64,000 nucleotides of DNA from Acidobacteriota bacterium. Lineage in GTDB: Bacteria > Acidobacteriota > Blastocatellia > Pyrinomonadales > Pyrinomonadaceae. Below, in pieces: positions 1-64,000 of this stretch (positions are counted from its first letter, which is position 1; every line of letters begins with the position of its first letter). The notes beneath the pieces are model-generated. The model saw nothing but the letters and a program-made list of their open reading frames with translations, had not been told where the DNA came from and did not search any database. The position numbers were made by a program, and so were the translations under genes. The stretch is from the NCBI GenBank assembly GCA_020199775.1, contig JAIVJZ010000001.1, positions 1-64,000 on the forward strand, in the 5' to 3' direction.

Positions 1-61
1 CAGATGCGCGACGCTGAACCGGATGACGCATTTGGGAATGCCCGAGAGCTATGCTGCATAA
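1..61 (+). CDS. C-terminal end of an IS5-like transposase (partial, cut by window edge)
   Basis: An open frame enters from the left edge and stops with TAA at 59-61. The visible residues end in NRMTHLGMPESYAA, which resembles the C-terminal tail of IS5-family transposases as I remember them. About 50 nt further on lies a sequence resembling an IS903-type terminal repeat (GCAACAAAGTC at 112-122), the layout expected at the right end of such an element. The transposase body with its DDE residues is outside the window, so the assignment is tentative. Confidence 0.35.
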   Translation, partial: RCATLNRMTHLGMPESYAA

Positions 62-122
62 GCGATGGTTGAATTCAATTGTGGAAGAGGCTACGCTCAT
101 TTTCCATTTATGCAACAAAGTC
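1..122 (+). mobile_element. Right end of an IS5/IS903-like insertion sequence
   Basis: The segment holds the end of a transposase-like frame and finishes in TTTATGCAACAAAGTC. Read on the minus strand this is GACTTTGTTGCATAAA, close to the terminal repeats of IS903-type elements. The recombinase fragment on the minus strand loses similarity to its family at this boundary, as if the IS had inserted into it. The left end and the target duplication are not visible. Confidence 0.4.
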
Positions 123-306
123 TACACAAAACAAAGCGGGTGAGATGATTTTTAGTTAAATCAAGATCATCTTTCAGAATCCGCTTAAATGTTTGGAAAC
201 TGTATTGATAGAAAAGAATCGTGTGGCGAGAAGAGTTTTTTACATACTCTTTCTCTTTGCAGAACTGCTCGAACAGTTGGTCTAAAAGCAGAAAACTTGT
301 AGTCAT
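97..306 (-). pseudogene. N-terminal fragment of a tyrosine recombinase/integrase
   Basis: This reading frame encodes 69 residues that look like the SAM-like core-binding domain at the N terminus of phage-type tyrosine recombinases: a helix with LFEQFCKEKEY, then RHTILFYQYSFQTFKRIL. The start is convincing, with GGGAGG about 9 nt upstream. The catalytic domain (R, H, Y) is absent, and the last ten or so codons run into the IS-like end at 122, so the gene is interrupted. The DNA is strikingly AT-rich compared with the rest of the window. It lies about 60 nt from the 3' end of tRNA-Ala and in the same direction, the usual position of an integrase of an element inserted in a tRNA gene. It is probably a dead integrase. 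Confidence 0.6.
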
Positions 307-367
307 GCGCTCAATCCTCCCAAGAAGATTTAGCGTGAAAGCTACAAGTCTTTTATTTTCTAAAAAT

Positions 368-443
368 TGGTGGAGCCGAGGGGGATCGAACCCCTGACCT
401 CATGACTGCCAGTCATGCGCTCTCCCAGCTGAGCTACGGCCCC
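368..443 (-). tRNA. tRNA-Ala (anticodon GGC)
   Basis: On the minus strand the acceptor arm GGGGCCG pairs with CGGCTCC, followed by discriminator A and an encoded CCA at 368-370. The D arm contains GCTCAGCTGGGAGAGC, the anticodon stem-loop is CATGA-CTGGCAG-TCATG with anticodon GGC, and the T arm contains GGTTCGATCC. All stems close, with one G-U pair in the acceptor. Its 3' end faces the integrase fragment, making it a likely attachment target. Confidence 0.97.
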
Positions 444-516
444 TTGGTTGATTGTGTCGTCGTGGGCGACGAATGGAGAGAGTAGCTTAGGGCGCGAAAA
501 GTCGTCAAGCGTTGCG

Positions 517-735
517 TCACGGGCGGCGAGGCGGGCGCAGGGCGAAAAAGGCAAGGCACGCTCCGGCGACGAGCAGGGCGATTCCGGCGAGGATGCGCGA
601 CATGTCCGGCATCTCGCGCACGCCCGTCTCCGTGATGACGACCGCCGCGCGCGGGGCAACGAAGGCGGCGCGGTAAGCCACCACGCCGCCAGCCGTCGCC
701 AACAAGATGCCCGCGAGCGAAGCGATTATCTTCAT
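517..735 (-). CDS. Small two-helix membrane protein, DUF3185-like
   Basis: This 72-residue protein has an N-terminal hydrophobic helix (about residues 4-24), a short polar linker and a second helix (about 50-67) ending in an Arg/Pro tail. Size and layout match the DUF3185 family of small inner-membrane proteins of unknown function. The ATG at 733-735 is preceded by a weak GAAAG. It lies just downstream of the larger membrane protein on the same strand, separated by about 50 nt, so the two could be co-transcribed. A longer overlapping frame in the same phase lacks coding character and was not used. No function can be assigned. Confidence 0.6.
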   Translation of the reverse strand: MKIIASLAGILLATAGGVVAYRAAFVAPRAAVVITETGVREMPDMSRILAGIALLVAGACLAFFALRPPRRP

Positions 736-785
736 TGCGAGGTAACTTTCTTCCGCTCTCCGAAACTGACGGGTGGCTGCGCGGT

Positions 786-2423
786 TTAAGCCCGCGCAGG
801 TGAGTCGCCTGCGGCCGGTTCGGCCTGCGCGCGCTCTTTGAGGGCGATGCAGGAGGCCAGCGTGACGCCGCCGAAGAAGCCTATCGCGCAGGCGGCGAGC
901 ACGTTGTGAATCGGCAGGCGCGCAAGCGAGATGGGGATGCCGTTGAAGTTTAACTCGGTCAGACCGAGTGCGCCGAAAAAGACGAGGGCGAAAGCCAGCG
1001 CCCCGAGAAATAATCCGGCCACTCCGTAGAGTGAGATCATCCTCAACTTGCCGCCCGCGAAACGCTGTTTGCGTTGTTTGCCGGGGAACACTGTGAGCAG
1101 GAGTGGAAACATCAGGCCGCCGAACATCGCGCCGCCGAGTTGCGGCCACGGAAAGCAAAATTCTACTTTCCCTTCGCCCGAAATCCATTGCTGATCGCCG
1201 TTTAAACTCTCGGCTATGATCTGCGCTCCGACCACGGGATAAGAACTGACGACGCTCGCTTTGACGAAATCATCGTCCTTTTTGAATTGGATGATCGTCT
1301 CCCCGTTGAATTTAAGCCCCGGCGTCGGGCTGGCGATACGGAGGGCGATGTTTCGCGTCTTCAACCCCTCATACTGGTTGCGCACCAGATTGTTACCGTC
1401 GTCCACGGGACTGATTAGCAACGTGATGGATTCGACGCCATTCGCCATCGCCGTTGGCTGAAGCGCACGTACCAGTAGTTTGGTGGCGCGAATGTTGGTC
1501 GGGAAATCGAGCGCGACTTTGGGAGCGGGCAGCACCAACTCGCTTCCGGTCATGAGCAGCGCCGCCACCTCAATGCTACCACCTGACTTCGTGCGCACTT
1601 CGATGTTCTCCAACGACGGATCTATGACCTCGCCTTTTGGAATGATGACCACATTTTTCGAGGGAGCAGCGCCGCCGACCACGCTTAAATGCACCTTTAT
1701 CTCCTGCGGGGCGGGACAGGGGTCTTCGTTGCCCTGCTTCCTCAACACCAGCGTCAGACTGCGCACGTACTCCTTCCGCTCGTTCAAGACGGGGTTCGTC
1801 TCGCCGACCGGCTCAATTGAGAGCCGGCATCGCGGAGCGGCGGGCGCGGCCAGAGTGGAGGGCTCCTGAAGCGAAGCTAACTTGAAAATTCCGGCGTTGG
1901 CTGTCGCACCGTCGCGCGGAGAAGCTTTGCCGGTTTTATTGACGACAGCGATGAGTGTCGCGCCGGTTACGAGTTTTTCATTCTCGGCGTAGATGCGAAC
2001 CAACCCGCTATGTTCAGAACTGAAACGCACGGCGGTCGCGGCGTGTCCCTGACGGATCGTGACGGCGGTCTGGACGGTGTTGACTCCGCCCGGCAGCGCG
2101 AGCGTCCCGTGGCGTTGAAGCGATGCGCTCCCCCTGCCTTCTCGTTTGGCGCTATCAATATCCCTTTGCCGGGTGGCGATCAGCGTGATGTTCGTGTCGT
2201 AGGTTGCGGCCGTCTCGTTGCCCGTTTGATCGAGCAGCCTGATCCGCAGTTGTGTTTGCTCTCCGACGCCGACCGTCCGCCGCGCGCTTGAGACGCCGAG
2301 CTTGGTCGGAATGTTCGATTGTGCGTTGACGTTGACTGTAACGATGATCGTAAGGATAAGTGTGATGAGGAGGCCGAGGAGGCCGGTGAAGATGTGAGCG
2401 GTTGAAACGTGGCGACGGGGCAT
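786..2423 (-). CDS. Secreted/membrane Ig-like repeat protein with C-terminal helices
   Basis: The protein has 545 residues. I chose the ATG at 2421-2423 because AAAGGAGAA lies at the right distance upstream and the protein then begins with a clean signal peptide: MPRRH, a hydrophobic stretch to about residue 30, and NVNA before a likely cleavage site. An in-frame start at 2600 would add 59 unlikely residues. The body looks beta-rich, like bacterial Ig-like (invasin-type) domains (KLGVSSARRTVGVGEQTQL, and later segments on rights of assembly such as LLDQTGNETAA). The last 110 residues hold about three membrane helices, so the Ig part is probably anchored in the membrane and exposed outside the cytoplasm. 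Function is unknown. Confidence 0.65.
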   Translation of the reverse strand: MPRRHVSTAHIFTGLLGLLITLILTIIVTVNVNAQSNIPTKLGVSSARRTVGVGEQTQLRIRLLDQTGNETAATYDTNITLIATRQRDIDSAKREGRGSASLQRHGTLALPGGVNTVQTAVTIRQGHAATAVRFSSEHSGLVRIYAENEKLVTGATLIAVVNKTGKASPRDGATANAGIFKLASLQEPSTLAAPAAPRCRLSIEPVGETNPVLNERKEYVRSLTLVLRKQGNEDPCPAPQEIKVHLSVVGGAAPSKNVVIIPKGEVIDPSLENIEVRTKSGGSIEVAALLMTGSELVLPAPKVALDFPTNIRATKLLVRALQPTAMANGVESITLLISPVDDGNNLVRNQYEGLKTRNIALRIASPTPGLKFNGETIIQFKKDDDFVKASVVSSYPVVGAQIIAESLNGDQQWISGEGKVEFCFPWPQLGGAMFGGLMFPLLLTVFPGKQRKQRFAGGKLRMISLYGVAGLFLGALAFALVFFGALGLTELNFNGIPISLARLPIHNVLAACAIGFFGGVTLASCIALKERAQAEPAAGDSPARA

Positions 2424-2722
2424 CGCGATTCTCCTTTCAAGTAGGTCTTGCGGGAGCGAGAGTTCAGGAGGTGTGAGCGACAGGCTCGCGCAAGAGACGG
2501 TGGTGAGTTGTTTGCTCGAATCGGCTGGCGCATCGAGGACACGGCCGAGCAAAACCGCTGCGATGCGGAAGCTTCTACTCCAACTTCGGCCGCAAGTCAA
2601 TGGCGAAAGAGGCGGCCGGGCGCGCCCGCATGCGGGGACGAAAAAGCGGAGGCGGCCTGTTTCGTGTGCGGGCCGCCTCCGCTTCGATGTGCGGGAATTA
2701 AATTGTCCGGCCGGGGTCGAAC
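2424..2722. other. Intergenic stretch with the enoyl-CoA hydratase terminator
   Basis: This 299-nt gap lies upstream of the Ig-like protein and downstream of the enoyl-CoA hydratase, both on the minus strand. The right part holds a strong terminator hairpin (2641-2687). The left part should hold the promoter of the Ig-like protein. I see no convincing -35/-10 pair and no further gene in it. Confidence 0.5.
2641..2687 (-). terminator. Rho-independent terminator after the enoyl-CoA hydratase
   Basis: GCGGAGGCGGCC (2646-2657) and GGCCGCCTCCGC (2671-2682) form a perfect 12-bp GC-rich stem. On the minus strand it is followed by TTTTT (2641-2645). It lies about 36 nt past the stop codon of the hydratase. 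Confidence 0.85.
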
Positions 2723-3508
<786 letters not shown>

Positions 3509-3528
3509 TAAATTTTTCTCCGAAAAAT

Positions 3529-3610
3529 AGTTTCAGGTTGCGGGTTTCAAGTTTCAGGACTGAAGTTCTCCGGTCTTTAACTTGAAACGTGCAACCTGAA
3601 ACTTGAAACC
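3529..3610. repeat. Hairpin repeat A1 (GTTTCAR-word inverted repeat)
   Basis: The left arm holds GTTTCAGG, GGGTTTCAAGTTTCAGG. The right arm is AACTTGAAAC, then CAACCTGAAACTTGAAAC. Between them lies a loop containing GACTGAAGTTCTCCGGTCTT. It sits between the PilZ stop and the enoyl-CoA hydratase start, both on the minus strand. It is one of seven family A copies in this window. Confidence 0.85.
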
Positions 3611-3617
3611 CTGTGTT

Positions 3618-3986
3618 TTAGGATTCTTCCGGCGGCGCGCCGTGGTCGTCGGCGACCCATGAGACGAAGAGGCGCAGCCAGTTTTCCGTGGGTTCGAGAA
3701 TGTGGACGCCGATGCGCGCCGTGCCGTAGATGGCCGAGGCGATGCGCACGACGCGGGCGGTGACTTCGATAGGCGCGCCGTCCGGGCGGTGCGCGCGCAG
3801 GTAAAGTTGCTCGCCGCGCGTCACCTTCTGGTTAAGATGAAAGAGCGCGCCGGTGGTGGAAATGTCGTCCGTCTCGGTCGGTTCGCTCCACGCCGCGCCG
3901 TCCTCCGCGCGACCGGAGACGACGATGGGCAGGCGCAGCGACATGCGCAACGCGAAACGTCTCTCTTCGTTGGTCGGGGTGGTCAT
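3618..3986 (-). CDS. PilZ domain protein (putative c-di-GMP receptor)
   Basis: The 122-residue protein is a single PilZ domain. It carries an arginine-containing N-terminal segment (ERRFALRMSLRLP) and the D-x-S-x-x-G box in TDDISTTGALF, the two elements that bind cyclic di-GMP in this family. The arginine pattern is looser than the canonical RxxxR, so ligand binding is probable, not certain. The ATG at 3984-3986 has no Shine-Dalgarno sequence because the arm of hairpin D begins only 7 nt upstream. A start further upstream would translate through that hairpin and is less likely. It is sandwiched between two beta-oxidation genes with no obvious functional link. Confidence 0.8.
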   Translation of the reverse strand: MTTPTNEERRFALRMSLRLPIVVSGRAEDGAAWSEPTETDDISTTGALFHLNQKVTRGEQLYLRAHRPDGAPIEVTARVVRIASAIYGTARIGVHILEPTENWLRLFVSWVADDHGAPPEES

Positions 3987-3992
3987 AAAAAT

Positions 3993-4097
3993 AAGCAGTG
4001 AGCAGTAAGCGGTAAGCAGTAGGGCGGTCTCGTCTAACGAGTAGTGATGATCCGGGCAGGTTTCAGACTGCCCACTGCTCACTGCTTACTGCTTACT
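3993..4097. repeat. Hairpin repeat D (AGCAGTA-word inverted repeat)
   Basis: The left arm (3993-4024) is built from AAGCAGT, GAGCAGT, AAGCGGT and AAGCAGT. The right arm (4070-4097) is built from CACTGCT, CACTGCT, TACTGCT and TAC. A 45-nt loop separates them. The right arm includes the last codons and stop of the 3-hydroxybutyryl-CoA dehydrogenase gene. Confidence 0.85.
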
Positions 4098-5059
4098 TCT
4101 TCATCGTCCCAGTTGTAGAAACCTTCGCCGCTTTTTTTGCCGAGCCTTCCGGCGGCGACCATGCGCCGCAGAATTTCCGGCGGGCGGAAGGTTTCGGAGC
4201 CGAGCGTGCGATGCAGGTATTCGGCAATGCTCAAGCGCACGTCGAGGCCGACGAGATCGGTTAGACGGAGCGGCCCCATCGGGTGATTGTAGCCGAGTTG
4301 CATCGCGGTATCTATATCTTTCGCGCTCGCCACCTCCTGCTCCAACATCCGCATCGCTTCCAACCCGAGCGCGACGCCCAGACGGCTCGACGCGAAACCC
4401 GGCACGTCGCGCACCGTGATCGGCTCTTTCTTCATCCTCTGCCCGACGGCGCGCGCCGTCTCGACCGTCTCCTCGCTCGTCTCCCGTCCGACGACGATCT
4501 CGACGAGGCGCATGATGTGGACGGGGTTGAAGAAGTGCATGCCGACGACGCGTTCGGGGCGGCGCGCGGCGCGGGCGATCTCCGTGATCGAGAGCGAAGA
4601 GGTGTTGGTCGCGAAGATGAAATCACGCTCCGCCACGCGCTCGACTTCGCGGATCGTCTCCTGCTTCAACTCCATGCGTTCGGGAACGGCTTCGATGAAG
4701 AGGTCGGCATGAGCGGTCTCGGAGAGGCTCGTCGCGCCACGGATGCGTTGCAGCGCCGTGTCGCGTTCGGCTTCGGTCGTCTTGCCGCGCCGGATGCCTT
4801 TGTCGAGATTGTCTTCGATGGCGCGCAGGCCGCGCACGAGAAACTCCCGCTCCACGTCGCGCAGGACGACGCGGTAGCCGACGAGCGCGGCCACCTGCGC
4901 GATGCCGTGCCCCATCGTGCCCGCGCCGAGCACGGCGACTGTCTCTATGGTCGGACTAGCGATGCCCGTGCTTCCCGGTGAGTCCAAAGTCACTAAAGTT
5001 TCCGGCGCGTCTCCGGGGGGTTGACGACTCGTGGAATTCACCCGTGCCCGCGCCCGCAT
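4079..5059 (-). CDS. hbd: 3-hydroxybutyryl-CoA dehydrogenase
   Basis: The protein has 326 residues from the first ATG, about 40 more than the family norm. It oxidises 3-hydroxyacyl-CoA to 3-ketoacyl-CoA with NAD+. The Rossmann motif VAVLGAGTMGHGIAQ starts at about residue 41. The motifs IEAVPE, ATNTSSLSITEIA and the catalytic histidine in VGMHFFNP (about H175) follow, then the C-terminal dimerisation domain (LTDLVGLDV, GRLGKKSGEGFYNW). The N-terminal extension and a weak ribosome site suggest that translation may begin at a later non-ATG codon. The tail SSKQ is encoded by the arm of hairpin D. It forms a functional pair with the enoyl-CoA hydratase downstream. Confidence 0.9.
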   Translation of the reverse strand: MRARARVNSTSRQPPGDAPETLVTLDSPGSTGIASPTIETVAVLGAGTMGHGIAQVAALVGYRVVLRDVEREFLVRGLRAIEDNLDKGIRRGKTTEAERDTALQRIRGATSLSETAHADLFIEAVPERMELKQETIREVERVAERDFIFATNTSSLSITEIARAARRPERVVGMHFFNPVHIMRLVEIVVGRETSEETVETARAVGQRMKKEPITVRDVPGFASSRLGVALGLEAMRMLEQEVASAKDIDTAMQLGYNHPMGPLRLTDLVGLDVRLSIAEYLHRTLGSETFRPPEILRRMVAAGRLGKKSGEGFYNWDDEEVSSKQ

Positions 5060-5187
5060 GGTCTGATTCGACTACATCCAGCGCAGAGAGTTATACTATA
5101 CGCGCAAGCGAAAAGGCTACACGCGAATGGTTGATTAAGAGGCGCGCGGGCGCGAAAACCTCCCGAAGGAGTGCGACTAACAGCGAG

Positions 5188-6279
5188 ATGACTCAAGAAA
5201 TTTTGCACAAAGAAGTGGTGATCATCGGCTCCGGCCCGGCCGGGTTGACGGCGGCCATTTACGCGGCGCGCGCCGACCTGAAACCCCTCGTCATCGAAGG
5301 CCCGCAGCCCGGCGGCCAACTGACCATCACGACCGAAGTGGAGAACTACCCCGGCTTCGCCGACGGCATTCAAGGGCCGGAGTTGATGGAACAGTTTCGC
5401 GCGCAGGCCGCGCGCTTCGGCACGGAGTTTCTCGTCTCGTGGATCGACAAGGTCGATCTCTCCGAACGCCCCTTCACGCTCTACACCTCGGAGCAGACGG
5501 TCAAGGCCGAAACGCTCATCATCGCGTCGGGCGCGTCGGCGAAATGGCTCGGCATTCCGGGCGAAGCCCCCGCGCCGCACGGCCTCGGGGGCTTGGGCGT
5601 CTCGGCCTGCGCCACCTGCGACGGCTTCTTCTTCAAAGGCAAAAAGATCGTCGTCGTCGGCGGCGGCGACACCGCGATGGAGGAAGCCACCTTCCTCACG
5701 CGCTACGCCTCAAGCGTCACGGTCGTCCACCGCCGCGACCACCTGCGCGCCTCGAAGATCATGCAGGACAAGGCGATGAAGAACGAGAAGATCAGCTTCA
5801 TCTGGAACACCGACGTGCGCGAAATTGTCGGCACGCCCGAAGCGGGCGTGACCGCCGTGCGGCTCTACAACAACGTGACCGACGAGGAAACCCTATTCGA
5901 CTGCGAAGGCGTCTTCATCGCCATCGGCCACAAGCCGAACACGGACATGTTCAAAGGCTGGCTGGAGATGGACGAGATCGGCTACCTCAAGACGAACGGC
6001 CATTCGATGGCGACCAACATCCCCGGCGTCTTCGCCTGCGGCGACGCGCAGGATTCCTTCTACCGTCAGGCCATCACGGCCGCCGGGACGGGTTGCATGG
6101 CCGCCATCGACGCCGAACGCTACCTCGACAACCTGCCCGTCCCCACGCTCTCGGGCGAAGAGGTGACTATCGAAGGCGAGATCGTCACCGCCGACCACGA
6201 ATCGATCATCATGCCCGACGGCGAAGTTATCTCGAACCACGCGGACGCCGAAACCGAAAGCGCGCCCGTCGGAGATTGA
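5188..6279 (+). CDS. trxB: Thioredoxin-disulfide reductase
   Basis: This 363-residue FAD enzyme transfers electrons from NADPH to thioredoxin in the cytoplasm. The FAD-binding GSGPAG is at 14-19, the redox CATC pair at 141-144, the NADPH-binding GGGDTA at 158-163 followed by HRRDHLRA, and the second FAD segment is GVFACGDAQD. The start ATG follows GAAGGAG at a slightly long distance of about 17 nt; upstream in-phase sequence is non-coding. The domain ends at about residue 318. An extra acidic tail of about 45 residues (rich in E, D, V and I) goes beyond the family length and has no assigned role. It is divergent from hbd, with TATACTATA-like sequences between them. Confidence 0.95.
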   Translation: MTQEILHKEVVIIGSGPAGLTAAIYAARADLKPLVIEGPQPGGQLTITTEVENYPGFADGIQGPELMEQFRAQAARFGTEFLVSWIDKVDLSERPFTLYTSEQTVKAETLIIASGASAKWLGIPGEAPAPHGLGGLGVSACATCDGFFFKGKKIVVVGGGDTAMEEATFLTRYASSVTVVHRRDHLRASKIMQDKAMKNEKISFIWNTDVREIVGTPEAGVTAVRLYNNVTDEETLFDCEGVFIAIGHKPNTDMFKGWLEMDEIGYLKTNGHSMATNIPGVFACGDAQDSFYRQAITAAGTGCMAAIDAERYLDNLPVPTLSGEEVTIEGEIVTADHESIIMPDGEVISNHADAETESAPVGD

Positions 6280-6335
6280 ACGCCGCACCGCGGCAAACGC
6301 GTGTGGCGGTTGATAGTAACGACTCGCACAACTCG

Positions 6336-6384
6336 ACACGAAGACACGAAGTTAGCCTTACGACTTAACTTCGTGTCTTCGTGT
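6336..6384. repeat. Hairpin repeat E (CACGAAGA-word inverted repeat)
   Basis: A perfect 19-bp stem joins ACACGAAGACACGAAGTTA (6336-6354) to its complement (6366-6384) around an 11-nt loop. The arm is itself a tandem of CACGAAG. It lies between trxB and the beta-lactamase-fold gene, both on the plus strand, and could terminate trxB transcription, but no U-run follows. Confidence 0.85.
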
Positions 6385-6429
6385 TTAATGGACGCCGCGA
6401 CAAAATTCCGCCCCATTCAGGAGCACACC

Positions 6430-7626
6430 ATGACGCGTAAACTCTCCGCAGCCCTCTTCACACTCATCCTGCTGTTGTGCGCGACGTGCGTCCCCTCGAC
6501 GGCTCGGCGCGCGACGGCGCAGACGACGGCGGCGCGAAGCGGCAAAAAAGCGGAAGCGGTCTATTACCCGCCGCGCGGCGAGGCGGCGTGGCGGCGTAAG
6601 TCACCCGCCGAAGCCGGGATGGACGCCGCGCTCCTAGAACAGGCGGTGGCCTACGCGCGCACGCAGGAGAGCAAAGTGCCGCGCGACTTCTCCACACAGG
6701 TCGAGACCTTCGGCGCGGTGCTCGGCCCTTTGCCGAAGGAACGCGGCGAGACGAACGGCATCGTCATTCGCCACGGCTACATCGTCGCCGAGTGGGGCGA
6801 CACGCTACGGGTTGACCCGACTTACAGCGTCGCCAAAAGTTTCCTCTCCGCGTTGCTCGGCCTCACGATTGATCGCGGGTTGATCAAAAGCGTCAAAGAC
6901 CCGGTGCGTCATTACATCACCGACGGCGGCTACGATTCGCCGCACAACTCGGCCGTCACGTGGGAGGATCACGCGCGGCAGACGAGCGAGTGGGAGGGCG
7001 TGATGTGGGGCAAGTCGCACGACTTCATCGGCGTCGAAGCGTTCGGCAAAGGCCGCCGCGCGCCACGGCCTTTACGCGCCCCCGGCACTTATTACGAGTA
7101 CAACGACGTGCGCATCAACCGGCTCGCCCTGTCGCTCCTGCGTCTCTGGCGTAAGCCTCTGCCGGAAGTCCTGCGCGCGGAGATCATGCGACCCATCGGC
7201 GCGTCGGACGCGTGGCGGTATCACGGCTACGCGAACTCCGACGTGGTGATTGACGGCAAGAAGATGGCTTCGGTGAGCGGCGGGACGCGTTGGGGCGGCG
7301 GCCTCTGGATCAACACGCGCGACGAGGCGCGCTTCGGCTACCTCTTCCTGCGCGGCGGCCGCTGGCGCGACCGCCGGATCATTTCCGAACGTTGGGTGCG
7401 CGAGGCGACCGCGCCGGGCAAGGTCAAAGCCGACTACGGCTACCTGTGGTGGCTGAACACGGGGCGCAAGGCTTGGCCGAGCGCGCCCGAATCGAGCTAC
7501 GCCGCGCTCGGCTACGGCTCGAACACGATCTGGGTCGACCCGGAACACGACCTCGTCATCGTCTGGCGTTGGCATCAGGCGAACCCCGACGAGTTGATCA
7601 GGCGCGTGCTCGCCTCGATCAAATAA
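6430..7626 (+). CDS. Secreted serine hydrolase, beta-lactamase (class C/NylB) fold
   Basis: The 398-residue protein starts at an ATG preceded by CAGGAG. It has an N-terminal signal sequence with a hydrophobic core at about residues 5-20 and a Cys at 20 that might be lipidated. The catalytic SxxK tetrad is S133-V-A-K136 in [10 protein letters not shown] tyrosine-asparagine pair in YYEYNDVR (about 221-228) takes the place of the usual YxN. The [11 protein letters not shown] segment follows, and GYLWWLN and YGSNTIWV lie near the end. These features match the family of penicillin-binding-protein-like esterases, amidases and 6-aminohexanoate-dimer hydrolases. Substrate is unknown, and resistance activity is not implied. 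It is convergent with the next gene. Confidence 0.85.
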
Positions 7627-7691
7627 CGTCGGCGTCCGCGCGGCGTCAAACGCATCAATCAACGCGCCGCCGCGCGGCTGCCGTCAACCGT

Positions 7692-9125
7692 CTACTTGCC
7701 CTGATACGAAATTCGCCAGATCGTCCTTGAGCCGTCGTCCGTCACGAACAGCGCGCCGTCCTTCCCGGTCGCGACGCCGACGGGGCGACCCCACACGTCG
7801 CCTTCCGGCGTCACGAATCCCGTCATGAAATCTTCATACTCGCCCGTCGGCACGCCATTTCGCAGGGGCACGCGGATCACTTTATAGCCCGTGCGGCGCG
7901 AGCGATTCCAAGAGCCGTGTTCGGCTGCGAAGGCGTCGTGGCGATACTCTTTGGGAAACTGCGCGCCGGTGTAGAACTCCATCTGAAGCGACGCCGAATG
8001 CGATTGCAGCAGCACGTCGGGGACTAGAACCTTGTCGCGCAGTTCCGGCCGTTTGCCCGCGTGGCGCGGGTCTTGGTTCGCGCCGATGTAATACCAGGGC
8101 CAGCCGTAGAAGCCGCCCTCGCGCACGCGCGTGATGTAGTCGGGCACGAGGTCGTCGCCGAGGCCGTCGCGCTCGTTGACCGAAGCCCAGAGGTCGCCGG
8201 TCTGCGGGTGGACGGCTATGCCGACGGCGTTGCGGATGCCCCACGCGTAGATGCGAAAGCCCGTCCCGTCGGGGTTGTATTCGAGGATGTCTGCGCGTCT
8301 GTCCTCGTTCTCGCGCTCGTTCTCCCAGACGTTCGAGTGCGAGCCGACGGAGACGTACATCTTCTTGCCGTCGCGGGAAAAAGCGATGTCGCGCGTCCAG
8401 TGGCCGCCGCCGCGCAACTGCCCGCCGCCCGGAATGTCGGGCACGATCATCTCGGCCTCGCCGCGCGCGCGCAAGTCGCCGTTGCGGTAGGCGAAGCGCA
8501 CGACCGAGCCGGTGTTGGCGACGTAGACGTACTGCGGGTTCGCGCCCGACGGGTAGAAGGCGATGCCGAACGGCCTCGTCAAGCCGGAGACGTAGATGTC
8601 GTTGTGTGCGGGTTTGCCCGCAGCGCCGTCGGGCGCGCGCAGGATGCGTATCTTGCCCGCGCGGCTTTCGGCGACGAAGATGTCGCCGTTCGGCGCGACG
8701 CGAACGAGACGCGGATTTTCGAGCCCGGCGGCAAACTCTTCGACTTTGAAATTGGCGGGAACTTTCGGCCACGCGTTCGCGGGACGCGCGACGAGGCGCG
8801 GCCCGTTATCAACCGAGCGCGTGTCGAACGGCTGCGCCAAATCCGCCGTCGTGATGCGGCGGCGCACGCCCGGCGCGTCCGTCGTCCAGTCTCCGAGCGC
8901 GGCGCGGCCGGTGAGCGTGGAGTTGCTGGCCTTCGCGCCGTCGCCGTCACGTTTCTGCGGCGCGGCGGCGTCGGCGCGGGGTGTTTGTTGTTGCTGCTGG
9001 TCGCGCGGGCGCGCGGGTTGCTGCGCGGCGCAGCCGCCCGCGCACAGGCAAAGAAAGAGGGTCGCCGCGATGGTCGGAAAAATCGCGTCCGGTCGGCCTC
9101 GGCGCGCGCGTGTGACAACAATCAT
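7692..9125 (-). CDS. Sorbosone/glucose dehydrogenase-like beta-propeller lipoprotein
   Basis: The 477-residue protein has a lipoprotein signal, with the lipobox ending CAGGC at Cys32. A low-complexity Gln/Pro/Ala linker follows, and then a six-bladed propeller typical of PQQ-dependent sugar dehydrogenases. Diagnostic segments are APNGDIFVAESRAGKIRIL, GLTRPFGIAFYPSG, WTRDIAFSRDGKKMYVSVGS, EYNPDGTGFRIYAWGIRN, and EGGFYGWPWYYIG. The family oxidises sugars such as sorbosone at the periplasmic face, passing electrons to a quinone or cytochrome, usually with PQQ. No PQQ synthesis genes are visible here, so the cofactor is uncertain. The stop lies about 65 nt from that of the convergent beta-lactamase-fold gene. 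Confidence 0.85.
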   Translation of the reverse strand: MIVVTRARRGRPDAIFPTIAATLFLCLCAGGCAAQQPARPRDQQQQQTPRADAAAPQKRDGDGAKASNSTLTGRAALGDWTTDAPGVRRRITTADLAQPFDTRSVDNGPRLVARPANAWPKVPANFKVEEFAAGLENPRLVRVAPNGDIFVAESRAGKIRILRAPDGAAGKPAHNDIYVSGLTRPFGIAFYPSGANPQYVYVANTGSVVRFAYRNGDLRARGEAEMIVPDIPGGGQLRGGGHWTRDIAFSRDGKKMYVSVGSHSNVWENERENEDRRADILEYNPDGTGFRIYAWGIRNAVGIAVHPQTGDLWASVNERDGLGDDLVPDYITRVREGGFYGWPWYYIGANQDPRHAGKRPELRDKVLVPDVLLQSHSASLQMEFYTGAQFPKEYRHDAFAAEHGSWNRSRRTGYKVIRVPLRNGVPTGEYEDFMTGFVTPEGDVWGRPVGVATGKDGALFVTDDGSRTIWRISYQGK

Positions 9126-9331
9126 TGAGTTAAACCTTCCCGGTCGGAGAATTTATTCAAACCCGATGATGAGATAAATATGTTGCCGGAGTTTCACCGT
9201 CCGGTTGATTTCAGGTTTGCGGGGGCGCGCGGTTGGCAAAGACCAAAAGTAGGCCGCTCGCCATGAGAGGCGCGAGAGTGTGTACGCGTGGGCGCAGCGA
9301 ACTTCGGATCACTCCGCGACCATTCTTTTGC

Positions 9332-9772
9332 TCACAAGAGCACGATTGAATCGTCGCGCTGGCGGGCGGGGGCGACGGGCGAGTTTTCGCGCGCGTCCTG
9401 TTTGCGCGGACAGGCGTCGCAATAGTCGCCGAGGTGCTCGCGGCGGTCTTCGCATTCGTTGCAGCCGAGCGCGAGGCCGAGTTGACGCAGGCTGTCGAGC
9501 ATGGGGAGCAGGAGTCGGCCCCGCGCGGTCAGCGCGTACTCGACGTGCGGGGGGCTGCCGCCGTAGTCGCGGCGTTCGACGAGCGCGTCCTGTTCCATGT
9601 CGCGCAGACGGCCGACGAGCGTGCGGCTGCTGATGGGGTGGAGCGCGTCGATAAGTTCGGTCGTGCGGCGCGGCGCGCGCGCCAGATCGCGCACGATGAG
9701 CAGCGTCCATTTATCGCCGACCACCTGTAACGCGCCCGCCACCGGGCAGCCGTCGCCTTCGCGTCGTCGCAT
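9332..9772 (-). CDS. HxlR-family winged-helix regulator with a CxxC-x10-CxxC tail
   Basis: The 146-residue protein has the HxlR signature: Cys9 in GCPVAGALQVVGDKWTLLIVRDL, then SSRTLVGRLRDMEQDALVERR in the recognition and wing region. HxlR proteins are DNA-binding regulators that often respond to electrophiles or redox change through the N-terminal cysteine. After the usual end of the domain there is an unusual cluster C104-x2-C107-x10-C118-x2-C121, which looks like a zinc-binding finger, and a basic and polar tail. Its targets are unknown; the neighbouring lipoprotein on the same strand is a possible target. Confidence 0.88.
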   Translation of the reverse strand: MRRREGDGCPVAGALQVVGDKWTLLIVRDLARAPRRTTELIDALHPISSRTLVGRLRDMEQDALVERRDYGGSPPHVEYALTARGRLLLPMLDSLRQLGLALGCNECEDRREHLGDYCDACPRKQDARENSPVAPARQRDDSIVLL

Positions 9773-9825
9773 AACTCGCCTCTCCTCTTGGACGCCAAGA
9801 TTAACACAAAGCGAAGTTGAACTCT

Positions 9826-11268
9826 TTAGGCCGACAGGTTCGCGCCTGCGGGCGTGGATTGGTAGTCGCCCGCGATGATCACGGTGAGGTGATCGGGGCG
9901 GAAGTATTTACGGATCGCGGCGTTGGCTTCTCCGAGCGTGACGGCCTGAATGAGTTCGGGGAAGCGGTCGAGGTAGTCTGTGCCCAAGTTGAAAAACTCC
10001 GCGTTCCAGAGGGCTTCGGCGAGTCCCGCGTTGGTCGAGAGCGAGACTTTGAACGAGCCGATGGCAGATGATTTTTCGTCCGCGAGTTCGTCGGCGGTGA
10101 TGCCGTTCGTGACGTAATCGCGCAGGACGGCGAGCGCAGAGCTTATCGCCTTCTCGACGTTGCCGGGGTTGACGGAGACGGCGATGTACCAGGGGCCTGC
10201 GGCGAGCGTGGGTGCGCGGAAGCGCGAGCCGATGCCGTAAGTCAATCCTTCGCGGTCGCGCACTTGCAGGCCGAGCCGCGAGGAGAGCGTTGATTCGCCG
10301 AGCGCGCCGTTGGCGAGTGTGGCCGCGTAGTAGTCGCGCGCGTCGCGTCTGAGGGGCGCGGCCGTGCCGAGCATCACGTCCACGTTGGCCTTCTCTTTGA
10401 GCAGGACGATTTCGCGTCGCGCGCCCGCCTGCGGTTCCGGGTCGGCGACGCTGATCTCGACGCCCGCGCGCGGCCCGCCGAAGTCGCCGAACGCTTCCGC
10501 GAACAGTCTCTGCACTGCGGCCGCCTGCACGTCTCCGACGACGGAGAGGACGAGCGAACGCCCGCCGTAACGTTCTTCGTAGAAGCGGCGCACGTCTTCG
10601 ACCGTGATCGAGTTGAGGCTTTTGATCAGTTGCTCGCCGCCGTGGACGTAGAACGGGTTGGCCGGATCGTAGATGACTTGCGAAAGCTTTTCGTAGGCGC
10701 GCACGCGCGTGTTCGCCTGTTGCTCCTGCACGGCGGCGATGGCCTGCTGTTTGAGCTTTTCGAGTTCATCGGCGGGGAACGCCGGTTCGCGCAGTTGTTC
10801 GGCGAGCGTGCCGAGCAGGAGCGACAAATCTTTGGCGAGCGCGCGCCCGGCGATCTCGACGGCGAAGGGGTCGGCCGAGAACTCTATCTGCGCGCCGACG
10901 GCTTCGAGGTCGCCCGCGAGTTGAAACTTGGTGCGCCGCTGCGTGCCGCGTTCGAGCATGTCGGCGGTGAGGCGCGCGAGGCCGGGCTTGTCGCGCGCCT
11001 CGAAATACGAACCGGCGCGCAAACTGCCGCGCAGAGAGATGGTCGGAGTCGCGCGGTTTTCGAGGACGAGCAGCGCCGCCCCTGTGGGCAGTTCGGTGCG
11101 CGCGATACGCGCGGCGAAGTTTGAGCGCGACGCGCCCGCGGGCGTGTTCGCCGCCACGGCATCCGACGATTTCTCGCCGTGCCCCGCGAGCGGTTGCTGT
11201 CCCAATTCCTGCGGCGTCACGCTCCCGCCCGCCGTCGCCTCATCTCCCGCGCCTTCCCGTTTCACCAT
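9826..11268 (-). CDS. M16-family peptidase, non-catalytic partner subunit
   Basis: This 480-residue protein has the M16 (pitrilysin/processing-peptidase) fold. The zinc motif HxxEH is missing at the expected place, where GLARLTADMLERGT is found, so this copy cannot bind the catalytic zinc. The C-terminal half carries the conserved DREGLTYGIGSRF box (Arg-Tyr pair) typical of the substrate-gating partner in two-subunit M16B peptidases. The start at 11266-11268 follows GGGAGTGAAAGAG; earlier ATGs at 11283 and 11325 have poorer sites. It lies directly downstream of the active M16 gene on the same strand, and the two likely form a heterodimer. Hairpin F lies between them. Confidence 0.88.
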   Translation of the reverse strand: MVKREGAGDEATAGGSVTPQELGQQPLAGHGEKSSDAVAANTPAGASRSNFAARIARTELPTGAALLVLENRATPTISLRGSLRAGSYFEARDKPGLARLTADMLERGTQRRTKFQLAGDLEAVGAQIEFSADPFAVEIAGRALAKDLSLLLGTLAEQLREPAFPADELEKLKQQAIAAVQEQQANTRVRAYEKLSQVIYDPANPFYVHGGEQLIKSLNSITVEDVRRFYEERYGGRSLVLSVVGDVQAAAVQRLFAEAFGDFGGPRAGVEISVADPEPQAGARREIVLLKEKANVDVMLGTAAPLRRDARDYYAATLANGALGESTLSSRLGLQVRDREGLTYGIGSRFRAPTLAAGPWYIAVSVNPGNVEKAISSALAVLRDYVTNGITADELADEKSSAIGSFKVSLSTNAGLAEALWNAEFFNLGTDYLDRFPELIQAVTLGEANAAIRKYFRPDHLTVIIAGDYQSTPAGANLSA

Positions 11269-11338
11269 CTCTTTCACTCCCATCTTGCAATCGAACTTGA
11301 AGAAGAACTCACAACCAGCGGCCATTCAAGCCTTAATG

Positions 11339-11401
11339 TTTTCCTTTGCGTCTTTGCGTGAGGTTAAATTTCTCGCAAAGGCGCAAAGACGCAAAGGAAA
11401 A
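11339..11401. repeat. Hairpin repeat F (CGCAAAGA-word inverted repeat)
   Basis: The left arm (11339-11362) is TTTTCCTTTGCGTCTTTGCG plus TGAG. The right arm (11372-11401) contains CGCAAAG three times, one word more than the left. The loop is about 9 nt. It lies between the two M16 genes. Confidence 0.85.
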
Positions 11402-11447
11402 CGAGGACAAGGTTTTGTTTAGTCCCTTAAACTTCGCTCACGGCTAT

Positions 11448-12878
11448 CTAATCGCCGTTTGATCCGTTCGCGCCTGCGTTGTCCGCGTCCGCGTCGTCTG
11501 CGGCCGATGCCTTCGGGATGAAATATCCGACGGTGCGGTTGTCTTCCGTCAAGTAGCGAAGCGCGACGCGCTGCACGTCCGAGACGGCAACGCGCGCGAT
11601 GTTGGCCGCATAGTCTTTGTAGAAACGCCAGTCGGCGACGGCCTCGGCCTCGGACATCTGCGAGGCGATCTCAGACGTGCCGTCGCGGTTGTAGGCCACC
11701 TGCGCGATGATCTGCTGCTTCGCCTTCTCAACTTCCGCGCCGGGCAAATCCTCCGCGCCGACGCGCTCAAGCTCTTTGAGGATCGCCGCTTCGACTGCGG
11801 ACGGCGCGACGCCGGGGTTGACCGTGGCGTAGACGTTGAAGAGGCCGGGGTCGCGAAACTGGTCGCAGTTCGACGTGACCGAGACGGCGAGTTCCGTCTC
11901 GACGAGGGCTTGATAAAGCCTGCTCGTGACGCCGTTCGACAACAAGGCCGAGAGCACGACGAGCGGGTAGATGTCGTTTTCGGCGGGCGGGTCGGCGGCG
12001 CGTGCCGCCAGTTCGGCGTTCGAAAGGACGTTCAACTGGCCGAGCACGGCGGGCGTGTGGAAAGCGATTTGCACGAGAGCGAGTTCGCCCGCGCGCCTGA
12101 TCGTCAGGCGACGCTCGCCCTGCTGCTGCGGTTCGTCCGTGTAGACTTCGGGGATGGCCTCTTCCGTCGCCGGAAACGCGCCGAAGTTTTCGTTGATCAA
12201 CTCAAGCGTCGCGGCGCGCTCGAAGTCGCCGACGACGATGACGGTCGCGTTGTTCGGGTGATAGAAAGTGTCGTAGAAGGCTTTGAGCCGCGCCGTGGGG
12301 ACGTTCTCCACGTCGGCGCGCCAGCCGATAGTCGGGTGGTGATAAGGGTGCTCGCGGAAGGCCGTGGCGTAGACGGCTTCGTCGAGCACCATCGTCGGCT
12401 CGTTCTGCCCGCGTTCGAGTTCGTTGCGCACGACGGTCATCTCGGATTGGCGATCCGCGTCGGCGATGAACGAGTTGCGCATGCGGTCGGCTTCGAGGCG
12501 GACGGCGAGTTCGAGTTGGTCGCTCGGCACGGTCTCGAAGTAGTTGGTGCGGTCGTACCACGTCGTCGCGTTGAAGTCCGCGCCGATCTTCTGGAGCGTG
12601 GCGGCGATCTGCGTGTTGCGGTCTTTGTTGAAAGTGGGCGTGCCCTTGAACATCATGTGTTCGAGGAGGTGCGTCGAGCCAGTGTAGCCGACGGCCTCGT
12701 TGCGCGAGCCGACCTTGTAGAGCACGCACACGGTCGCCACGGGCGCGACGCGGTTCTCCACCAGCAGCGCCTTCAAGTTGTTGGCGAGCCGGTACTCGCG
12801 TATGCCTTCGCCTTCGGCGACGAAGCTGATTCCGCCCGGGAGTTTCTCGTCCTGCAAAACTTCTCTGGTCTCCTTCAA
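11448..12878 (-). CDS. M16-family zinc peptidase, catalytic subunit
   Basis: This 476-residue metallopeptidase carries the inverted zinc motif H70-L-L-E73-H74 within GSTHLLEHMMFKGT. The distal zinc-binding glutamate is about E153 in RNELERGQNEP. The tandem M16 domains are both present, and the second ends with the usual loss of similarity at the C terminus. The family cleaves short unfolded peptides or processes precursors. There is no signal peptide, so a cytoplasmic role is likely unless exported by another route. It is the first gene of a two-gene unit with the inactive M16 partner downstream. Confidence 0.92.
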   Translation of the reverse strand: MKETREVLQDEKLPGGISFVAEGEGIREYRLANNLKALLVENRVAPVATVCVLYKVGSRNEAVGYTGSTHLLEHMMFKGTPTFNKDRNTQIAATLQKIGADFNATTWYDRTNYFETVPSDQLELAVRLEADRMRNSFIADADRQSEMTVVRNELERGQNEPTMVLDEAVYATAFREHPYHHPTIGWRADVENVPTARLKAFYDTFYHPNNATVIVVGDFERAATLELINENFGAFPATEEAIPEVYTDEPQQQGERRLTIRRAGELALVQIAFHTPAVLGQLNVLSNAELAARAADPPAENDIYPLVVLSALLSNGVTSRLYQALVETELAVSVTSNCDQFRDPGLFNVYATVNPGVAPSAVEAAILKELERVGAEDLPGAEVEKAKQQIIAQVAYNRDGTSEIASQMSEAEAVADWRFYKDYAANIARVAVSDVQRVALRYLTEDNRTVGYFIPKASAADDADADNAGANGSNGD

Positions 12879-13121
12879 CTGGATTTAACTCGTCCCAACC
12901 TCCGCGCGGCGCAAGTAGTTCGCCCGGGGCGACCCCACACCGTCTCCGGCGACGGCGGGCGGCAGCCCTCCCCTAACAGAAGCGAATACGACTCGGACGC
13001 GGCGCGCAAGGATGTTGCGGGATGTTCCACAGCCTATGCTAACAAACTTGCGGACGGAGGGCGAAACGGCCGGAACTGCAATTGCCCGCAACGGTTTTCA
13101 ATTCGTGGGAATTAAAATCCC

Positions 13122-13271
13122 CACCACCGCAGACACGGAGAGCGCAGAGAAAGAAAATGATGAAGGAGGGACGCGGAAGGATGAAGTAAAAGCAACCCGC
13201 TTTCAGTTCATCCTTCCGCGTCCCTTCTTCATCGTCCGGCTCTCGGTGCCCCCTCTGTGTTTGCGGTAGTG
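13122..13271. repeat. Nested hairpin repeats G1 (inner) and I (outer)
   Basis: Inner arms: GATGAAGGAGGGACGCGGAA continuing to 13185 (13159-13185), paired with 13207-13233, an almost perfect 27-bp stem. Outer arms: CACCACCGCAGACACGGAGA at 13122-13142, paired imperfectly with 13240-13271 (CTCTGTGTTTGCGGTAGTG at the end). The inner family recurs at 52388-52467. Confidence 0.85.
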
Positions 13272-13331
13272 AGTCCCCGGCCTTCTGTTCTCAACATCAG
13301 TTTTGCGAATCGCCTTTGCATTATAAAGTAC

Positions 13332-13360
13332 TTGACGAAACCGTCGAAAAGCGGTATCGT
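13332..13360 (+). promoter_or_regulatory. Sigma-70-type promoter, possibly giving a leaderless mRNA
   Basis: TTGACG (13332-13337), a 17-nt spacer, and TATCGT (13355-13360) form a good promoter. The expected transcription start at about 13367 falls on or next to the ATG at 13368, and no Shine-Dalgarno sequence is present. The transcript may therefore be leaderless. Confidence 0.6.
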
Positions 13361-13367
13361 GCGCCTG

Positions 13368-13994
13368 ATGACTGTCGTTAAACTCACGCGCCTGCGCCCG
13401 GTTGAAGAAGAGCAAGAGCCTCCCGCCCTGCACGCGCGGGCGATGGATAATCTGCGCTTCATCCGCGAGACGATGGAGAGCGCGGCGTCGTTTACAGCCG
13501 TCTCCGGCTGGGGGCAGTGCGCCATCGGCTTGACTGCGCTCGGCGCGGCCGCGCTCGCGTCGCGGCAGACGAAGGCGCGCGCATGGCTGCTGGTGTGGTT
13601 CGTCGAGGCCGTCGTCTCGCTCGTCATCTCCGGCTGGACGATGCGGCGGAAGGCGCGGGCGGCCGAGACGCCGCTGCTTTCAAGGCCGGGGCGAAAACTC
13701 GCGCTCAACTTTGCGCCGCCCGCCTTCGTCGGCGCGCTCCTGACGGTCGCGTTGTTTCGCGCCGGACTCATAGGTGTGATCCCGTCGATCTGGTTGTTGC
13801 TCTACGGCGCGGGCATCGTCACGGGCGGCGCGTTCTCGGTGAAGATCGTGCCCGTGATGGGGCTGTCGTTCATGCTCCTCGGCACAATCGCGCTGTTCAG
13901 CCCGTTCGCGTGGGGCAACGCCTTTCTCGCGGCGGGCTTCGGGGGCTTGCACATCATCTTCGGCGTCATCATCGCGAGGAGGCACGGTGGCTAA
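13368..13994 (+). CDS. Six-helix membrane protein of unknown function
   Basis: This 208-residue protein has a short acidic N terminus and about five or six hydrophobic helices (from about residue 50 onwards). The N-terminal stretch [28 protein letters not shown] recalls a family of small membrane proteins that are encoded beside winged-helix regulators. The start has no ribosome site and lies at the predicted transcription start. It overlaps the next gene by 8 nt (GTG start inside the stop region), so the two are translationally coupled. A regulator plus membrane partner, with the membrane protein acting as sensor or target, is a reasonable but untested reading. Confidence 0.75.
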
Positions 13995-14403
13995 AGCAAG
14001 TACACAGAGAAAAGGGCGCACCGCCGCCGCAACGACTGCCGGGCGCGGCGGACTGCGCGCGGCCGCGCAAACAACTGCCGGTGGCGGCGACGCGACGCCG
14101 GGGATGAGCGCGGCCGAGTTGGATCGCGTGATCCACGAACGCCTGCGGCTCGGCATCGTCAGCGCGCTCGCGGGCAACGCGTCGCTCACGTTTAACGAAC
14201 TCAAAGAGATTTTGAAGACGACCGATGGAAATTTGAGCGTCCACGCGCGCAAGCTCGAAGACGCCGGGTACATCGCCTGCGAGAAGTCTTTCGACGGGCG
14301 CACGCCGAAGACCGAGTTTCGCCTGACGGACGACGGGCGGCGCGCGCTCACGCGCTACCTCGACCACATGGAATCAATTATCCGCGCGGCGCGGGAACGC
14401 TAG
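13987..14403 (+). CDS. Winged-helix DNA-binding regulator (HTH_34/PadR-ArsR-like)
   Basis: This 138-residue protein starts at GTG 13987, after a strong GAGGAGG, and overlaps the end of the membrane protein gene. Residues 1-40 are basic and low-complexity. The winged helix follows (about 43-130): [37 protein letters not shown], then the wing [22 protein letters not shown]. This matches the winged-helix type PF13601 found beside small membrane proteins. It probably binds its own promoter region, but no operator was identified. The next gene, uppS, begins 28 nt downstream. Confidence 0.88.
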
Positions 14404-14431
14404 GGGCTAAAATTTTTTGCGCGGTGACTTT

Positions 14432-15184
14432 ATGAAACAAAGGGCTTTACAAATATCGGATGACGACGGCCTACACGTCGCCATCATCATGGACGGCAAC
14501 GGGCGTTGGGCGCAGGCGCGGGGTCTGGCGCGCACGGCGGGACACCGCGCGGGCGCGGAGGCCGTGCGCCGCGTCGTGGAGGGCGCGCCCGCCGGCGGCA
14601 TCGGGACGCTCACGCTCTACGCGTTCTCCGCGGACAACTGGGGGCGGCCGCCCCGCGAGGTGTCGCTCCTGATGCGACTCCTGCGGCGCTACCTGGCGGC
14701 GGAGACGGAGAAACTTGCCGAGCGCGGCGTGCGCCTGAGCGTCGTCGGGCGGCGCGACCGCCTGACGCCCGCGCTGCGCGCGGCCATCGAGAGGGCTGAG
14801 GCGAAAACTGCGTGCGGGCGCGCGCTGCGGTTGCGACTCGCGGTTGACTACTCTTCGCGCGAGGCGATCTTGCGCGCGGCGAGAGTCTTGAACTCCGAGC
14901 GGCGTTCGACCAGCATGGTGACGCGGGAGGAGTTTGCATGTCTGCTCGGTCGCGCGTTGAACGACGACGCGCCCGCGCGTGACGTGGATTTGTTGATTCG
15001 CACGGGCGGCGAACAGCGCGTGAGCGATTTCCTGTTGTGGGAGAGCGCGTATGCCGAACTCTATTTCACGCGTCGGATGTGGCCTGATTTCACGGCGGAC
15101 GATCTGGTATCGGCGGTCGCCGAGTTTCACGGTCGCGAACGCCGTTTCGGTTGCGTGCCCGTCGCCGCTGTGGCGACAGGATGA
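14432..15184 (+). CDS. uppS: Isoprenyl (undecaprenyl) diphosphate synthase
   Basis: The 250-residue enzyme condenses isopentenyl diphosphate units onto farnesyl diphosphate to make the C55 lipid carrier for peptidoglycan. The catalytic motif [14 protein letters not shown] is at about residues 15-28 with Asp21 as the essential acid. FSADNWGRP and the C-terminal [21 protein letters not shown] segment complete the family signature. I chose the ATG; an in-frame TTG 15 nt upstream lacks support. The stop overlaps an ATG in the next gene's phase (ATGA at 15181), but the likely start of that gene is later. The cis-prenyltransferase could in principle make another chain length. Confidence 0.95.
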
Positions 15185-15309
15185 CGGCGCGGTTGCGGGA
15201 AGTTGAAGGCGACGCTGGCGAAAATGAAAGTGGCGGCGAGGCAGATGCGGGAACAAGCGCGGAGCGGGAACGTGTAACGGCGACAGTAGAGGCCGGGCAG
15301 GAGGGGCGT

Positions 15310-17358
15310 ATGAGTAACCGGACGAAGTTGGGGTTGAACATTCTGGAAGCGGCTTTGTTGTTGGGCGTGCTCGGAGACGCGCTGCTGCGCGAGACGCCCT
15401 GGGGCTTGAACGTCTTCTTGTGGACGGGTGCGCTTGTGGCGGCGGTGTGCGCTCTGCACGGGCGTTTCGGGCGGCGCGCGAGTTGGCGCGCCGACGGCGG
15501 GTGGTTGTTGCTGCCCATCGCTTTCTTCGCGGCGGCGTTCGCGTGGCGCGATTCGGCGACGCTGAAGCTGCTCGACGGGCTGGCGTTGTTCGTCGCCTTC
15601 GCCCTGCTCGCGTGGCGGGCGCGCGGGCGGAAGATACGGCTGGGGGGCTTGAGCGATTACGCTCTCGGTCTGGGGCATGCGGCGTTCGACGCGATGTTCG
15701 CGATCCTGCCGCTCGTCTTCAAAGACGTGCAGTGGGCGACGATTCCGCGCCACGGCGCGATGCGGCACGCGTGGGCGGCGGCGCGCGGGTTGGTCTTGGC
15801 CGTACCGCTGCTGTTCGTCTTCGGCGCGCTGTTCATGGCGGCCGACGCCGTGTTCGAGGGCATCATGCGGCAGACGTTCCAACTCGACTCCGGCGTGCTG
15901 TTCTCGCACTTCTTCCTGATGCTCATGTTCGCGTGGATGACGGGCGGTTTCCTGCGCGGCATGATGTTGACCGAAGAGACGCCGGGCGCGGTTTCAGAGG
16001 CCGTGCCCGCCGTCTACACTTCGATCACGGTTGACGATAAGGAACAACACGGCACCACAACAACAGCGGCGGCGACGGGCGCGACGCCTGCGGGCGAGGC
16101 GGGCGACCACAGGCAACCGCCGGGGAGCGTCGTGGTCGAAGGCGGCGCGAAGGCGGGCGGCGAGAGCGGTGGTGACGGCGAGAAGTCGAGCGTCGGAGAT
16201 GGCGAGAAGCCGAAGGGCATCGAAGACGCGGGCGCGCAGGCGGGTGGTGAGACGCTGGTCGCGGGGCCAGCGGCGGCGCGGGGGTTTTCGCTCGGCGCGG
16301 TCGAAGTCGGCGTCGTGCTCGGGTTGTTGAATGTCTTGTTCGCGTGCTTCGTCGCCGTGCAGTTTCGCTACTTCTTCGGCGGCGCGGGGCGCGTCATGTC
16401 CGTCGCGGAGTTGACCTATTCGGAATACGCGCGGCGCGGCTTCTTCGAGTTGACGTGGGTGGCCGGACTGGTGTTGCCGCTCTTGCTCGGCGTGCACGCG
16501 CTGCTCAGAAAAAACAGTCCCACAACGGAGCGCATCTTTCGCCCGCTGGCCGGGGCGCAGATCGCGCTGCTGTTCGTCATCATGGCTTCGGCGGTTGCGC
16601 GCATGCGCCTGTACCAGAGCGAGTACGGGCTGACGGAACTGCGACTCTACACGACCGCGTTCATGCTGTGGCTCGGCCTCGTCTTCGTCTGGTTCGTGTG
16701 GACGGTGCTCGTGCGCGAACGCCGCGAGCGTTTCGCCTGCGGCGCGCTCGTCGCCGCCTTCGTCACCGTCGGACTCCTGCACCTCGTTAACCCTGACGCC
16801 TACATCGTGCGCGCCAACGTCGCGCACGCGCGGGCGGGGCGTTCCTTCGATGCCGGTTACGCCGCATCGTTGAGTGCCGACGCCGTGCCCGCGCTCGTCT
16901 CCGCGCTGCCCTCGCTCAGCCGCGACGAGCGTTGCCTCGTGGAGCGCGCGCTCACGCAGCATTGGACGCACACCATGTTCGACGAAGACTGGCGCGGGTG
17001 GAATCTCGCCCGTCGGCGCGCGCGGCGCGCAGTGACGACGCACCGGAATGCTTCGAGCGAAACTTCATGCCCGCCGCCCGCGAGCAATGTGCCTGTCACG
17101 ACGACGACAACGCCCGCACCGGAAACGCCTCCCGCCCCGCAGCCGGTTGCGACATCCGTGCCAACCGCGGGCGCGACGACCGGCAACACCAATGCCGCGC
17201 CGACCGCCGCCGCCGCCGCCGCGACGATGCCCGTAAACGGCCAAGCCGAGAGCGCGGCGACGGGTGCGCCGAACGCCGCGCGTCACACGCCGCGCGGCAA
17301 TGGGAAAACAAAACAGCACAAACGGGCGCGCGTCGCCAAGAGGACGATGCGGCGTTGA
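15310..17358 (+). CDS. DUF4173-family polytopic membrane protein
   Basis: This 682-residue protein has about twelve hydrophobic helices in two groups. A polar, Gly/Thr/Ala-rich insert of about 100 residues (about 225-330) splits them. The second group contains the conserved segment LTYSEYARRGFFELTWVAG, typical of DUF4173. The C-terminal 100 residues form a Thr/Pro/Ala-rich low-complexity tail ending in basic residues. I chose ATG 15310, which has AGGAGGGG just upstream; an in-phase ATG at 15181, overlapping the uppS stop, would add 43 polar low-complexity residues. It is probably co-transcribed with uppS. Function is unknown. Confidence 0.85.
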   Translation: MSNRTKLGLNILEAALLLGVLGDALLRETPWGLNVFLWTGALVAAVCALHGRFGRRASWRADGGWLLLPIAFFAAAFAWRDSATLKLLDGLALFVAFALLAWRARGRKIRLGGLSDYALGLGHAAFDAMFAILPLVFKDVQWATIPRHGAMRHAWAAARGLVLAVPLLFVFGALFMAADAVFEGIMRQTFQLDSGVLFSHFFLMLMFAWMTGGFLRGMMLTEETPGAVSEAVPAVYTSITVDDKEQHGTTTTAAATGATPAGEAGDHRQPPGSVVVEGGAKAGGESGGDGEKSSVGDGEKPKGIEDAGAQAGGETLVAGPAAARGFSLGAVEVGVVLGLLNVLFACFVAVQFRYFFGGAGRVMSVAELTYSEYARRGFFELTWVAGLVLPLLLGVHALLRKNSPTTERIFRPLAGAQIALLFVIMASAVARMRLYQSEYGLTELRLYTTAFMLWLGLVFVWFVWTVLVRERRERFACGALVAAFVTVGLLHLVNPDAYIVRANVAHARAGRSFDAGYAASLSADAVPALVSALPSLSRDERCLVERALTQHWTHTMFDEDWRGWNLARRRARRAVTTHRNASSETSCPPPASNVPVTTTTTPAPETPPAPQPVATSVPTAGATTGNTNAAPTAAAAAATMPVNGQAESAATGAPNAARHTPRGNGKTKQHKRARVAKRTMRR

Positions 17359-17413
17359 GCACGATGGGGCGTTGGACGCACGATGGCGCGTTGAAGATTG
17401 AAGTGATTCCCGG

Positions 17414-18769
17414 TCAGTCTTCCAAGACGACCAGCGCGGTCTCGCCGCCGCCGGAGGAGACGTTGCACAGCGAGGACGCGGAGAGGCGGACGAGCGCGCC
17501 TTCCGCCTCTGCGCGAAAGAGGTAGGGGTTGAAATCCACGAACATCTCTTCCCACGCGAGACGATCTTCGGCAAACACCTGCATCCGCACTTTCCGCACG
17601 GGCGCGCGCTCCTGCACGACGTAAGAGGAGGCAAGCGCGTGCGTGATCGCGCGCTCCCAATCGGCCGCGCCCGTCTCCCAACCGATGAGGACGCCCGCCC
17701 CGCCGTAATCGTCGTTCGGCTTCAACACCAGACGCCCGCGCTCGCGCCGCAGTATTTCGACGAGATCGTCTTCGCCGCCGTCGAACGTGGTGAGACCCGG
17801 ACGCACGCGGCGCGTCCACGGAATGTGACGCCGGATCGCGTCGAGTTGCGCGGGCGTAAAGAGGTGCGCGTGGCGCGGATCGCTGAGGACGGCGAAGCCG
17901 AGTTTCTTGTGTGCGAGCTTGGCGCGAAACGGGTTGACCATGCAAACCCTGCGCTCGGCGTAGGCGCGCGAGAGCGGGTGCGTCTCGTCGAACCGCTCAA
18001 GAAACTCGTGTATCACCACGCGCTTGTAGAGGATGTCTATGCGGAAATCCCCGGCGCACAGACGAACGCCGTCGAAGGTCAGGGCGCGCGGGTCGGCGAT
18101 AGCGGTCGGGTAGCCCTCGGCCGTGAAGTAGTCTTGCAGGATGCGAAACTCGCTCTCGGTGGAGACGCCTTCCCAATCGACAATCGCGATCTGCGGGCGT
18201 TCAATCGTGCCGCCCCACTCGCGATAAACTTCGAGCAGCGTCGCGAGCAGACGCGCGTGCGGTCGCGGCAGCCAGTGCGCGTAGCGCGCGAGAAATTCGC
18301 GCATGTGCGGGAGCGTGAAGAGGACTCGTTCGAGTTGCGACTGATCGGCAATGCCTGCCGGGTTCTCCGCGTTGTATTCGAGAAACTGAAACTCTTCGCC
18401 GTTCAAATAGGCGTCGAGCCGACTCGTGACGCAGGCGTAACGGTAGCCGGGATCGAGGCGCGCCATGCGCGCCTCGCGCGGGGTGGGGTCGAGTTCGGCG
18501 AGCAATTCTTCGTCTGCGAGCGCGGCCTCCGTCAGACGCTCGAACGCGCCCGCCAGCACTTGCGCGGCGCGCGCCACCGCGTCGTATTGAGCGCGTGCGA
18601 CGACGAGCGGGCGCAGGAAAGGGCACACGGCGCGCTCGCCGTGGAGCAACCCGAGCGTGTGCTGTTCTTCGGCGAGGCGTGCGCCGAGTTCGGCGTTGAC
18701 GGACGGGTCGTCCGCGATGCGTCGTTCGAGCCACGCGACGGCGGCGGCGACTAGCGTTTGAGATGACAT
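17414..18769 (-). CDS. Circularly permuted ATP-grasp protein
   Basis: This 451-residue protein carries hallmarks of the circularly permuted ATP-grasp family. Typical are FQFLEYNAENPAG in the N-terminal half, and a lysine-bearing LVLKPNDDYGGAGVLIG loop in the C-terminal half. The metal- and nucleotide-binding acidic residues NPYLF and PVRKVRMQVF follow. ATP-grasp enzymes form amide or ester bonds via acyl-phosphate intermediates, often in natural-product or peptide-tailing pathways. No partner enzyme is visible nearby, so substrates cannot be guessed. It is convergent with the DUF4173 gene, with stops about 55 nt apart. Confidence 0.8.
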   Translation of the reverse strand: MSSQTLVAAAVAWLERRIADDPSVNAELGARLAEEQHTLGLLHGERAVCPFLRPLVVARAQYDAVARAAQVLAGAFERLTEAALADEELLAELDPTPREARMARLDPGYRYACVTSRLDAYLNGEEFQFLEYNAENPAGIADQSQLERVLFTLPHMREFLARYAHWLPRPHARLLATLLEVYREWGGTIERPQIAIVDWEGVSTESEFRILQDYFTAEGYPTAIADPRALTFDGVRLCAGDFRIDILYKRVVIHEFLERFDETHPLSRAYAERRVCMVNPFRAKLAHKKLGFAVLSDPRHAHLFTPAQLDAIRRHIPWTRRVRPGLTTFDGGEDDLVEILRRERGRLVLKPNDDYGGAGVLIGWETGAADWERAITHALASSYVVQERAPVRKVRMQVFAEDRLAWEEMFVDFNPYLFRAEAEGALVRLSASSLCNVSSGGGETALVVLED

Positions 18770-18927
18770 GCTGTAACTCCCGCCGGTGGTGCGCGCGTCC
18801 GAGCGTCAGACACGAACGGCCGCGTTCCGATTGGCTAAATGATTTTCAATGTCCGCTCGCAACGGCCGGGGATGCGCGCCGCCGTCGGCGTTGGCGATTA
18901 TCTGCGCGAAGGGCGCGCTTGCCGACC

Positions 18928-21342
18928 TTACAGTAAACGAACTAACAGGTAAACGGCGAGGGCGACGAACGACAGGAGCATAATCCAGAGCAGCAGTCGC
19001 TTCATGGCGCGGACGGGTGACGCGCGCTCAAAAGTGTAAGGCCGGTATGATGACGTTTCCGCCGGTTGATGCTCGCGTGGTCGCTTCTGCCAAAATATGT
19101 CGAGCACGCCGCCGGATTCCCGCACGGATGTCGCCGCGGATTGAGGGGCGGACTGCGCCGTCATGGGTTGAGCGCGTGACGGCGCGGGCGCGCTCGACGA
19201 CATCGCACAAGTCTGACAGAAAGCTTTCCCCGGCGGGTTGCGCGCGCCGCAATTCGCGCACACGACATCACCGCCGCCGGGTTGGGCTTCGGCTACCGCT
19301 GCGGCGTGCTCCAGTCCCGGCGTTCGAGTTTGCGAGTGGCCTTCTGCGTCGTCCGGGTCTGAGATTGCCGGTGTCGGGTGGTAGGTGATGTTGTTCGCCC
19401 GCAGGTGTTGGAAATGGAGCCGGCGCAACTCGGCGGGCGGCAGGTTCTCCGTCGCGCTTTCGGGGAGTGGGGTTTCCCAGTAAGTAGGGCGGACGAAGTT
19501 CGGGCGGCCGAGCGACAGCGCGTATTCCCACTCCTCGCGCACGTAGGCGGAGCGCATTGAGTTGTGCGACCAGAAGAGTTGAAACACGTCCGCCTCTCTG
19601 ATCGCGTCGCGCATCCAACGTTGCCAGTCTTGCCCCGCCCGCAGTTCCGTCAGGTCGCGCAGATATTTGTCGCCGAGCGCGTGAATATGGTGCTCGATCT
19701 GCTCGACGACCGCGCGATCTTTATGTGAGTAGGAGGGGAAGATTTTGCGATATGGCGCGGCTGATGCGGCCACGGCCGGAACTTCTCTGGCCGGACTCAC
19801 GCTCGCGCTGTCCACGCGGATCGCCAGAGGTATGTCGGCGAGAATGAGGCTGCCGAGGAAGACGGTCAGGCGACCGCGCGCCATTCGTCCGTCCAACGAT
19901 GCTGCCGCACGCATCTCGAACTCGACCTTATGCACGCTCTTCCGCCATGAAAAACTCTGGCTCGACGGATTGAATTCACATCCCTCGACATCGGGCACGA
20001 ACGTGACCTCGCTCCTGTGCGGGACGGCGTGCAGACTGTTCTGCTTAACCGCGTCATACTCCGCCGTCTGATCGGCGAGGGCGCGGTCGGCCATGCGTTT
20101 CACCTCCGCCAACGGTTCGGGCTCATCCGGCGGCGCGTCCGGCCGCCGCTTCGACAGGTGCGCGAACGCGAGCAGCATGTGCCAGCGCGCGGGCGCAACC
20201 GCCTCCGGCTGATAGACGGTGAATTGCACATTCTCGTCCGTGTAAAGAGGTTTGTCCGTTGCCGAGGCACCGGCCGCTTGGGGCACGTCGCGGCGTGATT
20301 CGGTTGTGCGCGCCGACCCTCTCCTCCCTCTCTCCGTAGGTAGCCCCCTCACATAGGAAATGTCGGGGCTTGCCATCACATGAGAGTCAGTGCTTTCCCT
20401 CTGCCCCGCTCCGAGCGCATCCCGTAATTCCGACATAAACTCCCCGGCCGTGGCGTGACGATTCTTTCCCTCCTTCGCCAGCGCGCGTTCGACGACGCGT
20501 GCGGCGCGTGCGGGCATCTCCGGCGCGAGTTCCGCTAAGGCCGCGTGCCGACCCGTCAACTGTGTCTGTTCAACCTCGCGGGGCGTCAACCCTTCGTAAG
20601 GTTTGCGCTCACACACCAACTCGTATGAAATCACGCCCAGACTATAAACATCACCGCGACCGCCCTCCGGGGTCGCCGTCCCGTCGCGCCGAAGTTCCGG
20701 CGCGACGTAAGGCGCGGCGGCCTCCATATACAACTCGCGTGTAGTCGAAAAGTCGCCGCGCGTGTGTCCGGCAAATCGCCGGTTGAAGATGAAAGGCAGC
20801 AGCTTGACGGAGGGGAGATTGTTTTCAGTGCGCCCGATCATGATGTCGGCGGGCGTCAGGAAATCACAGGCGATGCCGTGCGCCCGCGCCGCGTCGAGCG
20901 CACCGGCTACCGGCGCGAGCGCTTCGCACATCTCACGGGGCGTGAAACGATTGTGCTCTCGTAGTTCCTTGTCGAGCGTCCGCCCCTCGGCGTAATCCAT
21001 CAACATGTATTCGGGGTGCAGGTCGTAGATCGTGACGGCGTTCGGATGGCTGAAGTTGAGCGCGGCCTGCCACTCGTCCCGGTAACGTTCCCGCCACACG
21101 GCGATCTCGCCGCGCAGTTCGGGTCTGAACATCTTCACCGCCATGCGGCGGCCGAGCAAAACATCGCGGGCGCGGTAGAGGTCGCCGGTGCGCGTCTGTG
21201 CGATCAACGCTTCGATCTCGTAACGATCATCGAGTAGTTGCCCGGCGGTCGAGGTGACGGTCTGTTGCAAAGGCGTCCCGTCGTGCGGACAGAAAGCGAT
21301 CTCGTCTGTGTGCGTGCGTCGGCAGGTGAGGCAGATTTTCAT
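18928..21342 (-). CDS. Zinc ribbon-pseudokinase-TIR-zinc ribbon membrane protein
   Basis: The 804-residue protein has this order: zinc ribbon (C4, C7, C18 and others, residues 4-24); Ser/Thr kinase fold (about 40-310); linker; a beta-rich domain (about 370-510: NVQFTVYQPEAVAP, LTVFLGSLILADIPL); TIR-like domain (about 530-655, beginning YRKIFPSYSHKD); a second zinc ribbon (C695, C698, C709, C712); and a C-terminal membrane helix (780-802). The kinase keeps Lys70 (MAVK), APE (YVAPE) and DVYSLGV. It lacks the HRD aspartate (CDFLTPADI at 159-167) and DFG (LLPFIF), so it should be inactive. A glutamate in VREEWEYAL (about E604) matches the catalytic Glu of NAD-cleaving TIR domains. An NAD-linked or immune signalling role is inferred. 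The start has a weak ribosome site. Confidence 0.9.
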   Translation of the reverse strand: MKICLTCRRTHTDEIAFCPHDGTPLQQTVTSTAGQLLDDRYEIEALIAQTRTGDLYRARDVLLGRRMAVKMFRPELRGEIAVWRERYRDEWQAALNFSHPNAVTIYDLHPEYMLMDYAEGRTLDKELREHNRFTPREMCEALAPVAGALDAARAHGIACDFLTPADIMIGRTENNLPSVKLLPFIFNRRFAGHTRGDFSTTRELYMEAAAPYVAPELRRDGTATPEGGRGDVYSLGVISYELVCERKPYEGLTPREVEQTQLTGRHAALAELAPEMPARAARVVERALAKEGKNRHATAGEFMSELRDALGAGQRESTDSHVMASPDISYVRGLPTERGRRGSARTTESRRDVPQAAGASATDKPLYTDENVQFTVYQPEAVAPARWHMLLAFAHLSKRRPDAPPDEPEPLAEVKRMADRALADQTAEYDAVKQNSLHAVPHRSEVTFVPDVEGCEFNPSSQSFSWRKSVHKVEFEMRAAASLDGRMARGRLTVFLGSLILADIPLAIRVDSASVSPAREVPAVAASAAPYRKIFPSYSHKDRAVVEQIEHHIHALGDKYLRDLTELRAGQDWQRWMRDAIREADVFQLFWSHNSMRSAYVREEWEYALSLGRPNFVRPTYWETPLPESATENLPPAELRRLHFQHLRANNITYHPTPAISDPDDAEGHSQTRTPGLEHAAAVAEAQPGGGDVVCANCGARNPPGKAFCQTCAMSSSAPAPSRAQPMTAQSAPQSAATSVRESGGVLDIFWQKRPREHQPAETSSYRPYTFERASPVRAMKRLLLWIMLLSFVALAVYLLVRLL

Positions 21343-21584
21343 GGCGTTGACTCGGGCGACCCCGTGGCGGGCGGGGCGGGTTGAAGCGGGCGAGCCGGGA
21401 TTATAGAACGGCCATAGGACAAATGAAACAAATAGTTGCGTTGGCGAGTTCGCCGGGAGTTGGTCTAAGATAGCGGGCAGCTGAAAAAACGGGTGACAAT
21501 TCAATTCGGCAACGTGCGCCGTCGGAAGACGTACACGCCGCTTGCCGGGACACGCGGCGAACTCGACCGGGAGGGGTGGCGAAG

Positions 21585-23033
21585 ATGTTGAAACGCGGGC
21601 GAAAGAATCTGGCCTTCGTGTTGGCCGCGACGTTCGTGCTGGGGCAGTTGGGTTGCAGTAACCTGTTTTCGGGTCGCGACTCAGGCGCGCAGGGCGGCAA
21701 GCCCGCGCCGCATTTTGAACCCGGCTTCAACCTCTTCAGCCCCGAACAGGACATCGAACTCGGCAAACGTTCGGCCCAAGAGATCGCGCAACAGATGCCG
21801 CTCCTGAACGACGAGCCAATCGTGACTTACGTCCGTCAACTCGGCGCGAACCTCGCGTCGCGCGCGTCCGGCCACAAGTTCCCTTACCAGTTCAACGTCG
21901 TGGCGACGAAAGAGTTGAACGCGTTCGCGCTGCCGGGCGGTTTCATCTTCATCAACGCGGGCGCAATCGCGGCGGCGAAGAACGAGGGCGAACTCGCCGG
22001 CGTCATCGCGCACGAGATCACACACGTCGCGCTGCGCCACGGGACGAATCAAGCCTCGAAAGCCTACATCGCGCAGAAGGGCTTGGGCGTCATCGGCGCG
22101 ATCACGGGCGACGATTCCGACCTCGGCCAAGTCATCAACTCCATCGGCGGCGCGGGCGCGAACGTGCTCTTCCTGCGCTTCGGCCGCACGGCCGAGAAGC
22201 AAGCCGACCTCGAAGGCGCGCGCATCATGGCCGAGTCCGGTTATGACCCGCGCGACATGGCGAACTTCTTCAAGACGCTCCAATCTCAGGGCGGCCAGCG
22301 CACGCCCGAATTTTTGAGCGACCACCCAGACCCCGGCAACCGCGTCGCCGCGATCACGAACGCGCTCCCGTCTTTGCGCGTGAGCGACAAGCCCGTGCGC
22401 GACACGCAGGCTTTCAATCAGGTCAAGGCGCGTCTCGAAGGACGCCGCGCGGCAGGCTCGCTCGCCTCGACCGCCGAACCCGCGCGGACAGGCCCGCGCG
22501 ACCCGACGAACAACACTTCCGGCGTAGCCCGCCCCGAACGGCCCGCCGCGTCCTTTCAACCCTTCCGCGCGGGCGACAACTCTTTCGCCTTCCAGTATCC
22601 CGCCAACTGGGACGCGCTCTCCGCGGGCGACGACGGCGACGCGCAAATGATCTTCGCGCCCAAAGGCGCATACGGGAAACTGGGCGACGCGCTCGTCGTC
22701 ACGCACGGCATCTTCATCGGCGCGGTCGCGCCCGCCGCGAGCGATCTGGCGCGCGCCAACGAGACTTACGTCCAACAGCAACTCGACATCAACGCGGACT
22801 TCCGCGTCGTGCGCCAGCCGCAACGCATCCAGATCGGCGGCCGCGAAGGTTACGCCACGATGCTCGCGGGGCCTTCGGTCGTCACCGGCGTCACCGAAGT
22901 TGACATCATCTACACGACGGCCACCGCCGACGGGCGACTCTTTTACCTGATCACGATGGCTCCCGAAGACGAGTTTGAATCCTACCAACCCGCCTTCCAA
23001 CAGATCATGGGCAGCCTGCAACTGGCGCGATAA
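21585..23033 (+). CDS. M48-family metallopeptidase, probable lipoprotein
   Basis: This 482-residue protein has the HExxH zinc motif H143-E144-I-T-H147 in GVIAHEITHVALRHG. The third ligand is a glutamate in AEKQADLEGARIM. This is the BepA/LoiP type of M48 peptidase acting on the outer membrane or periplasm. The N terminus is a basic stretch, a hydrophobic core and LGQLGC at Cys24, consistent with a lipoprotein. GGGAGGGG lies 8 nt before the ATG; a GTG at 21576 is also possible. The C-terminal part (about 320-480) contains a second fold with PANWDALSAGDDGDAQMIF, seen in similar Acidobacterial proteins. A terminator hairpin follows the stop. Confidence 0.9.
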   Translation: MLKRGRKNLAFVLAATFVLGQLGCSNLFSGRDSGAQGGKPAPHFEPGFNLFSPEQDIELGKRSAQEIAQQMPLLNDEPIVTYVRQLGANLASRASGHKFPYQFNVVATKELNAFALPGGFIFINAGAIAAAKNEGELAGVIAHEITHVALRHGTNQASKAYIAQKGLGVIGAITGDDSDLGQVINSIGGAGANVLFLRFGRTAEKQADLEGARIMAESGYDPRDMANFFKTLQSQGGQRTPEFLSDHPDPGNRVAAITNALPSLRVSDKPVRDTQAFNQVKARLEGRRAAGSLASTAEPARTGPRDPTNNTSGVARPERPAASFQPFRAGDNSFAFQYPANWDALSAGDDGDAQMIFAPKGAYGKLGDALVVTHGIFIGAVAPAASDLARANETYVQQQLDINADFRVVRQPQRIQIGGREGYATMLAGPSVVTGVTEVDIIYTTATADGRLFYLITMAPEDEFESYQPAFQQIMGSLQLAR

Positions 23034-23040
23034 AAAGTGT

Positions 23041-23068
23041 GGCGGACGACACGTTGATGTCATCCGCC
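23041..23068 (+). terminator. Terminator hairpin after the M48 gene
   Basis: GGCGGACGACA (23041-23051) pairs with TGTCATCCGCC (23058-23068), with one G-U pair and a 6-nt loop. It starts 8 nt after the stop codon of the M48 gene. Only a short, mixed T-run follows. Confidence 0.7.
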
Positions 23069-23136
23069 GCTTTCGTTGAAGATTGATGAGAAGGACGCCC
23101 CTCGTCGGGCGTTCCGTTTGAAGAACTGTTGAGAGA

Positions 23137-23394
23137 CTACTGACGATGCTCTTTGTGCGCCTCCGCGTAAATGCGAAGGGCAGCGTTGATGCGTTGCTGA
23201 AACTCTCCGCCCTGCGCCCGAAACTATTCCAACACGTCCGCATCGACGTTGACGGTAACGGACACTTTCTCAGGCACACGCAATTTAGCATTGGCGAAAA
23301 AGGTTTCGTCCAGTGGTGGAATATCCGAGGTGTCGATCTCTTCGTCAGTCATCTCGTCAACTCGCGTCCAGTTGGTCTTTGACGGCTTCTTCAA
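23137..23394 (-). pseudogene. brnA: BrnA-type antitoxin gene with an internal stop
   Basis: The reading frame encodes KKPSKTNWTRVDEMTDEEI, then DTSDIPPLDETFFANAKLRV and VTVNVDADVLE. A TAG at 23224-23226 follows. After it the same frame goes on with FRAQGGEFQQRINAALRIY and AEAHKEHRQ before a normal stop at 23137-23139. BrnA antitoxins have tryptophan exactly at the TAG (VLEWFRAQG), so TGG became TAG. The helical DNA-binding tail is lost unless the stop is read through. I suggest the TTG at 23392-23394, with GGAG just upstream, as start; the frame is open to 23451 across the end of hicA. No brnT toxin is next to it, so it looks like an orphan relic. Confidence 0.75.
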
Positions 23395-23422
23395 ATCTGT
23401 CTCCGTAACGTTGAATGAATGC

Positions 23423-23629
23423 CTACAAATCACTCTCAGAGAGGCCAGCAAGTTTCATCAGATGCCTGAGCAAACCTGTTTTGAGAGTTTGATTACCGTG
23501 AATCGGAATGGAAAGCCGAGTATTGCTTCCGGCTTTCCCGTAAACATGGTGGCTACCCTGCACGCGTAGCAAAGACCAACCGTGATGCTCAAGCAACTTG
23601 GCGAACTCTTTACCGGAAACCGACTTCAT
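23423..23629 (-). CDS. hicA: HicA-type mRNA interferase toxin
   Basis: This 68-residue protein has the HicA double-stranded RNA-binding fold: VSGKEFAKLLEHHGWSLLRV, followed by QGSHHVYGKAG, with the catalytic histidine in GSHH, then SIPIHGNQTLKTGLLRHLMK. HicA cleaves mRNA and is neutralised by HicB. The ATG overlaps the hicB stop by 4 nt (ATGA), so the pair is translationally coupled with antitoxin first. A broken brnA lies downstream on the same strand. Confidence 0.93.
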   Translation of the reverse strand: MKSVSGKEFAKLLEHHGWSLLRVQGSHHVYGKAGSNTRLSIPIHGNQTLKTGLLRHLMKLAGLSESDL

Positions 23630-23829
23630 ACGGCGATTTCCAGCACGCGATCATGCTCCCGCATTTCTGTCGGTGATACATCAACTGATAAGCAGCCTTC
23701 GACCGCCTCATAGAGGTTTTGCAGCAACTCCTCGAACGTTTCGCCTTGCGTTGCGCATCCGGGAATGGAAGGAACTTCCGCCCAGTAGCCACCCTCCTCC
23801 GCTTCATGCACGATAACTTTGAGTTTCAT
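23626..23829 (-). CDS. hicB: HicB-type antitoxin
   Basis: The 67-residue protein is a partial RNase H-like HicB fold: KVIVHEAEEGGYWAEVPSIP, then GCATQGETFEELLQNLYEAV. HicB binds and inhibits HicA; full-length HicB usually has a C-terminal DNA-binding domain, which is absent in this short form. It is the first gene of the hicB-hicA pair on the minus strand. The ribosome site (GGGAAACG) is weak. Confidence 0.92.
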   Translation of the reverse strand: MKLKVIVHEAEEGGYWAEVPSIPGCATQGETFEELLQNLYEAVEGCLSVDVSPTEMREHDRVLEIAV

Positions 23830-23864
23830 CTTTTCGTTTCCCTGCTCAATGAGCGCAAATGACC

Positions 23865-25949
23865 TTAACGCGCGCCCGTGATCTCTTCGGCCAGTTTCTC
23901 CGCGCCGTAGAGTTTTCTTAACGCCTCGATGATCGCCATGCTGTGGACGGCGACGGCGCGGCCGCCCTCCTCGTCGTCAACGTAGACGTAACGGTTCGGG
24001 AGCTTTTGGAGGTTGCTGTCGAAATTAAGCCCGACGATTTCGGCGTTGCGGTTGACGACGGGCGAGCCGGAGTTGCCGCCGATGGTGTCGGCCGTGTAGA
24101 CGAAGTTGAGGGGCGTGGAGAGATCGAGCTTGTTGCGCCCTTCGCGGTAGCGCGCGGGCAGATCGAAGGGCGGCTTTTCGCCGAAACTCTCGGCGCGGTC
24201 GTAGAGGCCGTAGAAGGTCGTCTTGAAGGGAACGAGCGTGGTGTCTTCGCTGTAGCCTTTGACCGCGCCGTAGGAGAGGCGCAGCGTGAAGGTGGCGTCG
24301 GGCGCGGCCGTCTTGCCGTAGGCGGCGAAGCGCGACTTCGCGATGCGCTGTCCCGCGCTCGCGTCGACGCTCTGGATGTTCTCTTCGCTCCACGCGCGCA
24401 GTTCGCGATAGACGGGTTCGATGCGGCGCGCGAGCGCGATCAACGGATCGTCGGACTTGGCGATGGCGTCCGCGCCGCCTTCAAAGAGACTTTTACGCAC
24501 GGCCACGTCCGTCAGTTTAGTCCCCGTCACGACCTGCCGTGCGACCTGTGCGGGCGTCGCGCCCGCGAGCGCGGCGCGGATAAAGGGGTCGTCGTTGCCG
24601 AGCGTCTTCTGCCCCTCTTCGAGCCACGCGGCGAGCGCGGCCTCTTCCAGATCGGGATAGATGGGCGCGGGCGAGAAGAGATTCACTTTGAGGGCTTCGA
24701 GGCGCGCGTCGCGAAACTCGTCGTAGCGGCTCGCGTTGGGCTTGCGTATCTCTTCGGCATAGCGCACGAGCGTCGAGGCGAGCGAGCCGAGACGCGAGGG
24801 CGTGGCGATTGAACTGAAGGCGATACGTTTGGCATATTTCGGCAGCCCGCCGTAAGCCTTCGCCACCTGATCCCACGCCGAGCCGTAAGCCTGCTGCCAT
24901 TCGGGGTTGGCCGCAATCGCGGCGCGCAGAGCCTTCTCTTCGGCCTCCTTCTTTCCAAAGAGGCGCGGGTTCAGGAGTCCGGCCTGTTGGCTCTCCAGAC
25001 GCTTGATCGAGTTTTCGAGCGAGCGGCGCGTCGAATTGGCGCGGCGCGCCTGCTCCGCGCCCGCGGCGGCGAAGCGGCTGAGCGCGTCGCGGCGCGACGA
25101 CAAGACCTGCATCTGGAGGGGATTGCCGAGGTCGCGTTGATACTGTAGCTGCGCGTTGGTCAGGAGGCGATTGGTCGTGCCGGGGTTGCCGGAGGCGACG
25201 ACGAACTCTCCGTCGGACGGCCCTTTGGCCGACCACTTGAAGAAGTGTTCCGTGCGCGCGGGCTGATTGTTTTCGTAGACGCGCAGGAACGTCACGTCGA
25301 GGTCGTGGCGCGGAAAGGTGAAGTTGTCGTAGTCGCCGCCGTAGTAAGCGATCTGCTCTTCGGGCGCGAAGACGAGGCGCACGTCCGTGTATTTCTTGTA
25401 GCGGTAGACCCAGTACTCGCCGCCGCTGTAGAGCGTCACCACGTCGCTCTTGAGTTTCGTCGTCTCGGTCGATTCCTTCTCGATGGCGGCCATCGCGGCC
25501 TTGCGCTGCTCGTTGGCTTCCTTGTCGGAAGCATTCGCCTTGACCGCGCCCTGCACGCGCGCCGTCACGTCTTCGTAAGAGACGAGCACGTTGATCTCCA
25601 GATCGGGGCACTTCAACTCTTCGGCGTTCGTGCGCGCGTAGAAACCGTCTTTGACGAGATCGCGCTCCTTGGTCGAGAGCTTGGCGAGTTGCCCGCCCGC
25701 GACGTGTTGATTGGTCATCACGAGGCCGTTCACTGATACGAACGAGCCGCTCCCGCCGTCCTGCAAACGCACGGAGGCGAGCCGGACGTGGTCGAGCCAT
25801 TCTTTCGTCGGCTCGAAGTTGTAACGCTCCTTCCACTGTTTCAGCGGCGGGTTATCGAAAGTCCACATGCCTTCGTCGGCGCGCACGGCCGTGGCGGGCA
25901 GCGACAGCAAAATTGACAGGGACAGCACAAAAGCGACGACTCTCTTCAT
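23865..25949 (-). CDS. S46-family dipeptidyl peptidase (DPP7/DPP11-like)
   Basis: This 694-residue exported serine peptidase begins with a signal peptide (residues 1-24, AVRA-D). I chose the ATG at 25947-25949, with GGAG upstream. The S46 catalytic triad segments are visible: the histidine in [12 protein letters not shown] (H82), the aspartate near [15 protein letters not shown], and the serine in [13 protein letters not shown]46 enzymes remove dipeptides from peptide N termini in the periplasm. In DPP7 and DPP11 the histidine box reads TNHHC; here it reads TNQHV, a natural variation. Substrate preference (hydrophobic or acidic) cannot be determined. It lies downstream of no close partner; hicBA follows it. 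Confidence 0.92.
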
Positions 25950-26201
25950 TGGCTCAACTCCGTTTATTCGGGACAAAATTTGCAGGGAGAAAAATGGGTT
26001 TTCGTAACGAGGGATATTATACCCGAGCGGACAACCGCAGACACGCGCGGACGCACGCGAGAGTGAGAGATTTTATCCGGCGTCAATAAAAGATCGCGCG
26101 CGTGCCCCGCAATTTTATTCGCCGCCCCGGAAAAAATACTGAAATACGCGCGGCTATGAGCATTTCCTCTTAGATAAGAACATCAAGGAGAGAAACAGAC
26201 G

Positions 26202-26942
26202 ATGACCAAACTCTTATCAAAAATTGCGTTAAATGCCGCGGCGTTGTTGTTGATCGGTTTTAGCGCGAACAGCGCATACGCGGACGGCCTCGTGCTGTTG
26301 GGCACCGACCTGCAACACCCGTGCGGTGTGGGACGCGGCTGCGGCGACGCGCGCGCTCCTCACGTCCTGTCAATTCAAAATCACACGACGGCCACCGGCG
26401 CGGTCGGCAGATCGACCACTTCGCCCTCCACCGACGTGCGCACCGGCGACTGGACGCGCGGCAGCAACACGCAGACCGTCAGTCTCACCGAGATCGGCGC
26501 GACGCAGGCCAGCGACATCCGCATCTACTTCGACATCATCGAGCCGTTCGCCGATAAGAAAAGCGATGTCACGCTCAATTCTCTGATTTTGACCGCCTTC
26601 AACGAAGAGGGAACGGAAATCTTCAGGGCGTCGCTCATCGGTACGCCTACGGATTTTCAGATGGTCGGCAACGGGCAAGGCACTTCGGACTACACGTTCG
26701 GACTTGATGCGACGGCGGCAGCGCGCTTACAGGCCGCAATTGCTGCGAACCCGAATTTGCGCCTCGGCCTGATCGCCAGCGTTTCGAGAGCGGACGGCGG
26801 GCCTGAGAGTTTCTTCATCGGCTCGGCCACGGAACCTGTTCCCGAACCGGCCACGATGATTCTGCTCGGGACGGGGCTGGCCGGTGTCGCGGCGAAGGTG
26901 CGGCGCAGGCGGAAGGCCAAAGCGGAAGAACTCGATAACTAA
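26202..26942 (+). CDS. PEP-CTERM sorting-domain exported protein
   Basis: The 246-residue protein has a signal peptide (MTKLLSKIALNAAALLLIGF, cleavage near ANSAYA-D). Its C-terminal tripartite sorting signal is VPEPAT, then the helix MILLGTGLAGVAAKV, then RRRRKAK (about 213-239). Such proteins are cut by an exosortase (EpsH type) and often end in the extracellular matrix. The middle domain is unrecognised. AAGGAG lies upstream of the ATG. A strong terminator follows. No exosortase gene is in the window. Confidence 0.92.
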   Translation: MTKLLSKIALNAAALLLIGFSANSAYADGLVLLGTDLQHPCGVGRGCGDARAPHVLSIQNHTTATGAVGRSTTSPSTDVRTGDWTRGSNTQTVSLTEIGATQASDIRIYFDIIEPFADKKSDVTLNSLILTAFNEEGTEIFRASLIGTPTDFQMVGNGQGTSDYTFGLDATAAARLQAAIAANPNLRLGLIASVSRADGGPESFFIGSATEPVPEPATMILLGTGLAGVAAKVRRRRKAKAEELDN

Positions 26943-26980
26943 TCAATTGTCTCCAATTCTGTTTCTCCGAACAGGCGAAG

Positions 26981-27026
26981 AAAAGAGGCGAGCGGTCGCG
27001 AATCCCGCTCGCCTCTTTTCTTTTTT
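26981..27026 (+). terminator. Rho-independent terminator after the PEP-CTERM gene
   Basis: AAAAGAGGCGAGCGG (26981-26995) pairs perfectly with 27005-27019. A 9-nt loop separates the arms. TTTTCTTTTTTC follows the stem. It lies 39 nt past the stop codon. Confidence 0.92.
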
Positions 27027-27108
27027 CTTTTGCGCCCGCCCCCGATTACGCAAACGAAAGATGCGCGGGCTGCCTGCCTGCCCGCAGAAAGCCCCGCACA
27101 CCCGAAAG

Positions 27109-30100
27109 CTAAAACATCAGGTCGAAGTGGCCTTCGAGGACGCGTTCGAGTTTGCCGGTGCGCCAGCCGCGCACGCTGTCGCGCACGAGTGGCGAAGGTT
27201 CTTCGCGGTAGCGCCGGACGATCTGTTGCGAGTTGTTCGCGTCGGTCGAGGCGAGGGCGTGCGCGGCCTGTCCGCGTAGGGCGTCCGCCCCGCGACCGGG
27301 CGGTTCGTCCGGCTGCGCGACGACGCGGACGTGGACGCGCGCGCGGTTGAAAGATTTTTCGTCCTGCGGCGTTTCGAGTACATGCAAGCCCGCCTCCGCG
27401 TGCAGGAGCGAGTAGGCGGCGAAACCGGAAATCGCCGCGAGCATTTGATAAGGCTCGACGGCCGCGCTCGCGGCGTCGCCGTCCGGCATCCCCTCCGGCA
27501 TCTCCTGTAAGACCTCGAAGCGCATGCGCCGCGCCTCCGCCCAGCGGCGGTACATGCCCGCGATGCGGCGCGCGAAGTCGTTGCACGGTGCGTTGTCCGC
27601 GCCCGCGTCGCAACTGGCGCGCACCTGTAGGAAGAGGTCGCGCGGTTGTCCCGCGGCGAGGCCGCGACAGGCCGCGTCGATCAGGTAGAGTTGATGCGCG
27701 AGGCGCGCGACGAGGTCGGCGGGGAAGTGCCGGCGGTCGCGCGTCTTTTGCGAGCCGGTGAGGCGTTTGAGAAGAGAACCGGCCGTGTCGAGTCCGGTCT
27801 CGATGCGATCCATATACTCGGCCAGACCGAGCACCGCGAAGCGTTCGGGCGAATTCCAGAAGCCGGGCGCGGAGGTTTCGACGAGCGCGCCGTTTTTTCG
27901 CTCCTGCCATTCGTCGGCGTCAACCTGATCGGCGAGCGCGTCGAATTTGTCTTGCAGGAATCGCACCTCCGCGAGCGTGCCGCGCGCGTCGAGCACGATT
28001 GATTCGAGTCGCAGTTCGCGCTCCGGCGCGCTCACCTCTTCGTCGGACGCGTCGTCCGTGGACGCGCCCGGCGCGGCGTGCCCGGCGGAGGCTTCCGGCG
28101 CGTCCGGGTCTATAAACTCTACGTCGAGCGACTGGCCGCCGCGCGCGTGGACGAAGAGGAATTGATCGCCTTCGGGGAACTGGTGGTTGACGATGGTGAG
28201 CGCGAGCGGCGAGAGCAGGTAACGCTCGATGGCGCGCTTCAGCGGGCGCGCGCCGAGGTCTGCCGTGAAGCCCTTCTCCAACAGAAAGTCTAGCGCCGAC
28301 TCGTCCCACTCGACCGCCCACTGGCGCGTGCGCAAGCCCCGCCGCCTGAGCACGTCGCTCAACTCCTTGCGCAAGAGGTCGCGCATGATGCCGCGCCCCA
28401 AAGGACGAAAGACGACGACGCGATCAATGCGGTTGACGAACTCGCGCCGGAACGCGCGCATCACGGCGCGCTCGACCGCGCCCGCCGCAAACTGCGCCTG
28501 CTCCTGCGAAAAGCCGATGCTCGCCCCGTGCGGCAAAGTCGCGCCGAGGTTCGAAGTCATGATCACGACGCAGTGGCGAAAGTCGGCCGTGTTGCCGCGC
28601 CGGTCGGTGAGCCGCCCGTCGTCGAAGACTTGCAGGAACAAGTCCCACACCTGCGGGTGCGCCTTCTCGAACTCGTCGAGCAGGACGACCGCGAACGGCT
28701 GCTTGCGAATCGAGTTGACGAGCGCGGTGCTCTCCTCGGCCGCGCCGCTGTCGCGCGCCTCGCCCAGAATCCGGTCGAGCGCGTCGGGCGTTTGAAACTC
28801 GCTCATGTCGAGGCGAATCATGCGCTCGGGCGAGCCGAAGAGAAACTCCGCGAGCGTCTTGGCGATCTCGGTCTTGCCCGTGCCCGTCGGGCCGACGAAG
28901 AGAAAGACGCCTTGCGGGCGCGTCGGGTCGGTCAAGCCCGCCTTGACCATCGCCACGCGTTCGACGAGACATTCGACCGCTTCGGGCTGGCCGAGCACGC
29001 GCGCCTCGAAGAAGCCGCGCAGGTCTTTCAGGTCGAGACCTTCGCGGTCGTCCAAGATGCTCACGGGCAGCCCCGTCAACTGCGAGAGCGTGACGAGCAG
29101 ATCGTCGAGCGTCATTTCGCCCGCCGTGCCCGTCGTCACAGCCGAGCCGTGCGCCCCGTTGCCGGTCGCGCCGCGCTCGATCAAGAGGCGGCGATGGGTC
29201 GAGTCGAGCAACAACAGCAGATTGCCGGGCGCGGCCTTGTCGGCGAGATATTGTTTGGCGAGTTGGAAGGCTTCCTGCAAGGTCTGCTCGGAGATGCGCG
29301 GCGCGCCGCCGGCGTTGGCGGCGCGAGTTGTTTCGCCGGAGCCTTCCTGCGCGGCCGTCGTCGTCCGGTGCTGTGCCGCCCAACGTCGCGCGACTTCCAA
29401 AGTCTCCTCGTCGCCGAGCGCGCTCGCGCGGCACGTCTCCAACGAAGTGCGCAGCTTCGGGCGCATCTGCATCAACTTTTCGTACGCCGCCGAAGGCGTC
29501 TCGCCGATTATTTTAACCGCGCCGCTCTCGATGTGCGGCAGCAACAGATCGAGCAAGCCCGAAGGGTTATACTGGTGACGACCCGCCCAGGCGAGTTCGT
29601 GAAAGTTCGGCACGACCCAGAGCACGCGCTTGCCGCCGATTTCGCGCACGAGCGTCTGCACACGCCCTTCGAGTTGGCCGATGTATTGCTGCCCGGCCAA
29701 CACGTCCGCCGCCGACGCTTCCAGAATGATCCAATGCTCGCGTTGCAGACGCCGCGCCAGCACGCGCACGAGCGCGGTCTTCCCGACGCCCGAATCGCCC
29801 ACCAGCAACACCGAGCGCGGCGGCTCTTTCCTGATGGCCGTCTCCATCTCCAACACGCGCTCGCGCACCTCTTCGAGCATCAACACGCCTTCCGGGGCGT
29901 CGGCGTCTTCCACCGCGCCGTCCCCCGCGTCGAGCGTCCACACGCGCCCGAACGAACGCAGAAAATCGAGATCGACGTGCGCCCCTTTCCAAGAGTTGAA
30001 CTCGTTCAGCAATCCGGGCGGCAGCACGTCCTTGAGATCGTCGAAGACGGTCGTGAGCAGTTCGATCTGATCGGCCGCGAGCGCGTAGAGCGCGTCGCCG

Positions 30101-30960
30101 AAGCTGACCTCGCGTTCGCCGCGCGCCACGCGACTCGCGACAAACTCGCGCAGCGATTGCAGCGCGGTGAATTCGCCCCACGCGCCCTTGATGTGCAGCA
30201 GCAGCGGGACGAGGACGGGGCGGTCGGCGGCGCGCGCGTCGAGGGCGTGCAGGGCGTAATAGCCCGGCCAGTAGTAGAACTCGTTGATGTGCGCGAGCAG
30301 CGACTCAACTGCGTCCGACCCGTCGCGGCGTTCGGCCAACGCTTCGAGCGCCATGCAGGCGACGACGACGTTCGACTCACGAGCAAACTCGATGAGGTCG
30401 CGCGTCGTGTAGTAATAGCCCTGACACAACTTGACGCCCTTGCGAAAACATTCGTGCTGGCGCAACTCGGCCGGGCGCGAACTCCGCTGGTAATGCGCGT
30501 CCATCGCCGCGGCGAGCGCATAGACGTTCAACTCGTTCACCCCGCCGCAGGAGGACTCGCTCGCTTCCCCCGGTTCGGCCGAAGTTTGGCTCGCTACATC
30601 GGTGCGGAAGGCGTCCGAGAGCGTCGCCGCCTCGTCCGACGGAATCTTCTTTGAAGTCTCGCCTGTTTGAGTCGTCTCCGGCGTGACCTCCGGCGTGACC
30701 TCCGGCGTGACTTCCGGCATCTCGGCCGTCAGTTCCGGCGTCACTTCCGGTGTCTCAGTCGTCTCGGCCGTGTCCTGCCCCGGCGGTTCGGGTGACACGT
30801 GAACGGGCTTGGGCGTCGCACTCGGGGGCGGCAATTCCCGTCGCTCATCCTCCGCGTGCGCGCCGCGCCGCCGGCGCGCGAGCGAGCGCGCGAGATACGC
30901 GTTGACGCCCACGGAGAGCAGGCACAACAGGACGAGTCCGGCGATGATCAGTTGCGTCAT
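27109..30960 (-). CDS. Membrane-anchored ClpA/B-like ATPase fused to a release-factor-like domain
   Basis: This 1283-residue protein starts with a membrane helix (about 4-24) and a Pro/Thr/Glu linker with EVTPEVTPE repeats (65-100). An unrecognised helical domain (about 140-350) stands in place of the Clp N domain. AAA1 has Walker A GDSGVGKT (about 388-395) but its Walker B (VLWVVPNFHEL, 446-456) has lost the Asp-Glu pair. AAA2 has Walker A GPTGTGKT (690-697), intact Walker B VVLLDEFEKAHP (758-769), the arginine segment REFVNRIDRVVVFRPL and sensor 2 ADLGARPLKRAIE. The C-terminal 300 residues (about 983-1283) resemble class I release factors: a PCRF-like region (APGFWNSPERFAVL), AAYSLLHAEAGLHVL, and VRRYREEPSPLVRD, RTGKLERVLEGHFDL. 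The GGQ segment is absent. Function is unknown. Confidence 0.85.
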   Translation of the reverse strand: MTQLIIAGLVLLCLLSVGVNAYLARSLARRRRGAHAEDERRELPPPSATPKPVHVSPEPPGQDTAETTETPEVTPELTAEMPEVTPEVTPEVTPETTQTGETSKKIPSDEAATLSDAFRTDVASQTSAEPGEASESSCGGVNELNVYALAAAMDAHYQRSSRPAELRQHECFRKGVKLCQGYYYTTRDLIEFARESNVVVACMALEALAERRDGSDAVESLLAHINEFYYWPGYYALHALDARAADRPVLVPLLLHIKGAWGEFTALQSLREFVASRVARGEREVSFGDALYALAADQIELLTTVFDDLKDVLPPGLLNEFNSWKGAHVDLDFLRSFGRVWTLDAGDGAVEDADAPEGVLMLEEVRERVLEMETAIRKEPPRSVLLVGDSGVGKTALVRVLARRLQREHWIILEASAADVLAGQQYIGQLEGRVQTLVREIGGKRVLWVVPNFHELAWAGRHQYNPSGLLDLLLPHIESGAVKIIGETPSAAYEKLMQMRPKLRTSLETCRASALGDEETLEVARRWAAQHRTTTAAQEGSGETTRAANAGGAPRISEQTLQEAFQLAKQYLADKAAPGNLLLLLDSTHRRLLIERGATGNGAHGSAVTTGTAGEMTLDDLLVTLSQLTGLPVSILDDREGLDLKDLRGFFEARVLGQPEAVECLVERVAMVKAGLTDPTRPQGVFLFVGPTGTGKTEIAKTLAEFLFGSPERMIRLDMSEFQTPDALDRILGEARDSGAAEESTALVNSIRKQPFAVVLLDEFEKAHPQVWDLFLQVFDDGRLTDRRGNTADFRHCVVIMTSNLGATLPHGASIGFSQEQAQFAAGAVERAVMRAFRREFVNRIDRVVVFRPLGRGIMRDLLRKELSDVLRRRGLRTRQWAVEWDESALDFLLEKGFTADLGARPLKRAIERYLLSPLALTIVNHQFPEGDQFLFVHARGGQSLDVEFIDPDAPEASAGHAAPGASTDDASDEEVSAPERELRLESIVLDARGTLAEVRFLQDKFDALADQVDADEWQERKNGALVETSAPGFWNSPERFAVLGLAEYMDRIETGLDTAGSLLKRLTGSQKTRDRRHFPADLVARLAHQLYLIDAACRGLAAGQPRDLFLQVRASCDAGADNAPCNDFARRIAGMYRRWAEARRMRFEVLQEMPEGMPDGDAASAAVEPYQMLAAISGFAAYSLLHAEAGLHVLETPQDEKSFNRARVHVRVVAQPDEPPGRGADALRGQAAHALASTDANNSQQIVRRYREEPSPLVRDSVRGWRTGKLERVLEGHFDLMF

Positions 30961-31301
30961 GGGAAAAGCGACACCGTTTCTAAGGATGAAGAATTAAGCG
31001 CGCCGGGGCGTGTTCCGCAGGTCGAGCGGCGATGTTAGCACATGGAGGGGACGGGGGCGGAAGGATGACGAATGAAGAAAAGCCTCTCGAAAGCGAGCGG
31101 GCGCGAGAGCGACTGCTAACCCTCGCGCCGTTTCTCGTGCGCCGAAAGGTCATCCGGTTTTTACGTCCGCGTTCGGGTCGTTTCGCTTCGTTAATCTGTG
31201 TTGTGAGCGTCATGCCATCTCAGTTTTTTCGCGCCCATCGGTTATAATCTTCCTTTACCGAAACATCTCATTTCATTCGCGCTAATTTCCGAGGAGTAAG
31301 T
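30961..31301. other. Divergent promoter region
   Basis: This 341-nt gap separates the Clp-like ATPase (minus) and the aconitase-family gene (plus). A perfect -10 TATAAT lies at 31243-31248, upstream of the plus gene, with only a weak -35. A small inverted repeat GGCGCGAG/CTCGCGCC lies at 31100-31129. I see no gene or RNA in it. Confidence 0.6.
31243..31248 (+). promoter_or_regulatory. Candidate -10 element upstream of the aconitase-family gene
   Basis: TATAAT matches the -10 consensus exactly. The -35 position 17 nt upstream (TCAGTT) is poor. The predicted 5' leader would be about 47 nt, ending in a GAGGAG ribosome site before the ATG at 31302. Confidence 0.5.
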
Positions 31302-33302
31302 ATGACCGCTGAGAAGATCGCCAAACGCCCCGGCACCATCAAGTTCGACGGGCGCATCCTGTTTCTGACCGACGACACTTCGCTCATCCGTCGCCAACTC
31401 GAAGCGGGCGAGGATTTGGACTTCGACCCCGAACGCCCCCTGATGAACAACATCTCGACCGACGAGATCACGCCCGGCTGGGTCTGTTTCTACTACGACG
31501 AGACGCTCGGCCAGTACGTCTACGTCGGGATGCGCGAGGCGGCCGTGCAGAAGGACGAGGTTAAACAGGGCGGTTTCAAGGTGGTCGTCTCCGGCCTCTC
31601 GAAAGGCTGCGGGTCGTCGCGCGAAACCGCGCCCTACGCCGAGCGCGCCGCCGGGCTGGAACTCGTCATCGCACGCACCATCGAAAAAATTTACGGGCAG
31701 AACTCGCAGAACATCGGCCTTTTGACTTCGACCGACTTCGGCCTCATCGAACGCATCCGGCGCGGCGAAGAAATCCCGCTCGCCGAATTTACGCGCGGCC
31801 TCGATCCGATCTCGCAGGCGATTGTCGAATACGGCGGCCTCTTCAACTACAACAAGGCGCGGCTCGCGGGCGAGACCGTGCCGCCCGCCGTCGAAACGAA
31901 GGCGCGCCCGATGAACATCGTCGAGAAGATCATCGCGCGCCACGCCTTCGTGCGCGCGGGGCGCGTCGGCGTCGAGGCGGTCAAGCCGGGCGACGCGCTC
32001 TTTGCCGTGGCCGACGTGCGCTTCTCGCACGAGTACGTCACGCCGATGGCCGAGTCGCTGTTCAAGGGCGCGCTCGGCGCGGACGCGCAGGTGACGGAGG
32101 CCGAATCAGTCTACGCGTTTCGCGATCACCTGACATTCTTAGGGCGCGTCATGTCGGACGACAAGAAGAAGATGGGCTTGCTCGAACGCGCCGACGGGCT
32201 GGCCGTGACGCAGGAGAATTTCACGGCGATACAGGGCATCAAACTTTACGGCGGCACGGAAGCGACGGGCTCCGAGGCCATCTGCCACAACGCCGTCGTC
32301 GAAGACATCGCGCTGCCCGGCCAACTCGTCATCGGCACGGACTCGCACACCTGCATGGCGGGCGTACTCGGCTGCTTCGCCTTCGGCGTCGGCTCGACCG
32401 ACATGGCGAACGCGTGGTACACGAAAGACATCCGCGTCAAAGTGCCGGAGACCGTCCGCTTCGTCCTCAGCGGCAGAAAGCGCGCCGACGTGTCGGCCAA
32501 AGACGTGATGCTCAAAATCCTCTCGACCGATTACATGAAAGAGGGCCGTGGGATCGGTCAGGTCTTGGAGTTCGCGGGCGAGGGACTCGCGGAGATGTCC
32601 ATCGACGAGCGCGCGACTCTGACCAACATGGCCGTCGAAGCCGGGGGCACGACCGGCATCATCGAACCCGACGAAGTGACGCTCGAGTATCTCGTCCGTT
32701 CGCGCGGACTCGACGCCGCAGAGATTCTGCGCGGTTTCCTCAAGAGCGACCCCGACGCGGAGTATGCCGCGACGTTCGAGATCAACCTCGACGAGATTCG
32801 GCCGATGGTGGCGACGCCCGGCGACCCGCGCAACGGCGTCAACATCACAGACCTCGACGGAGAGGTGAAGATCGACGCGGCCTACGGCGGCTCGTGTACG
32901 GGCGGCAAGATGGCCGACATGGACATGTACGCGGCCGTCCTTAGTCGCGCCGTCGCGCAGGGGCGGAGGGTCGCGCCGGGCGTGCGCCTCTACCTGCAAT
33001 TCGGCTCGCAGAAGATCAAACAGTATGCGCGCGAACGCGGCTACATAGAGATTTTCGAGCGCGCGGGCGCGGAGTTGATCGACCCTTCGTGCGGCGCGTG
33101 CATCAACGCGGGGCCGGGCGCGTCGAAGACTTCGGAGACCGTCACGGTGAGCGCGCAGAACCGCAACTTCCCCGGCCGCAGCGGCCCCGGCAAGGTTTAT
33201 CTCGCGTCGCCGTACGTCGTCGCCGCGTCGGCGATTGCGGGGCACATCGTCGAGCCGGAAGAGTTTTTGCGGGAACGCGAAGAGGAGTTGGTCGGCGCGT
33301 GA
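31302..33302 (+). CDS. Aconitase/isopropylmalate-dehydratase-family enzyme, swivel domain fused at the N terminus
   Basis: The 666-residue protein begins with a LeuD-type swivel domain (about 1-170) carrying SGLSKGCGSSRETAPYAE, the substrate-binding loop. A LeuC/aconitase-type [4Fe-4S] body (about 200-660) follows. The expected iron ligands are C532 in GGSCTGGKMADMD, and C597 and C600 in DPSCGACINAG; GTDSHTCMAG lies at about 345. In most aconitases the swivel domain is C-terminal or a separate subunit, so this order is inverted. The enzyme isomerises a hydroxy di- or tricarboxylic acid by dehydration and rehydration; the exact substrate cannot be read from the sequence. No leu or citrate-cycle partner lies nearby. 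GAGGAG lies at the right distance before the ATG. Confidence 0.88.
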   Translation: MTAEKIAKRPGTIKFDGRILFLTDDTSLIRRQLEAGEDLDFDPERPLMNNISTDEITPGWVCFYYDETLGQYVYVGMREAAVQKDEVKQGGFKVVVSGLSKGCGSSRETAPYAERAAGLELVIARTIEKIYGQNSQNIGLLTSTDFGLIERIRRGEEIPLAEFTRGLDPISQAIVEYGGLFNYNKARLAGETVPPAVETKARPMNIVEKIIARHAFVRAGRVGVEAVKPGDALFAVADVRFSHEYVTPMAESLFKGALGADAQVTEAESVYAFRDHLTFLGRVMSDDKKKMGLLERADGLAVTQENFTAIQGIKLYGGTEATGSEAICHNAVVEDIALPGQLVIGTDSHTCMAGVLGCFAFGVGSTDMANAWYTKDIRVKVPETVRFVLSGRKRADVSAKDVMLKILSTDYMKEGRGIGQVLEFAGEGLAEMSIDERATLTNMAVEAGGTTGIIEPDEVTLEYLVRSRGLDAAEILRGFLKSDPDAEYAATFEINLDEIRPMVATPGDPRNGVNITDLDGEVKIDAAYGGSCTGGKMADMDMYAAVLSRAVAQGRRVAPGVRLYLQFGSQKIKQYARERGYIEIFERAGAELIDPSCGACINAGPGASKTSETVTVSAQNRNFPGRSGPGKVYLASPYVVAASAIAGHIVEPEEFLREREEELVGA

Positions 33303-33880
33303 AAGGGATCGGCAAGGGGCGTCTCAGCGCGGATCACTCGCCGAAGTACGAACGCGTGGAGCGCGAGCGGCGATATCTCCTGCGCGAGTTGCCGCCCGGA
33401 TTGAAGGTCAACGACACCCACGCGCAAATCACCGACAACTACATCACGGGCACGCGCCTGCGCCTGCGCAAAGCGCGCTGGCCGCAAACGAACGAGTGGA
33501 CGCTGAAACTCACGCAGAAGCACGCGCCCGCGCCGCCCGACTTCTCGCGCACGCTCATCACGAGCATCTACCTGAACGAGTACGAGTACGAAGTGTTCTC
33601 CGTCTTCGAGGCGAACGAGATACGCAAGAACCGTTACCCCTACGAGCACGAAGGGCGCAAGTATTCCGTAGACGTTTTCCTCGGCGCGCTCCACGGCCTC
33701 GTCCTCGCGGAGACGGATTTCGACGCAGACAGCGAGATGGACAACTTCCCCCCGCCGCCTTTCGCCGCGCTCGACGTGACGCACGACGAACTGTTCACCG
33801 GCGGCCGTCTCGTCTACCTGACGATTGACGAACTGCGCGCCGAGTTCAAAGCGCGCGTCGAGAAATGGGAGGGTCAGTGA
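33299..33880 (+). CDS. CYTH-domain phosphohydrolase-like protein
   Basis: This 193-residue protein starts at GTG 33299, overlapping the previous stop (GTGA). The N-terminal ExExK-type motif of the CYTH (triphosphate tunnel) superfamily is present as YERVERERRYLL, with Arg in place of Lys. Charged beta strands such as TRLRLRKARW and WTLKLTQKH line the tunnel, and FLGALHGLVLAETDFD follows. Members hydrolyse inorganic or organic triphosphates, or act as adenylate cyclases. It forms a tight cluster with the DUF2905 gene, the two sharing a TGATG overlap. Substrate unknown. Confidence 0.87.
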   Translation: MKGIGKGRLSADHSPKYERVERERRYLLRELPPGLKVNDTHAQITDNYITGTRLRLRKARWPQTNEWTLKLTQKHAPAPPDFSRTLITSIYLNEYEYEVFSVFEANEIRKNRYPYEHEGRKYSVDVFLGALHGLVLAETDFDADSEMDNFPPPPFAALDVTHDELFTGGRLVYLTIDELRAEFKARVEKWEGQ

Positions 33881-34101
33881 TGGACGCGCGCGGCGGCGGC
33901 CTGTTCGTGATTCTCGTCGGCGTCGCCGTGGTCGTCGTCGGGCTGCTGGTCTACGCGGGCGCGCTGTCGTGGTTCGGGCGGCTGCCGGGCGATCTCAATT
34001 TCGGCGGCCGGCGCACGCGGGTCTTCATCCCGCTCACCTCGATGCTCATCGTCTCGCTCGTCCTGAGCCTCGTCATATATCTCCTGCGCCGCTTCTTCTG
34101 A
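33880..34101 (+). CDS. DUF2905-family small membrane protein
   Basis: This 73-residue protein has two hydrophobic helices: about residues 8-28 and 48-68. The family-typical WFGRLPGDLNF segment, followed by RVFIPLTSMLIVS, joins them. The function of DUF2905 is unknown; it is often near ruvC, ruvA or queA in other genomes, which are not seen here. Its ATG overlaps the TGA of the CYTH gene. Confidence 0.93.
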   Translation: MDARGGGLFVILVGVAVVVVGLLVYAGALSWFGRLPGDLNFGGRRTRVFIPLTSMLIVSLVLSLVIYLLRRFF

Positions 34102-34111
34102 TTAACCGAAC

Positions 34112-34600
34112 ATGCCGGACACCGCCGCCGCCACCGCGCCAACCATCTACACCATCGGACACGGACGCCACGCGTGGGCTGACTTTCTCGCGCTCCTGCG
34201 CGAGCACGAGATCGCGCTCGTCTGCGACGTGCGGAGCGCGGCGCGCTCGCGCTGGCCGCAGTTCAACGGGCGCGTGTTGGAGGCGAGCTTGAAAGAGGCG
34301 CGCATCGGTTACGAGTGGCTGCCGGAGTGCGGCGGCAAGGTGGTCGCGCCGCCGCAGGAGTTGGCGCGCGGGCTGGAACGAATTATGGAACTGGCGGCCG
34401 AGGTGTGCGTCGCGTTGATGTGCTCCGAGTCGCACCCGCTGACGCGCCACGCGCGGCCGCGCGCGAACTGCCACCGCGTCGGCCTGCTCTCCACGCCGCT
34501 CCGCGCACGCGGCGCGCGCATCATACACATCCTGCCCGGCGGCGACACCCTCGAAGTTGACGAAGACGGGCTGCCTTCCATCTGGAAGGAAGATACTTAA
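34112..34600 (+). CDS. DUF488-family protein
   Basis: This 162-residue protein begins with IYTIGHGRHAWADFLALLRE, the DUF488 signature, followed by VCDVRSAARSRWPQFNG and LMCSESHPLTRHARPRANCH. Members are small soluble proteins of unknown biochemical role, often linked to DNA or stress loci. A conserved cysteine (CSE) and the following histidine might be catalytic. It is the last gene of a plus-strand cluster, ended by hairpin C1. Confidence 0.88.
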   Translation: MPDTAAATAPTIYTIGHGRHAWADFLALLREHEIALVCDVRSAARSRWPQFNGRVLEASLKEARIGYEWLPECGGKVVAPPQELARGLERIMELAAEVCVALMCSESHPLTRHARPRANCHRVGLLSTPLRARGARIIHILPGGDTLEVDEDGLPSIWKEDT

Positions 34601-34601
34601 A

Positions 34602-34683
34602 GACGTGAATCGTGAATCGTGAATCGTGAATAGAGAAAACCTGTTTCTTTCTATTCACGATTTACGATTCACGATTCACGTCT
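34602..34683. repeat. Hairpin repeat C1 (CGTGAAT-word inverted repeat)
   Basis: Left arm (34602-34634): CGTGAAT four times, then AGA. Right arm (34649-34683): the complementary words. The loop contains GAAAACCTGTTTCTTT. It lies between two convergent genes. Confidence 0.88.
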
Positions 34684-34684
34684 T

Positions 34685-35086
34685 TTATTGTCCGGCCGTG
34701 GCGGCTCGTTCGATCTGGCGGCCGAGCGCTTCGGGGTCGAAGTAGGCGCGGAAGCGGGTGATGCGGTCGCCTTCGATTTCGAGGATGCTGACGCCTTCGT
34801 AGTTGAAGGGCGCGCCGTTTGCGGTCGTACCTTCGGTCGTCCATTCGAGCGCGGCGCGAGTGTCGTTGATGATGCGGTTGCGGAAGGTGGAACGCACCTC
34901 GCCGAAGGTGTCGCGGTACTTCGTCCAGAACTCGCGCGCGCCCGTCTGCCCCGTAAACTTTTCGGGCGCGTTGACGTTGCCCACTTCGCTCTCCTCCGCG
35001 TAGAGCGCGACCATCGCCTCCAGGTCGCGGTTCTCTTCCAACCCTCTCAGTGCTTCGATAAATTGTTCGGCCGTGTCGGCTGCCAT
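34685..35086 (-). CDS. NTF2-like (SnoaL/ketosteroid-isomerase fold) protein
   Basis: This 133-residue protein has the cone-shaped NTF2-like fold: an N-terminal helix EQFIEALRGLEENRDLEAMVALYAE, then FTGQTGAREFWTKYRDTFGEV and a C-terminal strand ITRFRAYFDPEALGR. Family members bind hydrophobic ligands or act as isomerases or hydrolases; the substrate is unknown. The ATG at 35084-35086 has GGGGAGG upstream. A longer in-frame start at 35362 would add 92 basic, low-complexity residues and is rejected. Confidence 0.85.
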   Translation of the reverse strand: MAADTAEQFIEALRGLEENRDLEAMVALYAEESEVGNVNAPEKFTGQTGAREFWTKYRDTFGEVRSTFRNRIINDTRAALEWTTEGTTANGAPFNYEGVSILEIEGDRITRFRAYFDPEALGRQIERAATAGQ

Positions 35087-35228
35087 CGATTCGTCCCTCC
35101 CCTGTTTAATCCGTTGGGCTGATTTTAGAGGGGCGCGCTTTACGAACTTTTCACGGCCGACACACTTTGCGGTGTCTTCCGGCGCGGGCGCGGAGCGAGC
35201 CGTCGAGACTTTCGACCTGAGTTTCCGA

Positions 35229-36497
35229 TCAGCTTTCGGCGGGGGTCGGGATTTCCGTGTGCGCGTAACGCGCGGCGTGGGCGCGCGCGAAGTAGGCGGC
35301 GAGCAGGAAGGCGAGGAACATGATGGCGGCGGCCGCCCAGAAGGTGCTGCGGAGCGAGCCATCGCTCATCTTGTGGAGCCGGCCGTCCGCGCCGTAAGTG
35401 GCAATCGCGCTGTGGATGAGGATCGCGGCCACCAACGGCCCGACGGTGCGCGCTAGGCTCGACACGGATTGCGTAATGCCGAGCACGCCGCCCTGTTCGC
35501 CGCGCCCGACGCTACGCGAGGCGAGCGTCTGCAAAGAGGGCGTCCCGAGCGCGTTGCCCACGGCGAACGTCCCGCCGACCAGCAGCAGCATGGACAAACC
35601 CGTCTGCGGCCCGGCGAACGGGATCGCGAACAAACTCAGCGCGAACAGGAGCGCGCCCGCGAGCACCAGCGGCAACTCGCCGAACATCTTAACCAGACGC
35701 CCGATCAGTCCGCCTTGAATGAGCGCGCCGATGATGCCGACGTACATGAAAAGGTAGCCGTTGTGCGCGGCGTCGTAGCCGAAGCGATACATCGTGAAGA
35801 GCGCGAAGGAAGTCGTCATGATCGAGAAGGCGACGACGAAGAGAAAGTAGATGGCGAGGACATAGGCGAGGCGCGGCTGCTTGATCGCGGCGGCGAGTTG
35901 CGACCAGCGACCCATCGCGGCCGATGCGCGTGCCGGGTGATCCGCCGTCACCGTTTCGGGCAGAGTGAAGTAGAGCAGGACGGCATTAGCCAGCGCGAGC
36001 GCGCCCGCGAAGAAGAACGGCACGCCGATACCCCATTGACTGAGGATGCCGCCGATGGCCGGGCCGAAGACGAACCCGAGGCCGAAGGCCGCGCCGATGA
36101 GTCCCATGCCTTTGGCGCGGTTCTCCGGCGTCGTCACGTCGGCGATGTAAGCCTGTGCGGTGGAGATGTTGCCGCCGGTGCTGCCGTCGATGATGCGCCC
36201 CAGAAAGAGCATCCAGAGCGTCGTCGCGAAGCCGAGGATAAAGAAGCCGAGGCTCGTGCCCAACAGGCTGAAGAAGAGGATGGGGCGGCGACCGTACCTG
36301 TCCGAAAGCCTGCCGAGGATGGGCGAGAAGATCAACTGCATGACCGAGTAGGAGGCGATCAGGATGGCAACCATGCGCGGTGTCGCATTGAACTTCGTCC
36401 CCTCTGCGTAATGAGGTAGCACCGGGATCACGATGCCGAACCCCACGAGGTCTATGAAGACCGTGACGAAGATAACCAGAAGCGGCGAGCGTTTCAT
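35229..36497 (-). CDS. MFS transporter, TetA/multidrug-like
   Basis: This 422-residue protein has twelve predicted membrane helices. The MFS loop 2-3 motif GRLSDRYGRRPILFFSLLG is present, and GRIIDGSTGGNISTAQAYIADVT gives the antiporter-type motif C region. The sequence resembles the TCR/Tet class of drug-proton antiporters, which export small hydrophobic drugs. The substrate is unknown. The ATG at 36495-36497 has no Shine-Dalgarno sequence; hairpin A2 begins 5 nt upstream. A start 27 nt earlier would translate part of that hairpin. It lies downstream of a DoxX gene on the same strand. Confidence 0.9.
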   Translation of the reverse strand: MKRSPLLVIFVTVFIDLVGFGIVIPVLPHYAEGTKFNATPRMVAILIASYSVMQLIFSPILGRLSDRYGRRPILFFSLLGTSLGFFILGFATTLWMLFLGRIIDGSTGGNISTAQAYIADVTTPENRAKGMGLIGAAFGLGFVFGPAIGGILSQWGIGVPFFFAGALALANAVLLYFTLPETVTADHPARASAAMGRWSQLAAAIKQPRLAYVLAIYFLFVVAFSIMTTSFALFTMYRFGYDAAHNGYLFMYVGIIGALIQGGLIGRLVKMFGELPLVLAGALLFALSLFAIPFAGPQTGLSMLLLVGGTFAVGNALGTPSLQTLASRSVGRGEQGGVLGITQSVSSLARTVGPLVAAILIHSAIATYGADGRLHKMSDGSLRSTFWAAAAIMFLAFLLAAYFARAHAARYAHTEIPTPAES

Positions 36498-36501
36498 AAA
36501 A

Positions 36502-36589
36502 CAGTTTCGGGTTTCAGGTTTCAAGTTTCAGGACTGAGGTGCTCCGGTTCTCCAACTTGAAACCTGCAACCTTCAACTTGAAACTCTTC
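36502..36589. repeat. Hairpin repeat A2
   Basis: Left arm: GTTTCGG, GTTTCAG, GTTTCAA, GTTTCAGG. Right arm: AACTTGAAACCTGCAAC, then TTGAAAC. The loop contains GACTGAGGTGCTCCGGTTCT. It lies between the DoxX stop and the MFS start. Confidence 0.86.
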
Positions 36590-36590
36590 T

Positions 36591-37037
36591 TTACCAGCGG
36601 CGGCGGGGCGGGGCTTGGAGTCTTTCGTCGACGGAGAGGCGGCCGCCGCCCACCATGAGCAGCGCGAGCGACATGCCGAGCAGCGCGACCGTGTATTCGA
36701 TGCCCCGGTTGCTCAAAAAGAAACCGCCGCTCCAATGAACGCCTACCATTGCGATGAGCATCGTGACGGCGAGGAAGAAAGCCCCGGCGCGCGTCAGCAA
36801 GCCCAGCAGGACGAGCACGCCGCCGACGAGTTCGGCGAGGGCTGCCATGCCCATCCAGAGCCACGCCGGGCGCATGAAGCCGAAGGGCGCGCCCCCGGCC
36901 GTGAACTTCGCCCATCCCGGCCCGCCCCACACGCCGAAAACTTTCTGCGCGCCGTGTGCGATGAAGATCAGGCCGAGCGCGAGACGCACCGGCAAGGTGA
37001 ACCACGTCGCCGTCGTCGCAATCAAACTTTGGAACAT
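36591..37037 (-). CDS. DoxX-family membrane protein
   Basis: This 148-residue protein has four hydrophobic helices. The DoxX hallmark is RLALGLIFIAHGAQKVFG, and the second pair contains AALAELVGGVLVLLGLLTR. DoxX proteins are small quinone-pool-linked or stress-associated membrane proteins; the function of this group is unclear. A polar tail rich in Arg closes the protein. It lies upstream of an MFS exporter on the same strand, with hairpin A2 between them. Confidence 0.9.
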   Translation of the reverse strand: MFQSLIATTATWFTLPVRLALGLIFIAHGAQKVFGVWGGPGWAKFTAGGAPFGFMRPAWLWMGMAALAELVGGVLVLLGLLTRAGAFFLAVTMLIAMVGVHWSGGFFLSNRGIEYTVALLGMSLALLMVGGGRLSVDERLQAPPRRRW

Positions 37038-37443
37038 CGAGAGAGTCCTTTCCCTATTTCAGACAGGCCGTGTGGTCGTCTTTAACCATACCGGAGGCGC
37101 GGCGCACGACGCACGAGTCGGCCGCAGCACGTCGCCGGTAAGACACTCCCGGCGACGACTCCCTTCAGAGTTCACCGCGCGCGGCCTGCTCCGGTACAAA
37201 CTTGGCTTAAGCTGGTGCAACGCCGACAGTTTTATCATAGCTTTGGTTGCCGCGCACTAGGAGGGGGAAAGGGCAAGGGGTAAAGGGTAAAGGTAAAACC
37301 GCCCGCCGAATCGCCCGCGCCATCATCCGAACATTCCTCCGGCCGCCCCTTTGCCCCCTTCCCCTTTTCCCTTTGCCCCCTTATTTGATCTACACTGCGC
37401 CGCGCAACCCCCGACTAAACACGAAAGCCCGGCCGGTGATTTT
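37038..37443. other. Divergent intergenic region with hairpin B1
   Basis: The 406-nt gap separates the DoxX gene (minus) and an oxidoreductase gene (plus). Hairpin B1 (37262-37382) fills its right part. The left 200 nt should carry the DoxX promoter; I see no clear -35/-10 pair. No RNA gene is recognisable. Confidence 0.6.
37262..37382. repeat. Hairpin repeat B1 (GGGTAAA/GGGGAAA-word inverted repeat)
   Basis: Left arm (37262-37299): AGGGGGAAAGGGCAAGG, GGTAAAGGGTAAAGG. Right arm (37347-37382): CCCCTTTGCCCCCTTCC, CCTTTTCCCTTTGCCCCC. A loop of about 50 nt separates them. It lies between divergent genes. Confidence 0.82.
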
Positions 37444-38157
37444 ATGAAAGACACGACCTCGCGCCAACTCGTCATCACGCGCGTCCGCGAACAGGGACGC
37501 GACATACGTTCGTTCGACATGCGTCCCGAAGCTGATGCGGCAGGCGCGCGCGCCGTCGAGTTTCTGCCCGGTCAGGTGGCCGCGTTGCGCGCCGGCGGCG
37601 CGGACGAACGATCTTTTTATTTCGCTTTCGCCAGCGCGCCGGAGGACGAGGAGTTGGAGTTTTTGGTCAAGCGCGCCGGGGGCGACGGCGGGCAGTCGCT
37701 CTACGACCTGCGGGCGGGCGACACGGTCACGCTCACGGGCGTCGTCGGCCACGGCTTCCCGCTCGACGCGCACAAAGGCAAAGACCTCGTCATGATCGCG
37801 ATGGGCACGGGCGTCGCGCCTTTGCGCTCAGCCCTGCGCCACGCCCTCTCGCGCCCGGACGACTTCGGCCAGATCGTCGTCCTCTACGGCGCGCGCACGC
37901 CCGACGATTTCTGTTACCGCGACGAGACCGAGACGTGGAAGGCCGCGGGCGTCGAACTCCGTCAGGTCATCTCCAAACCCGACGGTTACGAGTGGGCAGG
38001 CTCGACCGGCTACGTCCAATCGCTGCTCGATCACGTCCTGCCCGATCTCAACGAACCCATCGCCCTCGTCTGCGGCTCGCCCGAAATGATCACCCACACG
38101 CGCGACCGCTTGCAGGAGATGGGACTCACGCCCGAAAGTATTCTCACCAACTATTGA
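37444..38157 (+). CDS. FAD/NAD(P)-binding oxidoreductase (ferredoxin-NADP reductase-like)
   Basis: This 237-residue protein has an N-terminal FAD-binding barrel (RSFYFAFAS, the RxYS-type flavin motif in modified form). An NAD(P)-binding fold with VMIAMGTGVAPLRSALRH and VLYGARTPDDFCY follows, and the C-terminal ALVCGSPEMI is typical of the cytochrome b5 reductase/FNR superfamily. It probably moves electrons between NAD(P)H and a partner protein. No ferredoxin or other partner lies beside it. I chose the ATG at 37444; earlier in-frame ATGs lie within hairpin B1. Confidence 0.87.
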   Translation: MKDTTSRQLVITRVREQGRDIRSFDMRPEADAAGARAVEFLPGQVAALRAGGADERSFYFAFASAPEDEELEFLVKRAGGDGGQSLYDLRAGDTVTLTGVVGHGFPLDAHKGKDLVMIAMGTGVAPLRSALRHALSRPDDFGQIVVLYGARTPDDFCYRDETETWKAAGVELRQVISKPDGYEWAGSTGYVQSLLDHVLPDLNEPIALVCGSPEMITHTRDRLQEMGLTPESILTNY

Positions 38158-38217
38158 AGCGAGTTTGTCGCCGCCGCCTTCGGAGGTAGTGCCCCGGTGC
38201 GGCGGGCGGGGGCGGGC

Positions 38218-38246
38218 TTGCTGAATGAATGCTCATTCAGTATGAT
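38218..38246 (+). promoter_or_regulatory. fad operon promoter with FadR-type operator in the spacer
   Basis: TTGCTG (38218-38223) and TATGAT (38241-38246) are spaced by exactly 17 nt. The spacer and the end of the -35 hexamer are filled by a palindrome, CTGAATGA-ATGC-TCATTCAG (38221-38240). This matches the Bacillus FadR operator layout TGAATGA-N4-TCATTCA. A repressor bound here would block RNA polymerase. The fadN start lies at 38290. Confidence 0.8.
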
Positions 38247-38289
38247 ATGCGGACTCTCGCGCGAACTTTTTGAAAGAGGTTCTTTCTCT

Positions 38290-40701
38290 ATGATTCGGAT
38301 CGAAAGAGCGGCGGTGTTGGGTGCGGGCACGATGGGCGCGCAGATCGCGGCGCACCTGGCGAACGCCGGCATACCCGTTCTCCTCTTGGACATCGCGCCG
38401 CGCGAACTCACGCCGGATGAAGAGGCCAAAGGTTTCTCGCTTGAAGCGCGCGCCGTGCGCAATCGCATCGCGCAGGCCGGACTCGACGCGGCGAAGCGTG
38501 CGAAGCCCGCCGCATTCTTCACGGCCGACACGTCCGCGCTCGTCGCGGTCGGGAATTTTGCAGACGACTTGGCGCGTCTCAAAGACTGCGATCTGGTCGT
38601 CGAAGCGGTCGTCGAGAATTTGGAGATCAAGCGGAAACTCTACGAGGGCGTCGAGCGACACAGGCGCGCGGGTTCCATCGTCGCGTCGAACACGAGCGGC
38701 ATCCCGATTCGCGCCATCGCCGAAGGCTTCTCGGAAGACTTCCGCGCGCACTTTCTCGGCATACATTTCTTCAACCCCCCGCGCTACCTGCACCTGTGCG
38801 AACTGATCCCGACCGAATGGACGCGCCCGGAAGTAGCCTGCTCCGTCTTCGGCTTCCTCGATCAGAGACTCGGCAAGGGCGTCGTCCTCGCGAAGGATCG
38901 CCCGAACTTCATCGCCAACCGCATCGGCACTTACGGCGCGCTCGTCTCGATCAAGACGATGCTCGAAGACGGTTACACCATCGAAGAAGTTGACCGGATG
39001 ACGGGGCAGGCCGTCGGCCGCCCGAAGTCGGCCACCTTCCGCACGTTCGACATCGTCGGGCTCGACGTGTTCGCGCACGTCGCGCGGAATCTCTACGAGG
39101 CCGTGCCCGAAGACGAGGAGCGCGAGGTCTTCGTCGCGCCCGAATTTTTGCAAGGGATGATCGGGCGCGGGATTCTGGGCAACAAGACGAAGGGTGGCTT
39201 CTACCGCAAGCAAAAAGGTGAAGGCGAGAAACAGGAAATCTGGACGCTCGACCACGCCTCGCTCGAATACCGCCCCGCGCAAAAAGTGAAACTGCCCGCG
39301 CTGGAGATGGCGAAGAACGTCGAAGACGTGGGCGAGCGCATCAAGGCTCTCGTCTGGTCGAAGGATCGCGTGGGCGCGTTTTTGTGGAAGACCATCACGC
39401 GCACTTTGCGCTACGCGGCGAACCGCATCCCGGAGATCGCGAACAACGTCGTGGACGTGGATCGCGCGATGCGCTGGGGCTTCAGCTGGGAGTTGGGCGT
39501 GTTCGAGACGTGGGACGCTATCGGCGTGGAGAAGTCGGTCGCGCGCATGCGAGAAGAGGGCGAGAAGATTCCCCTGAACGTCGAACGCATGCTGCACGCG
39601 GGCGCGCAGAGCTTTTACAAGACGGAGGGGAGCCAGCGTTTTTACTTCGACTTCGTCACGCTCGCATACCAGCCGGTCAACGAGCAGGCGGGCGTCCTTA
39701 TCCTGAAGTCGGTCAAGGAGCGCACGGGCGTCGTCAAGCGAAACGCGGGCGCGTCTCTGATCGACATCGGGGACGGCGTGGCGTGTCTGGAATTCCACTC
39801 GAAGATGAACGCCATCGGCGGCGACACGATCCAGATGATCAAGGGGTCGCTCGCCGAAGTCGAGCGAAACTTCGTCGGCCTCGTCGTCGGCAATCAGGCG
39901 CAGTATTTCTCGGTCGGCGCGAACCTGATGCTCATCCTGCTGGAAGCGCAGGAGGAGAACTGGGAAGACATTGATTTGATGGTGCGCGAGTTTCAACGCG
40001 CGACGATGAGTTTGCGTTATTCGCCGAAGCCGGTCGTCGTCGCGCCGTTCGGGCTCGTCCCCGGCGGCGGCTGCGAGGTGGCGATTCACGGCGACCGCAT
40101 GCGCGCGTCGGCCGAGTTGTACATCGGGCTGGTGGAGGCGGGCGTCGGCGTCATCCCGGCGGGCGGCGGGACGAAGGAGATGCTCGTGCGCGCGCTCGAT
40201 TCAATCCCGCGCGGCATGGACGACGCCGACCCCTTCCCGTTCGTCAAACGCGCCTTCGAGACGATTGCGCTGGCGAAGGTCGCCACGTCGGCCGGAGAGG
40301 CGCGGCAGTTGGGCTTCCTGCGCGACGAGGATTCGATCTCGATGAATCAGGATCGCCTCATCGCCGACGCCAAGCAGGAAGTGCTGGCGTTAGCCAAAGG
40401 CGGCTACACCGAACCGCAGCCGCGCACGGACATCCTCGCGCTCGGCCTGCCCGCCCTCGCCACTTTGAAACTCGGCATCCACCAGATGAAGCGCGGCGGG
40501 TTCATCTCCGAATACGACGCGCTCATCGGCGAACGGCTCGCGCGCATCCTGACGGGCGGTGATCTCAACCACCCGACGCGCGTCAGCGAACAATATTTGC
40601 TCGACCTCGAACGCGAGGCGTTCCTTTCGCTCTGCGGCCAGCGCAAGACGCAGGAGCGCATGGCGGCGATGCTCAAGACCGGCAAGCCGCTGAGGAATTA
40701 G
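38290..40701 (+). CDS. fadN: 3-hydroxyacyl-CoA dehydrogenase/enoyl-CoA hydratase (FadN type)
   Basis: This 803-residue bifunctional enzyme begins with the NAD-binding 3-hydroxyacyl-CoA dehydrogenase (AAVLGAGTMGAQIAAHLA, about residues 7-24; the C-terminal dehydrogenase domain follows). A crotonase-fold hydratase domain is at the C-terminal end, with PFGLVPGGGCEVAIHGD and AGVGVIPAGGGTKEMLV. The dehydrogenase-first order and length match Bacillus subtilis FadN, not the E. coli FadB order. It catalyses two steps of fatty-acid beta-oxidation in the cytoplasm. AAAGAGG lies 12-13 nt before the ATG. It heads a plus-strand run ending with fadA and fadE, behind a FadR-type operator. Confidence 0.93.
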   Translation: MIRIERAAVLGAGTMGAQIAAHLANAGIPVLLLDIAPRELTPDEEAKGFSLEARAVRNRIAQAGLDAAKRAKPAAFFTADTSALVAVGNFADDLARLKDCDLVVEAVVENLEIKRKLYEGVERHRRAGSIVASNTSGIPIRAIAEGFSEDFRAHFLGIHFFNPPRYLHLCELIPTEWTRPEVACSVFGFLDQRLGKGVVLAKDRPNFIANRIGTYGALVSIKTMLEDGYTIEEVDRMTGQAVGRPKSATFRTFDIVGLDVFAHVARNLYEAVPEDEEREVFVAPEFLQGMIGRGILGNKTKGGFYRKQKGEGEKQEIWTLDHASLEYRPAQKVKLPALEMAKNVEDVGERIKALVWSKDRVGAFLWKTITRTLRYAANRIPEIANNVVDVDRAMRWGFSWELGVFETWDAIGVEKSVARMREEGEKIPLNVERMLHAGAQSFYKTEGSQRFYFDFVTLAYQPVNEQAGVLILKSVKERTGVVKRNAGASLIDIGDGVACLEFHSKMNAIGGDTIQMIKGSLAEVERNFVGLVVGNQAQYFSVGANLMLILLEAQEENWEDIDLMVREFQRATMSLRYSPKPVVVAPFGLVPGGGCEVAIHGDRMRASAELYIGLVEAGVGVIPAGGGTKEMLVRALDSIPRGMDDADPFPFVKRAFETIALAKVATSAGEARQLGFLRDEDSISMNQDRLIADAKQEVLALAKGGYTEPQPRTDILALGLPALATLKLGIHQMKRGGFISEYDALIGERLARILTGGDLNHPTRVSEQYLLDLEREAFLSLCGQRKTQERMAAMLKTGKPLRN

Positions 40702-40820
40702 TTTCGAGTTTCGAGTTTCGAGTTTCAGGACTGAAAGTAGTTTCAAGTTTCAGGTTTCAAGTTTCAGGACTGAGCTTTGAAGTCTGTAATTTGAAACTTG
40801 AAACCTGAAACCTGAAACTG
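40702..40820. repeat. Hairpin repeat A3 (double left arm)
   Basis: Two left arms are present: GAGTTTCGAGTTTCGAG, GTTTCAGGACTGAAAG, and then GTTTCAAGTTTCAGGTTTCA with AGTTTCAGGACTGAG. The right arm reads TTGAAACTTGAAACC, TGAAACCTGAAAC. It seems that a second copy of the left half was added. It lies between fadN and ybaK; the ybaK start has no Shine-Dalgarno sequence because the arm ends 4 nt before it. Confidence 0.86.
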
Positions 40821-40823
40821 AGT

Positions 40824-41300
40824 ATGGATTATCCGGTAACGCCCGCCGTCAGGCTGCTGCGCGAGCGGAAGGTAGAGTTCGCGCCGCACCTCTACGCTTA
40901 TGAGGAGCGCGGCGGCACGCGCCACTCCGCCGCCGCGCTCGGCGTGGACGAGCACGCGGTCGTCAAGACGCTCGTGATGGAGACGGAAGCGCGCAAACCT
41001 CTCGTCGTCTTGATGCACGGCGACCGCGAAGTCTCGACGAAGAATCTGGCGCGCGCCATCGGCGCAAAGAGCGTGCAGCCGTGCGACCCGCAGACGGCGC
41101 AGAAGCACACGGGCTACATGGTCGGGGGCACAAGCCCTTTGGGGACGCGCGCACGCCTGCCCGTCTACGCCGAGCGCACGATCTTCGAGTTGCCGAAGAT
41201 TTACGTCAACGGCGGCAAACGCGGCTTTCTCGTTGCGATTGAGCCAAGCGTTTTGCGTGAGTTATTGTCGGTTGAGGAAGTTGAAGTAGCCATCAAGTAA
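40824..41300 (+). CDS. ybaK: YbaK/ProX-type aminoacyl-tRNA deacylase
   Basis: This 158-residue protein matches the YbaK family, which hydrolyses mischarged Cys-tRNA(Pro) or similar tRNAs. Key segments are LLRERKVEFAPHLYAYEERGGT, GVDEHAVVKTLVME, and ILPKIYVNGGKRGFLVAI-like text (ELPKIYVNGGKRGFLVAIEP). YMVGGTSPLGTR is the family's substrate-pocket loop, with the conserved lysine VVKTL. The start lies 4 nt after hairpin A3 and has no Shine-Dalgarno sequence. It sits inside the fad run, followed closely by hicB. Confidence 0.93.
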   Translation: MDYPVTPAVRLLRERKVEFAPHLYAYEERGGTRHSAAALGVDEHAVVKTLVMETEARKPLVVLMHGDREVSTKNLARAIGAKSVQPCDPQTAQKHTGYMVGGTSPLGTRARLPVYAERTIFELPKIYVNGGKRGFLVAIEPSVLRELLSVEEVEVAIK

Positions 41301-41313
41301 GTCGAGGTGCGAG

Positions 41314-41571
41314 ATGCAAAATATTTACAGGCTCCCTCTGGTGTTAGAACCGCAACCGGAAGGCGGATACACGATCACCTGCCCGCTGTTGCCGGAACTC
41401 ATTACCGAGGCCGATACATTGGACGAAGTACCGACGAACGTCTCTGATGCGCTGGCGGCAGTAATAGAGTCTTACGAAGACACGAAGCAGCCTTTGCCGG
41501 AGATTCTTAAACCGCTGAACCCGAAGTCGCCGCTGTGGACGGAAACACTTGTGATCGTGGGAGCGGCATGA
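41314..41571 (+). CDS. hicB: HicB-type antitoxin
   Basis: This 85-residue protein has the HicB partial RNase H fold: YRLPLVLEPQPEGGYTITCP, then LLPELITEADTLDEVPTNVS and LAAVIESYEDTKQPLPEIL. It is a different lineage from the first hicB in this window (23626-23829). It starts 13 nt after ybaK and overlaps hicA by 4 nt. Confidence 0.92.
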   Translation: MQNIYRLPLVLEPQPEGGYTITCPLLPELITEADTLDEVPTNVSDALAAVIESYEDTKQPLPEILKPLNPKSPLWTETLVIVGAA

Positions 41572-41780
41572 AGTACAGGGAAGTGGCAGCGAAACTGCAC
41601 AGGCTCGGTTGCATCGAGATTCCACGCAGGAGCGGCGGGTCGCATCGAAAATGGCACAACCCGGAGAAGCAAAAAATCGCGCCCGTACCGGACTGGGGCA
41701 ACAAAAGCCTGAAACTCGGAACCATTCGCGCTATCGTGCGGCAACTGGGTTTGGATTGGGAAGCGTTCAAAAATGCGTGA
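41568..41780 (+). CDS. hicA: HicA-type mRNA interferase toxin
   Basis: This 70-residue protein has MKYREVAAKLHRLGCIEI, then RRSGGSHRKWHNPEKQKI with the catalytic histidine in GSHRKW, and NKSLKLGTIRAIVRQLGL. The ATG overlaps the hicB stop (ATGA). It lies about 39 nt before fadA, so transcription of the module may depend on, or read into, the fad operon. Confidence 0.93.
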   Translation: MKYREVAAKLHRLGCIEIPRRSGGSHRKWHNPEKQKIAPVPDWGNKSLKLGTIRAIVRQLGLDWEAFKNA

Positions 41781-41819
41781 GAGTTTTAGTTTGAGGAAGT
41801 TTTACCGGAAGGACGAACT

Positions 41820-43004
41820 ATGAGAGACGCAGTGATCGTATCGGCGGTGAGGACGGCGGTGGGCAAAGCGCCGAAGGGGACTTTGCGCGACACGCGGCCG
41901 GATGAGATGGGCGCGGCCGTGATCGAAGAGGCGTTGAAGCGCGCCGAAGGTGTCGAGTTGAACGAAGTCGAAGACGTGATCATGGGCTGCGCCATGCCGG
42001 AGGCGGAGCAGGGCATGAACGTGGCGCGGGCGGCGGCGATCCGGGCGGGGCTGCCCGTCGAAACGTCTGCGATGACGATCAATCGCTTCTGCTCGTCGGG
42101 GCTGCAATCAATCGCGATTGCGGCCGACCGCATCAGGACGGGCGCGGCCGACGTGATCGTCGCCGGGGGCTTGGAGACGATGTCGCTCATCCCGATGGGC
42201 GGGCACACCATCAGGCCGAACCCCTACCTCGTCGAGCACTACCCCGACTTTTATCTGAACATGGGACTCGCCACCGAGAACGTCGCGCGCAAGTACGAGG
42301 TGTCGCGCGAGGAGCAGGACGAGTTTTCGTTCCGTTCGCACAGCCGCGCCTCGGCGGCGCAGGACGCGGGCAAGTTCGACGACGAGATCGTGCCGCTCAA
42401 GGTCGTGTTCGAAGAGTTGGACGAGCGCGGGCGCAAACAGCGGCGCGAGACGACGTTCGAGCGCGACGAGGGCGTCAGGCGCGACACGTCGGCGGAAAGC
42501 CTCGCCAAACTGCGACCGGCGTTTCACGCGCAGGGGACGATCACGGCGGGCAACGCATCGCAGATGTCGGACGGCGCGGCGGCGGCGGTCGTCATGTCGG
42601 CCGCGCGCGCGCGTGCTCTGGGCTTGCGCCCGTTGGCGCGCTTCGTGGCCTACGCCACCGCCGGATGCCCGCCCGAAGAGATGGGCATCGGGCCGGTCTA
42701 CGCGATCCCGAAGGTGTTGAAGATCGCGGGGCTGACGCTAGGCCAGATCGACGTGATCGAACTCAACGAAGCCTTCGCCGCGCAATCGCTGGCCGTGATT
42801 CGCACGCTCGCGCTCGACCCGGAACGCGTGAACGTCAACGGCGGCGCAATCGCGCTCGGCCACCCGCTCGGCTGCACGGGCGCGAAGTTGACCGCGACCG
42901 CCCTGCGCGAACTCGAACGCAGGGGCGGACGCTACGCGATGGTGACGATGTGCGTCGGCGGCGGCATGGGCGCGGCCGGAATTTTCGAGCGGCTCGAAAA
43001 TTAG
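41820..43004 (+). CDS. fadA: Acetyl-CoA acyltransferase (thiolase)
   Basis: This 394-residue thiolase cleaves 3-ketoacyl-CoA to acetyl-CoA and a shortened acyl-CoA. The acyl-accepting cysteine is C91 in [15 protein letters not shown]. The C-terminal catalytic pair is [16 protein letters not shown] (histidine) and [15 protein letters not shown] (cysteine). It is the third enzyme of the beta-oxidation run. Hairpin A4 follows, then fadE. Confidence 0.95.
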
Positions 43005-43086
43005 TTTCAGGTTTCGAGTTTCAGGTTTCAGGACTGAGGTTCTGAGGCTGTCAGACTTGAAACTTGAAACCTGAAACCTGAAACTG
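43003..43086. repeat. Hairpin repeat A4
   Basis: Left arm: AGTTTCAGGTTTCGAGTTTC, AGGTTTCAGG. Right arm: GACTTGAAACTTGAAACCTG, AAACCTGAAAC. The loop contains GACTGAGGTTCTGAGGCTGTC. It begins at the fadA stop and ends 25 nt before the fadE start. Confidence 0.86.
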
Positions 43087-43110
43087 TATTGCGACTGAAA
43101 GGAGCAAATT

Positions 43111-44889
43111 ATGTCAGCCGTGGCCGAAGAGAAAAAGATAATCGTGGGCGGGAGCTTCCTGATCGAGGAGCGCACGCCGGAAGAGGTATTCACGCCGGAG
43201 GATTTCACGGACGAGCACCGGATGATCGTGGAGACGACGCGCGAGTTCATGGACAACGAGGTGCGCCCCGCGACCGCCGAGATGGAGAAGCACAACTGGC
43301 AACTCGTGCGCGAGTTGATTCGCAAGTCGGCGGAACTGGGGATGGTCGGCGTCAACATCCCGGAGGAGTACGGCGGCCTCGGACTCGACCAGACGAGCGG
43401 CGCGATTGCCGCCGAAATGCTAGGGCGTTCGGCCAATTTTGCGACGACGCTCGGCGCGCAGAGCGGGATCGGCCTCACGCCGATTCTCTACTTCGGCACG
43501 GAAGAGGCGAAGAAAAAGTACCTGCCGCGGATCGCTTCGGGCGAGTTGGTGTCGGCTTACGCGTTGACGGAAGCCGGGTCGGGTTCGGACGCGATGGCGG
43601 CGAAGGCCACGGCGCGCCTCAGCGCGGACGGCACGCACTACGTCCTCAACGGCGAGAAGATGTGGATCACGAACGGCGGCTTCGCCGACGTGTTCATCGT
43701 CTTCGCGAAACTCGACGGCGACAAGTTCAGCGGCTTCATCGTCGAGCGGCAGGAGGGGCTGACGAACGGCGCGGACGAGCACAAGATGGGCATCAAGGGT
43801 TCTTCGACGACCGCGCTCGTCCTGTCGGACGCGAAGACGCCGGTCGAGAACCTGCTCGGCGAGGCGGGCAAAGGCGCGAAGATCGCGTTCAACGTTTTGA
43901 ACATCGGCCGCTTCAAGTTGGGCGGGATGTGCCTCGGCGGGATGAAGTTGATGTTGCACGAGGCGGTGCGCTACGCCAACGAGCGTCATCAGTTCGGACG
44001 CCCGATCTCGTCCTTCGGCGCGATCAAGTCGAAGCTGGCGGAGATGGCGATCAGGACGTGGGTGGGCGAGTCGATGGTCTATCGCACGCTCGGCCTGATC
44101 GAGAATGCCATCAGCGGCGAGACGGACGCGGCCGCGAAACTGCGCGGCATCGAAGAGTACGCGGCGGAGTGTTCGATCATCAAAGTGGCTCTGTCGGAGT
44201 ATTGCGATTTCGTCGCCGACGAGATGGTGCAGATTTACGGCGGCTACGGCTACTCGGCCGACTACCCGGCCGAGCGCGCCTACCGCGACTCGCGCATCAA
44301 CCGCATCTTCGAGGGCACGAACGAGATCAACCGCATGCTCATTCCCGGCCGCATGATGAAGAGCGCGATGTCGGGGCGGCTCGCGCTCTTGCCCGCCGCG
44401 CAGAAGTTGATGGACGAAGTGTTGTCGCCGTCGCTCGCGTCGTTCGACGAGGACGAGGGCGTGCTCGCCGCCGAGATGAAACTCACGCAGAACGCGAAGA
44501 AGGTCGCGTTGATGACTTTGGGCACGGCGGCGCAGAAGTACATGGCGCGGCTCTCCGACGAGCAGGAGGTTCTGATGGGCATCGCCGACATCACGATGGA
44601 CGTGTACGCGATGGAGTCGGCCATCCTGCGCGCGCAGAAGCTCGCGGCGAAACGAGGCGAGGCGGCCGCCGCGCGTTACATCGAGATGGTGCAGGTCTTC
44701 TGCAACGACGCCGTGCAACGCATCGAAGCGCGCGCCAAGAACACGCTCGCCGCGATGAGCGAAGGCGACGAACTGCGGACGCTCCTCGCCGCCCTGCGCC
44801 GCTTCACCAAGCAGACGCCCGTCAACACCGTCGCCGCGCGCCAGTCGATAGCCGACGTGTTGATCAAGGCGAACAAGTACGCCTATTAG
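43111..44889 (+). CDS. fadE: Acyl-CoA dehydrogenase (FadE-type)
   Basis: This 592-residue FAD enzyme is longer than short-chain acyl-CoA dehydrogenases (about 380) and close to Bacillus FadE (about 590). It carries the flavin loop SAYALTEAGSGSDAMA, the middle segment YVLNGEKMWITNGGFADVF, and IYGGYGYSADYPAERAYRDS. The catalytic glutamate lies in IFEGTNEINRML. The extra C-terminal helical domain of about 180 residues is typical of this subfamily. AAGGAG lies before the ATG. It introduces the first double bond of beta-oxidation and ends the fadN-fadA-fadE set. Confidence 0.94.
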   Translation: MSAVAEEKKIIVGGSFLIEERTPEEVFTPEDFTDEHRMIVETTREFMDNEVRPATAEMEKHNWQLVRELIRKSAELGMVGVNIPEEYGGLGLDQTSGAIAAEMLGRSANFATTLGAQSGIGLTPILYFGTEEAKKKYLPRIASGELVSAYALTEAGSGSDAMAAKATARLSADGTHYVLNGEKMWITNGGFADVFIVFAKLDGDKFSGFIVERQEGLTNGADEHKMGIKGSSTTALVLSDAKTPVENLLGEAGKGAKIAFNVLNIGRFKLGGMCLGGMKLMLHEAVRYANERHQFGRPISSFGAIKSKLAEMAIRTWVGESMVYRTLGLIENAISGETDAAAKLRGIEEYAAECSIIKVALSEYCDFVADEMVQIYGGYGYSADYPAERAYRDSRINRIFEGTNEINRMLIPGRMMKSAMSGRLALLPAAQKLMDEVLSPSLASFDEDEGVLAAEMKLTQNAKKVALMTLGTAAQKYMARLSDEQEVLMGIADITMDVYAMESAILRAQKLAAKRGEAAAARYIEMVQVFCNDAVQRIEARAKNTLAAMSEGDELRTLLAALRRFTKQTPVNTVAARQSIADVLIKANKYAY

Positions 44890-44895
44890 TCGAAA

Positions 44896-44997
44896 GGGTA
44901 AGGGGTAAAGGGGGAAAGGGAAAGGGAGAAAAGCGGAAGCAATCCGATCGCTCAATCGCTTAACCTTTCCCCTTTAACCTTTCCCCCTTACCCTTTA
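44896..44997. repeat. Hairpin repeat B2
   Basis: Left arm (44896-44930): GGGTAAGGGGTAAAGGGGGA, AAGGGAAAGGG. Right arm (44963-44997): CCTTTCCCCTTTAACC, TTTCCCCCTTACCCTTT. The loop contains CGGAAGCAATCCGATCG. It lies between fadE and the MBL hydrolase gene. Confidence 0.83.
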
Positions 44998-45007
44998 TAT
45001 TCCGTCC

Positions 45008-45970
45008 ATGCGTATTATCCCCATCTCTTTGCCGACGCCGTTTTACATCGGGCCGGTCAACGTCTACCTGATCGCGGAAGACCCGGTGACGTTGATCGAC
45101 ACGGGGCCGAAGACGCGCGAGGCGTTGGAGGCTCTGCGCGAGGGATTGCGGCGGGCGCGTTTTCGCGTCCTCGACGTGAAGCGCATCGTCCTGACGCACG
45201 CGCACGAGGATCATTGCGGGCTGACGAAGTCTCTGCGGGACGAGGCGCAGGACGCGGAGGTGCTCGTCCACGGGTGGGAGACGGGGCACCGAAAAGGGAG
45301 GCTCGAATACGAGGAGCACCGCGCACTGCTGGCGCGTGCGGGCGTGCCGGGCGATGAAGTCGAAGAGATGCGCCGGATGTACGAGGGCGTGCGCCGGTAC
45401 GCGGACGCGCTCGAAGACGAGGAACACAAAGAACTGGCGGACGACTCGGAGTTGGAGTTCGAGAGCGGGAGTTTGCGCGTGGTGCACACGCCGGGACACA
45501 CGCCGGGGTCATGCTCGTTCGTGCGCGAAGCCGACCGGACGATCATCGCGGGCGACTGCGTGCTCAAACGCGTGACGCCGAACCCGGTGCTCTCGCCCGA
45601 CCCCGTTGACCCTTCGCGCAGGTTTCCGTCGCTCGCCGAATACCTCGTGAGCCTCGCGCGCCTGCGCGCGTTCGCGCCGACGCTCGTTCACGGCGGGCAC
45701 GGCGAGGCGGTCGAGGATTTCGAGGAGTTGTTCACGCGTTACCTGCGCGCCATACGAGAGCGGCAGGCGGAAGTGATCCGGCTTGTGCCGAAGGCGGGCG
45801 CGAGCGCGTGGGAGGTGGCGCGCGAGATGTTTCCGGGCGCGGAGGACGTGCATCGCTTCCTCGCCGTGTCGGAGACGGTGGCGCATCTCGATCTGGCGAA
45901 CGCGGAGAATAAGCTCGCCTTGGAGTTGTCGAGCGACGGGCGAGAGGTCTATCGAAAGCCGACGGGGTAA
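45008..45970 (+). CDS. MBL-fold metallohydrolase
   Basis: This 320-residue protein has the metallo-beta-lactamase signature THAHEDHCG (HxHxDH), followed by VVHTPGHTPGSCSF and an aspartate in IIAGDCVL, plus the histidine in VHGGHGEA. The C-terminal 100 residues form a winged-helix-like domain typical of the LACTB2 group (LPKAGASAWEVAREMF). Members hydrolyse thioesters, phosphoesters or RNA. Its place after the fad run might suggest an acyl-CoA thioesterase, but this is only inference. The start is poorly supported by a ribosome site. Confidence 0.88.
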   Translation: MRIIPISLPTPFYIGPVNVYLIAEDPVTLIDTGPKTREALEALREGLRRARFRVLDVKRIVLTHAHEDHCGLTKSLRDEAQDAEVLVHGWETGHRKGRLEYEEHRALLARAGVPGDEVEEMRRMYEGVRRYADALEDEEHKELADDSELEFESGSLRVVHTPGHTPGSCSFVREADRTIIAGDCVLKRVTPNPVLSPDPVDPSRRFPSLAEYLVSLARLRAFAPTLVHGGHGEAVEDFEELFTRYLRAIRERQAEVIRLVPKAGASAWEVAREMFPGAEDVHRFLAVSETVAHLDLANAENKLALELSSDGREVYRKPTG

Positions 45971-46042
45971 TCGAGCGAAGCGCGCGCTCTCGCCGACGAA
46001 GCGCTTTTTACTGGCGCGCAATCCGGACATTAAACTGAAATT

Positions 46043-46090
46043 GAAACGGCCGCCGCCCATCACCTTGAAGTGATGAGCGGCGGCCGTTTC
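46043..46090. terminator. Bidirectional terminator between convergent genes
   Basis: GAAACGGCCGCCGCCCATCAC (46043-46063) pairs almost perfectly with GTGATGAGCGGCGGCCGTTTC (46070-46090) around a 6-nt loop. One mismatch is present (CC-A versus A). It lies between the MBL gene and the lamin-tail gene, both ending towards it. Confidence 0.85.
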
Positions 46091-46144
46091 GGTTGAGCCG
46101 GAGGGCTCGCCCGCGCCGTCGAGCGCGCGGGCTATCCGCGCGGG

Positions 46145-48073
46145 CTATTTGTTTCCGGCGGCGCGAGCTTTACGTGTCGCCTGAGCTTTGGTGGCGCTGG
46201 CCGGAGACGGCGGAGGCGCGGTCAGGGCTTCGACGTTGACGAAGAAGCGGAATGAGCCGTTTTGCTCGACGCCGAGCAGGAACTGCAAGTTGACGCTCGC
46301 GCCGTTCGCGAGCGGATTCGCCAGCGTGACCGTGCCGGCCGAGAGCGACGAGTTGAACCCGCCGCCGTTCGGTTGGCCGGCCGCGTCAGTTTCGAGCGTC
46401 GTGCCCTCGATGACAGTCTGCGGGCTGGCGTTGTCGGAGCAGAGGTGCGGCGTGCCGCTCTCGCTCTGGCAAGTGGCCGTCACCTGCGTCGAACTGATCG
46501 CACGCAGGTCGGCCGTGCCGAGCGGCGCGGGGAAGGTGGTGATGTCCACGATGCGGAAGCGCAGGCGCGAGACGGGCGCGCCCGTGTTGTTGGTGAAGCG
46601 GCGACGGATCGAGAGCGTGCCCGTCGAAGTGGGAGACCCGCCGAAGCCCGACCCCGCGCCCGTGCGACGCTCGAAGCGGCACGCGCTCGGCAGCGTCGGG
46701 TTGACGGCGATGCTCGCGCATTGCGGGTCAACGAGCGAAGCCTTGATCGTGGCGTTGCTCTGGACGGGCGACGCGAGATTTTCGGGGCCGGGCGCGCCGA
46801 GACGCTGGCAGATGAAGTTGATCGTCGAGGCGCACAAATTCGTCCCGTTGATGTCGGCGGTCTGGAAGTCCGTCTCGTTGTTGTTCGTGTCCTGCGGCAG
46901 GCCGCTCCGCGCGTCGCGGAAGAGGCTGTAGTTAATGCCGGGATTCCCGCTCAGGGCGGCCGACAACGGGGGGTAGCCGGTGCCTTCGACGTAGATCGGG
47001 TTGGTCTCCGTAGCCGCACCGACGGCGTCGATGCGGTTGGCGAGCGTGAAGTTCGCCTGAAGCGACGTGTTGAAGAGGGCGATCCCGGCGTTCGTCGGGA
47101 TGTCCTCGTTCAAGGTGTTGTCGCCCGTAGCCGTCGTGCCGCTGCCGGAAGGGTACGCGCTGCCGCTGAAAGAGCCGGTGCATGCGCCGCCGCCGTTATT
47201 GACGGCGAGATAGTGGCCGCGCGCCGGGATGATCGTGTTGTTCGGGATGGTGAACAAGACGTTCCCGTTCGACTGCGCGACGGCAAAGCCCGCCGAGCCT
47301 GCTTCGAGTGACTGCACCGTAAATGAACTGCTTGACGGATTGTAAATTTCGACGAACTCGTCGCACGAGCCGGTCGGCCCGAACGTGCGGAACTCGCTGA
47401 TCAGAAGCATCGTTCCGACGAGCGAATTGCGCGGTGTCGGGGTGGCGGCGGTGAAATCCAGATTGTTGTTGTCCGTGTCAACGCTGCCGCCGCCGTTACG
47501 GATGTCGGCGGTGGTGGTCGAAGGGGCGGGCGCGCGTCCCGCACCTTCAAAGCAGTTGGCGGTCGTGCCGTAGCCGACGAAGTCTCTGACCTGCGAGGGC
47601 GTGGCCGGGCAGCCGCTCGCCGTCAGCGTGATCGCGGTGGTGGTATTGGCGAGAAAAACTTTGCCCGCCGTCGCGGCCAGGGCTATCGTGCCGGTCGTGT
47701 TCGGCGGCGGGAGCGCGGTCACGCCGTTGGCGTTGAACGCCTCCGCGACCAGATAATACTGCCCCGGTTGGAGCGTGAAGTTCGTCAGCGGCGTGACTCC
47801 GCTCGCCGAGTTGTTGATTGTCGTACCGGTGGCCGAACTGTATTGCACCGAGAGGCCGTTGAGCGAAACGGGCGTCGTGCCGCGGTTGTAGATTTCGATG
47901 AAGTCGTTTTTGTAGGTGGAGCACCCGGCCGTGCCGCATCCCGCCCCGCCGTAAATCTGGCTGATGACGAGGTCGGGGCTGCCCTGTGCGAAGGCGACTT
48001 GCGAAGTCGAGAAGGCGAAGCCCAGTGCGAGTGTCGCGAGGGCCACGAAAAAGAGTTTGCGAAGGGGTTGCAT
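46145..48073 (-). CDS. Secreted lamin-tail-domain protein
   Basis: This 642-residue protein begins with a signal peptide (LFFVALATLALGFAF, cleavage near AFAQ-G). Two lamin-tail-like Ig-fold domains follow: PDLVISQIYGGAGC ... NDFIEIYNRGTTPVSLNGL, and LLISEFRTFGPTGSCDEFVE, IYNPSSSSFTVQSL. The middle and C-terminal parts are beta-rich and similar to cell-surface proteins (RLRFRIVDITTFPAPLGTAD). The last 40 residues are basic and Ala-rich. It is probably exported, role unknown. AGGAG lies about 8 nt before the start. Confidence 0.85.
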   Translation of the reverse strand: MQPLRKLFFVALATLALGFAFSTSQVAFAQGSPDLVISQIYGGAGCGTAGCSTYKNDFIEIYNRGTTPVSLNGLSVQYSSATGTTINNSASGVTPLTNFTLQPGQYYLVAEAFNANGVTALPPPNTTGTIALAATAGKVFLANTTTAITLTASGCPATPSQVRDFVGYGTTANCFEGAGRAPAPSTTTADIRNGGGSVDTDNNNLDFTAATPTPRNSLVGTMLLISEFRTFGPTGSCDEFVEIYNPSSSSFTVQSLEAGSAGFAVAQSNGNVLFTIPNNTIIPARGHYLAVNNGGGACTGSFSGSAYPSGSGTTATGDNTLNEDIPTNAGIALFNTSLQANFTLANRIDAVGAATETNPIYVEGTGYPPLSAALSGNPGINYSLFRDARSGLPQDTNNNETDFQTADINGTNLCASTINFICQRLGAPGPENLASPVQSNATIKASLVDPQCASIAVNPTLPSACRFERRTGAGSGFGGSPTSTGTLSIRRRFTNNTGAPVSRLRFRIVDITTFPAPLGTADLRAISSTQVTATCQSESGTPHLCSDNASPQTVIEGTTLETDAAGQPNGGGFNSSLSAGTVTLANPLANGASVNLQFLLGVEQNGSFRFFVNVEALTAPPPSPASATKAQATRKARAAGNK

Positions 48074-48426
48074 AGGGAAATTCTCCTGGGAATCTAGGCT
48101 GTGTATGTGTGCAGCGCGTGTTGATAGTCAGCGGCCTCGCCGGGTTTTTGTTTGATTTGGCCGGGCGCGCCTTCTCTCGCGAAATTGTTCTACAAAATTC
48201 GTGGGAAACGAATTTTTTTGCAGAGCGGCGAGAATAAGCTAAACGCCGATTCGGGTCAAATGATTTCCCCCTCGCACCTGCGTCGCGCCTCGCCCGCGCA
48301 ACCCGGCGGCGCGCCGCGGCCGGACGCGAAACCCCCGCGCGCTCCCCTTCAAGATTGAAACTTTTTCTTCCGGCTACCCATCTACCCTGACAGTGCGGGG
48401 GCGTGACCGCCGTAGGGCGCGCGTCG
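48074..48426. other. Intergenic stretch without a recognised gene
   Basis: The 353-nt gap separates the lamin-tail gene and a methyltransferase gene, both on the minus strand. It should contain the promoter of the lamin-tail gene. It contains AT-rich runs (AAACGAATTTTTTTGC at 48207-48222), a Pro-rich GC segment near 48300, and ends at the methyltransferase stop. No hairpin of the word-repeat type is visible. Confidence 0.5.
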
Positions 48427-48972
48427 TCACTTGATGACTTCAAACTCGAAGTAGATGGTCTTGCCGCGAATCACGTAGCAGAGGTAAGTCTCCCAGAAGC
48501 GGCGTAGGAAGCGTAAGGACGGGTAGCGGTTGGAGAGGTTGACGAGAAATTCTATGCCGAGCGCGCGCCAGAGTTTCAGGAGCGTCACGCGGACGACGCG
48601 CGGGCGCAAGGTAACGTCGCTGTAGAAGGCGAAGTCGGGGCGTTGGCCGGTGAAGTAGGCGAAGGATTCGGTCGTCAGGTGATGGCGGTGCGTGGGGTCT
48701 GTGTAAGAGGCGATGTCGGAGTAGTGGGGCGTGTCGAGACGTATGAGGCCGCCGGGCTTGGTGATGCGATGCAGTTCCGCGACGACGGCGAGCACGTCGT
48801 CGATGTGTTCGATGACTTGATTGCCGACCACCACGTCGAACTCGTTATCGGGAAAGGGGTAGGGCACGGCGTCGAGATCGTGAATCACGTCGGCGTGTGT
48901 TCTGGGGTTGCTGTCGAGGCCGATGCTGCCGGGCGTCTTTTTGATGCCGCAGCCGATGTCGAGAATTTTCAT
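48427..48972 (-). CDS. Class I SAM-dependent methyltransferase
   Basis: This 181-residue protein has motif I as ILDIGCGIKKTPGSIGLDSN and motif II near YPFPDNEFDVVVGNQVIEHI, followed by RITKPGGLIRLDTPHYSD. The Methyltransf_11 fold is complete, and the C-terminal part has a hydrophobic helix and a YLCYVIRGKTIYFEFEVI tail. The substrate is unknown. The gene lies downstream of nothing obviously related. It is divergent from the PDZ protein gene. Confidence 0.87.
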   Translation of the reverse strand: MKILDIGCGIKKTPGSIGLDSNPRTHADVIHDLDAVPYPFPDNEFDVVVGNQVIEHIDDVLAVVAELHRITKPGGLIRLDTPHYSDIASYTDPTHRHHLTTESFAYFTGQRPDFAFYSDVTLRPRVVRVTLLKLWRALGIEFLVNLSNRYPSLRFLRRFWETYLCYVIRGKTIYFEFEVIK

Positions 48973-49105
48973 CGCGGAGAAATTAACCCAAGTGCGCGCC
49001 GTCGCGCAAAACTACCGGCGCGCTCGCGCGGCGCAAAATTTTCGGAACCGCGCCGCCTGCCCTACGTGAAATTGCCAGATATCTCTCTCTCGGAGGATTG
49101 TATTT

Positions 49106-50266
49106 ATGTTCAGTAAAAAAACGGTTCTTTCCCTCGCACTGCTGCTGCTCGTCGCACCGGGCGGCGGCGCACGCGCACAGGACGCGCAAGGCGGCAGCGG
49201 CGGCAACACTTCCGGCGCGCGAGTTTTCGTCTACGGCGGCGGCAACCAACTCGGCGTCTCGGTCGAAAGCGTGACGCGCGAAAACATGAACAGTTTCAAC
49301 CTCGGCGGCGAGCCGCGCGGCGTGGCCGTCCGCGAAGTGTTGCCGGACAGCCCGGCGGCGAAGGCCGGACTGCAAAAGAACGACGTGATCCTGCGTTTCG
49401 ACGGCGAGCAGGTTTCGAGCGTGCAGAAGCTCCAACGCCTGATCAACGAGAGCGCGCCCGAACACACGGCGCGGCTCTCGATCAGCCGCAATGGCTCGGA
49501 GCAGGAGGTGTCCGTCACGCTCGGGAAGCGCGAGGCGCGCGGGCCGGGGGCGTTCGGCAATTTCAACTTCCCCGGCGTGCAGGAGTTCAACTTCGACGCC
49601 GGCGAACTTAAACGCCGCGCACAGGAGTTGTCGCGCAACTCCGAGGAATGGAAGAAGCGCGCGAAGGAGTGGGAGCGCGGTTCCGAGGAGATGCGCAAGG
49701 GCTTGGAGAAGTTTCGCGCGGAAGGCTTCGGCGACAACTTCCGGCTCGTCTACGGCGCGGGCGGTCGCCGCATCGGCATCACGACGCAAAACCTGACCGA
49801 TCAACTCGCGAACTACTTCGGCGTTTCGGGGCGCGACGGTCTGCTCGTCACCTCGGTGGCCGAGAACAGCCCTGCGTCGAAGGCCGGACTCAAGGCGGGC
49901 GATGTCGTCACGGAAGTTGACGGCACGCGGCTCAAAAATGCGAGCGAACTGGCGCGCGCCCTCAACCGCAGAGACGAAGGCGAAGTGTCGCTGACCGTCG
50001 TGCGCGACAGGAAAACGCGCACCGTCAAAGTGACGCCGGATCGCACGCAGAACAACCCGTCGTTCTTCACGCCGGGCGGCTTTGAAGCCATCGCCCCTGT
50101 GGCCTTGATCGCGCCGCGCGTCCACGTCGCGCCGCGCCCGCCGCTCATGCCCGCCATGCCGCGCATCACGCCGCTCGTCGCGCCGCGCCCGCCGCTGGAG
50201 GCCGCCCCGCGCATTTACGCCGCGCCGCCCGCCGCGCCCGCGCGTCCGGGCGTGTGGGTTCTTTAA
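49106..50266 (+). CDS. Exported tandem-PDZ protein
   Basis: This 386-residue protein has a signal peptide (VLSLALLLLVAPGGGARA) and two PDZ domains. PDZ1 is about residues 45-140 (GVAVREVLPDSPAAKAGLQK, NDVILRFDG). PDZ2 is about 215-310 (GLLVTSVAENSPASKAGLKA, GDVVTEVDGTRL). A charged coiled coil (about 165-205: ELKRRAQELSRNSEEWKKRA) separates them. There is no protease domain. The C-terminal tail is Pro/Ala-rich. It probably scaffolds or senses proteins in the periplasm. A GGAGG ribosome site precedes the ATG (nucleotides 49092-49096). A perfect terminator follows. Confidence 0.9.
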   Translation: MFSKKTVLSLALLLLVAPGGGARAQDAQGGSGGNTSGARVFVYGGGNQLGVSVESVTRENMNSFNLGGEPRGVAVREVLPDSPAAKAGLQKNDVILRFDGEQVSSVQKLQRLINESAPEHTARLSISRNGSEQEVSVTLGKREARGPGAFGNFNFPGVQEFNFDAGELKRRAQELSRNSEEWKKRAKEWERGSEEMRKGLEKFRAEGFGDNFRLVYGAGGRRIGITTQNLTDQLANYFGVSGRDGLLVTSVAENSPASKAGLKAGDVVTEVDGTRLKNASELARALNRRDEGEVSLTVVRDRKTRTVKVTPDRTQNNPSFFTPGGFEAIAPVALIAPRVHVAPRPPLMPAMPRITPLVAPRPPLEAAPRIYAAPPAAPARPGVWVL

Positions 50267-50305
50267 CGGCGCGCGCGAAAATGTAAAAAGAGTTGGCAGG
50301 CAAAG

Positions 50306-50350
50306 AAGACCGCAGCCCCGTCGAGCGTTCGACGGGGCTGCGGTCTTTTA
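50306..50350. terminator. Strong terminator between convergent genes
   Basis: AAGACCGCAGCCCCGTCGA (50306-50324) pairs perfectly with 50329-50347 around a GCGT loop. TTTT follows on the plus strand, and the arm begins with AAAG on the other side. It ends both the PDZ gene and the minus-strand gene at 50382. Confidence 0.93.
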
Positions 50351-50381
50351 CGTCGGGCGGTTCGATCTTCGGTCGCGCCCG

Positions 50382-52268
50382 CTACGGTCGCAACTCGCGC
50401 AACTCACGTTCGGCGTCGGCGTATGCGCCGTCTTTGACGTTGCCCAGACTGATCGCGGCCTCGAAGGCTTTGATCGCTTCGTCCCTGCGTTCCATGAAGG
50501 CGAGGATGCGACCCATCGCGGTGTAGGCGCGCGAGATGAGCGGGCGGTCTGATTCGGAAGTGGCGGAGTTGATGGCGAGCCGGTAGTTGGCGAGCGCGCG
50601 GCCGAGGCGTTCGTCGCGGACGCTCTCGACGAAGGCGTCGCTCGCGGAGATGCTGGCCGCCTGCGCCAGCGCGAAGAAGATGCGCGGCTCGCCCCCGTTC
50701 TCCGCTAGCAGTGCGCGCAGACGCGTCTCCGCCTCGGTGTAGTTTTTCGCGCGCAGCAGTTGGTTGATGTCGGCGATGCTCTTGTCGAGCGCGGCGCGGG
50801 CGTAGTTCGCGCGCGTCTCCTCGCCCGTGCGGTTGGCCGCCGCGCGCGTCGCCTCTCGGCGCGAGGCCGCGACGCGCTCGCGCGCCGACGCATACTCGGC
50901 CGGGCGGAGTCGCTCGCGCGCGACATCCACGCGCGTCATCATGTCTGAGAAGAAATCGGCGAAGTCGAAACCGGCGATCTCCTGATCACGCAGTTGCTCG
51001 GAGAAGTAGAAGGCGAGCACCGCGCCGCGCTCGTAGGCTTCGGCCAGTTGCGCGGTCAACTCGTCTTCGAGCGCGGCGCGGTCGGCCTGCGACTCTTTGA
51101 CTATGCTCGCGCGCTCCGCCTCTTTTGCGCGTTGCAGCCGCGCGCTCGTCTGCTCGGCCAGTGCGCGCGTGCGCGCGACGAAATTCATGCGCCCGTCGGC
51201 CGCCGCGATGAGCGAGCGCGCCACCGCCGGGAACACGTCGGGCATGGGCGCGCCCGCGGCCGCCGTCGCGCGCTCGTCGATGAGGCTGCGAATCTCCGCG
51301 CGCTTCAAGGCGATCTCGCGGTTGAAGCGCAGGACGACGGGGTCTATGACGTATTGCAGGTAGGCGCGGCGCACTTCGGACGATGCCGGGTCAAGCCCCT
51401 GCGGGACGACCGCGAAGTAGTCGTCGCCGATGACGCGGAAGTTGATCGAGCCGGGGACGGCCAGCAGATCGGGCACGAGGCGGAAGCGGCGTTCGCGCTC
51501 GCGCGTGATGAAGGCGGGCGGCGCGTCCTTCTTCGGCTTCGCCGCCTGATTCTTGATCGGCACGCGTTCGAGCGTGAGCGTAACGGGGCGCGTGTGCAGG
51601 TAAGTGAGCACGGCGCGCAGCATCTCTGCGGTTTGCGGGCGCAGGCGGTCGCCTTCCGCTTGGTGCGCGGCGAGATAAGCGGGCAGCCGCGTGGCGATCC
51701 CCGACTTGGCGTAGAACTCGCGCAGGAGCGGCGCGAAGTCGAGCACGTCGAGCACGCCCGCGAAGAGATCGTCGGAGCGCGCGGGCGCGTCGAAGGCGGG
51801 CGCGGGGCCGAGCGCGTAAGCGAGAGAGACGTAGCGCGCGGCCTGCTGGGCGGGAGTGGCCGACGCGTCTTTCAGTTTGTTCAGATCGTAGAAGCGGCGC
51901 ATGCGCGTGCGCAGTTCCGCGTCGAGATTTTCCTGATCGCGCCGGACGAGAGCGCGGAACTCCGTGGGCTGACGACCGGCAGGCGTCGGGTCGAAACCGG
52001 CGGCGTCGAGCGCGGCCATCATCACCAGCAGGCGCGGCTCCGGCTCGATCCGCACGCCGTAATCCGACAGATCAAGCGCGCCGGAACGGTTTGAACGCGG
52101 GCGCGGCGTCGGCTGCGCGTCGGCCGTTGCCGCCGCCGCCGCTGCTGTCGGCGCGGGGCGCGGCGTCGCGGCGGGCGTCTGCGAAGTCGTCGCCGGATTA
52201 CTTTGGGCAAAGGCCGCCGCCTGACCAAACGCGAGCACGGCGGCGATAACGAATAAATGCTTCTTCAT
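50382..52268 (-). CDS. Exported alpha-helical protein with C-terminal TPR-like repeats
   Basis: This 628-residue protein has a signal peptide (FVIAAVLAFGQAAAFAQ) and an Ala/Pro/Thr-rich linker to about residue 65. A large helical body follows, with coiled-coil-like segments around 370-470 (RAKEAERASIVKESQADRAA). The C-terminal 130 residues look like TPR repeats: INQLLRAKNYTEAETRLRAL and AYTAMGRILAFMERRDEAIK. I cannot assign a function. The ATG at 52266-52268 has no good ribosome site. It lies downstream of the DUF2062 gene, separated by hairpin G2. Confidence 0.8.
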   Translation of the reverse strand: MKKHLFVIAAVLAFGQAAAFAQSNPATTSQTPAATPRPAPTAAAAAATADAQPTPRPRSNRSGALDLSDYGVRIEPEPRLLVMMAALDAAGFDPTPAGRQPTEFRALVRRDQENLDAELRTRMRRFYDLNKLKDASATPAQQAARYVSLAYALGPAPAFDAPARSDDLFAGVLDVLDFAPLLREFYAKSGIATRLPAYLAAHQAEGDRLRPQTAEMLRAVLTYLHTRPVTLTLERVPIKNQAAKPKKDAPPAFITRERERRFRLVPDLLAVPGSINFRVIGDDYFAVVPQGLDPASSEVRRAYLQYVIDPVVLRFNREIALKRAEIRSLIDERATAAAGAPMPDVFPAVARSLIAAADGRMNFVARTRALAEQTSARLQRAKEAERASIVKESQADRAALEDELTAQLAEAYERGAVLAFYFSEQLRDQEIAGFDFADFFSDMMTRVDVARERLRPAEYASARERVAASRREATRAAANRTGEETRANYARAALDKSIADINQLLRAKNYTEAETRLRALLAENGGEPRIFFALAQAASISASDAFVESVRDERLGRALANYRLAINSATSESDRPLISRAYTAMGRILAFMERRDEAIKAFEAAISLGNVKDGAYADAERELRELRP

Positions 52269-52387
52269 GCGATTAACAACTACTTGTGTGTGAATTTTCC
52301 GCGCCGGGAAGGAACTCCGAAAAACGCCGCTCGGCAACACTTCTTAAAGATGCCGCACCGGGCGCGCCGGATGCCAGCAGGAGAAAT

Positions 52388-52467
52388 GATGAAGTAGGAA
52401 CGCGGAACGATGAATGAAAGACAAACGCTTTGTTTTAACGTTCATCGTTCCGCGTTCCTACTTCATC
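52388..52467. repeat. Hairpin repeat G2 (GATGAAGTAGGAACGCGGAA word)
   Basis: Left arm 52388-52414 begins GATGAAGTAGGAACGCGGAA. Right arm 52441-52467 is its complement, a perfect 27-bp stem with a 26-nt loop. The right arm also encodes the last residues of the DUF2062 protein (NDEVGTRNDE). The same family occurs at 13159-13233. Confidence 0.88.
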
Positions 52468-52932
52468 GTTTGCCCTCATCCTTTGCCGTGCGCGAAGCAG
52501 CTTTAAGGTAACAGGATAGGCGGCGAGGGAACAAACGACGGAGAGAGACATGCCGCCGACGGAGAAGGGCACGACGATGTCCCACAGGTGCGTGAACAGT
52601 TGTCGCCAGTAAGAGGCGGTTAAGAGGTGCGGCTCCTGCAACAGTCTCCAGCCTTCTTCGGGCAGGCTCAGGGGGCGTCCCATGACGAGCGCGCCGACGG
52701 CGTAAGAGGCGGCGATGATGGGGACGAGCGTGAGAAACGGGTTGTTGACGAACGTCCCCGTGTAGATCGCGATCTTGTTGAAGCGGAACAGGAAGGCGAC
52801 GAGGGTCGCCATGATGGTGTGGAGTCCGAGGAAGGGCGAGAAGGCGATGAAGATGCCCACGGAAAAAGCGAGCGCCGTCCGCTCCGGCGGGTCGTCAACC
52901 GCGAGCAGACGGCGAAAAGCAGCGCGAAACAT
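52435..52932 (-). CDS. DUF2062-family membrane protein
   Basis: This 165-residue protein has three or four hydrophobic helices and the DUF2062 signature: ALAFSVGIFIAFSPFLGLHT, followed by FLFRFNKIAIYTGTFVNNPF. The function is unknown; relatives are often near glycosyltransferases. The C-terminal tail is encoded by hairpin G2 and has no similarity to the family, so the original end of the gene has probably been replaced. The start lacks a Shine-Dalgarno sequence, with hairpin A5 beginning 8 nt upstream. Confidence 0.9.
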   Translation of the reverse strand: MFRAAFRRLLAVDDPPERTALAFSVGIFIAFSPFLGLHTIMATLVAFLFRFNKIAIYTGTFVNNPFLTLVPIIAASYAVGALVMGRPLSLPEEGWRLLQEPHLLTASYWRQLFTHLWDIVVPFSVGGMSLSVVCSLAAYPVTLKLLRARQRMRANDEVGTRNDER

Positions 52933-52940
52933 AGATAAAA

Positions 52941-53027
52941 AGGTTTCAAGTTTCAGGTTTCAGGTTTCAAGACTGAATGTTCTCCGGTCTTGAACTTGAA
53001 ACCTGAAACCTGAAACTTGAAACTTGC
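52941..53027. repeat. Hairpin repeat A5
   Basis: Left arm: AGGTTTCAAGTTTCAGGTTT, CAGGTTTCAAG. Right arm: AACTTGAAACCTGAAACCTG, AAACTTGAAAC. The loop contains GACTGAATGTTCTCCGGTCTT. It lies between the STAS gene stop and the DUF2062 start. Confidence 0.87.
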
Positions 53028-53036
53028 TTTCACCTG

Positions 53037-53384
53037 CTATTTGAAACTGTTGAGCGCGCTCGACTCGTCATCGTAGGTGTCGAAGACGGTGAGCAGCTTG
53101 GTGATGGCGAGCAGGTCTTGAATCTTCTGCGTCAGGTTGAGCAGCTTGAGTTGGCCGCCCTCGCGGCCGATGGCCGTGAAGCTGGCGACGAATTCGCCGA
53201 TGCCGCTCGAATCCACGTAGCTGACCTGCGAGAGGTTCAAGAGAATCTTCTTCTTGCCTTCCTCGATCAACTTTCGGATCGCGCTGCGCAGCGCGACCGA
53301 GCCTTCGCCGATGGTGATCTTGCCGCTCATGTCGAGGACGGTTACATCTCCGGCCTGACGCTCATTGATGTTTAGTTCAGCCAT
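53037..53384 (-). CDS. STAS-domain anti-sigma factor antagonist (RsbV/SpoIIAA-like)
   Basis: This 115-residue STAS protein carries the phosphorylatable serine in YVDSSGIGEFV (S59 or S60), and LDMSGKITIGEGSV at the N terminus. Unphosphorylated antagonists of this class bind and release anti-sigma kinases. The neighbouring HATPase gene is the expected partner. No PP2C-type phosphatase (RsbU) is in the window. It is downstream of the HATPase gene on the same strand, with an unrelated spacer of about 130 nt. Confidence 0.93.
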   Translation of the reverse strand: MAELNINERQAGDVTVLDMSGKITIGEGSVALRSAIRKLIEEGKKKILLNLSQVSYVDSSGIGEFVASFTAIGREGGQLKLLNLTQKIQDLLAITKLLTVFDTYDDESSALNSFK

Positions 53385-53513
53385 TGCAGGAAATCTCCTT
53401 AAAAGATAGTCCGTTGATCTTCATCTGTTGTCAATTGTTCAAATTCGTCTTCGGCGGCGCGCGCGCGATAACCGCAAACGACGGGCGAGTGTCGCGGACG
53501 ACGTAGAAGCGCG

Positions 53514-53927
53514 CTATCGCTTCTTCGTCATGCGCACGACCGTGCCGCCTTCTGGGTGGGGCAACCATTCGACCGTGTCCATGAAGTTGCGCATGAACAG
53601 GATGCCGCGCCCCGACGCTTTCAGCAAATTCTGCTCGGCGGTCGGGTCGTCCACGCTCGCCGGGTCGAAACCCGCCCCCCGGTCGCGCACCGTCACGATG
53701 AGTTCGCCGCCCGCGTCCGTGAACGCGATCTCGACCGGCTTCGACTCGTCCTGTTTGTTGCCGTGCAGGACGGCGTTCGTCACCGCCTCGCGCACGGCCA
53801 TGTCGAGTCCGAAGGCCGCGTCTTCGCTCAGTTGCAAACGCCCGGCCACCTCGTCCGCTTTGGCGGCCGCCTCGGCGATGGCCTCGATACGGCTCGGCAA
53901 TATCAGTTCAGTCGTCTCTTCAGTCAC
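53514..53927 (-). CDS. RsbW-like HATPase anti-sigma regulatory kinase
   Basis: This 137-residue protein has the GHKL ATP-binding fold: the N box LDMAVREAVTNAVLHGNK, the G1 box VTVRDRGAGFDP, and the G2 segment SGRGILFMRNFMD. These are the hallmarks of RsbW/SpoIIAB-type kinases. I chose the GTG at 53925-53927, which gives the usual family length; an ATG at 53999 would add 24 basic residues. It probably phosphorylates the STAS protein and binds a sigma factor or another target. Hairpin B3 lies upstream. Confidence 0.9.
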   Translation of the reverse strand: MTEETTELILPSRIEAIAEAAAKADEVAGRLQLSEDAAFGLDMAVREAVTNAVLHGNKQDESKPVEIAFTDAGGELIVTVRDRGAGFDPASVDDPTAEQNLLKASGRGILFMRNFMDTVEWLPHPEGGTVVRMTKKR

Positions 53928-54063
53928 AGTTGCAGACCGAGACCTCTCTTCAAAGAGAACCCTCCGGCAGACGGCCTTACGCTGCCGCGTATCAAACATG
54001 TGAAAGCATACCGGAAGCCTGCACAATTTAAGACGCGCGCCGCGCATGTGTCAAGAAAGGCCA

Positions 54064-54178
54064 CGGGGAAAGGGGAAGGGGGAAAGGGTAAAGGTGAAAG
54101 CGGGAGGGCGAATCGTTGAGTTATGGGTTCGAGTATCTTCTTTACCTTTCCCCCTTCCCCTTTCCCCCTTCGCCCTCC
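54064..54178. repeat. Hairpin repeat B3
   Basis: Left arm (54064-54099): CGGGGAAAGGGGAAGGGGGA, AAGGGTAAAGGTGAAAG. Right arm (54141-54178): TTTACCTTTCCCCCTTCCCC, TTTCCCCCTTCGCCCTCC. The loop contains GGGCGAATCGTTGAG. It lies between the divergent RsbW-like and aroA genes, 20 nt ahead of the aroA start. Confidence 0.83.
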
Positions 54179-54196
54179 TTCTTTTAAGATGGCCGC

Positions 54197-55534
54197 ATGA
54201 GGATTCAACCGGCGCACAGGCTGCGTGGGCGCGTGCGCGTGCCCGGCGACAAATCGATCTCGCACCGCGCCGCCATCATCGCCGCGCTGGCACGCGCGGG
54301 CGGCCGTTCGCGTCTCACCAATTATTCGACGAGCGCGGACTGCGCCGCGACGCTTCGTTGCCTCGCCGCGCTCGGTGTGCCGGTCGAGCGCGAGGGCGAC
54401 ACGGTCGAAATCGAGGGCGCGGGGATGAACTGGTCGCACGCGCCCGGCGAACCGCTCGACTGCGGCAACAGCGGCACGACCATGCGCCTTCTCGCCGGAC
54501 TGCTCGCGGGACAGCCCTTCGCTTCCACGCTCACGGGCGACGCTTCGCTGCGCTCGCGCCCGATGAAGCGCATCATCGAACCGCTGGAGTTGATGGGCGC
54601 GCGTGTCTCGTCCGCAGAGGGGCGCGCGCCGCTCAGGGTCGAAGGTCGCGCGCCGCTTGCGCCCATCAGTTACGCTTTGCCCGTCGCCAGCGCGCAGGTC
54701 AAGTCGTGCGTCCTGCTCGCCGGTTTGAACGCGCGCGGGCGCACCGAAGTCGTCGAAGCGCGCGGCGCGACGCGCGACCACACGGAACGCCTGCTCTCTC
54801 TGTTCGGCGCGGACGTGCGGACGGAATTGAAAGATTACGAAGGACGCCTCGCACCCGTAGTCTCTCTCGAAACTCCCGTGAGCCTGCGCCCGCCGCGGGA
54901 GGTGTGCAACATCGCGGGCGACATCTCGTCGGCGGCCTTCTTTCTGGCGGCTGCCGCGCTGCTCCCCGGGTCGGACTTGACGCTCGCGGGCGTCGGCCTC
55001 AACCGCACGCGCACGGGGATTCTCGACGCGTTGCAAAGTCTCGGCGCGGACGTGGTCGTCGCGGACAGGCGCGCGGAGTCGGGGGAAGAGACGGGCGAAC
55101 TGCGCGTGCGCGGCCACGACGCGGGGCTCAGTCCGGCGGCGACGAATGCGAACGTCATCGGCGGCGAGTTGATCGCGAATTTGATAGACGAGTTGCCGAT
55201 CCTCTGCGTGCTCGGCACGCAGGTCGAGGGCGGTCTGGAGATTCGCGGCGCCGCGGAGTTGCGCGTCAAAGAGACGGATCGCATCGACGCGATGGTCAGG
55301 AATTTGCGCGCGCTCGGCGCGGAGGTCGAGGAATACGCGGACGGCCTCTCTGTCGGCGGGCGCGCGCGCCTGCGCGGCGCGCGGCTCGAATCCTACGGCG
55401 ATCATCGCATCGCGATGGCCTGCGCCGTCGCCGCGCTCATCAGCGAAGGCGAGTCGGAGTTGACGGGGGCGGAAGCGGTCGCCGTCTCGTTCCCCGAATT
55501 TTTCACGATGCTCGAATCGGTAACTGAGAGATGA
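54197..55534 (+). CDS. aroA: 3-phosphoshikimate 1-carboxyvinyltransferase (EPSP synthase)
   Basis: This 445-residue enzyme joins phosphoenolpyruvate to shikimate 3-phosphate on the way to chorismate. Diagnostic segments are VPGDKSISHRAAIIAALA near the N terminus, LDCGNSGTTMRLLAGLLA, SRPMKRIIEPLELMGA, and GDISSAAFFLAAAALLPG. The C-terminal part has LRVKETDRIDAMVRNLRALG and SYGDHRIAMACAVAAL. The reading frame overlaps aroK by 4 nt (ATGA), so the two are translationally coupled. No other aromatic-pathway gene is nearby. Confidence 0.96.
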   Translation: MRIQPAHRLRGRVRVPGDKSISHRAAIIAALARAGGRSRLTNYSTSADCAATLRCLAALGVPVEREGDTVEIEGAGMNWSHAPGEPLDCGNSGTTMRLLAGLLAGQPFASTLTGDASLRSRPMKRIIEPLELMGARVSSAEGRAPLRVEGRAPLAPISYALPVASAQVKSCVLLAGLNARGRTEVVEARGATRDHTERLLSLFGADVRTELKDYEGRLAPVVSLETPVSLRPPREVCNIAGDISSAAFFLAAAALLPGSDLTLAGVGLNRTRTGILDALQSLGADVVVADRRAESGEETGELRVRGHDAGLSPAATNANVIGGELIANLIDELPILCVLGTQVEGGLEIRGAAELRVKETDRIDAMVRNLRALGAEVEEYADGLSVGGRARLRGARLESYGDHRIAMACAVAALISEGESELTGAEAVAVSFPEFFTMLESVTER

Positions 55535-56100
55535 ACGCGCCTGAGCGTCGCATCGTCCTCACGGGTTTCATGTGCGCGGGCAAGAGCACGGTCGCGCGCG
55601 CCCTCGCCGCGCGTCTCGGTTGCGCGATGATCGACACGGACGCCGCGCTCGTCGAACGCGCGCGCCGGAGCATTGAAGCGATCATCGAAGACGACGGCGA
55701 GGCGCGCTTTCGTCAAATAGAACGCGACACGCTCCGCGACATCTTAGAGCGCGACGGCGCGCGCGTCGTCGCGCTCGGCGGTGGGACGTGGACGATTGCG
55801 GAGAATCGCGCGCTCGTCGCCGCGCACGATGGCCTGTCCGTCTGGCTCGACGCGCCGTTCGAGTTATGCTGGCGGCGCATCGCGGAGTCAGCCGACGCGC
55901 GCCCGCTGGCGCGCGACCGCGACCGTGCGCGGGAACTCTACGAGGCGCGACGCGCGGCTTACGAACTCGCGTCATTGCGCGTCGGCATCACGGAAACGCG
56001 CAGCGCGGAAGACACGGCCGCCGAGATCGCGTCTATAATCGGGCGGCAGAATTTTTTAGATGAACACGAGGGACGAGGGGAAGAGACAGCTGATGGCTAA
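55531..56100 (+). CDS. aroK: Shikimate kinase
   Basis: This 189-residue kinase phosphorylates shikimate at the 3-hydroxyl, the step before aroA. The P loop is LTGFMCAGKSTVARALA, the shikimate-binding segment is MIDTDAALVERA, and the Asp-Arg pair is in GEARFRQIERDTLRDI. ALGGGTWT is the conserved glycine-rich loop, and RPLARDRD is the lid-arginine region. The ATG overlaps aroA by 4 nt. The stop overlaps the rtcB start region by 8 nt. Confidence 0.94.
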   Translation: MNAPERRIVLTGFMCAGKSTVARALAARLGCAMIDTDAALVERARRSIEAIIEDDGEARFRQIERDTLRDILERDGARVVALGGGTWTIAENRALVAAHDGLSVWLDAPFELCWRRIAESADARPLARDRDRARELYEARRAAYELASLRVGITETRSAEDTAAEIASIIGRQNFLDEHEGRGEETADG

Positions 56101-58087
56101 ACAGGACGCGGACGCGAAAGCATTGAAGGTCGCACGCACATTGAAGAACGCCGAAAACTGGAAGCACCTCGCGCGCTGGCACGGCGAGGGTTACTACGAA
56201 CTGCACACCGAGGACACGGGCACGACGCCGGTGCGCCTCTTTTTAACCAAACAATTGCTCGACGACGCCGAAGACATTCTCTATCGCCAGATCGTCAACG
56301 CCACACGCTTCCCCGGCGTGCGCATGGTCGTCATCACGCCCGACACGCACTACGGCTACGGAGTGCCCGTCGGCTGCGTGCTCATCACCGACGCCGACGC
56401 GGGCGCGGTCGCCATGGGGCCGGTCGGCTACGATATTGGTTGCTTTACGTCTGACACACTCATTCCTCTGGCCGATGGTCGCGCCTACCCGATTGGCGAA
56501 CTGGCCGGGCGCGGCGAGGAAATTTTCGTGTACGCAATCTCTCAAGAACAGAAGATCGTCGTCGCCAAAGCAACAGCTAAGAAGACCCGGACAAACGCGC
56601 CGCTGGTGAAAGTGACGATCGACAACGGCCGGGAAATTTTCTGCACGCCCGACCACGAATTTATGCTGCGCGACGGGACTTACCGGCAGGCGCAAGAGCT
56701 AACTCCGCGCACTTCGCTGATGCCATTCGACGTAAAGGTTGAACGAGAGGACTACGTTGCTTTGGGTCATCCTGCTGCTTGGAACTCGCAAAGCGCGTTC
56801 AGTTATAACCACAAAGTCGTCTCGGTCGAACGCCTGAAGCAAACGGCGGATGTGTTCTGCCTGTCCGTTCCTGATTACGGCAACTTCGCGCTCGACGCGG
56901 GCGTGTTCGTGCATAACTGCGGGATGATGTCGGCGCGTTCGGAAGTCGAGGCCGGGCAAGCGACGCCGGAGAAGCGTCTGGAGTTTAACCGCGCGGTGAT
57001 GGAGCGCGTGAACATGGGCGCGGGCGGCAAGAGCGTGCGCTTGGGCGAGTTGGGGAAAGGTGAGTTTAATAATCTGGTGCGCGGCGGCGCGGAGTATTAT
57101 GTCGAGCGGTACGGGGCGACGTTTGATCGCAGCCGCGCGGAGCGGCATCGCATCCCGGTGGACGACGATTGGCAGATTCCGTGGGGCGGGAAGGGCAGGC
57201 CGGAGCGCGGGCTGAACCAGTTGGGCAGTCTCGGCGGCGGCAACCATTTCATCGAACTGCAACGCTCCGAGCAGACGGGCACGATCTTCGTGCAGGTGCA
57301 CACGGGCAGCCGCGGCTTCGGGCATGGCCTCGCGACCAACTATTTCGAGTTGGCGCGCGAGGAGCGACCCGACCAGATGACGGACATCGACCTCGGCTAC
57401 TTCATGCCCGACTCGCGCCATTACCGCGACTACCTGAACGCCGTCGCGGCGGGCGGCAACTACGCGATCTTGAATCGCCTGATCATCTTCGAGCAGGTGG
57501 CCGACGCCTTCCGCGAAGTGTTCGGACGAGAGCTTGAGTTGATCTACGAGATCAGCCACAACCTCGTGCAGCGAGAGTGGCATCCTGAGTTCGGCGAGGT
57601 GTGGGTGCATCGCAAGGGCGCGACGCGCGCGTTCCCCGCCGGGCACCCCGCGCTGAAAGGGACACACTGGGAAGAGACGGGGCATCCAGTCCTCATCCCC
57701 GGCTCGAACAAGGATTGGAGTTACATCCTGCAACCGCTGGCGGGTGCGGTGAACAGCGGCTACTCGGTCAACCACGGCGCGGGGCGGCGTCTGTCGCGCG
57801 GCGAGGCGACGCGCACCTTGTCGCAACGCGCGATTGACGACGAATACAAGGCGGCGGGGATTTTAGTCAACATCAACGGGCGCGTGCCTTTGGACGAGGC
57901 CGCGCCCGCCTACAAGTCTTCGCAGGCAGTGATCGAGGCGGTGGTCGGCGCGGGGCTGGCGCGCGTCGAGCATCAACTCTGGCCGCTCGCCTCGCTCAAA
58001 GGCGCGGACGAGCGCAAGGGCAAGCGACGTGGTAAGGGGGGCAAGGGCGACGCGAAGAAGGGACGGAAGACGAAGGAACATTATTGA
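56093..58087 (+). CDS. rtcB: RNA-splicing ligase RtcB interrupted by a mini-intein
   Basis: The precursor has 664 residues. Residues 117-275 are an intein, leaving a 505-residue mature enzyme close to the RtcB norm. RtcB joins RNA 2',3'-cyclic phosphate and 5'-hydroxyl ends using GTP and Mn2+. Host motifs are TPDTHYGYGVPVGCVL, GPVGYDIG, then (after the intein) CGMMSARSE, GSLGGGNHFIEL, HTGSRGFGHGLA, PVLIPGSNKDWSYIL and the guanylylated histidine in NHGAGRRLSRGEA. The intein splits GYDIG from CGMM at the metal-binding cysteine. I chose ATG 56093, after GAGGGGAAGAG, over 56060. A basic tail (RKGKRRGKGGKGDAKKGRK) ends the protein. It overlaps aroK; no archease or rtcA lies nearby. Confidence 0.95.
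   Translation: MAKQDADAKALKVARTLKNAENWKHLARWHGEGYYELHTEDTGTTPVRLFLTKQLLDDAEDILYRQIVNATRFPGVRMVVITPDTHYGYGVPVGCVLITDADAGAVAMGPVGYDIGCFTSDTLIPLADGRAYPIGELAGRGEEIFVYAISQEQKIVVAKATAKKTRTNAPLVKVTIDNGREIFCTPDHEFMLRDGTYRQAQELTPRTSLMPFDVKVEREDYVALGHPAAWNSQSAFSYNHKVVSVERLKQTADVFCLSVPDYGNFALDAGVFVHNCGMMSARSEVEAGQATPEKRLEFNRAVMERVNMGAGGKSVRLGELGKGEFNNLVRGGAEYYVERYGATFDRSRAERHRIPVDDDWQIPWGGKGRPERGLNQLGSLGGGNHFIELQRSEQTGTIFVQVHTGSRGFGHGLATNYFELAREERPDQMTDIDLGYFMPDSRHYRDYLNAVAAGGNYAILNRLIIFEQVADAFREVFGRELELIYEISHNLVQREWHPEFGEVWVHRKGATRAFPAGHPALKGTHWEETGHPVLIPGSNKDWSYILQPLAGAVNSGYSVNHGAGRRLSRGEATRTLSQRAIDDEYKAAGILVNINGRVPLDEAAPAYKSSQAVIEAVVGAGLARVEHQLWPLASLKGADERKGKRRGKGGKGDAKKGRKTKEHY
56441..56917 (+). other. 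Mini-intein (159 residues) inside rtcB
   Basis: The intein runs from Cys1 (CFTSDTLIPLADG, block A) to HN (VFVHN, block G), followed by the extein Cys. Block B is REIFCTPDHEFMLRDG, with the TPDH histidine. Block F is VFCLSVPDYGNFALDAG. These are the HINT splicing elements. There is no LAGLIDADG or HNH homing endonuclease domain. Insertion is before the RtcB cysteine that coordinates manganese, so unspliced protein should be inactive. Codon use looks more AT-rich than in the flanking exteins. Confidence 0.95.
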
Positions 58088-58126
58088 TTCGTGAGTTCGA
58101 TATAAGCGAGAGCGGAGTTATAAATT

Positions 58127-58204
58127 AAGCCCCGTCAGGGGCGGAAGAGTTATCGCCCACGGCGTGAACCGTGGGCGATAACTCTTCCGCCCCTGACGGG
58201 GTTT
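58127..58204. repeat. Hairpin repeat H (36-bp perfect-type stem)
   Basis: Left arm from 58127 (AAGCCCCGTCAGGGGCGGAA onward to 58162) pairs with 58169-58204, one G-U pair, with loop CGTGAA. The arm itself includes CCCCGTCAGGGG. It lies between convergent rtcB and topoisomerase genes, and the topoisomerase stop begins at its last bases. Confidence 0.9.
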
Positions 58205-59276
58205 ACGCACCCAGCAGTTTCAAGAGGGCGCGCTCTTCCGGCAGGTATTCCGGTTGCTGGCGTCCGATGCGGCGTTCGCGGCGGGGGCGAAATTCGTCGA
58301 GCGTGACGCCGCGGCAGTAGCTTTCGAGCACGGCCGGGTGGATGTAGCTGGAACGGCAGACGGCCGGAGTGTTGCCGAGGTGTTCGGCTACGGCGCGGAC
58401 GGCGTGCAGGATGTTGCGCTTCGCCTGTTTGTCGTTTTCGGGCTTGCCGAGTTCGGCGAGTTCGACGGCGCACAGGAGCGTGCCGCCCCACGTGCGAAAA
58501 TCTTTGGCGGAGTATTCGGGCGCGGTCGCCGCCTTGATGTACTCGTTCACGTCGCGCGGCTTGATGCAGACGGGGCGTTTGTTCTCGGCGTCCCAGTATT
58601 GGAAGAGACGCTTGCCGCGCAGGGATTGGATGTCGCGCATGAGCGTCGCCAACTCTTCGTCGACGAGGATGCGCCGGTGTTTGATGTGGTGCTTGCCGAC
58701 GAAGGAGAAGACGAGGCGGCCGCCGCGCTTGATCTCCAGATGGCGGTTGCGCAGCGTCGTGATGCCGTAGGTGCGGTAACGCATGACGCTCTCTTCGGAG
58801 CCGACGCGGAAGTAGAGGTCGTTGATCAGACGGACGACGACGGCGAGCACGCGTGCGCGCGGCAGTCCTTCGAGCGCGATGTCTTGGTTGGTGCGGCGGC
58901 GTAAGTGTTTGAGTTGTTCGCCGAAGCGTTCGATCTTCGCGAACTTGCGCCGCGCCTGCCGGGCGGCGAAGGCCGGATGGTAGATGCGCTGCACGCGCCC
59001 CGAAGCGTCGAGGCCGATGGCTTGCAACTGGCCGCGCGCCGCCGGGCAGATGCGCACCTCCGTCCACGCCGGGGGAATTACGAGCGACTTGATGCGTTCG
59101 AGCGCGGCCTCGTCCGTGAGCGGTTTGCCCGCGCAGTCTTCGTAGCGAAAGCCGCTGCGCTTCGCGCCGCGCCGCCGCCACCAGCGACAGCGCGCGCCGC
59201 GCGTCACACTCTCGACCGCGCTCCTGGCCGTTTTGTTGTCAATCAGAACTTGTGCGCTCGACATCACGGAAGCCAC
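58203..59276 (-). CDS. DNA topoisomerase IB
   Basis: This 357-residue enzyme relaxes supercoils via a 3'-phosphotyrosine. The catalytic tyrosine is Y311 in CRSSYIHPAVLESY; the arginine in SAKDFRTWGGTLL (R261) and the lysine-bearing GKHHIKHRRILVDEEL belong to the active site. The N-terminal part contains IPPAWTEVRICPAARGQLQA, typical of bacterial and poxviral type IB enzymes. The stop codon touches hairpin H. The start at 59276 has a second ATG 12 nt later; either could be used. Confidence 0.93.
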   Translation of the reverse strand: MASVMSSAQVLIDNKTARSAVESVTRGARCRWWRRRGAKRSGFRYEDCAGKPLTDEAALERIKSLVIPPAWTEVRICPAARGQLQAIGLDASGRVQRIYHPAFAARQARRKFAKIERFGEQLKHLRRRTNQDIALEGLPRARVLAVVVRLINDLYFRVGSEESVMRYRTYGITTLRNRHLEIKRGGRLVFSFVGKHHIKHRRILVDEELATLMRDIQSLRGKRLFQYWDAENKRPVCIKPRDVNEYIKAATAPEYSAKDFRTWGGTLLCAVELAELGKPENDKQAKRNILHAVRAVAEHLGNTPAVCRSSYIHPAVLESYCRGVTLDEFRPRRERRIGRQQPEYLPEERALLKLLGA

Positions 59277-59356
59277 CCCCTCGTCCCACGGAAGTTCGAG
59301 CCGACATGTTGCGGGCGAGCGGTCACGAAAATATAACGGCGGGCGAAATACGGAAA

Positions 59357-59449
59357 GGTTTCAAGTTTCAGGTTTCAGGTTTCAAGTCTGAACGTGCTTC
59401 GTTCTTTAACCTGAAACCTGAAACCTTTAGATTTGAAACTTGAAACCTG
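59357..59449. repeat. Hairpin repeat A6
   Basis: Left arm: AGGTTTCAAGTTTCAGGTTT, CAGGTTTCAAG. Right arm: AACCTGAAACCTGAAACC, then TTGAAACTTGAAACC. The loop contains GTCTGAACGTGCTTCGTTCTT. It lies between the topoisomerase start and the zinc-ribbon protein stop. Confidence 0.85.
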
Positions 59450-59455
59450 CGAATT

Positions 59456-60220
59456 CTAATTCGCCGTCTGCGCCGACGACTGTTTCGGGTGCTCGGCGGG
59501 GACGTAGTAGAGGATGCGGTTGCAGTTGTCGCAGGTGATGATCTCTTCGCCGAGGCGGACTTGCGACATGACGTGCGGGCGCAGCGACATGAAACAGGCG
59601 GAGCACGAACTGTTGCGCGCTTCGGCCACCGCCACCCCGCCCCGGATGCGCGTGCTGATGCGGTTATACATCGCCGCCAAAGGCTTCGGCAGTTCCGTCG
59701 CCAGCCGTTCGCGTTCGGCGCGCAGCGCGTTGAGTTGGTCGGCCTGCGTGCGCGTCTGTTCCTCAAACGCCTTGAGCTTGGCCTCCAACTCGGCGCGCAG
59801 TTGCGTGATCTGCGACTCGTGCTCGGCGATCTCTTTGTCCGCGCCCTCGAAGGCTTCCATCTGTTCGAGCACTTTCGTTTCGAGTTCGGAGATGTGTTTG
59901 CGCGCCGCGTCGGCCTCGCGTATAGCGGCGGCATACTCTTTCTCGTTCGTGGAAGACATCAGAGCGCGCTCGGCGTGCTGCGCTTTGGTGCGCGTCTCGG
60001 CGATCTCGGTTTCGAGTCGCGTGCGCTCTTGCCGCGCGCCGTCGCGGCGGTTTTCGATGGCGCGAAATTCAAAAGCGCGCTGCTCGAATTCTTTTTCGAT
60101 TTCAGCGCGCCTCTGTGGGATGGCGTTCAACTCGGCCTCAAGCCTTCTGATATTTGTGTCTGTATGCTGCAAAGCAATTAACTGTGCTAACTCCGCTTTC
60201 ACTTCGGGTATTCCCTCCAA
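59456..60220 (-). CDS. Coiled-coil protein with a C4 zinc ribbon (PF02591/CT398 type)
   Basis: This 254-residue protein is a long antiparallel coiled coil (about residues 10-190) ending in a C4 zinc ribbon: SSCSACFMSLRP and ITCDNCNRILYY. The family is associated with flagellar, nucleic-acid or secretion roles in different bacteria (CT398/FlaD-like). Length and layout match. The protein should be cytoplasmic. It is followed on the same strand by nothing related; hairpin C2 lies upstream of its start. Confidence 0.9.
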   Translation of the reverse strand: MEGIPEVKAELAQLIALQHTDTNIRRLEAELNAIPQRRAEIEKEFEQRAFEFRAIENRRDGARQERTRLETEIAETRTKAQHAERALMSSTNEKEYAAAIREADAARKHISELETKVLEQMEAFEGADKEIAEHESQITQLRAELEAKLKAFEEQTRTQADQLNALRAERERLATELPKPLAAMYNRISTRIRGGVAVAEARNSSCSACFMSLRPHVMSQVRLGEEIITCDNCNRILYYVPAEHPKQSSAQTAN

Positions 60221-60328
60221 ATATCTGCAACGTAACGTTCTATTTTATGCTTCGCCTGAACACGAATCATCGCACAACCTTAAGGATAGTGACAAGCGAC
60301 GAGAGAAGAACGCGAATCGTAAGAGGAA

Positions 60329-60386
60329 CGTGAACCGTGAATCGTGAATAGAAAGAACTGAGTTTTCTCTATTCATGATTCACGGT
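60329..60386. repeat. Hairpin repeat C2
   Basis: Left arm (60329-60352): CGTGAACCGTGAATCGTGAA, TAGA. Right arm (60368-60386): TCTATTCATGATTCACGG. It is shorter and more degraded than C1. The loop reads AAGAACTGAGTTTTC, which matches the C1 loop read on the other strand. Confidence 0.82.
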
Positions 60387-60390
60387 TTTT

Positions 60391-61386
60391 CTACCCCGTC
60401 ACTTGCAAAACTATCTTGCCGAAGGTTTCGTTCGATTCGAGCCGTTCGTGCGCGGCGCGAATGTCGCGGAGGTCGAAAACGCTGTCGATGACGGGGCGGA
60501 GCGCGCCGCGCGCAAGGAGCGGCGAGACGTGCGCGGCGAAGAGGCGTGTGGCGCGCGCCTTCTCTTCCGCCGAGCGTGTGCGCAAGACCGTCCCCGTGAG
60601 GCGCAGGCGTTTGCCCATCACCTGCCGGAAGTCGAGCGGCGCGCTTCGTCCGGCCAGCGTGCCGACGAGCAACAGGCGACCGCGCGGGGCGAGCGCGTCG
60701 AGATTCGCGGCGAGGTAACTCGCGCCGACGAGGTCGAGTATCACGTCCACGCCCGCGCCGTTCGTCCACGCTTTCGCCGCGTCGGCAAATGCTCGCGGGT
60801 CGTCTTTGACGACGCACATCTCGTCGAGTCCGTAGGCGCGTGCGCGTTCGAGCTTGTCGGCGGTGCGGCGCGCCGTGCCGAGAGTTTGCGCCCCCGCGGC
60901 GCGCGCGAGTTGGACGGCGGCGAGGCCGACGCCCGACCCAGCGGCGTGGACGATCACGCGCTCGCCCATCGCCAGATTCCCTTGCGTGAACAGCGCATCG
61001 TGCGCCGTGATGAAAGCCTCCGGCACGGCCGCCGCCTCTTCCCAACCGAGGTTGGCGGGAATTTCCGCGAGCGCGTTTTCGGGCACGACCACGTATTCGG
61101 CCTGCGCGCCGCCGCCCGTGATGCCGTACACGCGCGCTCCTGGGCGCCAACGCCGCGCGTCCGCTCCCGCCGATTCGACCTCGCCCGCGAACTCCAACCC
61201 CGGAATGTCCGCGGGGAAGCCCGGCGGCGCGGGGTAAGCCCCACGCCGCTGCAACAGGTCGGCGCGATTCAAAGCCGCCGCGCGCACGCGCACACGCACG
61301 CGGTCGCCCACTGCCTCCGGCCGTTCGACCTCGGCCACCTCCAACCCTTCAACCCCGCCGTGAAAAGCGATCTTGATTGCACGCAT
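60391..61386 (-). CDS. Quinone oxidoreductase-like medium-chain dehydrogenase
   Basis: This 331-residue protein belongs to the zinc-independent quinone reductase (PIG3/CurA-like) group. It has the N-terminal GroES-like fold (RVRVRAAALNRADLLQRRG), IPGLEFAGEVESAG, and the cofactor-binding AAGSGVGLAAVQLARAAGA. Residues GTARRTADKLERARAYG and DVILDLVGASYLAANLDAL complete the Rossmann part. It probably reduces quinones or enones using NADPH. Hairpins C2 and C3 flank it on both sides. Confidence 0.93.
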   Translation of the reverse strand: MRAIKIAFHGGVEGLEVAEVERPEAVGDRVRVRVRAAALNRADLLQRRGAYPAPPGFPADIPGLEFAGEVESAGADARRWRPGARVYGITGGGAQAEYVVVPENALAEIPANLGWEEAAAVPEAFITAHDALFTQGNLAMGERVIVHAAGSGVGLAAVQLARAAGAQTLGTARRTADKLERARAYGLDEMCVVKDDPRAFADAAKAWTNGAGVDVILDLVGASYLAANLDALAPRGRLLLVGTLAGRSAPLDFRQVMGKRLRLTGTVLRTRSAEEKARATRLFAAHVSPLLARGALRPVIDSVFDLRDIRAAHERLESNETFGKIVLQVTG

Positions 61387-61392
61387 GTGTCC

Positions 61393-61471
61393 ATCGTAAA
61401 TCGTGAATCGTAAATCGTGAATAGAAAGACCCCCGTTTTATCTATTCACGATTTACGATTCACGATTTACG
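61393..61471. repeat. Hairpin repeat C3
   Basis: Left arm (61393-61425): ATCGTAAATCGTGAATCGT, AAATCGTGAATAGA. Right arm (61441-61471): TCTATTCACGATTTACGATT, CACGATTTACGA. The loop contains AAGACCCCCGTTTTA. It lies between divergent genes, and its right arm ends 20 nt before the next start. Confidence 0.87.
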
Positions 61472-61490
61472 AGTTACTGTTTTGCCCCGC

Positions 61491-62492
61491 ATGACTCAAC
61501 AGGCCGAGACATTCGTCGTCGTCAACTACAACGCCGCGCGTGCGCGCGCCGCGTGGGCGCAGGTCGGGCACGCGCTCAGGGAGAGCGGCGTGCGCTTCGA
61601 CGCACACGAGGCGAAGGAGGCGGGCGACGCGCAAAGCTCCGCGCGCGCGGCTCTGCGTGCGGGCTACCGGACAATCGCCGTCGTCGGCGGCGACGGGACG
61701 CTCGGCGAAGTGGTGACGGGATTTTTTGAACCGGACGGCGATGGCCTCAACGCGGCCGAGACCACGACGAGAACTCCGGCGTGCATCAACGCCGAGGCAG
61801 CACTGGCCGTCCTGCCCGCGGGCACGGGCAACGATTTCGCGCGCGGTCTCGCAGGCGAACGCGCCTCGCTCGAACGCTGGCTCACGCGTTTGATCAAACA
61901 CAGCCGCCGCGACGCGAGCGCGACGACCACGCGCGCCGTCGATGTGCTGCGCGGGACAATCGGCGACGCCGCCCGCCCGTTCTTCTGTCTCAACGCCGCC
62001 ACGCTCGGCATCGGCGCGGAGGTGGCGGGGCGCGTCGCGGCGCAGGGGAGAGAGGTGCGGCGACTACCGGGCGAGGCGCGTTTCGCGCTCGCGGCCGTGC
62101 AAGCCCTCGCGCGCTGGCGTGCGCGCCGCATCTCCGTGCGGGTGGGTGATGCGGCGGCATTCGAGTGCGTGACGAATCTGGTGGCGGTCGTCAACAGCGC
62201 TTACGCGGGCGGCGGCATGATGTTCTCGCCCGAAGCGCGCACCGACGACGGCCTGCTCGACGTAGTCACCGCCTGCCGTCTGACGCGCGCTTCGCTCGTC
62301 CGCGAGATGACACGCATCCATAGCGGCGGCCACGTCAAGAACCCGCGCGTGCTTATCTCGCGCGGCGAACGCGTCCGCATCGAACACCTGACACCGGCCG
62401 ATGCGCTCGCGGTCGAAGCCGACGGCGACGTGCGCGGCCACACGCCGCTTGAGTTCCGCGTCCTCAAGGGTGCGCTCAGGGTGGTGGTTTGA
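61491..62492 (+). CDS. Diacylglycerol/lipid kinase family protein
   Basis: This 333-residue protein has the DAGK catalytic domain: VVGGDGTLGEVVTGF with the GGDGT nucleotide loop (residues 66-70), and LPAGTGNDFARGLAG. The C-terminal half has the family beta-sandwich with LNAATLGIGAEVAGRV, AYAGGGMMFSPEARTDDGLL and VDVVTACRLTR-like text (LDVVTACRLTRASL). It probably phosphorylates a lipid such as diacylglycerol. I chose ATG 61491 rather than TTG 61482. It is convergent with rpiB, with hairpin A7 between them. Confidence 0.92.
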   Translation: MTQQAETFVVVNYNAARARAAWAQVGHALRESGVRFDAHEAKEAGDAQSSARAALRAGYRTIAVVGGDGTLGEVVTGFFEPDGDGLNAAETTTRTPACINAEAALAVLPAGTGNDFARGLAGERASLERWLTRLIKHSRRDASATTTRAVDVLRGTIGDAARPFFCLNAATLGIGAEVAGRVAAQGREVRRLPGEARFALAAVQALARWRARRISVRVGDAAAFECVTNLVAVVNSAYAGGGMMFSPEARTDDGLLDVVTACRLTRASLVREMTRIHSGGHVKNPRVLISRGERVRIEHLTPADALAVEADGDVRGHTPLEFRVLKGALRVVV

Positions 62493-62494
62493 AA

Positions 62495-62606
62495 GAGTTT
62501 CAAGTTTCAAGTTTCAGGTTTCAAGTTAAAGAAGGAGCAACCTTCAGACTTGAAACTTGAAACCTGAAACTTGAAACCTTAACTTGAAACTTGAAACTTG
62601 AAACCT
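62495..62606. repeat. Hairpin repeat A7 (loop reversed relative to A1-A6)
   Basis: Left arm: AGTTTCAAGTTTCAAGTTTC, AGGTTTCAAG. Right arm: two blocks, GACTTGAAACTTGAAACCTG, AAACTTGAAACC, then TTAACTTGAAACTTGAAAC, TTGAAACC. Read on the minus strand the loop gives GTCTGAAGGTTGCTCCTTC, like the A6 loop. The right arm was extended by a second word block. It lies between convergent genes. Confidence 0.86.
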
Positions 62607-63064
62607 TACGAAAGCGTCTCGCGCCGTTCGATGTCGAGCACTTTGTCGAGGCGGCGTCGGTGGCGTTCTTCTCCGGTGAAGCGCGCGCCGACGAAGGCGC
62701 GCACGATCTCGGTCGCCACTTCGATGCCGACGACGCGCGCGCCGAGACAGAGGACGTTGCAGTCGTCGTGCTCGCGCGATTGGCGCGCCGAGTAGGTATC
62801 GCCGCACAGGGCGGCGCGCACGCCGCGCAGTTTGTTCGCCGCCACCGCCGCCCCGACGCCGCTCCCGCAGATGATGATGCCGCACTCCGCGCGTCCATCG
62901 CGCACGGCCTCGCCCACACGCGCGGCGTAGTCCGGGTAGTCGTCGGGCTGCGTGCCGTCGTGCGTGCCGAAGTCCTCGATCTCGTGCCCCGCGCCGCCGA
63001 GGATTTTAATGATGTGTTCGTTGAGCGGGTAGCCGCCGTGATCCGCGCCGATGGCGATCTTCAT
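62606..63064 (-). CDS. rpiB: Ribose-5-phosphate isomerase B
   Basis: This 152-residue enzyme interconverts ribose 5-phosphate and ribulose 5-phosphate in the pentose phosphate pathway. The family signature is MKIAIGADHGGYPLNEHII, then PDYAARVGEAVRDGRAECGI with the catalytic cysteine in IIICGSGVGAAVAANK. NVLCLGARVVG is the second conserved loop. The stop codon is reached as hairpin A7 ends. Upstream lies a partial gene of unknown function on the same strand. Confidence 0.95.
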   Translation of the reverse strand: MKIAIGADHGGYPLNEHIIKILGGAGHEIEDFGTHDGTQPDDYPDYAARVGEAVRDGRAECGIIICGSGVGAAVAANKLRGVRAALCGDTYSARQSREHDDCNVLCLGARVVGIEVATEIVRAFVGARFTGEERHRRRLDKVLDIERRETLS

Positions 63065-63125
63065 TCGGGTTCTCTCCTTGGCGACGGATTGTAACGCGAA
63101 AGCCGAGAAGCCGCGCGCGTGCGCG

Positions 63126-64000
63126 TCACTTGCGCGCGGCGCGCAGGTTGATGGTGAGCGTCCGCCCCGCGCGTTCGAGACGCGCGCCGCGAAACTCCGC
63201 CTTGATCCCTGTGGCTTCGAGCGTGAGTTTATCTCCGGCTTCCCGCACGGAGGGTTCGGCGGCGAGTCCGGCGAGGGTCAGTTGGCGCACGCCGTTAAAG
63301 AGCGGGTGCGCGCCCGCGCCGGTGGTGAGCATGTGCGGGTGGAAACTCTCAATCGCGCCCGCGTCGTTGCCGAGTTTGAGATGGCGCGTGTGGAGCACGT
63401 CCGACGCGCCGAGCTTGCGCACGTTCAGGGGATCGAAGCCCTGCGGCCAGAGCGGCGCGGCGTCGTCTGCATTGACGACGATCTTCCAACCGGCCTGCGC
63501 CGCAAACGCGCGCCGCGCAGTTTCCCTTCGCGCGTGCAAAGTTTCCGTCTCGACTTTTGCGCGCGAGCGCGCCGCCGTCGCGAACGAGCCGGAGGCCGCG
63601 CACGTCGAACGCGAAGGCGCGGCGTCGAGCGCGGCGGCGAGCAGTTCGTCGAGCGAGCGCGGGTCGCCCGCTTCGAGCCGCGCAGCCCAACCGGGAGCGA
63701 AGCGTTCGAGCAGGAGGGCGAGCGCGTGTCCGGTCGCGTAGCCGCGCGTGCGAAGTTCTTCGGCGGGGTATTCGTTCGCAGTCAGGCCAGAGCGGCGCGC
63801 GCCCGCGGCGAGGGCTTCGACGTAACGCGCGAGTCCTTCGTTCAGTTCGAGCGCGCGCTCGTACCGGGACGCGCCCGTGCCGAGTCGGGCGAAACGTTCG
63901 CGGCGCGTGGCGAGCGCGAGACGCGCGCGGCAGGCGGCGTCCTTCGAGTCGGCGGCGCGTTCGGCGCGTCGCAAAGATTCCGACTCGATGCGCCTGAGCG
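63126..64000 (-). CDS. C-terminal part of a gene of unknown function (partial, cut by window edge)
   Basis: The frame is open to the right edge, giving at least 291 visible residues without a start. The segment ALELNEGLARYVEALAAGAR, followed by YATGHALALLLERFAPGWAA, recalls secreted or membrane-linked helical proteins in which EGLA belongs to a HExxH-like helix. No HExxH is seen in this part. The C-terminal 100 residues look beta-rich. I do not recognise the family. It lies upstream of rpiB, about 60 nt away. Confidence 0.7.
   Translation of the reverse strand, partial: LRRIESESLRRAERAADSKDAACRARLALATRRERFARLGTGASRYERALELNEGLARYVEALAAGARRSGLTANEYPAEELRTRGYATGHALALLLERFAPGWAARLEAGDPRSLDELLAAALDAAPSRSTCAASGSFATAARSRAKVETETLHARRETARRAFAAQAGWKIVVNADDAAPLWPQGFDPLNVRKLGASDVLHTRHLKLGNDAGAIESFHPHMLTTGAGAHPLFNGVRQLTLAGLAAEPSVREAGDKLTLEATGIKAEFRGARLERAGRTLTINLRAARK

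Follow-up and report, generated by a model that had tools for sequence, protein, structure and literature searches.

The window, i.e., the whole stretch of 64,000 nucleotides analyzed here, belongs to the genome of an Acidobacteriota bacterium of the Pyrinomonadaceae (G000) and harbors the hairpins listed in Table 1. It was compared with the genomes of two congeners, G001 (83% complete) and G002 (89% complete), where all genomes are incomplete drafts. A scan for arms of at least 16 nt and at least 80% complementarity around loops of at most 90 nt identified 22 hairpins, 20 of which have at least 18 paired bases, while five dinucleotide shuffles contained 2, 0, 0, 1 and 1 (0, 0, 0, 1 and 0 with at least 18 pairs). 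The roughly twenty hairpins noted in a first-pass annotation, which was made from the letters alone, are real. A strict periodicity score (z≥4.5) was passed by 10 of the 22 and by none in the shuffles. When assigned by eye, 17 of the 21 window hairpins with at least 16 pairs were found to carry the word families named in that annotation (A in seven, C in three, G and B in two each, D, E and F in one each). The hairpin H, which had been counted as one more such family, and those starting at 26978, 46043 and 50306 lack tandem words; all four are found between convergent genes, i.e., they are placed as terminators are. The sole match above the gathering score in an Rfam scan of the window was a tRNA.

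Table 1. Hairpins and repeat arrays of the window, with the state of the orthologous slot in the two congeners.
Feature	Positions	Strand	Congeners and remarks
A hairpin, GTTTCAR words	3529..3609	.	S words at same slot in G001 and G002
D hairpin, AGCAGTR	3993..4101	.	D words likewise in both congeners
E hairpin, 8-nt word CACGAAGA	6336..6384	.	seen in hairpin and tandem-repeat scans
F hairpin, 8-nt CGCAAAGR words	11338..11402	.	slot without hairpin in G001 and G002
G hairpin, GAAnnnn heptads, weakly periodic	13159..13233	.	slot without hairpin in G001 and G002
Non-tandem hairpin, convergent genes, terminator-like	26978..27022	.	
C hairpin, CGTRAAT, 4 words	34599..34685	.	
A hairpin	36503..36578	.	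S in G001 and G002, identical borders
B arrays, GGGTAAA ... GCCCCTTT, long loop	37264..37379	.	B words likewise in both congeners; extra pair, visible only by tandem-repeat scan
A hairpin and additional upstream A array	40700..40819	.	A in G001 and G002
A hairpin from thiolase stop codon on	43003..43085	.	slot traced across family
B hairpin	44893..44996	.	B in G001 and G002
Non-tandem hairpin, convergent genes, terminator-like	46043..46090	.	
Non-tandem hairpin, convergent genes, terminator-like	50306..50347	.	
G hairpin	52384..52471	.	degenerate G in G001 and G002
A hairpin	52943..53023	.	S in G001 and G002; possible S remnant on right in G000
B hairpin	54065..54176	.	B in G001; 0.9-kb insert in its place in G002
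H, non-tandem 37-nt stem, convergent genes	58126..58205	.	GGTRAAT hairpin at slot in G001
A hairpin	59354..59445	.	A in G001; B in G002
C hairpin, S words in flanks	60333..60387	.	C nested in S in both congeners
C hairpin, perfect 32-bp stem	61394..61472	.	GGTRAAT words in G001; C in G002
A hairpin and additional right A array	62497..62604	.	A in G001 and G002

Build and genomic spread of the hairpins

The excess over a shuffled background, a check that the annotation had proposed, extends to the genome: 1.25 Mb of G000 contain 209 hairpins of 18 or more pairs, compared to 1 in one shuffle. Nor are the families confined to the window, as the genome has 313 copies of GTTTCRRGTTTCRRGTTTC (0 for the reversed-pattern control) and the families are also found in relatives. 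Heptamer repeats of cyanobacteria are termed STRR, and the G000 hairpins conform to this type in that 142 of the 209 have periodic arms, 130 of these with a period of 7, and that only 3 of 154 periodic hairpins lie inside called ORFs. They also conform to the description of REPIN/RAYT repeats as extragenic palindromes that occur in families at high copy number, and they have inverted arms, as do MITEs and other transposon relics. A comparison of family A to a plasmid collection gave no match in one search and a single partial match (48% coverage, E=4e-3) in another.

In the common build, a loop of roughly 25 nt separates some four tandem heptamers from their reverse complements. Because arm lengths taken from ungapped stems were too noisy, words were counted instead. 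Arms of four words are found on the left and right, respectively, in 23/27 and 19/27 cases in family A, 21/26 and 23/26 in S, and 23/27 and 17/27 in C; four is also the mode when arms are pooled (212 of 452). There are about a dozen word families, with dozens of copies per word. The earlier description of one design with unrelated words is borne out, and the design is tighter than had been claimed. The word length of about 7 nt applies to the families named there except E and F, where it is 8 nt, and H, where there are no tandem words. The non-repetitive loop is not an arbitrary spacer: in family A it is conserved, asymmetric and present in both orientations. The order of words matches slightly better between the two arms than in shuffles in family C (0.84 vs 0.76), with no such excess in family A (0.75 vs 0.77), and a matched order, as would result from copying of one arm to the other, was rejected on these grounds. 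These sequence features suggest that the members of each family are copies of one lineage.

Occupied slots and nested hairpins in congeners

The hairpins start at a median of 7 nt after a stop codon. Of the periodic hairpins in 1.25 Mb of G000 (154 at z≥3.5), 112 lie between tandem genes, 27 between convergent and 7 between divergent ones, 5 at an edge and 3 within called ORFs, where the background of 674 intergenic spaces of at least 60 nt is composed of 470 tandem, 107 convergent and 97 divergent ones. Divergent spaces are avoided (p=9e-4), i.e., the three arrangements are not used alike, contrary to the annotation.

Among 165 orthologous gene pairs of G000 and G002, 36 have periodic hairpins in both species, with the same words in 15, unrelated words in 19 and an ambiguous relation in 2. 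With a wider definition of a hairpin, the family differs at 20 of 51 occupied slots, compared to 9 one-sided hairpins without shared words at the other 114 (p=3e-6); five of the nine are found in G000 and four in G002, and the number is 17 when judged by words alone. These one-sided cases mean that hairpins are also gained or lost where the slot is otherwise vacant. S alone faces C at seven orthologous slots. A replaces S, or S replaces A, at three slots and A is exchanged with B at two, none of which shows a nested intermediate; at slot 36503 the word has changed while the borders are kept to the base.

Nested states are found for other pairs of families. In G002, S arrays on the correct strand flank 11 of 12 C hairpins, on both sides in 8 (wrong-strand control, 1), compared to 0 of 11 A hairpins and 3 of 49 remaining periodic hairpins. 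Recognizable S flanks remain at only 2 of the 27 C elements of G000. At the orthologous slots C20:141664 and C20:172472, C surrounded by S in one species is found as C alone in the other, and at C20:116637 and C20:173041 G is found alone or around P. At slot C11:85613, C is accompanied by a one-word S remnant, where the outer S arm has four words in the congener and one in G000 (21 nt less), i.e., the length changes by whole units during decay. Nesting is claimed here for S/C and G/P, because a general search for outer stems found an excess only at lengths of at least 10−12 nt and in few cases (at least 12 nt in 3 of 154 hairpins in G000 and 4 of 81 in G002). The junction types around C recur, which suggests that S-with-C may have been copied as one unit; the 11 cases would then not represent 11 independent landings. 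The change of family at shared slots of congeners, with nested states, is new; the open-licence literature yielded no prior description of such a hairpin system.

A succession model and its alternatives

The reading that we favor, with a probability of roughly 0.55, is that the hairpins occupy slots just after stop codons that are inherited across related species, and that families replace each other when a newcomer hairpin enters the loop of the resident, whose outer arms are then lost such that the newcomer takes over the slot. The same order of events would apply at slots where no nested state is visible; nesting would be the usual route of replacement, and loops might be favored because they expose single-stranded DNA. 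For the copying step we would guess at short-homology gene conversion or at template switching, given that the arms common to S and S-with-C offer homology to either side of the loop; a Y1 transposase (RAYT) appears to be an unlikely agent. A broader and decidedly more tentative proposal is that competing families of 4×7 hairpins that lack a dedicated enzyme spread chiefly into the loops of other hairpins, where the slots are long inherited and the occupants succeed one another.

If this is true, the arms and loops of hairpins constitute a niche, i.e., a habitat for a class of mobile DNA in a genome-wide hairpin ecology, and the near-fixed arm of four words would point to some process that measures arm length. 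Intergenic heptamer repeats of bacteria have long been reported, but a mechanism has been missing. Taken together, the orthologous slots, the nested states and the outer arm that is three words shorter define a testable order of events for the spread and replacement of repeats. The model would also account for intergenic regions that are alike in structure between close relatives and yet unrelated in sequence.

We consider it unlikely that the hairpins are instead functional 3'-end or operon-internal structures (involved in termination, processing or mRNA protection) for which any stem-loop word suffices and families drift. Their position shortly past the stop codon, the avoidance of divergent spaces and the conserved occupancy in congeners agree with such a role, but selection at the RNA level gives no signal. 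On the transcript strand, G.U pairs are not preferred over A.C mismatches (60 vs 63), which led us to reject a structured RNA under selection. There is no T-run 3' of the stem (on average 3.57 T after vs 3.51 A before, of 9 nt, in 112 tandem cases), and the tandem-word hairpins were rejected as Rho-independent terminators on this basis. The A loop displays no clear sense bias (6 sense, 12 antisense). The pair counts and the lack of a T-run speak for hairpins that behave strand-symmetrically, at the DNA level. Furthermore, 105−120 of the 165 gene pairs, depending on the definition, do without any hairpin.

Less probable still is that mobile hairpins insert independently into short spacers while old ones are deleted, where the same slots would be hit for want of room. 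Many spacers are indeed short and vacant in relatives: in a survey of the thiolase slot, 9 of 31 spacers are at most 59 nt long and without a hairpin. This survey omits locus L253 (G003:C31), which is identical with L252 (G042:C22); probably one of these contigs is a contaminant, and L150 and L151, which lie on the G003 contig of L253, are suspect as well. The F and G hairpins at 11338 and 13159 are one-sided, as insertion would predict. However, the family change at occupied slots far exceeds one-sided occupancy, and the C elements of G002 lie in S loops rather than in free spacers.

Mobilization in trans of REPIN-like elements by a Y1 transposase is improbable. The presence of intergenic hairpins in families would fit, as would up to 15 Y1_Tnp matches in other genomes of the family, but there are none in the hairpin-rich drafts of G001 (83%) and G002 (89%), the two matches in G000 contain stops (one in the first, five in the second) and the 3.3-kb loci around them are without any hairpin of at least 12 pairs. 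A cognate Y1 gene with adjoining repeats was not found in G000, G001 or G002, which leaves this candidate unsupported.

The mechanism proposed in the first-pass annotation, slippage on hairpin stems that would make the tandem arms locally and anew at every site, is very hard to maintain: the dominance of period 7 across families, a published suggestion of polymerase slippage for heptamers (PMC4692102) and the one arm that is longer by three complete words in one species speak for it, but the conserved asymmetric A loop, the near-fixed number of words, word orders in A unmatched beyond shuffles and the dozens of copies per word indicate descent. What stands of the annotation is the single design across unrelated words, together with the large excess over shuffles and the presence throughout the genome and in relatives.

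Related repeat systems

The closest precedents are the heptamer STRRs and the P6b stem of Nostoc trnL. The SDR elements of Nostoc, described by Elhai et al. in 2008, are reportedly families of 21−27 nt with a shared fold that are often self-nested and located inside heptamer repeats; they are alike in being tiny nested elements associated with heptamers and differ by their smaller size.

In the trnL (UAA) intron, P6b is a stem of complementary short repeats of Class I or Class II, where seven-nucleotide repeats are mentioned for Class II; the repeat class has been replaced whole, repeatedly and in one direction, and side stem-loops have been inserted (PMC4476775). The likeness is that of a complementary-repeat stem at a fixed place whose entire repeat class is exchanged, but P6b is one stem of an RNA intron with two classes, in contrast to the many intergenic slots, dozen words and nested intermediates of G000. 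The heptamers GGGAATC of Xanthomonas and GGGGAYT of Nostoc are arranged in intergenic tandem near the ORF that neighbors them on the 5' side, with 70−75 inverted pairs per genome in Xanthomonas; in two species, most are flanked by the same genes, with variation in length and sequence (PMC4692102). They differ in having one main word per genome and in an emphasis on G-quadruplexes, whereas G000 has many word families, built of four-word arms around conserved loops.

REPINs and their RAYTs (PMC3116915) are similar as intergenic hairpins of several families per genome that are inferred to be mobile; tandem-heptamer arms are absent from the accessible part of their description, and no Y1 transposase was found in G001 or G002. 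REP sequences are preferred landing sites of insertion sequences (PMC1525189), i.e., a hairpin repeat likewise serves as target, but the newcomers are full insertion sequences rather than other hairpins. The double-hairpin elements of fungal mitochondria are tiny, inferred to be mobile and optional between close species; they differ in residing in organelle DNA, and the available portion of the description does not include tandem-heptamer arms (PMC7218506). TAACTGA is an intergenic heptamer direct repeat with a proposed regulatory role (PMC4679880), and Geobacter metallireducens has tandem 4× heptanucleotide elements at 49 intergenic places (PMC2700814); both are described as direct repeats with proposed regulatory roles and not as mutually replacing hairpins. 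Hairpins of a build similar to that in G000 are also present in other Acidobacteriota and in Bacteroidota.

Excess, build and placement of the hairpins

The window corresponds to contig 71 of the draft genome G000 (5.9 Mb in 77 contigs, 92% complete). Among named records, its acyl-CoA dehydrogenase comes closest to those of Blastocatellia and Pyrinomonadaceae MAGs (77% and 65−68% identity), so that the organism probably belongs to Pyrinomonadaceae, Acidobacteriota; very near records may be absent from the search. With a finder requiring arms of at least 16 nt, at least 80% complementary, and a loop of at most 90, 22 hairpins were identified in the window, 20 of them with at least 18 paired bases; five dinucleotide shuffles yielded 0−2 each (0−1 with at least 18 paired bases). 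A genome sample of 1.254 Mb (60 stretches and the window) contained 209 hairpins vs 1 in one shuffle; the series of hairpins noted in the first-pass annotation is thus confirmed and extends beyond the window. The arms are periodic in 142 of the 209, with periods of 7 (130), 8 (11) or 6 (1).

Four words per arm is usual in families A (GTTTCAR), C (CGTRAAT) and S (RGTGACR), which bears out the earlier view that unrelated words follow one design. In G000 this number is found in 23/27 left and 19/27 right arms of A and in 23/27 and 17/27 of C, and in the congener G002 in 21/26 and 23/26 of S, 8/11 and 9/11 of A and, less regularly, 5/12 and 9/12 of C. Among all 452 arms pooled, the rounded word number, an estimate that slightly overruns, is four in 212, five in 105 and three in 85; the 8-nt words of family F (CGCAAAGR) come three per arm. 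The loops of A are conserved and found in both orientations. Together with the four-word arms, they make each family look, from its sequence, like a lineage of copies, the design being common to the families. The order of words in one arm does not match that in the other beyond shuffles in A, and matches only slightly in C.

Gene positions were taken from our own simple gene caller (984 genes). Of 154 periodic hairpins placed, 112 lie between tandem genes, 27 between convergent and 7 between divergent genes, 5 at an edge and 3 inside called ORFs. The 674 intergenic spaces of at least 60 nt divide into 470 tandem, 107 convergent and 97 divergent, i.e., divergent spaces are avoided (p = 9e-4), contrary to the claim that all three are occupied alike. 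Hairpins between tandem genes start a median 7 nt past the stop codon and end 25 nt ahead of the next start. Non-periodic hairpins (50 of 55 placeable) are found in convergent spaces in 28 cases (p = 8e-10 vs all spaces) and look like terminators, which the periodic ones do not.

The tests made on periodic hairpins gave no RNA-level signal: mismatched pairs on the transcript strand of 112 tandem cases are G·U in 60 vs A·C in 63, and the nine bases after the stem hold a mean 3.57 T vs 3.51 A in the nine before. The A loop is sense in 6 cases, antisense in 12, unclear in 5 and not between co-directional genes in 3. A tRNA is the sole Rfam match in the window.

Inherited slots with changed words

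The congeners G001 and G002 are 92−94% identical to each other and 84−88% to G000, values that, at the sequence level, make them sisters. Intergenic places common to orthologous gene pairs (slots) are compared in the table.

Slots and other features (window positions, or contig:position in G000)
Position	G000	G001	G002	Remark
3529	A	S	S	
11338		no hairpin	no hairpin	
13159		no hairpin	no hairpin	
27109-30960 (-)				1283-aa ORF; AAA/ClpB-type domain matches, PCRF release-factor domain near C-terminus
36503	A	S	S	borders equal to the base
40739				family kept
43003	A			family kept; thiolase slot
44893				family kept
52943	A	S	S	
56060-58087 (+)				RtcB RNA ligase; intein-splicing domain match PF14890, residues 135-286 of 675
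58126	H, non-tandem stem	GGTRAAT words		
59354	A	A	B (GGGTAAA)	
60333	C, S words in flanks	C inside S	C inside S	
61394	C	GGTRAAT words	C	
62497				family kept
C11:85613	C, right S arm of one word		S around C, right S arm of four words	21 nt less in G000
C11:282887	non-tandem, terminator-like		GGATGAA-type heptad hairpin (C67)	interrupted or replaced
C20:116637	G		G around P	
C20:141664	C alone		S around C	
C20:172472	C alone		S around C	
C20:173041	G		G around P	

A comparison of 165 orthologous gene pairs from 1.25 Mb of G000 and 0.84 Mb of G002 was tallied in three ways. Periodic hairpins are present in neither genome in 120 pairs and in both in 36 (same family 15, different 19, ambiguous 2); 8 have a degenerate relative opposite and 1 is one-sided. 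When all hairpins of at least 16 pairs are counted, 105 slots are empty, the family is the same at 15, different at 20 and ambiguous at 3, and the remainder are one-sided, 13 with shared words and 9 without; by eye, three of the one-sided or shared cases also have another family opposite. A stricter, word-based tally, whose criterion was satisfied by 0/165 shuffled segments, gave 114 with none, 14 shared, 5 shared with an extra family, 15 different and 17 one-sided. In the second tally, the family has changed at 20/51 occupied slots vs one-sided hairpins at 9/114 (p = 3e-6). Ordinary hairpins may be targets, too, as at C11:282887.

Nested states and a proposed route

By pattern, G002 holds 41 S and 12 C elements, and 11 of these 12 are flanked by a right-strand S array, 8 on both sides; the controls gave 1 for the wrong strand, 0/11 for A and 3/49 for other periodic hairpins (p = 1.4e-9). 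G000 has almost no S left (1 element) and many C (27), with S flanks at 2/27 C, 0/27 A and 2/128 other hairpins. Orthologous pairs supply stages: seven slots have S in G002 and C in G000, further slots have S around C in G002 (table), and a second pair of families, G (GAAnnnn heptads) and P, is nested likewise. It follows from the nesting that the outer family is the earlier occupant. Nested states were not seen for the A/S and A/B swaps at the compared slots. Because junction types recur around nested S/C, the composite may also travel or be copied as a unit. The recurring junctions in G002 are asymmetric, with gttagaaaagac.. on one side and gagaagaaagt.. on the other.

Build, place, swap, nesting and one stepwise arm difference (C11:85613) are observed; from these we infer a main route of swapping, in which a newcomer hairpin would enter the loop of the resident, whose outer arms would then be lost. 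Such a route would account for the turnover at occupied slots being higher than the filling of empty ones. As a proposed mode of movement, common arms would permit short-homology gene conversion or template switching, by which a new loop would be set into an old arm pair. The search for Y1 transposases found none in G001 or G002, and the two matches in G000 are both stop-bearing.

Wider occurrence and the thiolase slot

Published work describes intergenic heptamers in cyanobacteria, Xanthomonas, Beggiatoaceae and Geobacter (PMC4692102, PMC4679880, PMC2700814), the exchange of one repeat class for another in a single stem, P6b of Nostoc trnL (PMC4476775), REPINs (PMC3116915) and insertion into REPs (PMC1525189). 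The new part is the proposed succession of many heptamer hairpin families at orthologous slots via nested states, of which no report was found among open-licence papers. A survey of 80 named loci, 1.48 Mb in all and mostly from Acidobacteriota and Bacteroidota with some from Bacillota, gave 57 hairpins of at least 18 pairs, of which 15 are periodic (period 7 in 11, 8 in 3, 12 in 1). These are found in 10/80 loci, including Hymenobacter, Chitinophaga, Sediminibacterium, Spirosoma and Pedobacter, at a density of 0.010 per kb vs 0.113 in G000.

The spacer between the thiolase and acyl-CoA dehydrogenase genes was compared at 32 loci, which come from the 30 genomes with the best matches among 99 of the family, from G001 and from a second G003 contig; 31 were counted after one duplicate was left out. 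GTTTCAR words are found in G000, G001, G002 and G017, TTAGCTG in G042 and G003, AGTGCTC in G012, 8- or 9-nt words in G005, G059 and G103, and AGCAGTR in G052; the words of G103 and G052 were missed by the finder and recognised on visual inspection. The non-tandem hairpins of G004, G006 and G105, which are other genera, are long palindromes of GTAGGGGCGG and GGAGTGCGGTGACTTG type. Of the 31 loci, 9 have a hairpin-free spacer no longer than 59 nt, 6 have inserts of 376−1048 nt and 2 have a hairpin-free spacer of 86−87 nt. At several loci the order is stop codon, hairpin, a (G)CGACTGAAAGGAG segment and the next start. Contigs G003:C31 and G042:C22 agree in match coordinates and in intergenic sequence, so that one of the bins probably contains a contaminating contig. 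Three successive CTTTGRR words, the reversed control pattern, are frequent in G007, G011 and G012, with a maximum of 32+13 occurrences in G011, and seem to represent a further heptad family.
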